Positions 1 through 33,885 of a DNA stretch of 33,885 bases are shown piece after piece. How positions within the stretch are numbered: position 1 is the first letter of the stretch; each line of letters starts with the position of its first letter. The notes beneath the pieces are model-generated. The model had not been told where the DNA came from. It worked only from the letters and a program-made list of their open reading frames with translations, and searched no databases. The stretch lies in contig JAFGBL010000170.1 of the NCBI GenBank assembly GCA_016933115.1, forward strand, positions 1-33,885. Direction: 5' to 3'. The stretch is from Bacteroidales bacterium (lineage in GTDB: Bacteria; Bacteroidota; Bacteroidia; Bacteroidales; JAADJA01). The position numbers and the translations under genes were made by a program.

Positions 1-1698
1 AATTATGCCATTTTCATTGTTGATCAGGAAAAAAATGTTATCAACAAGCGGGGGTTAGTTTTTGCACAGGCTGACGACTGGCACACCGTAACTGTACCTG
101 TTGATGAAGGGCAATGGAATATGGTATCCGGAACCTGGGCCGCACTGATTGCTAATGTTAATTACATGCAACTGAGCCTTGAATTTTTTGATGGCAGCGA
201 AACGGTTTTTATGGACAACTTTTGCATCACAGATTTACCGCCAGTGGCTGATTTTGATTCCGATATAGTGACAATTTTACCTGGTAATGAAATAACTTTC
301 TTTGACCTCTCAATAAATGGCCCATCTTCATGGAGCTGGGACTTTGGTGACTCAGGAACATCCTCAGAGAAAAATCCTGTTCACACTTATAATTCTCCCG
401 GAATTTACGATGTAACCCTTACCGTTTACAATCATTTCGGTTCTGATATGATCACAAAAACAACCTTTATAGAAGTCCTTGATGATTCACAATGTACCCG
501 ATACGATGATAACTTCGATACCAGTCCGATAAGTACGGTCTGGAATTTCCGGAATGGTACCTGGTCGCTGTATTCGGGGTATTTGATACAAACATCAAAT
601 TACTATGTAAGTGGAAATTACCTGGGCGGTTGTTATGCAATAATTGGAAACCCTGTTTGGCAAGATTATATTATTAATTGTGATTTTAGATCGCTGACTG
701 ACAACGATGCTATCGGATTTGTTTTCAATTATCAGGATGAAGAGAATATGTATATGTTTTTGTGGAGGCTTGAAACCGCTGAAAGGAAATTAATCCGATG
801 GGAAAATGGAGTGGGAACCATACTGGTTGAAGATGCTGTTCCCTATACAACCAACCAATGGTACCACGCTGAAATAGCATCCATTGGTGGGAATATCTCC
901 GTTAAGATAAATGGAGATGAAATTTTCAACGTTATTGACAACACTTTTACCGACGGGAAAGTCGGGCTGTATTGTTGGGCCAACCCGCAAAGTCAATACG
1001 ACAACTTCCGGTTGGGCTGTGAGGGAGTAGAGATAGATTTGACTGCATTTTTAGAGGGATCTTTTGATGCAGGTACAATGTCAACCCAATTGAAAGTTAA
1101 TAATCTATTGCCACTCGGGCAACCCTATTCAGGTATTCCATGGAATTATGCAGGATTTGAAAACCTGGAATCGATTCCCGATGCCAGTATCTCTGATTGG
1201 GTTTTGATCGAGCTCAGGGATGCACCTGATGCAGCCTCTGCCCTGTCCTCAACCAAAGTCGGACAAAAAGCAGCTTTTATTTTAGATGACGGATCTGTTG
1301 TGGATTTGAACGGAAGCAGTCCGTTACGATTTTCGATCGATGTGCAGGACCAATTGTTTGCCGTGGTCCGGCACCGGAATCATTTGCCTGTGATGTCTGC
1401 TTCGCCGCTGAATCTTTCAGGAGGAATTTATCAATATGACTTTACTTCCGGAGCAGGACAGGCTTATGAAACCAATGCCCAGAAGGATCTCGGCGGAGGT
1501 ATATTCGGCCTGTATGCCGGAGATTTTAATGCAGACGGATCGATAAATGAAGATGATAAAACCGTCGATTGGATGGATAATGCAGGTTTAAGCGGCTACA
1601 TGCAAACCGATGGTAATCTGGACGGACAGGCCGATAACCTGGATAAAAATGATCAATGGCTTCAGAACCAACTAAAGAGTACACAGGTTCCCGAATGA
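1..1698 (+). CDS. Secreted PKD / lectin-like protein with shared C-terminal module (5' partial)
   Basis: The reading frame is open from base 1, so the start and any signal peptide lie outside the window; 565 residues are visible. Visible residues 1-78 look like the end of a jelly-roll carbohydrate-binding domain (pattern VFMDNFCIT). Residues 80-160 are a PKD domain with the hallmark SWDFGD and a following HTY. Residues 169-340 resemble a concanavalin/LamG-like fold that begins YDDNFD and ends YDNFRLGC. Residues 345-565 are the shared C-terminal module, with loops DFNADGSINEDD and DGNLDGQADNLD and the tail TQVPE. I see no catalytic motif. A role in binding glycans or other surface material is inferred from the domains only. 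The ATG at 121 is internal, because the domain continues upstream of it. Confidence 0.88.
   Translation, partial: NYAIFIVDQEKNVINKRGLVFAQADDWHTVTVPVDEGQWNMVSGTWAALIANVNYMQLSLEFFDGSETVFMDNFCITDLPPVADFDSDIVTILPGNEITFFDLSINGPSSWSWDFGDSGTSSEKNPVHTYNSPGIYDVTLTVYNHFGSDMITKTTFIEVLDDSQCTRYDDNFDTSPISTVWNFRNGTWSLYSGYLIQTSNYYVSGNYLGGCYAIIGNPVWQDYIINCDFRSLTDNDAIGFVFNYQDEENMYMFLWRLETAERKLIRWENGVGTILVEDAVPYTTNQWYHAEIASIGGNISVKINGDEIFNVIDNTFTDGKVGLYCWANPQSQYDNFRLGCEGVEIDLTAFLEGSFDAGTMSTQLKVNNLLPLGQPYSGIPWNYAGFENLESIPDASISDWVLIELRDAPDAASALSSTKVGQKAAFILDDGSVVDLNGSSPLRFSIDVQDQLFAVVRHRNHLPVMSASPLNLSGGIYQYDFTSGAGQAYETNAQKDLGGGIFGLYAGDFNADGSINEDDKTVDWMDNAGLSGYMQTDGNLDGQADNLDKNDQWLQNQLKSTQVPE
1033..1698 (+). repeat. 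Shared C-terminal module, copy 1
   Basis: Copy of about 221 residues starting IDLTAFLEGSF and containing PWNYAG, DWVLIELRDA and RHRNHLPVMSA, both calcium-type loops, and the final TQVPE. The second position of the usual LKVFLEG opening is altered here (LTAFLEG). Confidence 0.85.
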
Positions 1699-1710
1699 TT
1701 AGGTTGGATG

Positions 1711-2048
1711 TTAACGGCTAAAGCCTGTGTTGATCTGGATCCGGTTCACCGGGCTTCAGCCCGGTGAAATTATTAGATCAAAAAAAATCGGTTGCATGGC
1801 ATGTAACATGGATTATTCCGGAAATCTTTCAGGATTTGAGTCAATCTCCTGCTACGACGCATTTTTTAAAGCCAGAGAGAAAATTTGTACTATCAGAAAT
1901 TGTTTTTTGCATTACCGACTTTACTGAAAATATGGTTCACAACTGATTCGAGAGTTCCTATTAATTTTGGGATAACAAAAATAGATTTTGCAGCGGCCTT
2001 CAGGCCGGTTGATTTTTATTTACAATACCTTTTGGCTTTAGCCGTTAA
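1711..2048. repeat. Palindrome-rich intergenic element bounded by 15-bp perfect inverted repeats (REP/MITE-like)
   Basis: TTAACGGCTAAAGCC at 1711-1725 is the exact reverse complement of 2034-2048. Each end carries two hairpins: GGCTAAAGCC plus TTCACCGGGC-TTCA-GCCCGGTGAA (1745-1768) on the left, and GGCC-TTCA-GGCC (1995-2006, extendable by a C-G pair) plus GGCTTTAGCC on the right. The layout is therefore mirror-symmetric. The roughly 220 bp between holds only short overlapping ORFs with no recognisable protein. It fills most of the 406-bp gap between two secreted-protein genes. No transposase is present, so any mobility would have to be supplied in trans. Confidence 0.7.
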
Positions 2049-2062
2049 ATTTCCTATTTTTA
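2031..2062 (+). promoter_or_regulatory. Putative Bacteroidota promoter of the hydrolase gene
   Basis: TTTG at 2031-2034, 20 bp, then TATTTTTA at 2055-2062. This fits the Bacteroidota TTTG / TAnnTTTG pattern with one mismatch in the -7 box. The -33 box begins 3 bases before the right terminal repeat of the upstream palindromic element and runs into its first base. Confidence 0.4.
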
Positions 2063-2104
2063 CGATCCGTTTTTCGCTAATTACACATTAAAAAACTAAT
2101 CATA

Positions 2105-3691
2105 ATGAAACGATATCTACTTCATCTGTTGCTGGCAATCAACAGTTTGCTGCCCATCATATCATACCCACAAGCCTGGAATATTGGCAACACGTCAATC
2201 ACTTTTTCCGATCCTGACCGAAGCAACCGCTCTATACCAACTCAAATATTTTATCCGGCCAACACAGGCGGAACCAATGTGCCGGTGGCAGACGGCCAAT
2301 TCCAGGTGATCGTATTCGGACATGGATTTGTGATGGTCTATTCGGCTTACCAGTTTCTTTGGGAAACATTGGTGCCGCTGGGTTACATTGTCGCACTACC
2401 TACTACCGAAGGCAGCTTGTCGCCCGATCATCTGTCGCTGGGTTTGGATTTAAGGTTCCTGGTCAATAAACTGAAATCAGAAGGAGAAAATCCGTCATCA
2501 ATCTTTAATGGTCACATTGCTGATAGCGCTGCCATCATGGGGCATTCCATGGGAGGCGGAGCCGCTTTCCTGGCAGTCGAAAATTTTGACGGTGTCAGTG
2601 CAATGATCACGTTTGCCGCTGCAGAGACCAATCCATCGGCCATACAGGCGGCACAGAATATTTCGGTGCCCACGCTGGTTTTTTCAGGAAGCAATGATTG
2701 CGTTACGCCGCCACCCGACCACCAGATACCGATGTATAACAACCTGGCAAGCCCCTGCAAAACTTTCATCTCCATTACCGGTGGCGGACATTGTTATTTT
2801 GCCGATTACAATTTCAACTGCGCATTCGGGGAAGCCTTCTGCAGCCCCTCTCCCAGCATTTCAAGGGATCAGCAACATAATATCATTCTAAGTCATCTGA
2901 TCCACTACCTGGATTTCCAACTCAAAGGCGATCAGCTATCCTGGATCACTTTCAATAACCTGCTGAACAACCCTTCGGGGATCACATCCAACCAGGAGTG
3001 CAACATCAACTTACTGGATCTAAAGGTTTTCCTGGAAGGCCCATTCAACGGAACCGGAATGAATACCGATTTAACCAATAATCCTGAGCTTGTCGAAGGA
3101 TTCCCGATCAACCAACCCTATCATTCTGCGCCCTGGAACTATCCTGGAACTGAATCAATTACAGCCAAACCAACCGGGCTGGTCGACTGGGTATTGATAG
3201 AGCTACGCGATGCACCGGATGCTGCTTCGGCAAATAGTTCAACCATTGTACAAAGAAAGGCAACCCTACTTTTTCAGGACGGAACGATTAAAGGAATTGA
3301 TCAGCAGCCTTACCTGCTCATTGATGCTGAAATCTCGAATAACCTGTTCGTGGTGATCCGCCACCGAAACCATTTGCCTGTTTTATCGGCTCAACCACTA
3401 ACCGGTGTTGATGGCCTTTTTTCATTTGATTTCACTTCCGAATTGGATAATATTTATGGTGGTGAAAATGCAATTACACAACTTTCCGGTGGTTACCTGG
3501 GTATGGTTGCCGGTGACCTGGACGCCAATGGTGAAATCAACCAGGACGACAAGGATTTTCTCTGGTCACAAAATGCCGGTTCAACCGGTTACTTACAAAG
3601 CGACACTAACCTGGACGGGCAGGCGGACAACCCCGACAAAAACGAATTTTGGCTCCTCAACAAAAACAAAACCCAGCAATTTCCTGAATAA
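2105..3691 (+). CDS. Secreted alpha/beta hydrolase with shared C-terminal module
   Basis: 528 aa. Residues 1-24 form a signal peptide (basic start, LLHLLLAINSLLPII core). Residues 25-290 are an alpha/beta hydrolase of the type loosely related to chlorophyllase, dienelactone and PAF-acetylhydrolase-like esterases. Visible features are the opening DPDRSNRSIPTQIFYPA, the oxyanion segment VFGHGF, the nucleophile elbow GHSMGG (Ser148), Asp198 in SGSNDC and His229 in GGGHCYF, a complete catalytic triad. Residues 305-528 are the shared module, ending QQFPE. The enzyme should cleave an ester outside the cell or at its surface; the substrate cannot be read from the sequence. Bacteroidota polyester hydrolases carry a similar GHSMGG elbow, but I do not assign that activity. 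Confidence 0.9.
   Translation: MKRYLLHLLLAINSLLPIISYPQAWNIGNTSITFSDPDRSNRSIPTQIFYPANTGGTNVPVADGQFQVIVFGHGFVMVYSAYQFLWETLVPLGYIVALPTTEGSLSPDHLSLGLDLRFLVNKLKSEGENPSSIFNGHIADSAAIMGHSMGGGAAFLAVENFDGVSAMITFAAAETNPSAIQAAQNISVPTLVFSGSNDCVTPPPDHQIPMYNNLASPCKTFISITGGGHCYFADYNFNCAFGEAFCSPSPSISRDQQHNIILSHLIHYLDFQLKGDQLSWITFNNLLNNPSGITSNQECNINLLDLKVFLEGPFNGTGMNTDLTNNPELVEGFPINQPYHSAPWNYPGTESITAKPTGLVDWVLIELRDAPDAASANSSTIVQRKATLLFQDGTIKGIDQQPYLLIDAEISNNLFVVIRHRNHLPVLSAQPLTGVDGLFSFDFTSELDNIYGGENAITQLSGGYLGMVAGDLDANGEINQDDKDFLWSQNAGSTGYLQSDTNLDGQADNPDKNEFWLLNKNKTQQFPE
3017..3691 (+). repeat. Shared C-terminal module, copy 2
   Basis: About 224 residues from DLKVFLEGPFNG to QQFPE. Its loops are DLDANGEINQDD and DTNLDGQADNPD. 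A small insertion (NNPELVEGF) lies between the MNTDLT segment and the QPY-PWNY segment. Confidence 0.87.
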
Positions 3692-3724
3692 TTCATAGTA
3701 ACCTTAGCCGGATTGGTCGCTATA

Positions 3725-3756
3725 TTTTAATATTTCAATTACACTCTTTATATTTG
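3725..3756 (+). promoter_or_regulatory. Putative promoter of the sensor-kinase operon
   Basis: TATATTTG at 3749-3756 matches the Bacteroidota -7 consensus TAnnTTTG exactly. The expected -33 position (3725-3728) reads TTTT rather than TTTG. It lies 48 bp upstream of the start codon. Confidence 0.5.
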
Positions 3757-3804
3757 CGGTCATAATTCCTTAGGAAAGGATCACAATTATTAACAAGAGG
3801 TTAT

Positions 3805-6800
3805 TTGCGTTTCTTTACACATAAAAGTATTTTGTTTCTTGTGCTGATCCCGTTAGCCCTGTGCGGGCAGCATTTTACCTGTTACGACAAACTGGATGCT
3901 GCTGACGGGCTTTCGCAAAGTACCGTAAATTGTATACTTCAGGACCGTGACGGGTTGATTTGGTTCGGGACGCAAGATGGCCTCAACGTTTACGATGGAA
4001 TTCAATTTTATCAATACCAGAATATCCCTTCCGACCCCAATAGTCTTTCGAACAATTACATATTATCGCTGTGTGAAGACAGCCTGGGCAACATTTGGGC
4101 CGGAACCATGAGTGGTGGATTGAATTGCCTGGATAAAAAAACGGGACAATTCCAGGTTTTTTTGCACGATCCGGAAGATAATACCGGGATATCCAACAAC
4201 AATATCTGGGCATTGGCGGTTGACAACTGTAATAATATTTTTGCAGGTACCAGCAAGGGCTTGAATATATATTCAATTGATGCAAAAAAATTCATTGTAC
4301 TGAACCACCAAAAGGATAATCCTTTTTCCATCCCATCAGATTTTGTTGTAAGCGTTCATATTGATGCAATAGGGGAAATTTGGGTAGGAACCAGCAACGG
4401 CCTGGCTCAATACATAAACAACAATAAAACTTTCAAGAGAATTTCAGGCTCTGATGAGACAGGAAAGGGAATCATTGTATGGTCAATTCGCGAAAGTTAT
4501 AAAGGCGTGATTTTAATGGCCACAAATAATGGGTTATTCACTTATGATGACGAAACAGGAATAATCACTCAATTGCCAAATAACTACAGCATCGGGCAAT
4601 ATACCTTTTGGTCGGCTATGCCTTTAAATGATGGGCTGATCCTGTCAGGAACCCGGGAAGGAATCAGGTTTTACAATGTGGAAAGCGGGAAGTTTGAAAA
4701 ATCTTGTATGGGGTTCGATCAGGACCGATTCGAAGTCAACTCCAACGTCTGGTGTTTTCTGCCCGACCGTTCAGGTTTTATTTGGGCCGGAACCGATGAG
4801 GGTTTGCTTAAAATAAGCACCGAAGAAAAACCATTTCAAACCATCAACGCTGAAGAAAACAGCCATCCAAAACTTTCAGAAAAATCCGTGAATTCAATCC
4901 TGGAAGATCAGGAAGGCAACCTGTGGGTTGGAACCGAAGGAGGGGGATTGAACTTGCTTAAACGGGGCGATGCATATTTCACAGTTTATAAAAGTGGGGA
5001 TGGAACCAAAAACAAAATTGCCGGCGATTATATCTGGTCATTACTGGAGGATTCTGACAATAACATCTGGATTGGAACTTATGGAGAAGGGATTAGCGTA
5101 TTAAATAAAGAAACTGGCATAATAAAACACTTCCAGCATGAAACCCTTGCAAATGACTGGCTTTCGAATAGCCGTATCCTGGCCATGTTAGAGGACAAAA
5201 ACGGAGATATCTGGATCGGAACACGGGGTGGCGGGTTGAACCGCTATCTGAAAGATACAGGCAAATTTGAAGTTTATATGAATAACCCTGAAGACAGTGA
5301 GAGCATTGCTTCAAATACCGTTTTATCCCTTGCTGAAGATGCCGACGGCTTTATTTGGGTGGGAACTTTTGAAGGCGGATTGTGCAAAATGGATCTAACA
5401 AAGAAAACATTTCAAACCTGGGCCAATTTGCCCAATGATCCGGCCAGCCTGTCGAATAACAATGTTTGGGTGATCTGGTTCGACAGCAGGAACCGCATGT
5501 GGCTGGGAACACAAGGTGGTTTGAACCTGGTAGAAAACACGCACAATCGGATGATGTTCAGCCACATCAACAAAAATCATGGGCTGCCAAGTAATGTGAT
5601 ATTCGGTCTGGCCGAAGATTCACGAGGAAATATCTGGATGAGCACCTTTAATGGCATTGCCATGCTGAATGATTCGATTCTGAAGCAAATAGATGATCTT
5701 TCAGGATATTCGCACGATCCGTTTATTCCGCTGTTTACCAACTTCGATGAAAGTTTCGGTCTGCAGGGAAAAGAATTCAACCAGGGCGCCCATTTTCAAT
5801 CGGCCAATGGGACAATCTATTTCGGAGGCGCCGGAGGTTATAATAAATTTCACCCCGATAGCATCCGTTTGCAGGATTTCGATCCACCCGTTATAATTTC
5901 AGAATTTAAAATTTTCAATCGTGAAGTAGAAGTTTTTATAGATAGGAATTCGAATGAACCATCGGAGGAACAAATCATCAAACGCAATGACCGGTATTAC
6001 CTGCCAAAAAAGATTTCCTACATAAATAAACTAACCTTAACTTATCGCGAACGCGTTTTTTCCTTCTCCTTTGCTTCATTGGATTACACCCAACCTAAAA
6101 AAAACAATTTCGCTTACATCATGCAGGGTTTCGAAGACCAATGGAACCATGTGGGAAATAGGAATATGGCCACCTATACCAATCTGTCGCCCGGGAAATA
6201 TATGTTTCGGGTGCGTGGTACCAATTCATCGGGTATTTGGAGTAAAAATGAAGCCAGCCTTGAAATCACCATTCTCCCGCCCTTCTGGAAAACCATATGG
6301 TTTATTGTCGCAGTTGTCATTTTTATAATTCTCACCACCATTCTGGTTGTTCGCAGGATCATCATCAACCAAAAGAAAAAAGCGGTGGAAGAGATGGATA
6401 AAATGGAACTTCAACTCAAAACAATCAAAAATCAGATCGATCCCCATTTTGCCTTTAATGCAATGAACATGATCGGATCCCTTGTTTATAAAGGCGACCC
6501 CGATATCGTTTATGACTATTTTACCCGATTTGCCCAATTGATGCGAAGCACTTTGAAAGACAGCGAAAAAATCTCACGAAGCATCAGGGAGGAGTTGGAA
6601 TTCGTGGAAAACTACCTGGCCATCCAAAAAACCCGGTTCAAGGAGAAATTTGAATATTCAATCAAAGTCAGTCCGGAAGTGGACCAGGAAATCCAGATTC
6701 CAAAAATGATCGTGCAAACCCATGTGGAAAATGCCATCAAGCATGGATTGATGAATAAAAAAACAAAAGGGCACCTTGAAATTTCGATTGAACAAAGTAT

Positions 6801-7029
6801 TGATAAATTGTATTTTAATATCGTTGATGACGGTATCGGAAGGGAGGAAGCCGCTAAACAGAATACACCCGGTACAAAAAAGGGGTTATCCATAACCGAT
6901 AAGATATTTTCACTGTATAAGAAGTTATTCGATTACGATATTTCGCAGGAGATCGTCGACCTGAAGGATATTGATGGAAAAGCATTAGGAACAAAAATCC
7001 TTATTACGATCGATCTCGGAAAAAAATGA
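3805..7029 (+). CDS. Beta-propeller sensor histidine kinase (LytS/YehU type)
   Basis: 1074 aa. An N-terminal signal/anchor (FLVLIPLALCGQ) leads into a long periplasmic sensor of two-component-regulator propeller repeats, roughly residues 25-640, with recurring DxxGxIWxGT strands. A Y_Y_Y-type domain follows (about 720-815, FSFASLDYTQP and YMFRVRGTNSSGIWS). One membrane helix is at about 830-855. The cytoplasmic kinase has the phospho-acceptor region DPHFAFNAMN with His881, then HVENAIKHGL and DDGIGRE of the ATPase domain. The start is TTG at 3805, preceded by AAGAGG; this start gives a normal signal peptide. The response regulator follows 4 nt after the stop, so the two form an operon. Known relatives of this shape sense extracellular glycans or their breakdown products; the ligand here is unknown. 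Confidence 0.93.
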   Translation: MRFFTHKSILFLVLIPLALCGQHFTCYDKLDAADGLSQSTVNCILQDRDGLIWFGTQDGLNVYDGIQFYQYQNIPSDPNSLSNNYILSLCEDSLGNIWAGTMSGGLNCLDKKTGQFQVFLHDPEDNTGISNNNIWALAVDNCNNIFAGTSKGLNIYSIDAKKFIVLNHQKDNPFSIPSDFVVSVHIDAIGEIWVGTSNGLAQYINNNKTFKRISGSDETGKGIIVWSIRESYKGVILMATNNGLFTYDDETGIITQLPNNYSIGQYTFWSAMPLNDGLILSGTREGIRFYNVESGKFEKSCMGFDQDRFEVNSNVWCFLPDRSGFIWAGTDEGLLKISTEEKPFQTINAEENSHPKLSEKSVNSILEDQEGNLWVGTEGGGLNLLKRGDAYFTVYKSGDGTKNKIAGDYIWSLLEDSDNNIWIGTYGEGISVLNKETGIIKHFQHETLANDWLSNSRILAMLEDKNGDIWIGTRGGGLNRYLKDTGKFEVYMNNPEDSESIASNTVLSLAEDADGFIWVGTFEGGLCKMDLTKKTFQTWANLPNDPASLSNNNVWVIWFDSRNRMWLGTQGGLNLVENTHNRMMFSHINKNHGLPSNVIFGLAEDSRGNIWMSTFNGIAMLNDSILKQIDDLSGYSHDPFIPLFTNFDESFGLQGKEFNQGAHFQSANGTIYFGGAGGYNKFHPDSIRLQDFDPPVIISEFKIFNREVEVFIDRNSNEPSEEQIIKRNDRYYLPKKISYINKLTLTYRERVFSFSFASLDYTQPKKNNFAYIMQGFEDQWNHVGNRNMATYTNLSPGKYMFRVRGTNSSGIWSKNEASLEITILPPFWKTIWFIVAVVIFIILTTILVVRRIIINQKKKAVEEMDKMELQLKTIKNQIDPHFAFNAMNMIGSLVYKGDPDIVYDYFTRFAQLMRSTLKDSEKISRSIREELEFVENYLAIQKTRFKEKFEYSIKVSPEVDQEIQIPKMIVQTHVENAIKHGLMNKKTKGHLEISIEQSIDKLYFNIVDDGIGREEAAKQNTPGTKKGLSITDKIFSLYKKLFDYDISQEIVDLKDIDGKALGTKILITIDLGKK

Positions 7030-7033
7030 AACT

Positions 7034-7786
7034 ATGGAAATCAGGGTAGTGATCATCGATGACGAAGAGGAAGCAAGGGACGTGATGGATAGATTGCTTC
7101 ACAGGCTGGGTGGCATTAACATTGCCGGGAAGGCAGCCAATGTGGATGAGGGTCTGGACCTGATCCTTAGTGAACAACCCGATATCGTTTTTCTGGATAT
7201 TCAAATGCCAGGAAAGGACGGTTTTGAACTGGTGAAAAAACTCAGGGATTACAACCTGACCGCAACGATCGTTTTTACCACCGCCCACATCGAATATGCC
7301 GTTAACGCCATGAAGGTGGCAGCTTTCGACTATCTGCTCAAACCCGTTGTTTTTGAAGTATTGAAAGAAACCGTTCAACGTTTCAGGTGCCAGCGAAGCC
7401 AGCAATTAAATGCCAAAGTAGATGTGCTGCTGGATGCCTTATACAAACCAGAAAAAATTTGTTTCAATACCCGAACCGGGTACATTTATATTGCTCCGGA
7501 AGATATCATTTACTGTCAGGCGGATGTGAACTACACTGAGATCTATTTCGGCAAGGAAAGAAAAGAGGTAGTCACCGTTAACATCGGGAAGGTAAACGAA
7601 TTGCTCGATCTCCACAAGTTTTACCGCATCAGCCGGTCGCACCTGATCAATACCAAATACCTGGCAAAGGCCGACCGTCGAAGCAAATCATGTGAACTAT
7701 TAAAAAATGAGGAAAAATTCACGATCCCGGCACCATCAAAACAAATCAGGTTGATGGAGGCATATTTATCTTCCGGTAAAAATTGA
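7034..7786 (+). CDS. LytTR-family response regulator
   Basis: 250 aa. Residues 1-118 are a receiver domain with the acidic pair Asp9-Asp10, phospho-acceptor Asp55 (IVFLDIQMPG), the TT of VFTTAH and the conserved Lys-Pro in DYLLKP. Residues 145-245 are a LytTR DNA-binding domain (IIYCQADVNYTEIYF, then FYRISRSHLINTKYL). It is encoded directly after the propeller kinase and is its obvious partner. LytTR proteins bind paired direct repeats; I could not find a convincing pair upstream of the genes just downstream of it. Confidence 0.95.
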   Translation: MEIRVVIIDDEEEARDVMDRLLHRLGGINIAGKAANVDEGLDLILSEQPDIVFLDIQMPGKDGFELVKKLRDYNLTATIVFTTAHIEYAVNAMKVAAFDYLLKPVVFEVLKETVQRFRCQRSQQLNAKVDVLLDALYKPEKICFNTRTGYIYIAPEDIIYCQADVNYTEIYFGKERKEVVTVNIGKVNELLDLHKFYRISRSHLINTKYLAKADRRSKSCELLKNEEKFTIPAPSKQIRLMEAYLSSGKN

Positions 7787-7833
7787 TATTCGGCTAATTA
7801 TCGTATATTGGTTGAAATTTTTAAAGTTTATCC

Positions 7834-8448
7834 ATGCTTCTTACTCTTGAGATACGTTGGTTCGGAAAGGGGAATATCCCCGAAACGCTTCAACTCTGGT
7901 TCAGAAAACTTGAAGGAGATATATCAGATCAACAAGTCCGCACCGACTTTTATCTTCACATGAATGACAATGACGATTTGGGGATAAAAGTGCGTGAAGG
8001 GAAGATCGAGATCAAAAAACGCAACCAAAATTTTGGGAAATTAAGGCTTGATTCAGGACTGGCTGGGATCCTGGAAGGTTGGGAAAAATGGGGATTCAAT
8101 ATTGCAGAAAATTCGAGTGATTATGAAAATAATTCTGATCCCAAAAGTTGGATAGCAGTCAGGAAGCAGCGCCTTTTAAGAAAATACAACCTTACCGGCC
8201 ATACCATCCGCCCCATCTCACCCGAGGCGATTGTTAGCGAAGCCTTTAACCTGGAATTATCGCACATTGAATTGATGGGCCAAACCTGCTGGAGCCTGAA
8301 CCTGGAGGCCTACGGCGGAAATAAATTAAATCAGGAGGAGTTCAAACGAACAAGCAATTACCTCTTTCAGAATATTCCGGTTGTTCAAGTGAACAACGCA
8401 ATAAGCTGTGGGTACCCGCAATGGATTAACGAAATTTCTAACAGGTAA
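7834..8448 (+). CDS. Uncharacterised cytoplasmic protein
   Basis: 204 aa, with no signal peptide and no membrane segment. It opens LTLEIRWFGKGNIPETLQLWF, followed by alternating strands with many charged residues (VREGKIEIKKRNQNFGKLRL) and a C-terminal part with TCWSLNLEAYGG. The layout of strands rich in E, K and R suggests a CYTH-like tunnel fold, but I do not see the ExExK signature and do not assign it. It starts 47 bp after the response regulator with no clear promoter of its own, so it may be read from the same transcript. Composition and length argue for a real gene. It is the only non-secreted, non-regulatory protein in the window. Confidence 0.72.
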   Translation: MLLTLEIRWFGKGNIPETLQLWFRKLEGDISDQQVRTDFYLHMNDNDDLGIKVREGKIEIKKRNQNFGKLRLDSGLAGILEGWEKWGFNIAENSSDYENNSDPKSWIAVRKQRLLRKYNLTGHTIRPISPEAIVSEAFNLELSHIELMGQTCWSLNLEAYGGNKLNQEEFKRTSNYLFQNIPVVQVNNAISCGYPQWINEISNR

Positions 8449-8529
8449 TCATTCCTATTTTCTTTTCTCATTATTTATTGGCATTTCGTCACACATTTTA
8501 GTCAATTCCTTCAATAAGTCAGGGCGGGC

Positions 8530-8561
8530 TTGGAATTCAGGTATTCTGGTGGGTATTTTTG
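8530..8561 (+). promoter_or_regulatory. Putative promoter upstream of the small ORF and secreted-protein genes
   Basis: TTG at 8530-8532, 21 bp, then TATTTTTG at 8554-8561, an exact TAnnTTTG match. Transcription from it would cover the 8601, 8751 and 9365 reading frames. The rest of the 302-bp gap from 8449 to 8750 shows no other clear signal. Confidence 0.5.
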
Positions 8562-8600
8562 CATGTTTCCAAAACGATTATTAACAAAAAAAAAGATGTT

Positions 8601-8738
8601 ATGAAATGTTTATTAGCGGTTTATAATAGGATAAACGAGCAGTACCTCATTTCATTTGAAGCCGAATGGAATGCCACCGGACATGGCCAATGGCGGTCGA
8701 ATATTGATGGGATACTGGATGACCAGGGTGTTTGGTAA
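8601..8738 (+). CDS. Possible 45-aa leader ORF or gene remnant
   Basis: ATG at 8601 opens 45 codons ending at a TAA at 8736-8738, 12 bp before the next gene. The C-terminal half (SFEAEWNATGHGQW) has the look of secreted beta-strand protein, but there is no signal peptide. It lies 39 bp downstream of a good promoter box. It could be a short translated leader, the remnant of a decayed gene, or chance. I recognise no family. Confidence 0.25.
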   Translation: MKCLLAVYNRINEQYLISFEAEWNATGHGQWRSNIDGILDDQGVW

Positions 8739-8750
8739 AAACTTAATGGG

Positions 8751-9329
8751 ATGAGACCGCTCATTCTAATAATTTGTATGATCGCCATTCGCTCATTCAG
8801 CACGGTTTCGCAAAATGTTCCCAACGGCAGTTTTGAAAACTGGGTGTTCAACATTTCAGGCATGCCAGAACCTGAAGGATGGAAAACACAAAACGACCGG
8901 GAAATGGTGTTTGTGGAAAGTGCGGAAGGACAATCGGGAAATTTTTCAGCCTGCCTGAATGTAGTCTGGGACAGGATGAAACAGGAATATGCGGGTGGAT
9001 ATCTTACTTCCGCCACCTTATTTGCGGTTGAGGAAAAATACTCCGGTTTAACAGGTTACATTTCAGGGAACTCCAATAATAGCGACACCCTCTTAATCAG
9101 TATCAGTTTATATTCCGATGATCAAAAAATTGCCAACGGGTGCATTGCCATAACCTCGGCCAGTTCAAATTGGCAGCAGTTCAATATTAAGATTAACTAC
9201 GAACAAAACATTAAACCCGATAAGGCCGGAATTTCCATTTCAATCATTCCTGCCAAAGGTTTTCACTATCAAACGGTTTATTGCCTTGACGACCTGAATT
9301 TAAATTGTGGTCAGGAGCCGCGAAAATGA
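8751..9329 (+). CDS. Small secreted carbohydrate-binding-like protein
   Basis: 192 aa with a signal peptide (PLILIICMIAIRSFSTVSQ, cleavage near residue 21). The mature part starts VPNGSFENW, typical of jelly-roll carbohydrate-binding modules in Bacteroidota. Strands ending QTVYCLDDLNL match the closing 'DDL' strand of such domains. It has neither a type A CTD nor the shared module, so it is probably periplasmic or exported without surface anchoring. It is followed 35 bp later by the large repeat-protein gene with no clear promoter between them, so the two may be co-transcribed. The binding role is inferred from the fold pattern only. Confidence 0.78.
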   Translation: MRPLILIICMIAIRSFSTVSQNVPNGSFENWVFNISGMPEPEGWKTQNDREMVFVESAEGQSGNFSACLNVVWDRMKQEYAGGYLTSATLFAVEEKYSGLTGYISGNSNNSDTLLISISLYSDDQKIANGCIAITSASSNWQQFNIKINYEQNIKPDKAGISISIIPAKGFHYQTVYCLDDLNLNCGQEPRK

Positions 9330-9364
9330 TTTATAAAGAATTATTCATTTAAAAAAATATGATT

Positions 9365-12300
9365 ATGAAAACAATTTACTTTAAAACAATGTTAACGGCA
9401 ATCCTGGCGATTGCTTTTACAGTTTCCTATGCCGACACCATGCACTCAACCGCCGCAGGAGGCGATTGGGACGATCCCGCTACATGGGAGGAAAATCTTG
9501 TACCCGGTTCAGATGATGATGTGGTGGTCACCGGCCCCGGGGCTGTGTTTGTTGAAGGATTGAACACGTCAACTCACGATGCCTGTAACAATATCACGAT
9601 CATGGCGGGTGCAGTGTTGAGGCATAAAACAAACAGCATACGGGCGCTGGATGTATTTGGTACCATCAACAACTTTGGAGCAATCACAGATACCATCGTT
9701 TCCGGAGACCTTTACATTCACGCCTTTGGAAATATCATTAACAATGGCATCTGGAATAACAATCGGATCATCATGGAGGGAATGGTTACCCAGCTAATTT
9801 CATTGGGATCGGGCAAATATTTCGGTTGCGATGAATTTATTGATATCGATAACACCAGCAACCTTGAATTTCAATCCGATATTGAATTTCGGAATTGTGA
9901 TATAGACCTGAACAACGCCGGACTCATTATGCCGGTCACAAAAGGTGGTAAACTTAAAATACTGGGTGGAAGGATAACAGAAGCGGCCATAACCGGAAAC
10001 GATGGTTTCCTGGAAATGGCTGATCCGGCCTACCTCTATGAAAACGTATCCCTGAGCGATGTAACCTTGCAAGGCATAATTAATGTATTAGGTACAACAA
10101 ATATTTTGTCGGGCGAAATTATTGTGGAAGGCACTTTGCAAAACCGGATAAACGGCACATCTAGCCTTCAGATCAATGGCAATATACACAATGAAGGAAT
10201 CATTCAAAATACCAACAACAGTCTTACCCTGTATATCACCGGAAACATTTACAATAATGGCACATGGCAAAATTCCAATACCTGGCTTTCAGGAACCGGA
10301 ACACATAGCGTAACACAAGGAACTTCAGGAAGTTTTTCAGGGCAGAATTTCTACGCAGAAGCCGGTACCGGCACAATAACTGCAAATTCGGACATTGATT
10401 TTGACGGAGTAAATATCGACCTGAATAATTCTGTATTGATCATGCCGGTTACGAAAGGTGGTAAACTTACAATACTGGGTGGAAGGATAACAGAAGCAGC
10501 TATAACCGGAAACAATGGCTTTCTGGAAATGGGTGTTGAGGCATATCTCTATGAAAACGTATCCCTGAGTGATGTAACCCTGCAAGGTGTAGTCAATGTA
10601 TTGGGTGCTACAAATAGTTTGTCAGGTGAGATTATTGTGGAGGGTACTTTGCAAAACCGGATAAACGGCTCATCCAGCCTTCAGATCGATGGCAATGTAT
10701 ACAATGAAGGAATCATTCAAAATACCAACAACAGTTTTACCCTCAATGTCACCGGAAACATTTACAACAACGGCACATGGCAAAATACACATACCTGGCT
10801 TTCAGGAACCGGAACACATAGTGTAACACAAGGACCTTCAGGTAGTTTTTCAGGGCAAAACTTATATGCTGAGGCCGGTACCGGAACAATCACGGCAGGT
10901 TCATCCATCGATTTAAACGGTGTGAACATGGACCTGAATGGAGGTGTTTTAGAACTTGACCCGGCAAAAGGAGCAGGATTGAGTTTCACCAGTGGAAAAT
11001 TAAGGGATGGAATTGTTTACGGAAGCGGAAACGAACTTTCGATGGATACAGATTCCTATATTGAATCTTTAACCCTGCATGATTTTGTATTACAGGGAAC
11101 AGTGCCGGTTCTTACAACAGGAGTAATATTTGAGGGAAACACCATAGTTGAAGGGACATTGAAAAATTATTCCGCTTCAGCCAGTGTGATATGCAACGGT
11201 GTATTAACCAATAACGGCACCATTGAAAATCTAATAAATAGCCTGACCCTTTATCTGAACGGTACTTTCATCAATACCGGCACATGTACAAATTGGAAGA
11301 TCGAATTTAGCAGCGCCACAGACCAGGAAGTGGCCAGTCCCGGAGGAGGTGTAATTGGTGCCAGATACATTGAAAACACAGATCCGTTATCAAAAATCAT
11401 AGCAACAGATGACCTTACTTTCCATACATCAATAATCGACCTGAATGGCGGAGAAATTCAAATGCCATTGGGCAAAAAATTCACACTTACAGGTTCTTCA
11501 ACACTGGAGGGCAGTTTGGTTGATGGGACTATTTCAGGAGAGACTTTCGACTATGAGGGGAATGAATATGCTTATATACAGAACATTACATTTGATCCGG
11601 AGGTTACGCTATATGGTCAGGTTGAGGTACTCACCGAGGTTGACTTCAACGGTTCGCTTAATAATAAAGACATCCTGCAATTACGCGGATTAAGCTGTGC
11701 AGTGAATGTAGCCGACAGGATCATCAATAACGGGACAATTCAGGATGGAAGTACGGGTAACAACCTCACCATCAATTGCCAGGGACACATTATCAATAAT
11801 GGTATTTGGGACAACTACCGGACTACGCTTAATGGCGTTGATGATCAGCTCATTTACCTGATAGCCGGAAAAGAAATTACCGGTGAATTCCGGTTTGATG
11901 CGATGATCGATGACCCACCCTACCAATGGAAATGGAACGGAACCAATCTGAATTCTGCTGATTTTACCGGCGAAACATCTGATGTCCTTATCTGGGAGGT
12001 TCCCGTTTCCAACAATTATTACGGATATTTCGGATGCCAGGGTGCAGCGGATACCTCCAGGAATATAATAATCAGAAGCGGGATCATTATCGATCCGGTG
12101 GTTCTGCTTCAGGGGCCATATAATGGAGTTGATATGGACACTGATCTTGCCCAACAATGGCTGATCCCACTTTCTCAGCCGTTCAATATGCCACCGTGGA
12201 ATTACAACGGAGACGAAACAGTTTCTTCCATCCCAACCAATATCGTTGATTGGGTTTTGGTTGAACTCCGCGAAACCGCCGGAGGGCCGGAAACAGCCGA

Positions 12301-12763
12301 TGAAAATACCATAGTTATGCAACGTGCCCTTTTGCTCCGACACGATGGCCGTGTGGTTGATCCGTGGAATCAAACACCAGAGCTCAAATACGACATTGAT
12401 CTCACTGAAAACATATACATGGTTATTTGGCACAGGAATCATTTGGGGGTGATATCGGCTACCTCCCTTTCAAATGAAGATTCACCGGCTTATTACGATT
12501 TTTCAGAATCGGCAGACAAAGCTTATGGCGGAAGTGAAGCGTTGATTGATTTGGGCAATGGCGTTTATGGCATGATGGGTGGCGATGCCGACTACAACCA
12601 GCAGATCACCCAGGAGGATAAGCAGGGTTTCTGGGATCCGAATGCCGGAATGCCCTGCGGATATGTACCCTATGACTTTAACTTCGACGGTCAGATCGAC
12701 AACCGGGATAAAAATCAGACGTGGGTGAAAACACTGGGGAAATCAACGCAAGTAACGGAATAG
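9365..12763 (+). CDS. Large secreted repeat protein with shared C-terminal module
   Basis: 1132 aa from ATG 9365 (MKTIYFK). An ATG two codons upstream at 9359 is possible, but the later one gives the usual MK signal-peptide start, with cleavage after Ala23. The mature N-terminus has the GGDWDDPATWEENLVPG segment seen at the start of many Bacteroidota surface beta-solenoids. Residues 40-850 are a solenoid of short strands with recurring 'NNGTWQN' and 'GTLQNRING' turns, including a near-identical 171-residue tandem duplication (181-351 and 352-522). Around residue 855 the solenoid closes with QWKWNG and TSDVLIWEVPV. Residues 910-1132 are the shared module, ending STQVTE. No catalytic motif is visible; an adhesive or structural surface fibre is the likeliest role. 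The paralogue starting at 19539 has the same body but a different end. Confidence 0.9.
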   Translation: MKTIYFKTMLTAILAIAFTVSYADTMHSTAAGGDWDDPATWEENLVPGSDDDVVVTGPGAVFVEGLNTSTHDACNNITIMAGAVLRHKTNSIRALDVFGTINNFGAITDTIVSGDLYIHAFGNIINNGIWNNNRIIMEGMVTQLISLGSGKYFGCDEFIDIDNTSNLEFQSDIEFRNCDIDLNNAGLIMPVTKGGKLKILGGRITEAAITGNDGFLEMADPAYLYENVSLSDVTLQGIINVLGTTNILSGEIIVEGTLQNRINGTSSLQINGNIHNEGIIQNTNNSLTLYITGNIYNNGTWQNSNTWLSGTGTHSVTQGTSGSFSGQNFYAEAGTGTITANSDIDFDGVNIDLNNSVLIMPVTKGGKLTILGGRITEAAITGNNGFLEMGVEAYLYENVSLSDVTLQGVVNVLGATNSLSGEIIVEGTLQNRINGSSSLQIDGNVYNEGIIQNTNNSFTLNVTGNIYNNGTWQNTHTWLSGTGTHSVTQGPSGSFSGQNLYAEAGTGTITAGSSIDLNGVNMDLNGGVLELDPAKGAGLSFTSGKLRDGIVYGSGNELSMDTDSYIESLTLHDFVLQGTVPVLTTGVIFEGNTIVEGTLKNYSASASVICNGVLTNNGTIENLINSLTLYLNGTFINTGTCTNWKIEFSSATDQEVASPGGGVIGARYIENTDPLSKIIATDDLTFHTSIIDLNGGEIQMPLGKKFTLTGSSTLEGSLVDGTISGETFDYEGNEYAYIQNITFDPEVTLYGQVEVLTEVDFNGSLNNKDILQLRGLSCAVNVADRIINNGTIQDGSTGNNLTINCQGHIINNGIWDNYRTTLNGVDDQLIYLIAGKEITGEFRFDAMIDDPPYQWKWNGTNLNSADFTGETSDVLIWEVPVSNNYYGYFGCQGAADTSRNIIIRSGIIIDPVVLLQGPYNGVDMDTDLAQQWLIPLSQPFNMPPWNYNGDETVSSIPTNIVDWVLVELRETAGGPETADENTIVMQRALLLRHDGRVVDPWNQTPELKYDIDLTENIYMVIWHRNHLGVISATSLSNEDSPAYYDFSESADKAYGGSEALIDLGNGVYGMMGGDADYNQQITQEDKQGFWDPNAGMPCGYVPYDFNFDGQIDNRDKNQTWVKTLGKSTQVTE
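9905..10930 (+). repeat. 513-bp tandem duplication inside the solenoid
   Basis: Copies at 9905-10417 and 10418-10930 abut exactly and keep the reading frame (171 codons each). Runs such as ACTGGGTGGAAGGATAACAG and TATGAAAACGTATCCCTGAG are identical in both. Differences are scattered, with clusters of several adjacent changes. The similarity at base level is much higher than between other repeats in this protein, so the duplication is recent or kept alike by gene conversion. Confidence 0.85.
12092..12763 (+). repeat. Shared C-terminal module, copy 3
   Basis: About 223 residues from DPVVLLQGPYNG to STQVTE. It is the most divergent opening (VVLLQG for LKVFLEG) and has a degenerate first loop (DADYNQQITQED), but a good second loop (DFNFDGQIDNRD). 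Confidence 0.85.
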
Positions 12764-12780
12764 GAGTTTTGGGTTTTGTG

Positions 12781-12840
12781 TTCAAAGTTTTGTGTTCTGA
12801 GTTAATCCAGAACTCTGAACCCGGAACCCGGAACTTTGAA
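12781..12840. repeat. Imperfect inverted repeat of GTTC/GAAC words
   Basis: TTCAAAGTT (12781-12789) pairs with AACTTTGAA (12832-12840). Inside it, GTTCTG pairs roughly with CAGAAC, and CCGGAA occurs twice in tandem. It starts 17 bp after a stop codon. It resembles small intergenic repeats, but only one copy is in the window, so the class is uncertain. Confidence 0.4.
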
Positions 12841-12880
12841 TTTAAATGAAATATTTCATGGTTAAAACTGTCTGTTCCCA

Positions 12881-12967
12881 TTAAATCAAGAAAGGAGGCA
12901 AACCGAGCTACCATTTATCCGTAGAATAGTCGGTTCTTCATGAACATCTTCGTAAATATATCCAAAA
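12881..12967 (+). ncRNA. Conserved intergenic element, copy 1 (candidate structured RNA)
   Basis: Block A (12881-12898) is TTAAATCAAGAAAGGAGG. Block B (12945-12967) is CATCTTCG followed by a TATATCCAAAA tail. Both recur in copy 2 at 31806-31913. The region between can fold: AACCGA (12901-12906) with TCGGTT (12930-12935), and CTAC with GTAG inside. The element runs directly towards the terminator at 12985. AAGAAAGGAGG is a near-perfect anti-Shine-Dalgarno complement, yet no good start codon follows at the right distance. The function is unknown; it could be an independent small RNA or a conserved 3' untranslated element. Confidence 0.5.
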
Positions 12968-12984
12968 ATAAGGAAAGATTCCTT

Positions 12985-13023
12985 TTAAGCCGGTGGAAGC
13001 ATTTTCGCCGGCTTAATTTTTTT
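12985..13023 (+). terminator. Intrinsic terminator
   Basis: TTAAGCCGG (12985-12993) pairs with CCGGCTTAA (13008-13016). The stem can extend through G-T and A-T pairs to a four-base loop near GCAT. Seven Ts follow (13017-13023). It ends transcription from the upstream repeat-protein gene and the conserved element. Confidence 0.8.
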
Positions 13024-13039
13024 GAATTTCCTCTTTTGT

Positions 13040-13047
13040 TATATTTG
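13040..13047 (+). promoter_or_regulatory. -7 promoter box of the GH57 gene
   Basis: TATATTTG is an exact TAnnTTTG match, placed just after the terminator and 19 bp before the start codon. The -33 region is only a T-run. Confidence 0.5.
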
Positions 13048-13066
13048 TCCGGTTAAATTTTTTCAA

Positions 13067-16000
13067 ATGTTAAGAATCTGCCTCGCCTCTTTAATACTTA
13101 TTCTAAGTTTTCAAGAAGTCCAATCCCAGGTCCACACCACCTACCTCTGGCACCTGCAACAACCCATTTACTGGCCCGAGCAAAGTCAGTGGAATCCCTA
13201 CCATTACCAAACGGTATGGGAATCGCAATATCATAAAGACCACAACGGCAACTGGTATCCCGACGGATTGCAACATCCGCTTAATGATCTTCAGGAAATT
13301 TTCAACAAAGATGACCGTAAAGCGGTCTATCAATGGCGAACCAAAGACGCCGTTCAGAGTCTGCTTGGCTTTCCTGAAGCCGGGGCGCAGGTCAATTACT
13401 CTGGATGTTTAATTGAAAATGTGAACAGTTTGGCCAATGCTAGTCAATGGGGCTATTCAAACGGTTGGGAAAACAATTACATCACCGCCCGCAACTGGCA
13501 AACTTCAGGCGGTAATCCACGCATGGATGTAGTAGGGTTTACATTTCATCATGCGCTTTCTCCGCTTTTGAGCGAACGGGTTCTCAGAAAAGAGATACAG
13601 GCACACCGGCATATATATAACCAGACTTTCGGAACCAATCCCGACTATTCAAAAGGCTACTGGCCTGCCGAATGTTCCTTTAGTGTGCGTATCCTTAAAG
13701 TGTTGGTGGAAGAAGGATTTGAGTGGTCGGTGATTGCCAACAGCCACCTCGCCAGAACACTGGCGGATTATCCGTTAAATTTCGGCACATCAGGTTGCAA
13801 CATTGATCCGCCCAATGGAGCGGATATTACTTCATTCGCAGGCACCAACTGGTGGAGCGGTCAGATCGACGGCCGGGGCGGATCATTTGCTGCACCGTTT
13901 TGCTACCAGGCACATAAAGCCAAATATGTTGATCCGGAAACAGGTTTTGAATACATAATTACCGTGGTTCCAATGGCCGATCTGCTGAGCTATCAGAATG
14001 GCTATGCCCTGATGGGAACAGGCGACATCGATGCCCATATCGCTCCATATAACGATCCATCACATCCTTCTATCGTATTAATGGCCCATGACGGTGATAA
14101 CGCATGGGGAGGAGGATACGACTATTACAACAATTCAGTACCCGGATTTGCCTCTGCAGCCGCTTCTCAGGGTTATGTTCCGACCACCATCCAGCAATTT
14201 CTGGATGACCACCCGGTTTCTGAAAATGATATTGTTCATGTGGAGGACGGTTCCTGGTTCAATGCCGAGAATGACTGGGGACATCCGCAATTCATCAACT
14301 GGCTCTGGCCCATTTATACGCAAAATTATGAGTTTGATCCCAACGGCTGGACAGAAGATGCCCGAAACTGGGCCGTGCTGGTAGCGGCAGAGAACCGGGT
14401 TTGTATGGCCGAAGACCTGAGTGGAGGAAGTGACATCGGTGATATTGTCTTTCCCAATGCTTCTTCGACCCTTGCCGAACGGGCATGGCATCACCTGTTG
14501 CCCGGCTACACCAGCGGTTATATGTATTACGGAACCTCACTGGATATGGAGGTGAAACAAACCCTGGCAGCCAACCTGGCCTGCGATCTCGCTGACCAGG
14601 TGATCGCTGATAATCCGGGAACGGATCATACGCCTCCAACGGTATTTATTCCTCAACGTTATCCATACAATCCCGGAGGAACCGGTTTCGGGCCGACTTA
14701 CGGTTATCAACAACATCCAAACAGTTCCGATTTTACCGTCTGGACCTTTGCCTATGATGTTTCAGGTTTACAAACAATCGTTTTAAAATACAGGTTGGAC
14801 AACGATGGAATCAACCCGCTCACCGATAATGAAAACGACACATACGCAGGAGGCCCGGGCGTTCAAAACTGGAATTCAATATCCATGACCGAACGAATAT
14901 TTCCGACAGGAAATGTTACCGGCAATCCCGACATCAACTTCTTTATACTGCCCGATTATATTGCCAATGAATATTACGCGGAGATCACCGGGCTTTCCGA
15001 TACTTTGGTGGATTATTACATTGAAGCTACCGATACCTATGGTAATGTTTTCAGAACTCCTATTCAGCATGTTTATGTTGGAAATTATAATCCCGGAGGA
15101 TCCGGTTCGTACTCAGTTTCCTGGGAACCGGAAGAACCGGAGATTGAAGATATGATTACCCTTACGGTGGCCAATCCGAACTCAGTTCCACGATTGCACT
15201 GGGGTGTAAATTATAGTGGCAGCAACTGGCAAACACCGGATAATGCGTATTGGCCTGATGGAACCTATTTATTCAATGGTTCCGGTCCTGCAGCTGAAAC
15301 ACCTTTTAATGGTCCGGATGCAGAAAATAATTATACCCTGGAGATCGGGCCGTTCAATGATCCGGCTCAAACAGTAAATTCCATTGCATTTGTTATCCAC
15401 TTCGAAAATGATACCTGGGACAACAATAATGGCAGCGATTACCACATCGATTTTGGCGGGCAGGGAATTGTAGGTGTTCAGTGGGAACCGCAAAACCCGA
15501 CCCAATTCGACTCAGTCCGGATTTATGTAGGACAGGCAAACATCGGAGCCAAACTGCACTGGGGGGTAAAACTCAATGGGTCCAATTGGCAAACACCGCA
15601 TATTGTCTATTGGCCAACAGGCTCCTATCTGTTCAATGGCAGCGGACCTGCCATCGAATCAGCATTTGACGGACCGGATTCCGAAAATATCCTTAGCCTT
15701 GTTATTGGGCCTTTTGATGATCCGATACAGGAGCCTGAAGGGATCAACTTTGTGATCCATTACGACAACAACACCTGGGACAACAACAATGGCAACGATT
15801 ATTTCATTCCCATTATTTATATTTCACCCATTGAACTCGACGTAAAAGTTTTTCTTGAAGGCCCATTCAATGGAACCACCATGAACACCGATTTAACCAA
15901 TTCAACCAATTCAACCAATTTCCCAACCATACAACCTTACAATATATCTCCCTGGAATTACAACGAAACCGAATCAATCACCGAGATCCCAGCCGGTACA

Positions 16001-16510
16001 GTTGATTGGATTTTAATTGAACTCCGCGATGCTTCAGGTGCTCCGTCAGCTATATCTTCAACGATGATCGCAAGGAAAGCCGCATTTCTGATGAGTGATG
16101 GCCATATCCGGTCCCTGGATGGCGCCACCAATCAGCAATTTATCGATTTAACAATTCAACAATCCCTCTTTGTGGTCATCCACCACAGAAATCACCTGTC
16201 CATCATGTCGGCCAATCCATTGACAGGAACCGAAGATGTTTATTCTTACGATTTCACAATAGCAGAAGATCAGGCCTACAACTCAGGACAAAAGAACCTG
16301 GGAAATGGTTATTACGGAATGTATGCTGCAGATGGAGATGCGGATGGCATCATCGACAATGATGACCATTACCCTGTTTGGACTAATGATGCCGGTAATT
16401 GGGGATATTTACCCGGCGATTATAATCTCGATAGCCAGGTTGACAATGAGGATAAAAATAATTTTTGGTTTCCGAATAAGGGGGCAGGAAGTCATATACC
16501 TGAATTGTAA
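13067..16510 (+). CDS. Secreted GH57-like glycosidase with two starch-binding-like modules and shared C-terminal module
   Basis: 1147 aa from ATG 13067. An in-frame TTG lies at 13022, but it would start upstream of the -7 box. The signal peptide is residues 1-20 (LRICLASLILILSF). Residues 22-540 match glycoside hydrolase family 57, which acts on alpha-glucans: the opening WHLQQPIYWP (His29), the nucleophile segment GYWPAECSF (Glu202), and MAHDGDNAWGGG with Asp342/Asp344 as acid-base candidates. Residues 683-923 are two tandem modules with LHWGVN-GSNWQTP and WDNNNG-DY, typical of CBM25/53-like starch-binding domains. Residues 925-1147 are the shared module, ending SHIPEL. The protein probably degrades or remodels starch or glycogen at the cell surface. 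Secretion is unusual for GH57. The exact specificity (amylase, glucanotransferase or branching enzyme) is not decided. Confidence 0.9.
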   Translation: MLRICLASLILILSFQEVQSQVHTTYLWHLQQPIYWPEQSQWNPYHYQTVWESQYHKDHNGNWYPDGLQHPLNDLQEIFNKDDRKAVYQWRTKDAVQSLLGFPEAGAQVNYSGCLIENVNSLANASQWGYSNGWENNYITARNWQTSGGNPRMDVVGFTFHHALSPLLSERVLRKEIQAHRHIYNQTFGTNPDYSKGYWPAECSFSVRILKVLVEEGFEWSVIANSHLARTLADYPLNFGTSGCNIDPPNGADITSFAGTNWWSGQIDGRGGSFAAPFCYQAHKAKYVDPETGFEYIITVVPMADLLSYQNGYALMGTGDIDAHIAPYNDPSHPSIVLMAHDGDNAWGGGYDYYNNSVPGFASAAASQGYVPTTIQQFLDDHPVSENDIVHVEDGSWFNAENDWGHPQFINWLWPIYTQNYEFDPNGWTEDARNWAVLVAAENRVCMAEDLSGGSDIGDIVFPNASSTLAERAWHHLLPGYTSGYMYYGTSLDMEVKQTLAANLACDLADQVIADNPGTDHTPPTVFIPQRYPYNPGGTGFGPTYGYQQHPNSSDFTVWTFAYDVSGLQTIVLKYRLDNDGINPLTDNENDTYAGGPGVQNWNSISMTERIFPTGNVTGNPDINFFILPDYIANEYYAEITGLSDTLVDYYIEATDTYGNVFRTPIQHVYVGNYNPGGSGSYSVSWEPEEPEIEDMITLTVANPNSVPRLHWGVNYSGSNWQTPDNAYWPDGTYLFNGSGPAAETPFNGPDAENNYTLEIGPFNDPAQTVNSIAFVIHFENDTWDNNNGSDYHIDFGGQGIVGVQWEPQNPTQFDSVRIYVGQANIGAKLHWGVKLNGSNWQTPHIVYWPTGSYLFNGSGPAIESAFDGPDSENILSLVIGPFDDPIQEPEGINFVIHYDNNTWDNNNGNDYFIPIIYISPIELDVKVFLEGPFNGTTMNTDLTNSTNSTNFPTIQPYNISPWNYNETESITEIPAGTVDWILIELRDASGAPSAISSTMIARKAAFLMSDGHIRSLDGATNQQFIDLTIQQSLFVVIHHRNHLSIMSANPLTGTEDVYSYDFTIAEDQAYNSGQKNLGNGYYGMYAADGDADGIIDNDDHYPVWTNDAGNWGYLPGDYNLDSQVDNEDKNNFWFPNKGAGSHIPEL
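15115..15834 (+). repeat. 360-bp tandem repeat encoding two starch-binding-like modules
   Basis: GCACTGGGG recurs at a period of exactly 360 bp (15197 and 15557). Each unit of 120 codons carries VSWEP or VQWEP, LHWGV, SNWQTP, YLFNGSGPA, IGPF-DP and WDNNNG. The paired tryptophans and the DNN turn are those expected for starch-binding modules. Confidence 0.8.
15839..16510 (+). repeat. Shared C-terminal module, copy 4
   Basis: About 223 residues from DVKVFLEGPFNG. It is the only copy with a residue after the terminal Pro-Glu (HIPEL). The short triplet run NSTNSTN after MNTDLT looks like local slippage. Its loops are DGDADGIIDNDD and DYNLDSQVDNED. Confidence 0.87.
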
Positions 16511-16519
16511 ATTAATTTC

Positions 16520-16527
16520 TAAATTTG
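16520..16527 (+). promoter_or_regulatory. -7 promoter box of the TPR kinase operon
   Basis: TAAATTTG is an exact TAnnTTTG match, starting 9 bp after the GH57 stop codon and ending 15 bp before ATG 16543. The mRNA leader would be very short. No clear -33 box is visible. Confidence 0.45.
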
Positions 16528-16542
16528 CTTACAATCTAATCC

Positions 16543-18660
16543 ATGAACAAGAGGGGAAAATACTGTATCGGGTTTGCCATGCTGACAGCTATCCTGATTT
16601 CTTATCCTTCCTTTTCACTATGTTCACAATCAAAATCCGACAGTTTAAAAGCCTTATTAAACCAGGCCGATCACGATACAATAAGGATCAGGATGCTATT
16701 TGAAATGGGTAATTTATATATTGATGGGCCTTCAGATTCTTTGGTTTTTTATTATAAGGAGGCATTAAACCTGATCGATAAATTCTTTGCACAACCCGAG
16801 GATTTTATTGCCAAAAAAGGGTCAAAGACCATCGAACGATACAAAAGGTTAAATTTTCGTGCATTACTCGAAATCGGCATTGAAAAATTTTTCCAGGGGA
16901 AATACAATGAGTCATTGGAAAATTACTTTAAAGCCCTCAAAATCGCACAGGATATCAACGATATAGGCCTGGTTTCGGAGGTGAATGGTGCCATCGGAAT
17001 CGTTTATAAAAATCAGGGAGAATACGCACAAGCGCTCGAATTTTATGAGCAGGCTTTATCTGCAGCAATTGAACTCAATGACACATCCTGGATTGCAGCC
17101 TGTTATGCCAATGCCGGCAACGTGTACCGAAGGTTGACGAATTACAGTAAGGCACTGGACTATTTTCTAAAAGCCCTGGAAGTTTTTGAAAAAGAAGGAG
17201 AGTCCCGACGGATGGCCATCAGTTATATGAACATCGGTAATTTGTATGAGGATCAGAAGGATTACAATACGGCCCTTGAATATTACAGCAGGGCCCTTCA
17301 ATTGTCCTATCAAACAGATGATAAAAAAAGGATCGCGGAATGCCTGGCCAACATTGGGAATATTTATTCGGCACAAAAAGCCTTTAATACGGCAAGGGAT
17401 TTCTACCGGCAATCGCTTGAAATCAATATAGAGCTGGGATATGAGCATACGGTAGACGATTGCTATAAATATATCGGAAGTACTTACGAACTGGAAGGAT
17501 TGACAGATACTGCCCTGGTAAATTACCGGAAAGCATATGAAATAGCCCTGAAGGAAAATGACAAGCTGATTCTGGCCGAAGTTTTGGGAAGTATTGCCAA
17601 TATTTTCCTGATGAAAAAATCTTACAGGGAAGCGATGGAAAATGCAGATAAAAGTTTGCAAATCGGGCTTGAAACGGGCGATCCGCAGAACATCAAGAAC
17701 GCCTATTTGTACCTGTCAGAAGCCTGGCAGGGTTTGAACAATCCAATCAAAGCCCTAGAATACTTTAAATTATACTCAAACATTAAAGATACCATTTTCA
17801 GTTCTGATAAATACAAGGCCATCAAAGACCTTGAAATGAAATACGAAACCGAAAAAAAAGAACAAAAACTGGCCCTGCTTACCGAAAAAAATCAGGTTCA
17901 GGTACTCAAACTTAGCAGAAGGTACCGGCTGCTGTGGGGTATCGGAATTCTTGCAGTCCTCATCATGTTGATCATTTACCTGCTGTTCAGGCAAAAGGAG
18001 TTGAGGTCAAAACACATGGCCGTGGAACTGGAACAAAAACTGCTAAGGTCGCAAATGAACCCGCATTTCATTTTCAATTCACTCATCGCGATACAAAGTT
18101 TTATTTATAAAAAGGACCCGGTACAGGCCGGAGATTACCTGGCCAAATTCGCCGAACTGATCAGGATCACGCTTGAAAACTCAAGAAGTGAGTTCGTTTT
18201 ACTCGAGAGAGAAATTAAAATGCTTGAAATATACCTGGAGCTTCAATGCCTGCGGTTCGATAATAAATTCAACTATCAACTCGAAATAGATGAGAATATC
18301 GACGCTTCAACCATGCGTATACCGCCCATGCTGGCCCAGCCATTCATTGAAAATGCAATCGAACACGGCCTCAGGTATAAAGACACCAAAGGAAATATTA
18401 AAATCAATTATATGAAAAGTAACGGAATCCTTCGGTTGATCGTAGAAGATGATGGCATTGGAAGGGAAAAGGCAGCAGCCAATTCCAGAAATAAAAAACA
18501 TGCATCCATGGCCACTTCTATAACAATAGAAAGGCTGGAGGTGCTGAGTAAAAGATTTAAACAAAAACTAAAACTTGAACTGACCGATTTGAAAAATGAA
18601 GAGGGAATGCCTTGTGGAACACAAGTTAAATTTTCGATGCCCTATAAAATTTCGGTTTGA
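16543..18660 (+). CDS. TPR-containing sensor histidine kinase (LytS/YehU type)
   Basis: 705 aa. A signal/anchor segment at residues 10-28 leads into tetratricopeptide repeats at about 105-430, with repeated YxxALEYYxxAL and NIGNIY patterns. A coiled stretch rich in E and K (about 425-455) precedes one membrane helix (about 462-483, GILAVLIMLIIYLLF). The kinase region has NPHFIFNSL with phospho-acceptor His508, then PFIENAIEHGL and DDGIGRE. The TPR part is predicted outside the inner membrane, so the signal is probably a protein or peptide contact rather than a sugar bound to a propeller. The response regulator starts 31 bp downstream. The ATG at 16543 gives a clean MNKRGK signal start. Confidence 0.93.
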   Translation: MNKRGKYCIGFAMLTAILISYPSFSLCSQSKSDSLKALLNQADHDTIRIRMLFEMGNLYIDGPSDSLVFYYKEALNLIDKFFAQPEDFIAKKGSKTIERYKRLNFRALLEIGIEKFFQGKYNESLENYFKALKIAQDINDIGLVSEVNGAIGIVYKNQGEYAQALEFYEQALSAAIELNDTSWIAACYANAGNVYRRLTNYSKALDYFLKALEVFEKEGESRRMAISYMNIGNLYEDQKDYNTALEYYSRALQLSYQTDDKKRIAECLANIGNIYSAQKAFNTARDFYRQSLEINIELGYEHTVDDCYKYIGSTYELEGLTDTALVNYRKAYEIALKENDKLILAEVLGSIANIFLMKKSYREAMENADKSLQIGLETGDPQNIKNAYLYLSEAWQGLNNPIKALEYFKLYSNIKDTIFSSDKYKAIKDLEMKYETEKKEQKLALLTEKNQVQVLKLSRRYRLLWGIGILAVLIMLIIYLLFRQKELRSKHMAVELEQKLLRSQMNPHFIFNSLIAIQSFIYKKDPVQAGDYLAKFAELIRITLENSRSEFVLLEREIKMLEIYLELQCLRFDNKFNYQLEIDENIDASTMRIPPMLAQPFIENAIEHGLRYKDTKGNIKINYMKSNGILRLIVEDDGIGREKAAANSRNKKHASMATSITIERLEVLSKRFKQKLKLELTDLKNEEGMPCGTQVKFSMPYKISV

Positions 18661-18691
18661 TAACAATTATAAATAAACTAAAAGATTGTTT

Positions 18692-19429
18692 ATGATTTCT
18701 GTTGTAATCATTGATGACGAACAAAAGGCCAGGGAAACCATTCAAAATATCCTAGGTCTCAGTGAATGTGAAATTCAGATCATTGGCGAGGCCGATTCGG
18801 TAGAGAGCGGTTACGAGCTTATTTCCAATAAACGACCCGACCTGGTATTGCTCGACATCAACCTCACCGACGGAACAGGATTTGATTTGATCAAAAGGTT
18901 CGACAGGATCACATATCATGTTATATTCATTACCGCTTATGAAGAATATGCGTTGAAAGCCTTTAAATTCAGCGCTATTGACTACATTTTGAAGCCCATA
19001 ACTGCAGCGGACCTGCTTCAGGCTGTTGAAAAAGCCTGTTCGACTATTCACAAGGAAGAAAATGACGTAAAGTTGTCCACCCTTCTTTCCAACCTGGAAA
19101 AGATAAAAAAAATTGTTTTGAAAACTGCGGAAAGTATCCACATCGTGCAGGTAAAAAACATCATCCGATGTGAAGCCGACGTGAATTATACCACCTTTTT
19201 CCTCGAAAACGGCGATAAACTCCTGGTTTCAAAAACCCTCAAGGATTTTGCAGAATTATTGGAACCGGCAGGATTTTTCAGGACACATCAATCTCACCTT
19301 GTTAATCTTGATCATATACTTCGGTACGATAAAACCGAAGGCGGACATTTGGTAATGGGCGATGAGTCAATTGTGCCTGTATCTTCCAGAAAAAAAGATG
19401 AGATGTTCAAGCTTTTCGAAAAAATGTAA
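18692..19429 (+). CDS. LytTR-family response regulator
   Basis: 245 aa from ATG 18692, the first codon that gives the normal receiver start ISVVIIDDE; an in-frame TTG two codons earlier is less likely. The receiver holds Asp8-Asp9, phospho-acceptor Asp55 (LVLLDINLTDG) and Lys-Pro in DYILKP. The LytTR domain covers about 140-245 (IIRCEADVNYTTFFL, FFRTHQSHLVNLDHI). It pairs with the TPR kinase. The direct repeats at 19448-19480 lie just after its stop and upstream of the 19539 gene, which makes that gene the first candidate target. Confidence 0.95.
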   Translation: MISVVIIDDEQKARETIQNILGLSECEIQIIGEADSVESGYELISNKRPDLVLLDINLTDGTGFDLIKRFDRITYHVIFITAYEEYALKAFKFSAIDYILKPITAADLLQAVEKACSTIHKEENDVKLSTLLSNLEKIKKIVLKTAESIHIVQVKNIIRCEADVNYTTFFLENGDKLLVSKTLKDFAELLEPAGFFRTHQSHLVNLDHILRYDKTEGGHLVMGDESIVPVSSRKKDEMFKLFEKM

Positions 19430-19447
19430 AAAATAAATTTTCTAGAT

Positions 19448-19480
19448 CGAATAATCATTCAACCCCAGCGAATAATAATT
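19448..19480 (+). promoter_or_regulatory. Candidate LytTR binding site, 21-bp-spaced direct repeats (site 1)
   Basis: CGAATAATCATT (19448-19459) and CGAATAATAATT (19469-19480) start exactly 21 bp apart, two helical turns, and differ at one base. The second copy begins 38 bp before a likely -7 box. LytTR regulators such as AgrA are known to bind two 9-bp direct repeats about 21 bp apart. No TTTG-like -33 box is present, as expected for an activator-dependent promoter. Confidence 0.6.
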
Positions 19481-19506
19481 TTCCACTTATACAGCAGTTT
19501 CCACGC

Positions 19507-19514
19507 TATATTTT
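19507..19514 (+). promoter_or_regulatory. -7-like box of the 19539 gene
   Basis: TATATTTT differs from TAnnTTTG only at the last base and lies 24 bp before the start codon. It is positioned for activation from the direct repeats upstream. Confidence 0.4.
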
Positions 19515-19538
19515 TACCGAAAACAAAACTTCATCAAT

Positions 19539-21554
19539 ATGAAAACTTCGGCAATCAAAATCCTATCTGCAATCTCGATTATTTGTATTGTTAATATCAT
19601 GCAAGCTTCAACCATCACTTCAACCTTAAATGGCGGCCCCTGGAATGAAGCCACCACATGGATTGAGGGAGTTGTTCCCGGATCTAATGATACGGCCATT
19701 ATTCAGGGCCTCGTGATCATCGGGAGTGTTGTTGTTTATGAAATTTACCACAGTTACGGAGGCTGGGTCATTGTTGAGCAATCCGGAAGTTTGGTCCCAC
19801 ATGAATATGGCGGAGGGTTGGGAACCTTTAATTTATTTGTTGCCCACGACATTACAAATAATGGAATCATATACAACGGGGAAGAATATCTGCATCTCTT
19901 AATTGAAGGGAATATAATGAATAACGGTATATGGCAACCACACGAAACATTTCTTACAGGAACGGCTAACCAAAATATCAGCCTGGGTGAGGATGCAGTT
20001 TTCGGAGGTTATTGGACCATAAATAATCCAGTTTCAATCACGGCTTTGTCAGATATCAGGTATAATGGGGGTTATTCGCATGGTACAAACTACTACATCG
20101 GCGATTTCAATATGAATGGAGTGACATTCCATTTGGGTACATTTTCGATCAATATAGCAGGAACCGTAATTTTTAATGGTACCATTGAAGGTGATTTTGA
20201 GATCCTCGGCACATTTAATGTCGATAAGGATTTGAGTGATACCTTGGTATTTCATGGAACAGTGCATGTTACCGACACCTTGCAGAACACCCTTTATGGC
20301 CAGGGATATGGAATCATGAAGCTGGTAGTCGAAGGGGACATTGTAAATAATGGTGTTGTCCGTGATCACCCTTTGGATGACGATCTCAGCATTCTGATAA
20401 CAGGGAAAATCGTCAACAACGGGAAATGGTCCTGCAATCATGTGAGTTTCACAGGATCAGAAAATCAATATATAGAACAAACTACCGGAAAATATTTCGA
20501 AAGCAATTTTTACGACCTGGATGCCGCGAGTGAAATAATTGCAAATTCAAATATCACTGTAACTCAAGAGATACAAATGAACGGTTCTGTTTTGGATATG
20601 CAGGAACATACACTGAATCTCACATCCTGGATAAAAAATGGGGTTCTGAAAAATGCCAACCTGCATGGAGGATATCTTCTTTCGGTGAATGCAGCCGACT
20701 TTCTCAACCTCTTTGGAATGGTAACAGTTGACGATTATAATGTTTTTCAGTGTCCGGTAATTGTTTACGATACTCTAAGGTGCAATACCTATGGAGGAGG
20801 ATCCTATTATTACGAGTTACAGATTGATGGTTCTTTAACCAATAACGGCTGCATCCAAAGCTATGGATCAGGTATGCTGCGTATGCATATTACCGGAGAT
20901 ATATTAAATAACGGCTCCTGGGCAAATTACACCACTTATCTGGAAGGAGATATGGACCAGTTTATCGGGCAGTCTGAAAACAAAGTTTTCGAAGGTAGCT
21001 TTGAAATTCAAAAAACCGCGGGGAACGTTATTGCCAATTCCGATCTTAGGTTCCTGGGAAATATCAACCTGAACGGGTCGACTTTAAAAATGGGAGGACG
21101 TACCATCTTTATGGATAATTTTCTATACAACGGCACATTGGAACAGGCCTATTTACATGGTGGTTTACTTCAATCCATAACTGCAACCGGCAAATTAGAT
21201 ATTAAAGGCACGGTAAAATTGGACGATTTTAATATTTTTAATTGTCCGGTTACGGTATTTGACACGTTACAAAGCAACACTTTTGGCGGAGGATCGAAAT
21301 ACTACGACGTCACCATTAACAATTCTGTAACTAACTATGGGGTAATTCAGAGCTGGGGATCTGGAATTCTACGATTATATATCACCGGCGACTTAAGCAA
21401 CTCAGGTCAATGGGTCAATTACCTGACCTACTTAAATGGAACTGAAGACCAACATATTTATCTTTTTGAAGATATTACCATCGATGGAAATGTACAGTTT
21501 GATGCCATAAAAACACTGCTCCATTCCAATGGTACCATGAAGGTTTATTGCTAG
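19539..21554 (+). pseudogene. Secreted solenoid repeat protein, N-terminal part of a frameshifted gene
   Basis: 671 codons from ATG 19539 to a premature stop at 21552-21554. Signal peptide: residues 1-22 (ILSAISIICIVNIMQAS). The mature start GGPWNEATTWIEGVVPGSNDT matches the start of the 9365 protein. A beta-solenoid with repeating 'NNGxW' turns follows. Two long repeats of about 160 residues (each with LHGG and GGGS-YY) occupy roughly 360-660. Just before the stop the frame goes wrong: FDAI is followed by KTLLHS here, whereas one extra base gives NTAPFQWYHEG, which aligns with DDPPYQWKWNG of the 9365 protein. The rest of the protein continues in the frame of the next entry. Restored, it would be 967 residues. 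It may be a true pseudogene, a sequencing error or, less likely, a recoded gene. Confidence 0.8.
21509..21513 (+). other. Frameshift site in a run of five A
   Basis: The upstream frame reads GCC ATA AAA ACA; adding one A to the run gives GCC ATA AAA AAC ACT and joins the downstream frame. The downstream frame has a stop at 21500-21502, so the shift must lie between about 21503 and 21551, and the A-run is the natural place. Confidence 0.75.
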
Positions 21555-22441
21555 ACTCACCCGATTTTAATGGAGAAACAGCACAGGTCCTATCCTGGAA
21601 TGTTCCTGTTCAACCGGCCTGGTACGGAACTTTCTTTTGCGAAACCGGCGAGGGCAATTCAAGAAATATAATTGTTGGCCGTGGGATGTACTCACCAATA
21701 AATCTAACTGCAGTAGTAAACTGTACCGATGTAGAACTGTCATGGCAAATGCCTAACGGCTCACCCAATAGCTGGAACATTTACAGGAATAATGAGCTAC
21801 TTGAGAATGTCAATTCCATGTCTTACACCGATGAAATGTTAAATCCGGGTGAGGATTACAGCTACTACATTACAGCCGTTTTTGGTTTGGAGGAGTCTGA
21901 GCCGACTGCTACAGTTACAATTTACCTGGAGATACCAGCCAATACCATCCCCGGAAATTTCACTGCCGATCCCAACGAAACCGTAGTTATTTGCACCTGG
22001 GACGAGCCCGCATGTTGCCTTACTCCTGATGGCTACAACATCTATCGCGACGGTGAAAAACTCAATTCCATAATGATCCTCGAAACCACCTATACCGATT
22101 CGCCAGGTTATGGAGATTTCTCTTATCAAGTTAATGCAGTGTATTATTTTGGTGAGTCCGGCCATTCTGAAACCTCAACGGTACATATTTCAGGAATTGA
22201 AGAAAACACATTGAAATATATCAGCCTGTATCCTAATCCAGCGAAGGAAAAAATAAATATTACCTCCGATATCGAACTTTACAACCTATATATTTTCAAC
22301 AGTGAAGGGCGGCAGATTATGAACCAAAATTATGTAACTGAAAACTATTCGATAGATGTTTCTGCTCTAAACTCAGGGTTATACCTATTGATTCTGAATA
22401 CCGAAAAGGGTAAATTAAAATCCAGGTTTATTGTAAAATAA
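21548..22441 (+). pseudogene. Fibronectin-like and type A CTD part of the frameshifted secreted protein
   Basis: 297 codons counted from a TTG at 21548, but the frame is open from 21503 and homology starts at about 21512, so this is the downstream half of the 19539 gene rather than a separate gene. FNGETAQVLSWNVPV is the end of the solenoid body. Two fibronectin type III-like domains follow (about 21690-21930 and 21940-22190; each has a SWNIYRN or GYNIYRD core). The last 75 residues or so are a canonical T9SS type A CTD: YISLYPNPAKEKINI, then GLYLLILNTEKGK and the terminal IVK. If translated in frame, it would direct export across the outer membrane by T9SS and attachment to the surface. Confidence 0.8.
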
Positions 22442-22455
22442 AAAAAGGCTTGTCA

Positions 22456-22478
22456 TCTGGGGAGATTCTTTCCCCGGA
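22456..22478 (+). other. Hairpin after the stop of the 19539 gene
   Basis: TCTGGGGA (22456-22463) pairs with TCCCCGGA (22471-22478), 8 bp including one G-T pair, with a 7-nt loop. No T-run follows, so it is a weak terminator candidate or an mRNA 3'-end stabiliser. Confidence 0.4.
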
Positions 22479-22487
22479 GGCACCTTG

Positions 22488-22519
22488 CAAATAATAATCC
22501 ATTCCCGGCAAATAATAAT
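22488..22519 (+). promoter_or_regulatory. Candidate LytTR binding site, 21-bp-spaced direct repeats (site 2)
   Basis: CAAATAATAAT occurs at 22488-22498 and 22509-22519, exactly 21 bp apart, each preceded by G. It shares C(G/A)AATAAT(A/C)AT with site 1. The second copy starts 40 bp before a likely -7 box of the LytTR-only gene, almost the same geometry as at site 1. Confidence 0.6.
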
Positions 22520-22529
22520 TTGCCGGGAA
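22502..22529. promoter_or_regulatory. 12-bp perfect inverted repeat overlapping site 2
   Basis: TTCCCGGCAAAT (22502-22513) and ATTTGCCGGGAA (22518-22529) flank the loop AATA. It overlaps the downstream direct repeat, so it could be an operator or an RNA hairpin. No T-run follows it. Confidence 0.5.
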
Positions 22530-22548
22530 ATTTCCCAATCACCTCTCA

Positions 22549-22556
22549 TAAATTTA
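22549..22556 (+). promoter_or_regulatory. -7-like box of the LytTR-only gene
   Basis: TAAATTTA differs from TAnnTTTG at the last base and ends 31 bp before ATG 22588. No -33 box is seen at the right distance. Confidence 0.35.
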
Positions 22557-22587
22557 CATAACCTATTATTACGGAATTATTGAACTA

Positions 22588-23103
22588 ATGGAACGCATCA
22601 TAATCATCGATGACCATTTATGTAAAGAAGAACTGGCCGAATTCCTCGAAGCCAACAAAAAACACATCAAACTCGATTCTTCATTCGAACAGTTAAAATC
22701 CTCTACAAAAATATTTTTCGAAGAGTTATTGGAGATCAAAAACGGAGATGAAAAAATTATTTTTAACTCAGATCAAAATATCAATTTTGTCAGAACCAAA
22801 GAAATCGTTAGCGTAAATGCATTCGGCCGTTATTGCAAAATCATCCTAAAAAACGGCAGCATCCTTGAAACCAACCAGGACCTCGACTCAATAGAAAAAA
22901 AACTGCCCAGGGATTTTTTTATGCGCATTCATGCATTGCACCTGATCAACCTCGACTACCTGGCAAGTTGCAAATTGAACATTCCCCCTTCAATAATCAT
23001 GAACAATGGAGAGATTTTACCTCTGGATGAAAACAAAAAAGCAGAAGTCATTAAATACCTGGAAAATTTAACAAAAAATTCAAATAATTCAATGATTTAT
23101 TAA
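22588..23103 (+). CDS. Receiver-less LytTR DNA-binding protein
   Basis: 171 aa. Residues 1-10 (ERIIIIDDH) look like the first strand and acidic pair of a receiver domain. The rest of the receiver, including the phospho-acceptor Asp and the Lys-Pro, is absent, replaced by a short helical segment (11-55). Residues 65-165 form a complete LytTR domain (EIVSVNAFGRYCKIIL, FFMRIHALHLINLDYL). It therefore cannot be phosphorylated like the other two regulators and may act constitutively, through protein level, or as a competitor at the same sites. The direct repeats in its promoter suggest control by itself or by the 18692 regulator. The giant secreted protein gene follows after 33 bp. Confidence 0.88.
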   Translation: MERIIIIDDHLCKEELAEFLEANKKHIKLDSSFEQLKSSTKIFFEELLEIKNGDEKIIFNSDQNINFVRTKEIVSVNAFGRYCKIILKNGSILETNQDLDSIEKKLPRDFFMRIHALHLINLDYLASCKLNIPPSIIMNNGEILPLDENKKAEVIKYLENLTKNSNNSMIY

Positions 23104-23106
23104 CCA

Positions 23107-23122
23107 TGTCGGTATTCCGACA
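23107..23122 (+). other. Hairpin between the LytTR gene and the giant secreted protein gene
   Basis: TGTCGG and CCGACA form a perfect 6-bp stem with a TATT loop, 14 bp before ATG 23137. It is followed by AAAAAATTT rather than a T-run, so it is a better candidate for leader control or differential expression in a shared transcript than for termination. Confidence 0.45.
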
Positions 23123-23136
23123 AAAAATTTACAATT

Positions 23137-26100
23137 ATGAAAGACATCTTACAAGTAAGAGTAAACAGAAGAGTTAAAAACATTTTGTTTACGGTATTTA
23201 CTATTGTGTTTTGGATCAACTGTTTTGATGCAAATGCCCAGGTATCCTTTACACAAACGCTAAACGCCGATTTTTACAAAGGCGCTTACAACGATTTAAT
23301 CGTATATGGCGACAATGTTTACCTACCTTACCAGGCTACCGATGTGGGAACCTGGTTAACAACAACTGTATTACCCCAAACGTTGATGGGACAAAAAGCT
23401 GCCACCTGGAACAACCGATACGTTTACGTGGTTGGCGGTTATAACGACTTAACTTATTCTACTGCTGTATACCGGGCCACGCTCAACACATCGGGGATAA
23501 GCAGTTGGACTACACTGAATCCCTTGCCCGTCGGACTACGTGACCATGCCGTGGTGATCGGCACCAACACCGTTTATGTGTTGGGTGGTCGAGATGATTC
23601 TGACATTTATGATGAAATTTACTATGCCACCATCAACACAGACGGCTCTATCGGGGCATGGCAGGCATCTTCTGTTTCGCTTCCGGTTGCATTGTGGGGG
23701 CATACTGCCGTTTATTGCAACGGTTATGTTTATGTGGCTGGAGGTGCTAATACACTTTCCCCCACAGCGGCAAGAAATAACGTTTATTACGCAAAAGTAC
23801 TCGCCGACAATTCACTTTCTGCATTTACAGCAACTACTAATCTGCCGGCAACCAGAAACGGGCATTCTATGGTGAATCATGCCGGGAAGGTTTACGTATT
23901 GGGAGGTTTTGTCAATACAACCGGCGTGAAACAAAACACGGTTTACTCTGCTACATCGAATGTTTCAGGAAGCCTTTCATCCTGGTCGACCCTGACGGCC
24001 CTTCCGATAGCAGTGAGCAACCATTCATCTGTCATTATTAATGGATTAATCACCTTACTGGGTGGCGAAAGCGGTGGCACATTGAGCAATAGTGTCTATT
24101 ACGCCGACGTTAATGCGGCTCCGCTGGTTTGGAACCTGGCCTCCAATGTAATGTACGATCGAACTAAAGACGGTGCTGCATTTACCCGAGACGGCTGGAT
24201 AGGATTTTGCGGTGGAGAAAACCTTTCAGGAACGCCCATCTGGAATACAAGGTATGCCAATCTTACATTATCTTCCAACTATGAGAAGAATGGGCTTTTT
24301 ATTTCCAATCCATTTTATGAGTTGGGAGCTGAACGGGAAATCACGGAACTTACCTTTATAACAGGTAATCCGGCCGTTTCCAATTCCCAAATAGCCTACC
24401 GGACGGCCGGTGATGACCTGATCTGGGGTAACTGGACAACGCCCACTTCCACCAGCCCGATCTCCGTTGGCTTCACAGATCACTACCTGCAATATAAGGT
24501 AATTTTTACCGGAGACGGACTGGTTACTCCAACTTTCTCAGAGATGAACCTTTGGACACCCGGCACCGAACTATCAGGCAACCTGAATGCTTTAACCAGC
24601 ATAACACTGGCCAACAGTCCTTATTGGGTTACCGGCGATGTGTCGTTTACTTCAGGGACGCATACTTTCGAAGCCGGAGTGGTTTGGAATTTCCTTCCTG
24701 AAACAGGCCTGACGGTCGGACAGGCAAATGTTGTCTGCAACGGCACCTCAGGAAATCCTGTTCAGTTTATCGGTTATACCAATGACGACGGATTATGGGA
24801 TGGGTTCTATTTTGATCCAAACAGCGATAACGGGGTATCATCGCAGTTTAATTATGTGGTTATTGCCAATGGCGGATTTGGAAGTAATAATGCCAACCTT
24901 TACTGCAACTCATCCAATGAGCCGTTCCTCAATCATTGCACTATCCGAAATGCCGATGGAAATGGGATTCGTTTGAATAATGCCCAGATCAATGTTGAAT
25001 TTTCAACAATTGAAGATAACAGCGAAAACGGTGTTTATCTCGAAAATTCCAATCCGACTTTTGTAAGTTGTGATATAAATAATAATGCAGCAGCCGGGGT
25101 CCATTTTACTTCCAATACCTCAGAACCTACTTATAGTAACACCATCATTCAAAACAATCTGTATGGCCTTCACTATCCTTCACCCAATTATACGATTTAT
25201 CCTCCCAACGGTGATCCTACTTTAACCAATAATACTTATAACGGAATTGCCATTGATGGTGGAGACGTAACCAGCAGTAACAAAGTTTGGAATTCCATAA
25301 TTTATGACTATATATTATTGGGTACTGTGAGAATTGTCCAATATTCATCTTATGTACGTCTTACCATCGAACCGGGAAATACCATAAAGGCGTTAGAAGG
25401 AGTTCAGATACAGATTGGAATGGGTAGCAACGGCGGTGAATTATATGCAATTGGAACAGCTGACAGCCTGATTACTTTTACATCTCATGATGGCCTTTCA
25501 GGTGGATGGGATGGAATTTGGTTTACACAATACGCAAGTGGCTGGGGCGGCGTTTCGGTGATGGATTATTGCGTAGTTGAAAAAGGCAATGATTATAATA
25601 TGTACTCTCTGTCCACGGTCCAGCCTACCATGAATCACTCCATCATAAGGGATGCACTGGTCGACGGATTGAGGAATGCATCATCAACGCATATCATTCA
25701 AAACACGCAGTTTCTAAATAATGGAAGATATCCCTATTACTTGCTTGATCCGGGAGCAAATCCCACCCATTCGGGAAATACATATACCGGCAACGGCATT
25801 AACAGGATCGCTGTTGAAGGTGGCGAGTATGGTAGTGACCGGTCATTAACCTTTGATAATATCCCATATCTCGTCCTGAATGATATAATTATAGTGCTAT
25901 ATAGTAATCATAGCCGCTTAACCGTCGATCCGGGCGTCATTGTTGAATTTGCTGCCGGAACTCAATTAAGATTAGGTAAAAGCTCTAATGGTGGTGATCT
26001 TTGGGCCGAAGGAACATCAGGCAATCCGATTACTTTCAGGCCATATAATGGTGTTGCCGGAGGATGGGAAGGTATTTATTTTACACAATATAATGATAAT

Positions 26101-28293
26101 TGGGGCGGAACCTCCTCTATGAAATATTGCATTGTTGAAAAGGGTAATCAATATAATATTTATTGCGAAGGCTCAGCTCAACCCACTTTGGAAAACTGTA
26201 CCATCAGGCTTTCAGCAACTGACGGATTGAGGGAATATAATTCAAATCCACCCATATCAAGCTGTTCATTCGAAAATAACGGGGCTTATCCGATCAACTA
26301 TACCGACTGGACCTGTAATTCACTGCTCACAGGGAACAGCTATTCCGGAAACAATCCAAATTACATTGCGCTATCAGGGGGTGAATATAATGCTGACAGA
26401 ACTGTATACAATGATGGTATCCCCTATAGGGTTCTTGGAAATATTGTCATGGTATTGTATTCCAGTCATTCAAGATTAACTGTTGAACCTGGAGTTACCC
26501 TTGCATTTAATCCTGGTATTAAGTTGCAATTGGGATATTCCAGTAATGGTGGTGACCTTTGGGCTGAAGGGACAAGCACTGAAAGAATTGTCTTCAAACC
26601 CTATAATGATGCAATCGGTGGCTGGGATGGAATTTATTTTACGAATTACAATGATAACTGGGGTGGAACTTCTTCCATGAAGTATTGTAATGTTGAGAAA
26701 GCTGCAAATTATAATATCCTTGTTGAAAGTTCGGGACAACCATTTATAGAGAATTGCATTATTACAGAATCTGCGGGTAATGGATTATTTTTGAATAATT
26801 CAACACTTACGATCCGAAATTGCACATTTGCCGATAACGGATCTTATGGTATCCAACTGGAAGGTTCAAGTGCACCGGTCATCGGGAACGATGCGCTTTA
26901 CACTTGTAACCTCTATGGGAACACTGGCTATGAAATTTATAACAATACTACCAACAACATCAATGCACGCTACAATTATTGGGGTACCGGTGATTCAACT
27001 ATGATCGCTTCGCGTATTTATGATAAATATGACAATACTGCAAAAGGGATCGTCTATTTCAACGACTTTGCCCAAATTCCCTCCATCCATGAACCCACCA
27101 TGACACTTGGAGGCGATGTTTGGTATGCCAATCCAGCCATGACACCTTTTGATGGAGCCACCCTCGAAATATTCGATTTCGGTTCGTCTTCTGTGGCTTC
27201 GACTACTACCAATGGGTTGGGTCATTATAATTTCGGAACCGTGACCTCAGGAAATTATACCATGGAGATCACACCGACAGAATCATTTCCGACCGGGCAG
27301 GTCAACAGTACCGATGCGCTGGCAATTCTTCAGCATTTTGTACAAATCACACCTTTGCAAAACATTTACCTGGCAGCCGCCGATGTGAACGCCAGTGCCA
27401 CTGTCAATGGAACAGATGCTCTGTTTGTACAAAAACGCTGGTCGGGAATGATCACTTCCTTTCCTGCAGGCGACTGGCTGTACAATACTACCAACCTGAC
27501 CATCATCGGAAACCAGGTTACCAACGACTTTGAAATGCTGGCTTTTGGTGATGTAAATGCATCGTTTACTCCTGCCAAGGATTGGAACGGTTCGGTAACA
27601 CTTTTACATGAAGGTACACAAATCATTCAATCTTTTATGCCTTTTGAATTGGTCGTTTCAGCTAAGGAACCGATTGAAACCGGAGCCATTTCCCTGGGGA
27701 TTTTCTATCCTGAAGAATACATGGAAATTACCGGAGCTGAATTACTAAATACAAATGGAGGTGCAATATTTACTGCCGAAAACGGGCTGTGCCGCATCGC
27801 CTGGGCCGACCTGAATGCAACCGCTTATGTTGCCGGCGATCAATTGCTGGTACTGAATTGCCAGGCCAAGGATCTGAGCGGAATGCAGGAACCTATTTTG
27901 GTTGGAGTTTATGAAAGCAGTGAGTTTGCAGATGCTTCAGCTCAGGCCATTGAAAATGTGACCCTCACCGCTCCCGAACTGACTACCCTTTCCGTTGGTA
28001 TGGATCAGAAAGTTATGGAAGGATTGTGGTTAAGCACCAATTATCCCAATCCGTTCAATAAAGCTACGAAGATAAGTTATGCAGTTCCGGCAAATGGAAA
28101 AGTCAAATTGACCGTGGTTGACCTGTTGGGGAATATCATAAGCGAATTGGTTAACGAAAATCAATCGCAAGGTGAATATTCAGTGGAATTCAGGGCTGAA
28201 GGCCTCGAACCCGGTATTTACATCTACAAACTTGAATTCAAAAACGCTGAAAACAATGTTCAACTGGTGAATAAAATGAGTGTAACACGTTAA
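23137..28293 (+). CDS. Giant secreted Kelch / beta-helix protein with dockerin-like, cohesin-like and type A CTD domains
   Basis: 1718 aa. A signal peptide with a long basic start ends near DANAQ (residue 35). Residues 60-420 are Kelch-like repeats (YVVGGYND, VYVLGGRDD, VYVLGGFVN) forming a propeller. Residues 480-1310 are a right-handed beta-helix with three 186-residue internal repeats. Residues 1325-1385 look like a carboxypeptidase-regulatory/SdrD-type domain. Residues 1387-1480 carry dockerin-like segments (GQVNSTDALAILQHF and DVNASATVNGTDALF). Residues 1502-1620 are cohesin-like (GAISLGIFYPEEYMEI). Residues 1629-1718 are a T9SS type A CTD (STNYPNPFNKATKISY to NKMSVTR). It should be exported by T9SS and attached to the surface. 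Polysaccharide binding or cleavage is possible for the helix, but I see no lyase motif. The next gene starts 11 bp on. Confidence 0.92.
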   Translation: MKDILQVRVNRRVKNILFTVFTIVFWINCFDANAQVSFTQTLNADFYKGAYNDLIVYGDNVYLPYQATDVGTWLTTTVLPQTLMGQKAATWNNRYVYVVGGYNDLTYSTAVYRATLNTSGISSWTTLNPLPVGLRDHAVVIGTNTVYVLGGRDDSDIYDEIYYATINTDGSIGAWQASSVSLPVALWGHTAVYCNGYVYVAGGANTLSPTAARNNVYYAKVLADNSLSAFTATTNLPATRNGHSMVNHAGKVYVLGGFVNTTGVKQNTVYSATSNVSGSLSSWSTLTALPIAVSNHSSVIINGLITLLGGESGGTLSNSVYYADVNAAPLVWNLASNVMYDRTKDGAAFTRDGWIGFCGGENLSGTPIWNTRYANLTLSSNYEKNGLFISNPFYELGAEREITELTFITGNPAVSNSQIAYRTAGDDLIWGNWTTPTSTSPISVGFTDHYLQYKVIFTGDGLVTPTFSEMNLWTPGTELSGNLNALTSITLANSPYWVTGDVSFTSGTHTFEAGVVWNFLPETGLTVGQANVVCNGTSGNPVQFIGYTNDDGLWDGFYFDPNSDNGVSSQFNYVVIANGGFGSNNANLYCNSSNEPFLNHCTIRNADGNGIRLNNAQINVEFSTIEDNSENGVYLENSNPTFVSCDINNNAAAGVHFTSNTSEPTYSNTIIQNNLYGLHYPSPNYTIYPPNGDPTLTNNTYNGIAIDGGDVTSSNKVWNSIIYDYILLGTVRIVQYSSYVRLTIEPGNTIKALEGVQIQIGMGSNGGELYAIGTADSLITFTSHDGLSGGWDGIWFTQYASGWGGVSVMDYCVVEKGNDYNMYSLSTVQPTMNHSIIRDALVDGLRNASSTHIIQNTQFLNNGRYPYYLLDPGANPTHSGNTYTGNGINRIAVEGGEYGSDRSLTFDNIPYLVLNDIIIVLYSNHSRLTVDPGVIVEFAAGTQLRLGKSSNGGDLWAEGTSGNPITFRPYNGVAGGWEGIYFTQYNDNWGGTSSMKYCIVEKGNQYNIYCEGSAQPTLENCTIRLSATDGLREYNSNPPISSCSFENNGAYPINYTDWTCNSLLTGNSYSGNNPNYIALSGGEYNADRTVYNDGIPYRVLGNIVMVLYSSHSRLTVEPGVTLAFNPGIKLQLGYSSNGGDLWAEGTSTERIVFKPYNDAIGGWDGIYFTNYNDNWGGTSSMKYCNVEKAANYNILVESSGQPFIENCIITESAGNGLFLNNSTLTIRNCTFADNGSYGIQLEGSSAPVIGNDALYTCNLYGNTGYEIYNNTTNNINARYNYWGTGDSTMIASRIYDKYDNTAKGIVYFNDFAQIPSIHEPTMTLGGDVWYANPAMTPFDGATLEIFDFGSSSVASTTTNGLGHYNFGTVTSGNYTMEITPTESFPTGQVNSTDALAILQHFVQITPLQNIYLAAADVNASATVNGTDALFVQKRWSGMITSFPAGDWLYNTTNLTIIGNQVTNDFEMLAFGDVNASFTPAKDWNGSVTLLHEGTQIIQSFMPFELVVSAKEPIETGAISLGIFYPEEYMEITGAELLNTNGGAIFTAENGLCRIAWADLNATAYVAGDQLLVLNCQAKDLSGMQEPILVGVYESSEFADASAQAIENVTLTAPELTTLSVGMDQKVMEGLWLSTNYPNPFNKATKISYAVPANGKVKLTVVDLLGNIISELVNENQSQGEYSVEFRAEGLEPGIYIYKLEFKNAENNVQLVNKMSVTR
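25354..26800 (+). repeat. 558-bp repeat, two full copies and a third partial
   Basis: The segment encoding SNGG(D/E)L recurs at 25432-, 25990- and 26548-, that is, 558 bp (186 codons) apart both times. Approximate copies: 25354-25911, 25912-26469 and 26470 to about 26800. Copies 2 and 3 are closest (DLWAEGTS, NDNWGGTSSMKYC in both). The exact period shows in-frame expansion of the beta-helix. Confidence 0.8.
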
Positions 28294-28304
28294 AAAAAGG
28301 TATT

Positions 28305-31300
28305 ATGAAAACGAAAATTCCAACATTTTTCATAGCGCTTTTCATAATTGCCTGGCCTGTGTTGCTGCGAAGTCAGATCAATACCACAGCCGTGACAGTC
28401 TCCGACTGCCCGGGTGATATTGTGATTCCGATCAATGTGACAAACTGTAATAACGTTGGAGCCATCTCACTGGTGCTGCAGTACAATACATCAGTGATGA
28501 CTTTCCTGAATTTTGAAAATACAAATCCACAGCTTTCATCGGGAACACTCATTGTGAACCCATCGGGTAGTAGTTTACATATAGTTTGGTATTCAACTAC
28601 GGCTGCCAATGTAGGAAACGGAAAGCTGATGGACCTGCGTTTTTCGGGAATAACAGGCTCAAGTACTATGACGTGGGACACCCAAACACCAGGCAATTGT
28701 GAATACAGTGATATAGATGGGAATATCCTCCCCTCTTCTTATACCAATGGTACCGCAACGATTTACCAGGTACCTGAGGTTACAAGCCAACCGCAGGATC
28801 AGGCAGTGCTTGAATATTCAAATGCAGGTTTTCTAGTGGGAGCGATAGCAACCGGGATTGAATACCAGTGGTTTGCCAGCTCCAATGGTGGCATCGATTG
28901 GGTTGAACTATTCAACAGCAGTTTATATTCAGGGGTCAAAACGGCAAACCTGACGGTTTACAATGTTCAGCTCATTTATGATGGGTTTTTATATCGTTGC
29001 GAAATCAGCGGTACCTGCGAGCCGGTTGCCGTTTCAGATCCTGCCGAACTGATTGTGATTGAGCCGTTGATCACTTCTTTTAATGTAGATGAAGTTTGCC
29101 CGGGAACCATTTCCATTCCCATACTTACATCAAATTTCAATAATGTAGCGGCATTCTCGCTGGTGTTCAGTTACAACGAATCTGTGTTGAGTTTTTCAGG
29201 TTTTGAGGAATTGAATGCCTTGATCCCACCGGGCAATTTTGTTTGCAATGCATCGGGTGGAAAAGTGTATATGACCTGGTCATCGACCACTCCGGTTACT
29301 TTTTCCCTTCCCGATACTTCTTTGGTCGAAATCCTGTTTACTGGAATTACAGGAAGCAGCAGTCTGACCTGGGATACAGAAACGCTGGGTAGTTGTGAAT
29401 ATACGTATCTGAACAGTAACAAGATTGTCTCGGTTTTTGTCAACAATTCCTTCACCATTTACCAGACACCCCAGATCACTGTTCAGCCTGTGGATAAGCT
29501 GATCCCGGAAAATACCGCCACCAGCTTCAATGTATCGGCAATCGCCTCGGGAATCAATTACCAATGGCAGATCAGTACCAATGAAGGCGGTGACTGGGAT
29601 GATCTGAGCAATGGAGGAATTTACAGCGGAGTAACTTCAAGCCAGCTGAATATTAGCAACGCATCGTTGGGGATGAACGGATACTGGTATCGCTGCGTTG
29701 TAGGCGGCTACTGCACTCCGGATGCGGTTTCGGATCCGGGTGTTCTGTCCGTTTTGCCTAAAATCACTGCCATCGCTCCGACAGTTTCCGACTGTCCCGG
29801 GCCATTTGTTATTCCTATCGACATTACCCATTTTATCGATGTGGCTTCATTTTCATTGGCGCTCAATTATAATAACGCTGTTCTGACTTACAATGGATTC
29901 CAATCGCTGCATAGTAACCTGGCAGGCGGTAATTTCACAGCCAATGCTTCAGGCGGAAAGGTGTACATGACCTGGTCGTCTACCACACCTGTGACAATTG
30001 GAGATGATCAACTGGTTGAATTGCTTTTCACAGGAGCTATCGGGACATCAACCCTCACCTGGGACACACAAACACCGGGTTACTGCGAATTTGCCACCCT
30101 GGATGGTTTGATCATCTTTTCGAACTATACAAACGGCAATGTTACAGTTTACCAGCCGCCTGCCATTACGAGCCATCCCACAAATAAAACCGCTCCGGCA
30201 GGAACAGGTACATCTTTTTCAGTTTCTGCAACCGGAACCGGGTTGGATTACCAGTGGCAGGTAAGTACTAATAACGGACTAAACTGGACAAATTTGTTAA
30301 ACGGGGGTTCCTATTCAGGGGTCACCTCAACAACCCTGCAGATCAATCCTGTTTTATGGTCGATGGATCAAAACCTATACCGGTGCAGTGTTTCAGGAAC
30401 ATGCCCTCCGCAGGTTTATTCCAGCAATGCATTGCTGGATGTGATCCCTGAGGTGATCTATACTGTTGCCGGCCCCTTGAATAATTCATGTACCGGCAAT
30501 ATTACTGTACCTATCGGGGTTACGAATTGTTCAAATGTGAGCGCCATTTCACTTACACTTAACTATGATCCGGCCAAACTGACCTATGAAGGCTATGAAT
30601 CGGTAAATTCCGCATTATCCGGTGGAATGCAGATTATCTGCAATACCGGAACACAGATCAAATTCAGTTGGGTATCGGTGAGTCCTGCAAATATTGGTTC
30701 AGGAACGTTGGTCAAATATAAATTCAAAACCACAGCCGGAATTTCTACCGTATTGGACTGGGATGACCAAACACCGGGAAACTGCGAATACAGTGATCCG
30801 GACGGATATATCTATGTTACTTCGTTTACCAATGGAAATATTTCCACGGCTGCGAATGCGTTGGTTGTAGATGCCGGGGATGATAAATCCATTGCACCCG
30901 GAGGTTCTGTTCAACTGGATGGCTCTGCCACAGGAGGTGTTTCACCCTATGATATCCAATGGACTCCGGTCACGTGGCTATCCAATCCGGAAATATTAAC
31001 ACCTTTGGCCAATCCACCAGCCTCCACCAACTACCTGCTCACTGTAACGGACGATCTGGGATGCTCGGGATCAGACCAAATGACGGTAGAAGTAATTACT
31101 GCCGGGATTGACCTCAACTTGAAAGTTTTCCTGGAAGGGCCTTTTGAAACAAATGACATGCGGACCGACCTGAACATGCAGGATAAAATACCCTCATCAC
31201 AGCCATACAGTGCTCCACCCTGGAATTATTATGGTTCGGAAACCGTAACCTCAATCCCCGACCCTGAAATCGTCGATTGGATATTGGTTGAGTTGCGGGA

Positions 31301-31781
31301 AACATCAGGAAGTGCCTCTACTGCTACTTCAGCCACTATGGTTGGCAGACAGGCAGGATTTGTTTTCAGTGATGGGACAATATTATCGGAAGACGGTTCA
31401 AGCATGATGCATTTCGATATCTCGGTTACACAAAATCTTTATGCAGTTATCTGGCACCGGAATCATTTATCAATTATGTCATCCGGGCCATTGACACATA
31501 TTGGGCCAGTTTATTCATGGGATTTCACAACCGGTTCAGGACAGGCGCATGGAACCGCTGCCCAGAAACATCTGGGAGGAGGTTATTATGGAATGTACAC
31601 CGGCGATATCAATGCTGATGGTGAAGTTGAATCGACCGACATTTCTGTGACGTGGAAGAATCAGGCAGGAAAATCGGGCTATTACTCCGGGGATATCGAC
31701 ATGAATATTCAAGTCAATAACCAGGATAAAAACGGTCTTTGGTTTCCAAACCGGACGATACAAACACAGGTGCCGGATTAA
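28305..31781 (+). CDS. Secreted protein with four cohesin-like domains, Ig-like domains and shared C-terminal module
   Basis: 1158 aa with a signal peptide (FFIALFIIAWPVLLRSQ). The body is a repeat of about 230 residues: a cohesin-like domain (DCPGDIVIPINVTN, then VGAISLVLQYNTSVM, closing with LTWDTQTPGNCEY) and an Ig-like domain (YQWQVSTNNG, then YRCSVSG). There are four cohesin-like and three Ig-like domains. A PKD-like domain follows at about 855-932 (DAGDDKSIAPGGSVQLDGS). Residues 936-1158 are the shared module, ending TQVPD. Cohesins in clostridial scaffoldins bind dockerins; whether these do so is not known. It starts 11 bp after the 23137 gene with no promoter between, so the two are probably co-transcribed and may function together as a surface scaffold. 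Confidence 0.92.
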   Translation: MKTKIPTFFIALFIIAWPVLLRSQINTTAVTVSDCPGDIVIPINVTNCNNVGAISLVLQYNTSVMTFLNFENTNPQLSSGTLIVNPSGSSLHIVWYSTTAANVGNGKLMDLRFSGITGSSTMTWDTQTPGNCEYSDIDGNILPSSYTNGTATIYQVPEVTSQPQDQAVLEYSNAGFLVGAIATGIEYQWFASSNGGIDWVELFNSSLYSGVKTANLTVYNVQLIYDGFLYRCEISGTCEPVAVSDPAELIVIEPLITSFNVDEVCPGTISIPILTSNFNNVAAFSLVFSYNESVLSFSGFEELNALIPPGNFVCNASGGKVYMTWSSTTPVTFSLPDTSLVEILFTGITGSSSLTWDTETLGSCEYTYLNSNKIVSVFVNNSFTIYQTPQITVQPVDKLIPENTATSFNVSAIASGINYQWQISTNEGGDWDDLSNGGIYSGVTSSQLNISNASLGMNGYWYRCVVGGYCTPDAVSDPGVLSVLPKITAIAPTVSDCPGPFVIPIDITHFIDVASFSLALNYNNAVLTYNGFQSLHSNLAGGNFTANASGGKVYMTWSSTTPVTIGDDQLVELLFTGAIGTSTLTWDTQTPGYCEFATLDGLIIFSNYTNGNVTVYQPPAITSHPTNKTAPAGTGTSFSVSATGTGLDYQWQVSTNNGLNWTNLLNGGSYSGVTSTTLQINPVLWSMDQNLYRCSVSGTCPPQVYSSNALLDVIPEVIYTVAGPLNNSCTGNITVPIGVTNCSNVSAISLTLNYDPAKLTYEGYESVNSALSGGMQIICNTGTQIKFSWVSVSPANIGSGTLVKYKFKTTAGISTVLDWDDQTPGNCEYSDPDGYIYVTSFTNGNISTAANALVVDAGDDKSIAPGGSVQLDGSATGGVSPYDIQWTPVTWLSNPEILTPLANPPASTNYLLTVTDDLGCSGSDQMTVEVITAGIDLNLKVFLEGPFETNDMRTDLNMQDKIPSSQPYSAPPWNYYGSETVTSIPDPEIVDWILVELRETSGSASTATSATMVGRQAGFVFSDGTILSEDGSSMMHFDISVTQNLYAVIWHRNHLSIMSSGPLTHIGPVYSWDFTTGSGQAHGTAAQKHLGGGYYGMYTGDINADGEVESTDISVTWKNQAGKSGYYSGDIDMNIQVNNQDKNGLWFPNRTIQTQVPD
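28383..30850 (+). repeat. Four tandem cohesin-like units
   Basis: Units begin near 28383, 29073, 29763 and 30459, so the period is about 690-700 bp. Units 2 and 3 share the segments GNF-NASGGKVYMTWSSTTPVT. The fourth lacks a following Ig-like domain and ends at the PKD-like domain. Confidence 0.8.
31110..31781 (+). repeat. Shared C-terminal module, copy 5
   Basis: About 223 residues from DLNLKVFLEGPF to TQVPD. It has a good first loop (DINADGEVESTD) and a degenerate second loop (DIDMNIQVNNQD). It is on the same polypeptide as the cohesin-like domains, which matters for any docking model. Confidence 0.87.
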
Positions 31782-31805
31782 TTGAAAGTTCAGCATTTAA
31801 TAAAA

Positions 31806-31913
31806 TTAAATTAAGAAAGGAGGTAAAAAATAAACTGAAATTTGCAAAATCATACATTGCTCTTAAAACCAATTAGGGAAAGCACCTTGACATCTTCGCA
31901 AGTATATCCAAAA
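31806..31913 (+). ncRNA. Conserved intergenic element, copy 2 (candidate structured RNA)
   Basis: Block A (31806-31823, TTAAATTAAGAAAGGAGG) matches copy 1 at 17 of 18 bases. Block B (31891-31913) matches it at 21 of 23. The middle is longer here, so the blocks start 85 bp apart against 64 in copy 1, and it does not obviously fold the same way. Like copy 1, it follows a gene ending in the shared module and leads into an intrinsic terminator. Confidence 0.5.
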
Positions 31914-31940
31914 GTCCCGCCTTCGGCGGGACTTCTCTTT
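31912..31940 (+). terminator. Intrinsic terminator
   Basis: AAGTCCCGCC (31912-31921) and GGCGGGACTT (31925-31934) form a perfect 10-bp stem. The loop can also be read as a stable C(TTCG)G tetraloop. TCTCTTTATT follows. Confidence 0.85.
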
Positions 31941-32022
31941 ATTGTAAATTTCTCGTTTTCTTAATATCAGGGATTCAAATTTGAACTAATATTGCAACTC
32001 AATTCAGGTCGTAAAATATAAA

Positions 32023-33681
32023 ATGAAATTTTTCAGGTCGATCCCGGTACAACGGCACATCGTATTGATTTTATTGATATTGTTCCAGGGAATAGTTCAT
32101 GGGCAGGATACCCTGAATATAATGTATTATAACGTGTTAAATTATCCGGGAAGTACCTCCGCCCGTGTGAATTATTTCCGTATTATAAACCAATATCTTG
32201 AACCTGATATTATCGTAGCCACTGAAGTCCTGAGCGAGGCAGGTGTTTCCTTGTTGCTTGAAGACGGATTGAATGTTTACAATACTTCCCGTTACAGTGC
32301 AGCCCCATTCATCGATGGGCCCGATACCGATAATATGTTGTTCTATAACCATGAGAATTTTGGATTATATTCACAGGATACCATTCAAACCGCATTGCGG
32401 CTGATCAATGAGTATATCCTTTATTACAAAAGTGAGGGCCTTAACAATGGAAGCGACACGGTATTTCTCGTTTTCTATTCTGCCCACCTGAAAGCTGGCA
32501 CAACTACTGCCGATAAACAAAAAAGGTACGAAGAGGTGCAAAGGCTCAAGCAACATCTTTTAAGTTTATCCAATCCTAAAAATGTGATTTTTGGAGGCGA
32601 CCTAAACTTATATACCAGTAGTGAAGCGGCATACCAATCACTGATCAATGATCCTCCGGTCTTTTATGACCCGTTACCTGCCGGTACCTGGCATGATAAT
32701 TTCGATTTTACACCTTATCATACCCAAAGTCCAAGGACAGCTCAATTTGGTGGCGGTGCAACGGGAGGCATGGACGACCGGTTCGACTTTATCCTTTTTT
32801 CGGATGATCTGATCAACGGAACCTACAGGGCCTCATATGTTCCTAATTCGTGTTATGCCGTTGGTAATGATGGAAATCACCTGAACCTCTCCATTCTTGA
32901 TCCGCCTGCCATCACTTCCGTGCCCGATTCGGTTCTGATCGCCCTGTATAATATGTCGGATCATTTGCCGGTTCTTTGTAAAATAGCAATTCAAGATGCG
33001 CATCAACCTCAAGATTATGTCATGAATTTGAAAGTATTTTTGGAGGGCTCATTCAATATTTCCGATATGAAGACGGATTTAATTTCTGAAATTCCATTGG
33101 AACAACCCTATTCTGCGCAACCCTGGAATTATGCAGGTAGCGAAATGCTGGAATACATTCCTGAAAACATGGTCGACTGGGTGCTGGTTGAAGTGCGTGA
33201 TGCCACGGCTCCCGGATTGGCAAACGGAAATACAATGATCGCACGAAAAGCAGGATTGCTATTAAAAGACGGAACCATTACAACAGCGGATGGAAATGCA
33301 TCAATCAAATTCACCTTGCAACCTCAAAATAACCTTTACATCGCAATTTATCACCGGAATCATTTACCTGTATTATCGAACCTACCGTTGACCGAAATTG
33401 AGGGAACCTACTCCTATGATTTTACGAATGCAGCCGGCCATATTTTTGGTGGTATGTCGGCCTGTAAGGAGTTGGCAGAAAATATCTGGGGGATGATCGC
33501 AGGAGACGCAAGCTCAAATGGTACAATTGACCAAACCGACATTGAAAATATATGGTCAGTATATGCAGGCAAATCCGGTTACCTTTTCCCCGACCTAAAC
33601 CTGAACGGACAGGTTGATAACCTGGATAAAAACCAATTTATTATACCCAATTTAGATCAACATTCTTATATACCTGAATAG
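32023..33681 (+). CDS. Secreted endonuclease/exonuclease/phosphatase-family protein with shared C-terminal module
   Basis: 552 aa. The signal peptide ends near residue 27 (IVLILLILFQGIVHG). Residues 28-325 follow the EEP fold in order: MYYNVLNYPG (metal-binding Asn), PDIIVATEV (metal-binding Glu), FYSAHLKAGTT, FGGDLNLYTS (catalytic Asp-x-Asn), DDRFDFIL and the closing SDHLPVLCKI (Asp-His). All key residues are present, so the enzyme is probably an active Mg-dependent nuclease or phosphodiesterase. Residues 334-552 are the shared module, ending HSYIPE. Being secreted, it could use extracellular DNA or phosphate esters. A TAATATTG box at 31987-31994 is a possible promoter. Confidence 0.9.
   Translation: MKFFRSIPVQRHIVLILLILFQGIVHGQDTLNIMYYNVLNYPGSTSARVNYFRIINQYLEPDIIVATEVLSEAGVSLLLEDGLNVYNTSRYSAAPFIDGPDTDNMLFYNHENFGLYSQDTIQTALRLINEYILYYKSEGLNNGSDTVFLVFYSAHLKAGTTTADKQKRYEEVQRLKQHLLSLSNPKNVIFGGDLNLYTSSEAAYQSLINDPPVFYDPLPAGTWHDNFDFTPYHTQSPRTAQFGGGATGGMDDRFDFILFSDDLINGTYRASYVPNSCYAVGNDGNHLNLSILDPPAITSVPDSVLIALYNMSDHLPVLCKIAIQDAHQPQDYVMNLKVFLEGSFNISDMKTDLISEIPLEQPYSAQPWNYAGSEMLEYIPENMVDWVLVEVRDATAPGLANGNTMIARKAGLLLKDGTITTADGNASIKFTLQPQNNLYIAIYHRNHLPVLSNLPLTEIEGTYSYDFTNAAGHIFGGMSACKELAENIWGMIAGDASSNGTIDQTDIENIWSVYAGKSGYLFPDLNLNGQVDNLDKNQFIIPNLDQHSYIPE
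33022..33681 (+). repeat. Shared C-terminal module, copy 6
   Basis: About 219 residues from MNLKVFLEGSF to SYIPE. The first loop is changed (DASSNGTIDQTD), the second intact (DLNLNGQVDNLD), and the tryptophan after the second loop is replaced by Ile. Confidence 0.87.
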
Positions 33682-33775
33682 AAAATTAGCCCCTTCATTT
33701 GCTGGGTTGCATTTTCAAGAAAAAATATGAATGTTCCATCAATTTGTTTTTTTATAAACCTAAATTTTTAAACAT

Positions 33776-33806
33776 TTTAGGAGTAAACAGTTAATTAATA
33801 ATTTTG
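33776..33806 (+). promoter_or_regulatory. Putative promoter for a gene beyond the window
   Basis: TTTA at 33776-33779, 19 bp, then TAATTTTG at 33799-33806, an exact TAnnTTTG match. The remaining 204 bp after 33681 are AT-rich and hold nothing else I can name. Confidence 0.4.
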
Positions 33807-33885
33807 TGTTTATCAGGTAATTACCTTTGATAATACAAGGTGTGTTGTTTGTTAATCATGATTTATCCCATTGCTGTATAAAAGT

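Follow-up and report, generated by a model that had tools for sequence, protein, structure and literature searches.

Why do six secreted proteins with unrelated bodies, encoded in a single 33,885-nucleotide stretch of a Bacteroidales genome (hereafter, the window), end in the same module of about 220 residues? An initial annotation of this DNA suggested a surface-sorting, anchoring or docking domain. In this report, we conclude that the module is very likely (probability roughly 0.85) an X-dockerin that docks secreted proteins onto the cohesins of proteins bearing C-terminal T9SS sorting domains (CTDs). The evidence computed here comprises the fold of the module, its dockerin homology, the fold of a partner cohesin in other genomes, gene linkage, and the co-variation of dockerin and cohesin.

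A recurrent C-terminal module

The six copies lie at the following positions, together with two putative calcium loops of copy 2:

1030–1695, + strand: module copy 1 (predicted X-domain and dockerin), C-terminus of the PKD/lectin-like protein 1–1698, whose gene has its 5' end outside the window
3011–3688, + strand: module copy 2, C-terminus of the PETase-like hydrolase 2105–3691; the sequence modelled with AlphaFold2
3515–3550, + strand: first predicted F-hand calcium loop of copy 2, sequence DLDANGEINQDD
3602–3637, + strand: second predicted F-hand calcium loop of copy 2, sequence DTNLDGQADNPD
12089–12760, + strand: module copy 3, C-terminus of the solenoid protein 9359–12763
15836–16507, + strand: module copy 4, C-terminus of the GH57 protein 13022–16510
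31107–31778, + strand: module copy 5, C-terminus of the cohesin scaffoldin 28305–31781
33019–33678, + strand: module copy 6, C-terminus of the Exo_endo_phos nuclease-like protein 32023–33681

All six can be aligned from end to end; copies 2 to 6 are 42–50% identical to copy 1, and 48 alignment columns are invariant. The bodies that carry them indeed differ (PKD/lectin-like, PETase-like alpha/beta hydrolase, solenoid, GH57, four cohesins, Exo_endo_phos), and the stop codon comes 0–1 residue after the module in 6/6 cases. This bears out the annotation's claim of a shared terminal module on unrelated proteins. Module HMM scores are 350–364 bits, and the 4.47-Mb genome holds 41 matches, 40 of them full copies, a recurrence far beyond chance. 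Each module has two loops of the type D-x-[DN]-x-[DN]-G-x-[IV]-x3-D, with one or two ligand positions substituted in several copies.

The C-terminal placement is a strong rule, not an absolute one: among 188 distinct copies with a known end, 179 (95%) stop within 30 residues of it, and the frequent internal positions that would have spoken against the annotation were not found. The exceptions mostly have a FISUMP-like domain after the module. The tail is conserved near (S/T)xVP. A signal-peptide-like N-terminus is present in 117/128 module proteins and a lipobox in 0; no other export signal was seen in them. No Pfam or NCBIfam family covers the module, and a catalytic or metabolic identity was thereby ruled out. 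A known T9SS CTD was likewise rejected for want of a match: searches for Por_Secre_tail/TIGR04183/PF18962, CHU_C and TIGR04131/PF13585 returned nothing in the six proteins at E <= 1, in keeping with the earlier statement that they lack a type A CTD.

Across the phylum sample, the module is present in 53/395 genomes, with up to ~73 copies in sister genomes. SprA was found in 53/53 of these, and in this sample the module is thus confined to T9SS-positive genomes; its occurrence in phyla devoid of a related secretion system, which would have spoken against the annotation, was not seen. Module matches in MAGs labelled Thermoplasmatota and Deltaproteobacteria were judged likely to be mis-binned and were not counted as other phyla.

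A predicted X-dockerin fold

Structure prediction for copy 2 returned a confident model (pLDDT 96.1, pTM 0.92) in which the module takes the predicted form of an X-dockerin. In it, ~150 residues of Ig/transthyretin-like X-domain lead directly into a dockerin of ~60 residues with two F-hands, the whole forming one compact unit with structural matches over residues 1–225. The best seven Foldseek matches in the PDB are type II X-dockerins of C. thermocellum and A. cellulolyticus (prob 0.91–0.99), at an E of only ~0.02 and a low identity of 14–18%. In VIA-align, eight X-dockerin rows reach Z 9.2–10.2 over 139–148 residues, and the next row stands at Z 4.3; type II cellulosomal X-dockerins are the only clear structural matches in the PDB. 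Rows for pilins, transthyretins and adhesins (Z 3–4) were taken to reflect common Ig-like arrangements.

The sequence comparisons point the same way. Searched against PDB sequences, the module profile matched mostly dockerins through its F-hand part, with a best E of 1.1e-4. While the window copies score below the Pfam Dockerin_1 cut-off, a relative, L278, passes it (32.3 bits vs 22.9). As in dockerins, two F-hand repeats of ~22 residues stand in tandem, with ligands substituted in some copies. Among 114 loci outside the genus, the two repeats of one copy resemble each other (0.355) more than repeats of different copies do (0.163; 0/5000 permutations). This symmetry is absent in the window's own genome (0.184 vs 0.207).

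Among the closest known systems is the type II X-dockerin dyad of C. thermocellum CipA (PDB 2b59, 5g5d) and A. cellulolyticus ScaA (4u3s), which shares the C-terminal Ig-like X-domain plus two-F-hand dockerin. That dyad likewise ends multi-cohesin scaffoldins and pairs with cohesins on anchoring proteins; the present module ends the scaffoldin 28305–31781 and its relatives, whereas most of its other carriers are not scaffoldins. It is larger (220 vs ~155 residues), shares 14–18% identity with that dyad, belongs to FCB-group bacteria, and is carried in each genome by tens of proteins that are not scaffoldins. Further, the anchor in the module system would be held by a T9SS CTD, in contrast to the SLH domain of the type II system.

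Candidate cohesin partners in the window and elsewhere

Cohesins, the candidate partners of the module, are encoded in the window by two adjoining genes, listed here together with a paralogue of the solenoid protein:

23137–28293, + strand: candidate anchoring scaffoldin, with a Kelch/beta-helix body, a CarboxypepD_reg-like domain, Dockerin_1, one cohesin and a type A CTD
27295–27438, + strand: Dockerin_1 of the anchoring scaffoldin, E 3.9e-8
27613–27891, + strand: cohesin of the anchoring scaffoldin (locus L034), below the Pfam threshold, 47 bits with a custom cohesin profile
28042–28251, + strand: T9SS type A sorting domain of the anchoring scaffoldin
28305–31781, + strand: scaffoldin-like protein with four cohesins, Ig domains, a PKD-like region and a C-terminal module
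28389–28682, + strand: scaffoldin cohesin 1
29082–29378, + strand: scaffoldin cohesin 2
29775–30068, + strand: scaffoldin cohesin 3
30474–30767, + strand: scaffoldin cohesin 4, the best Pfam match of the four
19539–22441, + strand: paralogue of the solenoid protein 9359–12763, 29% identical, with fn3 domains

The anchoring-scaffoldin gene comes first, followed after 12 bp by the scaffoldin gene, and this order recurs at loci L158, L159, L160, L161 and L163. A gene for a cohesin and a CTD directly precedes one for cohesin(s) and a module in the window, in two sister genomes (five loci) and elsewhere (four loci); most cohesin ORFs examined within the genus have the module, or else a type A CTD, at their end. 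As in a cellulosome, a multi-cohesin scaffoldin, dockerin cargo and an anchor are encoded together (23137–31781 plus the five other module proteins). Cellulosome cargo consists mainly of plant-polysaccharide enzymes; the cargo encoded in the window comprises a GH57 protein, a PETase-like hydrolase, and nuclease-like, solenoid and PKD/lectin-like proteins. The paralogue 19539–22441 has a type A CTD at 22226–22435 in place of the solenoid protein's module; near an A-run at about 21509, what looks like a 1-nt frameshift breaks its reading frame.

In diverse other genomes, a gene adjacent to a module encodes a protein of 290–400 residues with a signal peptide, an N-domain for which no Pfam family was found, and a T9SS CTD. 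The N-domain occurs in 19/395 genomes, 18 of the 19 being module-positive (P 1.9e-16), and most of its short-ORF matches lie 111–319 bp from a module. Its AlphaFold2 model (pLDDT 92.8) has the cohesin jelly-roll fold (Foldseek E 1.2e-7; Z 15.2, rmsd 2.3); nearly all of the 50 structural rows listed are cohesins, and hhalign against a cohesin profile gives E 3e-5. The domain is thus predicted to fold as a cohesin. The similarity of these cohesins tracks that of the dockerin part, with a partial r of 0.67 (n=21) after control for the X-domain and the CTD, and 0.58 (n=18, 0/2000) once near-duplicates are removed; both control correlations are ~0. At the sequence level, the partner cohesin co-varies specifically with the dockerin part. 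The partner family has no match in the window's own genome, which also lacks the repeat symmetry; the window's partner is therefore assigned by gene layout only.

Genome-level co-occurrence is less telling. Cohesins are found in 34/53 module-positive genomes vs 94/342 others, an association that is weak against same-family control genomes and is therefore not taken as main evidence. Neither Pfam nor profile A4 detects a cohesin in 13 of the 53. Among four of these that were inspected, the adjacent partner is confirmed or likely to be cohesin-like in G172, G289 and G073, and a cohesin-like partner is unproven in G266.

Taken with the X-dockerin fold, the dockerin profile matches and the F-hand symmetry outside the genus, the co-varying partner of cohesin fold strongly supports the docking function that had been suggested. 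The case for anchoring is indirect and comes from the T9SS type A or B CTD on the cohesin partner. Independent sorting by the T9SS is not supported, the module matching none of the CTD families searched, although its restriction to SprA-positive genomes and its absence from proteins with a type A CTD leave some room for a second role as a T9SS signal.

Competing explanations and implications

A different reading is that the module is itself a further CTD family, read directly by the T9SS, with its dockerin-like part a structural legacy. We think this unlikely, yet several observations suit it: the terminal position across phyla and the conserved tail, the signal peptides with no other export signal seen, the presence of SprA in every module genome of the sample, the finding that module and type A CTD never occur in one protein, and the paralogous solenoid bodies that end in one or the other. 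However, only 6/171 sampled genera lack SprA, which makes its association with the module weak when counted by genus; the module resembles neither CTD A nor CTD B, and its fold is that of an X-dockerin. Nor would a free-standing signal predict an adjacent cohesin-CTD partner, in many genomes, that co-varies with the dockerin part. Known CTDs of types A, B and C (TIGR04183, TIGR04131, cl41395; PMC10202324, PMC12618676) are likewise C-terminal on Sec-exported T9SS cargo, but types A and B differ from the module in sequence, type A folds as a plain Ig-like sandwich rather than an X-dockerin, and in the module system it is the cohesin partner that bears the CTD.

Less probable still is that the module binds another surface target (a glycan, A-LPS or an outer-membrane protein) while the cohesins bind ordinary Dockerin_1 domains. 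The window's anchor does have its own Dockerin_1 beside its cohesin, and some module genomes lack a recognisable cohesin; against this, the dockerin part co-varies with the adjacent cohesin and not with the X-domain or CTD, and the partner family co-occurs near-exclusively with the module and adjoins it. Many secreted proteins have dockerin-like repeats and Ig domains, and several occur in this window, so that an ordinary Ig-like/EF-hand repeat tail, structural or adhesive and with no specific partner, might be imagined. Its high conservation, terminal position, partner linkage and co-variation already disfavour this idea, which we regard as very improbable.

We therefore return to the X-dockerin reading. 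Enzymes and adhesin-like proteins with the terminal module would be the cargo, and the module would clip them onto T9SS-exported cohesin anchors; in the window, 23137–28293, with one cohesin and a type A CTD, would be the anchor, and 28305–31781, with four cohesins and its own module, an adaptor scaffoldin. The module would bind the cohesin in a calcium-requiring manner, individual window cohesins would pair with individual modules, and the complex would reside at the cell surface. Cargo may be exported already docked. This raises the tentative possibility of a T9SS signal acting in trans: Sec-only module proteins might dock in the periplasm on the small cohesin-CTD protein of the adjacent gene, with the folded complex then exported. 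If true, type IX secretion would here proceed by an adaptor-mediated piggyback route, in which the cohesin serves many cargos as their T9SS adaptor.

Although the fold family is known, the present branch and its pairing with the T9SS appear undescribed, neither the ~220-residue family nor the pairing having been found in the domain libraries or literature searched. A cohesin/dockerin complex with a T9SS-CTD scaffoldin has been proposed from genomes for Ca. Stygibacter of the Cloacimonadota (PMC8542988). It resembles the present system in its cohesin scaffoldin with a conserved T9SS-type CTD and its dockerin-bearing secreted enzymes, but there the dockerins are on a few enzymes in one lineage, and the description includes neither an X-dockerin module nor a cohesin-CTD partner in a two-gene arrangement, nor a co-variation test (PMC8542988). 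Cohesin and dockerin modules outside cellulosomes were likewise described by Peer et al. 2009, as cited in PMC8542988.

Our analysis gives a name to a module that recurs tens of times in a genome and that the domain libraries searched do not recognise, and would account for many "CTD-less" secreted proteins of T9SS bacteria. It would widen the range of cohesin-dockerin assembly over Bacteroidota, Ignavibacteriae, Calditrichaeota, Chlorobi and Cloacimonadota, and tie it to the T9SS. The two-gene pair offers a ready test of T9SS export with the signal on another protein, and new orthogonal cohesin-dockerin pairs are on offer. Since the cohesin sits on proteins that bear a T9SS signal, many different proteins can probably be hung on the cell surface through this clip-on connector.

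The module in the window and its predicted fold

Six ORFs of the window share one terminal module: its copies align over their full length (~220 residues) at 42-50% identity, and the bodies upstream are without relation to each other, as the initial annotation had held. Its coordinates for an exactly C-terminal module were also right, with each stop codon 0-1 residue beyond the module. The Pfam search it had proposed, run here together with NCBIfam, returned no family covering the module; the only trace was a Dockerin_1 match of E 0.4 to a single copy.

Computed support for a docking function comes from fold, homology, linkage and co-variation. An AF2 model of the copy in the PETase-like hydrolase (2105-3691), built with 40 homologues, is a single compact domain (pLDDT 96.1, pTM 0.92) in which a beta domain is followed by two F-hand helices. 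Type II X-dockerins occupy the top seven rows of a Foldseek search of the PDB with this model; in VIA-align, eight X-dockerin entries score Z 9.2-10.2 (rmsd 3.3-3.9, 139-148 residues), and the best row beyond them Z 4.3. A profile of 27 diverse copies finds mostly dockerins among PDB sequences, on the F-hand part, with a best E of 1.1e-4. Further, in copies from outside the window's genus the two F-hand repeats agree at their variable positions (0.355 within a copy, against 0.163+-0.010 for comparisons between copies; 0/5000 permutations), a pattern that a dockerin with two equivalent binding faces would show. This symmetry is absent from the window's genome: there the first repeat has diverged and the second has stayed conserved. 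A variant class with QNTDET..WKV in both F-hands, seen at loci L159 and L161 of genome G012, suggests a second docking specificity inside one genome.

Between the module genes lie two sensor kinase + LytTR-type regulator pairs and a lone LytTR-like ORF, systems that possibly regulate surface proteins.

Sensor kinase/LytTR-type pairs and lone LytTR-like ORF
3805-7786
16543-19429
22588-23103

At 19539-22441 an apparent 1-nt frameshift close to an A-run (~21509) makes one gene read as two ORFs, through either a sequencing error or pseudogene status. The body of this gene is a paralogue of 9359-12763, but fn3 domains and a type A CTD close it where the other has the module.

Distribution and terminal position

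A profile search of the window's genome (4.47 Mb, 314 contigs) gave 41 module matches, 40 of them nearly full-length, in a genome that also has 150 or more type A CTDs. Every one of the genus's 17 genomes contains the module, in 4 to 72 copies (73 for one of them in a repeated search); it is absent from 24 genomes of other families in the same order. Across a spread sample of the phylum it is present in 53 of 395 genomes (42 genera). Among the named loci are ones from Bacteroidales, Ignavibacteriae/Melioribacteraceae, Calditrichaeota, Chlorobi, Cloacimonadota, Chitinophagales, Saprospiraceae and Rufibacter. The T9SS marker SprA is found in all 53 module-positive genomes, vs 303/395 sample-wide (P 2e-7), although only 6 of 171 genera are without it.

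The terminal position holds for most of the copies fetched: 155 of the 188 with a known end lie within 5 residues of the stop and 24 more within 30, with the remainder farther away. No type A CTD shares an ORF with the module in any copy fetched. A simple heuristic finds a signal-peptide-like start in 117 of the 128 carriers whose N-terminus is visible, and a lipobox in none of the 128. Across phyla, the last residues of the module converge on (S/T)xVP(x), a motif that may clasp the dockerin intramolecularly or act as a signal in its own right. After a non-terminal module there is usually a FISUMP-like domain (GQxYxTVxIGDQCWMAxNL...), and this domain is then the C-terminus.

Non-terminal modules with a FISUMP-like domain (loci from other records)
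L030
L046
L047
L158:120-5444
L159:7294-10251
L228
L230

Cohesin-bearing candidate partners

Two neighbouring genes of the window combine cohesins with the module or a CTD.

Cohesin genes of the window
23137-28293, just upstream of the scaffoldin: Dockerin_1, divergent cohesin and type A CTD
28305-31781, scaffoldin: four cohesins and the module

Sister genomes repeat this order, a cohesin-CTD gene followed by a cohesin(s)-module gene (L158, L159, L160, L161, L163), and distant genomes show it in a shortened version (L095, with duplicate record L217; L182; L187; L198); at L187 a 258-aa signal peptide-cohesin-CTD protein lies 4 bp from the cohesin-module gene. The domains of these pairs are true cohesins, because their profile matches solved cohesins (5e-13). 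Immediately before a module gene, which in L276 is nuclease-like, two loci encode stand-alone signal peptide-cohesin proteins of 172 and 173 aa (L276:7520-8035 and L242:1023-1541). They have neither CTD nor lipobox and are possibly periplasmic or soluble adaptors.

By a Pfam-based survey, about a third of module genomes seemingly had no cohesin, and four such loci were therefore inspected. At all four, the gene next to the module codes for a small protein that combines an unmatched domain with a T9SS CTD; this CTD is type A at three loci and, at the fourth, type B, followed by PorP/SprF. Such genes also follow module genes at many unrelated loci. A profile of this domain matches 19 of 395 genomes, 18 of them module-positive (P 1.9e-16), and most matches in short ORFs lie 111-319 bp from a module. 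Its AF2 model (pLDDT 92.8) retrieves cohesins in nearly all listed rows (Foldseek 1.2e-7; VIA-align Z 15.2, 2.3 A, 133 residues); as modelled, the partner's N-terminal domain is a cohesin. Position beside the module had thus predicted a cohesin ahead of its structural demonstration. An 851-aa protein with three tandem copies of this cohesin-like domain (L285:238-2790, genome G230) is a possible scaffoldin of this family. In some families there are ORFs of ~2000 aa (L290, L291, L294 and L296) with a weak cohesin-like match; in L290, by eye, a degenerate X-dockerin precedes the cohesin-like domain and a C-terminal tail, seemingly in one chain, in line with the pairing of the two.

In 21 adjacent module/partner pairs, with X-domain and CTD similarity controlled, dockerin-part similarity correlates with that of the partner cohesin (partial r 0.67 on raw values and 0.48 on ranks; with near-duplicates removed, 0.58 and 0.40), values reached in 0-2 of 2000 permutations. 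The control partial correlations, X-domain/cohesin and dockerin/CTD, are about zero. Such dockerin-specific co-variation is predicted by an interface, not by shared ancestry alone.

Proposed export and anchoring

Cohesins and dockerins outside Clostridia have been reported, as has a T9SS-CTD scaffoldin in Cloacimonadota (PMC8542988). Searches of open-access papers on dockerin + T9SS, X-dockerin + Bacteroidota and cohesin/dockerin + Ignavibacteria turned up no account of the module or its pairing.

The module proteins carry a Sec signal only. Tentatively, and at roughly one chance in three, they would cross the outer membrane docked on the partner, which would carry them through the T9SS. Alternatively, the T9SS may read the module too, or the module proteins may exit by another route and dock afterwards.

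From what the cohesin-dockerin and T9SS fields have established, the CTD-bearing partner would be exported and anchored, and the module and cohesin would bind via calcium-loaded F-hands. Multi-cohesin proteins would serve as adaptors, and the module proteins would thereby be kept at the cell surface.

Follow-up and report, generated by a model that had tools for sequence, protein, structure and literature searches.

T9SS organisms are thought to retain their surface proteins through each protein's own C-terminal domain (CTD), which may be of type A, B or C. The solved type A CTDs have a seven-strand Ig-like fold (PMC10202324). A cellulosome-like system has been proposed in Ca. Stygibacter of the Cloacimonadota (PMC8542988). 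Here we describe a Bacteroidales locus, referred to below as the window (the whole stretch of 33,885 nucleotides that was analysed), in which two homologous proteins, A and B, share a body and differ in their C-terminal ends: B ends in a type A CTD, and A in a module found at the ends of other proteins of the window. On balance we favour the reading that this module is an X-dockerin-like plug giving calcium-dependent, non-covalent attachment to the surface via cohesins, rather than a new T9SS export signal.

Two homologous bodies part at a single joint

Protein A (9359..12763, plus strand, as are all features below; MKT start at 9365; 1134 aa) comprises a signal peptide, a G8-like start, a beta-solenoid body whose predicted structure has a pLDDT mostly of about 90, an Ig-like closing unit (11804..12082) and, at the extreme C-terminus, the module (12083..12760). 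Protein B is split: a first frame (19539..21554) encodes a signal peptide and the body up to a frameshift placed between about 21513 and 21520, and reading resumes in another frame (ORF 21548-22441), which supplies the remainder of the closing unit (21521..21685) and the tail (21686..22441). The tail consists of an fn3 domain (about 21695-21913; PF00041, 1.5e-7), a second, fn3-like domain (about 22034-22183; PF18370, the RGI_lyase beta-sheet domain, 7.9e-12) and a type A CTD (22226-22438; TIGR04183, 4.7e-13, 48.9 bits against a curated cut-off of 23 bits).

The first-pass annotation had held that these were paralogues sharing a start and a body end, and alignment agrees: with an X placed at B's frameshift, blastp shows A and B to be homologous over the full length of the body (E 3e-50, about 28% identity), and Smith-Waterman scores compared with shuffles gave z = 43 for the bodies, z = 12 for the N-termini and z = 32 for the last 95 aa ahead of the joint. 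With the frameshift bridged, similarity does stop at the module boundary, at aa 908 of A (base 12082) and base 21685 of B, after SRNIIIRSG in A, the last residues common to the two proteins, and SRNIIVGRG in B. Past this joint A continues as the module of ~225 aa and B as its two fn3-like domains and type A CTD; the tails are not similar by Smith-Waterman (z only 3; a score of 50, below the shuffle maximum of 52), and a stretch that BLAST aligned beyond the joint is gappy, of low identity and best dismissed as noise. The description of both as solenoid proteins holds for the body and not for its final part, since the closing unit ahead of the joint has Ig domains as its best local structural matches; a Foldseek search with the body returned only these Ig matches, plus antigen-43-like solenoid matches without significance.

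B's frameshift lies about 170 bases ahead of the joint and the genome is a draft MAG of 314 contigs, which raises the question of whether misassembly or the frameshift itself fused an unrelated tail to B. We judge such an artefact very improbable: in L139, from another genome, an uninterrupted frame of 816 aa runs through the same closing unit into a pair of fn3-like domains and a type A CTD, the L139 tail is 49% identical to B's, and the three type A ends group as one clade.

Bodies of this kind in other genomes bear out the boundary. In about 30 of them, from congeneric genomes (sister species), the closing unit is joined to the module with 0-2 residues between; three, including B, have type A or type A-like ends, the third (L140) having a divergent type A-like CTD (17.8 bits, below the cut-off of 23) immediately behind its closing unit. 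B, L139 and L140 form one clade, and a single swap explains the distribution of ends on A/B-type bodies, its direction most likely being from module to type A. A second gene family, that of a multi-cohesin scaffold, likewise ends in either the module or a type A CTD. The swap seen repeatedly on the bodies, together with the same alternation on the scaffold, therefore supports the proposal that the ends are interchangeable.

The module has a predicted X-dockerin fold

The window holds six copies of the module and the whole genome 41. Besides that of A, window copies form the C-termini of a truncated ORF (copy 1024..1698 in ORF 1-1698), a PETase-like hydrolase (3005..3691 in 2105-3691), a GH57 protein (15827..16510 in 13022-16510), a scaffoldin-like protein (31104..31778 in 28305-31781) and an endonuclease/exonuclease/phosphatase (EEP) protein (33013..33681 in 32023-33681). 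Across all genomes 130 of the 174 full copies terminate exactly at the C-terminus, and about nine have further domains behind them, of FISUMP type or other kinds, the FISUMP domain adding about 200 aa. None of the 174 is accompanied by a type A CTD, and TIGR04183 found no match on module proteins at its 23-bit cut-off. Among the full copies, then, module and type A CTD never occur together; the rule is broken by three divergent homologues (L045, L047 and L172), in which the module is internal and a type A CTD follows.

At curated cut-offs Pfam and NCBIfam gave no match for the module in the window copies, which scored either nothing or 11.7 bits against Dockerin type I (PF00404; cut-off 22.9 bits), and literature searches on its HRNHL motif, and on FISUMP together with T9SS, returned nothing relevant. 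An AlphaFold model built from a 78-row alignment (pLDDT 96.2, pTM 0.92) was more informative. When this predicted, rather than solved, structure was compared with known ones, the top eight entries were all type II X-dockerins from clostridial scaffoldin complexes (Z 9.3-10.7, rmsd 3.2-3.6 Å over 144-150 aa), the next-best entry reaching Z 4.9; the best Foldseek match was 2b59_B (E 8e-4, probability 1.00). Weak profile matches point the same way: of 11 PDB matches, most are dockerins aligned to the dockerin-like part of the module (best E 0.017), and the Pfam family touched by most module members is Dockerin_1 (10 of 78, best E 0.0015), against which one archaeal module protein scores 26.9 bits.

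The model places an X-module-like beta fold directly before the predicted dockerin fold, as in X-dockerins. Two 12-residue calcium-type loops follow the dockerin pattern, their first and twelfth positions being conserved acidic residues: the first, module residues D169-D180, lies in A at 12584..12619 (D169 in 72/78 rows, D180 in 74/78) and the second, D199-D210, at 12674..12709 (D199 in 78/78, D210 in 74/78).

Cohesins accompany the module

The scaffoldin-like protein (28305..31781) combines its C-terminal module with four cohesins (28386-28760, 29100-29459, 29781-30149 and 30498-30758; PF00963, 1.3e-21) and is likely the module's partner. Two features of a cellulosome-like assembly are present in the window, a scaffold with several cohesins and enzymes that bear the module (the GH57 protein, the PETase-like hydrolase and the EEP nuclease). 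Directly upstream of the scaffold gene sits that of a candidate anchor protein (23137..28293) with kelch, beta-helix and CarboxypepD_reg domains, a Dockerin_1 (about 27295-27438), a cohesin-like region (27577-27996) and a type A CTD (about 28042-28251). Pfam misses the cohesin-like region, whose assignment comes from hhalign alone (probability 90.9 to a cohesin profile; shuffles <=5.4). Elsewhere a cohesin and a type A CTD are found on one protein in C182:11927-13885, L247, L254 and L266, and the gene order of the window, [cohesin-type A CTD] then [3-4 cohesins-module], is the tandem order seen across the order (L247, L249, L254, L255, L261 and L272, and L248 with a second frame).

Cohesins occur in 23 of the 25 module genomes of the order versus 34 of the 173 without the module (p 1.5e-12; 0/20000 in a size-stratified permutation), an association that is not independent of relatedness and includes some cohesins within module proteins themselves. 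One genome, G045, has 13 modules and no cohesin found at E 0.001, and dockerin-like calcium folds without proven partners exist. Both would suit a module that had no cohesin partner and served as a calcium-stabilised cap or as an adhesive domain, binding for instance glycans or other cells, the ends being shuffled and not functional equivalents. The strong cohesin co-occurrence, the adjacent cohesin genes, the precise substitution of ends at a single joint and a similar exchange in a gene of another family all tell against that reading, which we hold to be decidedly unlikely.

Attachment is favoured over export

The first-pass annotation had offered export or attachment as the module's role. 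The export reading would make it a T9SS sorting domain of a new class, read by the translocon or a dedicated shuttle and standing in for the type A CTD as its direct equivalent. The module does follow the body at the very joint used by the type A end, most copies are at the extreme C-terminus of proteins without another CTD, and every one of the 25 module genomes of the order has SprA; SprA, however, is found in 187 of the 198 genomes, so its co-occurrence with the module (p 0.22) is uninformative as a sign of T9SS dependence. Nor is the module confined to T9SS organisms, as a T9SS sorting domain should be: the archaeal MAG G213 has 10 modules and two cohesin proteins and gave no SprA match, although the MAG may be incomplete. 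An ATPase resembling FlaI (2.4e-120), a type IV pilin domain of archaeal type (PF07790, 2.9e-9) and enzymes of the archaeal-lipid type are encoded on the contigs that bear its modules; misbinning is on that account set aside as the simplest reading, if not conclusively. With the internal homologues ahead of type A CTDs, the FISUMP domains behind some copies and a predicted fold unlike that of solved type A CTDs, these observations leave a sorting domain unlikely, and, given also the co-occurrence of the module with cohesins, attachment is the part of the earlier suggestion that we favour. An export role in Bacteroidales may still exist, because module proteins are without another CTD.

Discussion

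We propose that the module of A, an X-module plus dockerin-like unit, acts as a C-terminal plug that, when calcium-bound, would dock into cohesin domains on the cell surface. The sockets might be of two kinds: cohesins on proteins retained by a T9SS type A CTD of their own, and multi-cohesin scaffolds that themselves bear the module, as in clostridial CipA. A surface protein could then be retained directly by its own type A CTD, as with B, or by an indirect, non-covalent link that the module provides, as with A; the same body would have gained either end at the same joint. More tentatively, and with rather less confidence than in the plug itself, we suggest a Bacteroidales surface assembly in which CTD-borne cohesin sockets hold up to 41 module-bearing enzymes and solenoid adhesins per genome, the module family having been exchanged with an archaeon, and covalent CTD and docking ends being evolutionarily interchangeable. 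If true, many uncultured Bacteroidales would have a second, modular route of surface attachment, a large unnamed domain family would gain a function, the dozens of secreted enzymes per genome without a recognised CTD would be accounted for, and cohesin-dockerin assembly would reach beyond cellulose degradation.

Like the type A CTD (TIGR04183 / PF18962), the module forms the C-terminal end of homologous bodies and scaffolds; unlike it, it has no sequence match to that family, is predicted to be an X-dockerin and not a seven-strand Ig fold, and also occurs in an archaeon and ahead of type A CTDs. Cohesins and dockerins on surface proteins without cellulolysis recall non-cellulosomal archaeal proteins such as the ANME scaffoldin-like ones, as far as the accessible part of that report goes (PMC9012536), in which part the present module family is not described. 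The module shares with the X-dockerin of CipA (2b59, 3kcp, 4fl4, 5g5d, 5m0y) a predicted beta X domain followed by two calcium-loop helices, and with clostridial scaffoldins its C-terminal position and presence on a multi-cohesin scaffold. It differs from the clostridial domains in sequence (13-20% identity), in length (about 227 versus about 156 aa), in occurring on some 40 different proteins per genome where theirs is mainly on the scaffold, and in its host, a Gram-negative Bacteroidales with a T9SS. Also similar in outline is the system proposed for Ca. Stygibacter (PMC8542988), where enzymes, a GH57 among them, carry dockerins and the cohesin scaffold bears a T9SS-type CTD; those dockerins are ordinary, InterPro-recognised ones, whereas the present locus pairs a cohesin-CTD gene with a scaffold gene, and its scaffolds end in an unnamed, X-dockerin-like module.

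Two sister proteins exchange their ends at a single joint

Genes A (9359-12763) and B (19539-21554, continuing in a second frame at 21548-22441) lie where the first-pass annotation placed them, and its claim that two homologous bodies carry different C-terminal ends held on alignment. Homology of the bodies is clear both from blastp (E 3e-50 at about 28% identity) and from comparison with shuffles (z = 43), with the strongest likeness in the last 95 residues 5' of the joint (z = 32 against shuffles); past the joint the tails are without likeness (z = 3; their score of 50 does not reach the shuffle maximum, 52), and similarity thus ends at the module boundary. In A the changeover comes straight after SRNIIIRSG (base 12082), in B straight after SRNIIVGRG (base 21685). 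Beyond it A has the module, a C-terminal unit of ~225 residues, and B has an fn3 domain followed by an fn3-like one (RGI_lyase) and then a type A CTD (48.9 bits), in agreement with the first-pass contrast of a module end with fibronectin-like domains plus a type A CTD. As assembled, B's sequence contains a frameshift between about 21513 and 21520, shortly 5' of the joint; we compared the proteins with an X at this point and restored no base. The frame is intact in the relative L139, from a different genome.

A model of A built on a 16-row alignment (mean pLDDT 83, about 90 for the body) predicts a long beta-solenoid body that starts with a G8-like GGxWxxxxTWxExxVPG and closes in an Ig-like unit, whose top structural matches are Ig domains. 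A third full body copy in this genome, on another contig (C150:22325-25012), likewise bears a module.

A search for the body found it in 15 of 17 congeneric genomes, counting that of the window, and in none of 43 other genera sampled. Orthologous bodies occur with either end, which the first-pass annotation had proposed to look for: among the fetched stretches, about 30 pass from closing unit to module with 0-2 residues between; in L139 the closing unit leads into a pair of fn3-like domains and then a type A CTD (tail 49% identical to that of B), and at the locus L140 the closing unit is followed immediately by a divergent type A-like CTD, whose 17.8 bits fall below the cut-off. In an unrooted tree built from 36 closing units, the three rows with a type A end form one group (97/93) nested in a set of 18 rows, the remainder module-ended, and a single change accounts for the end labels. 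Because module ends lie on every other side of this tree, a swap from module to type A would be the likelier direction.

The module is modelled as an X-dockerin-like terminal unit

We aligned the AlphaFold2 model of the module (pLDDT 96.2) to 996 PDB chains. The top of the ranking consisted only of X-module plus type II dockerin, the plug of cellulosome scaffoldins (eight entries, Z 9.3-10.7, rmsd 3.2-3.6 Å over 144-150 residues), against Z 4.9 for the best other entry, and Foldseek concurs. Its loops D169-D180 and D199-D210 are spaced as in dockerins, and the acids at either end of each loop hardly vary across 78 diverse members. Sequence profiles point weakly to dockerins; the module fails the curated PF00404 score and so is not a member of that family. 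By its predicted fold, the module would work like an X-dockerin.

The window's genome holds 41 module copies and at least 150 type A CTDs. Among 174 full-length copies with a closed end, a stop codon directly follows the module in 130, most of the remainder lie within about 22 residues of the protein end, about nine have FISUMP-type (TIGR02145) or other domains 3' of the module, and none shares its protein with a type A CTD. Three divergent homologues (L045, L047 and L172, 2-2467) are internal, and their proteins have a type A CTD at the end. Since FISUMP (Fib_succ_major) or similar domains follow the module in several proteins (L148, L129, L095, L156, L169, L177, L202 and L041), FISUMP could be a further alternative at the C-terminus. 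A divergent form in L041-L050 (genomes G039, G052, G086, G116, G188 and G196), with loops of type NMNGxVKYSGxxND and an end that is often QLP or similar, may represent a second subfamily of the X-dockerin-like unit.

Modules keep company with cohesins

Cohesins, the sockets matching such plugs, are found in 23 of 25 module genomes against 34 of 173 others in our sample of 198 genomes of the order (p 1.5e-12, a value that ignores phylogeny), and in 20 of 22 module genomes with the window's genus left out; genome size does not account for the association, and some counted cohesins lie on the same polypeptide as a module. Within the window, 28305-31781 encodes four cohesins and a module, matching the make-up of a scaffoldin. 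Only 11 bases separate its start from the end of 23137-28293, whose product combines a type A CTD with a dockerin and has, beside the CTD, a region resembling cohesins (hhalign probability 90.9, E 1.2e-6; at most 5.4 for 20 shuffles). Many families repeat this tandem, in which a cohesin-type A CTD gene is followed by a multi-cohesin gene. The product of the second gene terminates in a module at L247, L249, L254, L255, L261, L272 and, via a second frame, L248, and in a type A CTD at L251, L252 and L266, so that the same exchange is seen in a second, unrelated gene; at the remaining tandem loci it ends in other ways. Other contigs of this genome also encode cohesins: C182 has proteins that pair a cohesin with a module or with a type A CTD, and on C90 a secreted cohesin stands by itself, directly upstream of a nuclease that bears a module.

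By eye, sensor-kinase and LytTR-type response-regulator genes (3805-7786, 16543-19429, 22588-23103) are interleaved with the window's surface-protein genes, which suggests local regulation of the set.

The module is most likely a calcium-loaded plug for cohesin sockets, which would be offered by type A CTD-anchored proteins and by scaffolds; a protein could then be held through a CTD of its own or, once plugged in, through that of another protein. The module would bind calcium and dock into cohesins, and module proteins would be located at the cell surface.

Archaeal modules and T9SS dependence

The module may have a second role, as an export signal. The T9SS marker SprA is found in the window's genome and in 25 of 25 module genomes, and also in 162 of 173 genomes lacking the module, which makes its co-occurrence uninformative. 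The archaeal MAG G213 (Thermoplasmatota) has ten modules and two strong cohesin proteins, and a search of it for SprA found none. Archaeal genes lie on the same contigs as these modules: on C55, next to modules, those for Pilin_N and a FlaI-like ATPase, and on C49 those for isoprenoid-lipid enzymes. Organisms without an outer membrane have no need of a T9SS signal, and modules in an archaeal MAG in which no SprA was found therefore argue that T9SS export is not the module's basic job.

At the G213 loci (L211, L228; C49, C55) one pair of modules stands in tandem, and one module precedes a C-terminal membrane-helix-like tail with RKRL. The module protein L211:895-3630 weakly matches the PorU sortase model (E 8.5e-14, far below the cut-off) and is possibly a C25-type peptidase. 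Modules may have been transferred between archaea and Bacteroidales.

Comparison with known systems

A search of the open-access literature turned up no account of the module or of an exchange between it and type A CTDs. Three types of T9SS CTD are distinguished, A, B and C (PMC10202324; PMC12618676). For Ca. Stygibacter, dockerin enzymes have been proposed together with a scaffold that bears cohesins and a T9SS-type CTD (PMC8542988), and archaea are known to have cohesin/dockerin proteins in settings without cellulose (PMC9012536).

Follow-up and report, generated by a model that had tools for sequence, protein, structure and literature searches.

Two pairs of direct repeats of the form CRAATAATMAT, found in a 33,885-nt stretch of DNA from a Bacteroidales bacterium (hereafter the window), are each interpreted as an operator at which a LytTR response regulator would bind, immediately before a primary-sigma promoter of the Bacteroidota type with a -7 box and no -33 element. 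We assign this reading a probability of roughly 0.8. The features on which it is based are collected in Table 1, and genes and proteins are referred to by their first position in the window.

Table 1. Coordinates in the window of the repeat pairs, the predicted promoters and the surrounding genes.
Feature	Position	Strand	Basis and remarks
Histidine kinase, N-terminal TPR repeats and LytS-type His_kinase (PF06580)	16543..18660	+	Pfam; presumed sensor partner of 18692
Response regulator, receiver and LytTR DNA-binding domain	18692..19429	+	Pfam; proposed binder of both sites
Site 1, CGAATAATCAT (19448-19458) and CGAATAATAAT (19469-19479)	19448..19479	+	Period 21; 54.0 bits with the site profile
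-7 box of the site 1 promoter, TATTTTTA	19509..19516	+	29 nt after repeat 2; an overlapping TATATTTT starts at 19507
Secreted protein gene with T9SS sorting tail, two ORFs (19539-21554 and 21548-22441)	19539..22441	+	Proposed target of site 1
Site 2, CAAATAATAAT at 22488-22498 and at 22509-22519	22488..22519	+	Period 21; 58.9 bits with the site profile
-7 box of the site 2 promoter, TAAATTTA	22549..22556	+	29 nt after repeat 2
Receiver-less LytTR protein, 171 aa, receiver-like start MERIIIIDD	22588..23103	+	Pfam, AlphaFold, alignment; proposed target of site 2
Extracellular protein, 1718 aa: kelch, beta-helix, dockerin-like, T9SS tail	23137..28293	+	Pfam; presumed operon with 22588
Cohesin-domain protein, 1158 aa	28305..31781	+	Pfam; presumed operon with 22588

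All four 11-mers that the first-pass annotation had listed, in two pairs with a 21-bp period, are in place, and the offset read directly from the window sequence is exactly 21 bp in both pairs. The spacer is 10 nt when the repeat is read as an 11-mer and 12 nt when it is read as the 9-mer AATAATMAT, with a period of 21 in all sites, and the arrangement corresponds to that of a two-repeat LytTR operator (repeats of 9-11 nt, spacer of 11-13 nt, period of about 21-22). Single CRAATAATMAT 11-mers are ordinary, with about 26 expected per 4.47-Mb genome at the regional base composition, and matches with one mismatch are no more frequent in the window than in shuffled sequences. For exact pairs at 21 bp about 8e-5 are expected in 4.47 Mb at the same base composition. 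A scan of the whole genome (4.47 Mb, 88% complete), which the first-pass annotation had proposed as a check, returned exact pairs at these two sites only, 3 kb apart, before the 19539 gene and the 22588 gene. When the genome was searched with a site profile of 76 positions, the position scoring next after the two sites reached 16.8 bits; since the profile was built partly from sites 1 and 2, this gap carries more weight than the scores themselves. Weaker profile matches in the genus, below about 26 bits, were regarded as chance, and the strongest of them that were inspected had no proper pair or no -7 promoter and lay mostly in coding sequence.

The pair was detected with up to two mismatches in 15 of the 17 genomes of the genus, and true sites were retained after inspection in 14 of the 17, mostly one to three per genome, while a reversed control pattern returned almost none. 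Sites were absent from G002, G004 and G008, which are draft genomes, so that their absence is weak evidence. A scan of 393 genomes of the order added true sites in G125, G129, G190 and G282, and one true site was also found at locus L074, which extends the site to a few other families. In a gap-free alignment of the sites conservation covers the 11-mers and the spacer, which reads roughly YCANYCCNG, and does not reach into the flanks. Some sites consist of three units at 21 bp (G003, G013, G016 and G129:C440), and a degenerate third unit is present in G011. Pattern matches in G004 and G006:C708 were not counted, as they belong to another conserved AT-rich sequence that does not have the spacer.

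The promoter was examined in 24 non-redundant sites that had been selected by the repeats and the spacer alone, the -7 box not being used. The distance from repeat 2 to the motif TAnnTT is 29 nt in 22 of these sites and 28 nt in the remaining two, and no other offset has the motif in more than one site. The last position of the box is mostly A or G, and the box agrees with the TAnnTTTG of the Bacteroidota primary-sigma promoter. In the 24 aligned sites neither a conserved column nor a TTTG peak that could represent a -33 element was found upstream of the -7 box. The earlier reading of the window had described a -7-like box without a -33 partner before both genes; the boxes, at 19509 and 22549, are indeed each 40 bp from the start of the second repeat, and the lack of a -33 partner extends to the relatives. 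A promoter without a -33 element is as expected of an activator-dependent promoter. In all 24 sites the predicted -7 box places the repeats just upstream of a target promoter, the position known for LytTR operators. The -7 box of Flavobacterium psychrophilum spans -12 to -5 (PMC9723704), and by this numbering the repeats would be situated at about -73 to -63 and -52 to -42.

The genes behind the sites were compared across the relatives. In most genomes a pair precedes a receiver-less LytTR gene, with about 65-70 nt between the end of the repeats and the start codon; these genes encode proteins of about 165 aa that start with MxxIIIID, and large secreted-protein genes follow them. In G005, G007, G012, G014 and G015 the receiver-less gene is followed, as in the window, by two genes whose products measure about 1720 and 1150 aa. 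Other sites precede secreted-protein genes, several with a T9SS tail. In 13 other genomes of the genus the pair stands before an orphan LytTR gene, before genes for T9SS or other secreted proteins, or before both. At least 150 T9SS tails are encoded in the genome of the window; because they are so common a single neighbour of this kind says little, and it is the recurrence that counts. Among the 14 genomes of the genus with an orthologue of 18692, 8 have a site no more than about 175 bp downstream of that gene, as do G125, G190 and L074; the genes that these sites precede differ. The histidine kinase gene adjoins the response regulator gene in all inspected relatives that hold it. The small regulon proposed by the first-pass annotation, in which a LytTR regulator governs a surface-protein gene and the orphan regulator, thus gains support both from the occurrence of the pair only before these two genes and from the relatives.

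To identify the probable binder, DNA-contacting residues were compared between the two LytTR proteins of the locus. Orthologues of 18692 (69-78% identity) are present in 14 of the 17 genomes of the genus, the next paralogues reaching at most 55%. We take H169 and R233 of AgrA to be DNA contacts in the AgrA-DNA structure. AgrA positions were mapped onto 18692 by a profile match to the PDB, and the positions of H169, R198, H200, N201 and R233 are occupied by Y, R, H, Q and R, respectively, in 17 of 17 orthologues of 18692, and that of S202 by S in 16 of 17. The DNA contacts of AgrA include R198, N201 and S202 (PMC4227749). In the receiver-less homologues (n=14) R198 and H200 are mostly kept, but the N201 position holds seven different residues, that of S202 also seven and that of R233 six, Asp or Glu being frequent among them. 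A nearly invariant operator should need a reader with invariant contacts, which fits 18692, and the contact residues therefore point to 18692, not to the orphan 22588, as the likely binder. The contact residues examined in 18692 are also present in LytTR regulators with other operators, and hence they speak for its capacity to bind DNA and not for its reading of these particular letters.

Under this preferred reading the TPR histidine kinase 16543 would presumably phosphorylate 18692, and two LytTR domains of 18692 would occupy the two repeats, two helical turns apart on the same face of the DNA, from where the bound regulator would help RNA polymerase at the promoter with its -7 box 29 nt on. 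Site 1 would turn on the gene for the T9SS-secreted protein, and site 2 an operon in which the receiver-less LytTR gene is followed by genes for two extracellular proteins of very large size. Binding, phosphorylation and activation over repression are what we infer from sequence, the last of these because of the position of the sites and the missing -33 element.

The receiver-less protein was described separately. Pfam gives 22588 a LytTR domain and no receiver match, which agrees with how the gene had first been annotated. In its AlphaFold model (mean pLDDT 88) the LytTR domain is predicted with confidence, at about 92-98 over most of its length, and is preceded by two helices of lower confidence; the only clear matches in a fold search with this model were LytTR domains (3d6w, ComE and AgrA), with 3d6w and AgrA the nearest. 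A PDB search with 22588 alone gave a weak LytTR match only, the profile and fold searches performing better. In a profile comparison of the receiver-less family with 18692 the LytTR part alone was aligned. The first residues of 22588 resemble the first strand of a receiver (a short match, MxxIIIIDD), a strand that is not formed in the model, and the N-terminal stump is likely of receiver origin. Between the window and G005 the receiver-less protein has 38% identity, the regulator 73% and the operon partners 53-63% (63% for 23137 and 53% for 28305, each with the gene at the same position); judged by these identities, the receiver-less protein evolves faster than its neighbours.

The role of 22588 leaves room for other readings. 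One, which we regard as possible but doubtful, is that both LytTR proteins use the sites, with 18692 activating and 22588 later joining it as a heterodimer or competing with it. No gene is found behind the sites more often than the receiver-less one, and the combination of a regulator, 21-bp repeats and a receiver-less LytTR gene recurs with other operator letters in L079 and L080, where the receiver-less protein of L079 retains regulator-like contact residues; in the focal genus, however, these residues are lost. Tentatively, and with no greater confidence, the receiver-less protein may instead be a feedback partner and not a DNA reader. Made under control of the response regulator, and having kept the LytTR fold and the stump while losing key DNA contacts, it would pair with or titrate the response regulator and so limit a pulse of T9SS surface proteins.

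It is unlikely that 22588 itself is the binder, switching on both its own operon and the surface-protein gene next to it through a positive loop like that of the LRS (LytTR Regulatory Systems). By presence, the receiver-less LytTR gene and the response regulator go with the sites about equally well: the receiver-less gene is found in 13 of the 14 genomes with sites, G011 (94% complete) has a site and this gene without a close orthologue of 18692, and G008 has an orthologue of 18692 and no site, although absences in such draft genomes carry little weight. The LytTR fold is also intact in the predicted model, and in LRS operons, too, the first gene encodes a receiver-less LytTR protein and is preceded by direct repeats of like topology (PMC6193735). 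Against this, the N201, S202 and R233 positions vary across the 14 homologues while the operator is nearly invariant, the next genes encode secreted proteins instead of a membrane inhibitor, and the sites behind 18692 orthologues precede unrelated genes. A function of the repeats at the RNA level, such as a hairpin that terminates or attenuates transcription of the upstream gene, is very improbable: repeat 2 of site 2 does lie inside a perfect inverted repeat, but no consensus structure was predicted over the 24 sites and the repeats stand upstream of a conserved -7 box at a fixed distance. Chance AT-rich matches, for which only the abundance of single 11-mers could speak, are excluded for practical purposes by the expected number of exact pairs, the conservation of the pair in 14 genomes and the fixed -7 offset.

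The period of 21 was also surveyed beyond the focal clade. The 80 survey loci, selected for their similarity to 18692, do not count as independent in phylogenetic terms; 10-mers repeated with at most one mismatch were recorded within 300 nt behind the regulator gene. Among 76 LytTR response-regulator loci outside the clade, period 21 occurred in 14, as compared with a mean of 1.4 at the other periods from 13 to 33 and with 2 in control coding sequence (Poisson 3e-10, ignoring the kinship of some loci). The letters of the repeats vary (CACACTTTCAA in Carboxylicivirga L089, TAATACACTT in L079 and CAAATTTTAATC in L080), and in L079 and L080 a receiver-less LytTR gene is again next. In 20 loci with this period outside the focal set TAnnTTT occurs 10 times at 28-34 nt after repeat 2 and 0-2 times in other 7-nt bins. 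Among 40 paralogous regulators of the genus period 21 was found within 400 nt in 7, other periods having a mean of about 1 with period 15 reaching 5; repeats resembling ACCGGATATA occur in one paralogue clade and CCGTAAACTTA in the genome of the window. On these comparisons the operator letters change between regulators, and the spacing and the distance to the promoter stay. Other LytTR response regulators with repeats of their own just downstream, of 21-bp period and different letters and often with a -7 box about 30 nt on, were observed at L076, L079, L080, L089, L103, L114, L294 and L304.

Published LytTR sites consist of two repeats of 9-11 nt with spacers of 11-13 nt and are located just upstream of the promoter (PMC4847170, PMC6193735); they have no common consensus (PMC4847170). 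The sites described here resemble operators of the AgrA, YpdB, VirR and ComE type: both have a pair of direct repeats, 9-11 nt long and separated by about two helical turns, in front of a promoter, and in both the regulator is a receiver-LytTR protein whose gene adjoins that of a LytS-type kinase (PMC4847170, PMC4227749). They differ from them in their letters, in the Bacteroidota -7 promoter without a -33 element, in the sometimes three units and in their targets, which are genes for T9SS and other secreted proteins and a receiver-less LytTR gene. In the LRS-like operons of Bacteroides thetaiotaomicron and B. ovatus the repeats and the spacer are each 11 bp long, and a further 11 bp separates them from TGTA-19 bp-TATCTTTG downstream (PMC6193735). 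Site 2 and 22588 share with the LRS the receiver-less LytTR gene behind direct repeats; in contrast to the LRS the period is 21 and not 22, a complete LytTR two-component system is linked, and several DNA-contact residues have been lost from the protein, which carries a receiver-like stump. The transmembrane-inhibitor gene of the LRS was not found in the window or in the inspected relatives, in which the next genes encode very large secreted proteins, and since this gene is missing the locus is not a full LRS. By their topology, which is that of published LytTR and LRS operators, the sites belong to a known kind.

In the open-access literature we found neither an operator of a LytTR response regulator in Bacteroidota beyond the LRS-like Bacteroides operons nor a LytTR regulon tied to T9SS cargo; a candidate for the former and a link of the latter kind can both be read here from sequence. 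The 21-bp rule (repeats just behind the LytTR regulator gene, followed by a -7 box after 28-34 nt) would allow operators to be predicted for some of the LytTR response regulators, which are numerous in such genomes, and so targets to be assigned among the at least 150 T9SS-tailed proteins.

Several further observations concern the locus and the repeats. The dockerin-bearing T9SS protein and the cohesin-domain protein are encoded side by side (window 23137-31781), and the conservation of this pair throughout the genus suggests that the two form a cohesin-dockerin complex at the cell surface, exported via T9SS. The 19539-22441 gene is broken by one frameshift near 21.5 kb (window 21500-21560), and its homologue in G003 (L222:3640-6078, 812 aa) is a single open frame; the frameshift could be an assembly error or a real lesion. 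A second sensor pair in the window, at 3805-7786, combines a histidine kinase of the Reg_prop/Y_Y_Y type with the LytTR response regulator 7034, downstream of which no CRAATAATMAT pair was found. One pattern match, in G167, was not counted among the sites, because it belongs to a many-copy 21-bp tandem array (L202:1-160, with many head-to-tail units resembling GCAAAGCTACAAATRATAATT) that looks unrelated to the operator. The perfect inverted repeat that encloses repeat 2 of site 2, CCCGGCAAATAATAATTTGCCGGG, lies within 22505-22530 of the window, and partial dyads (GGCRAAT...ATTYRCC) surround repeat 2 in relatives as well; these dyads may provide extra contacts of the regulator.
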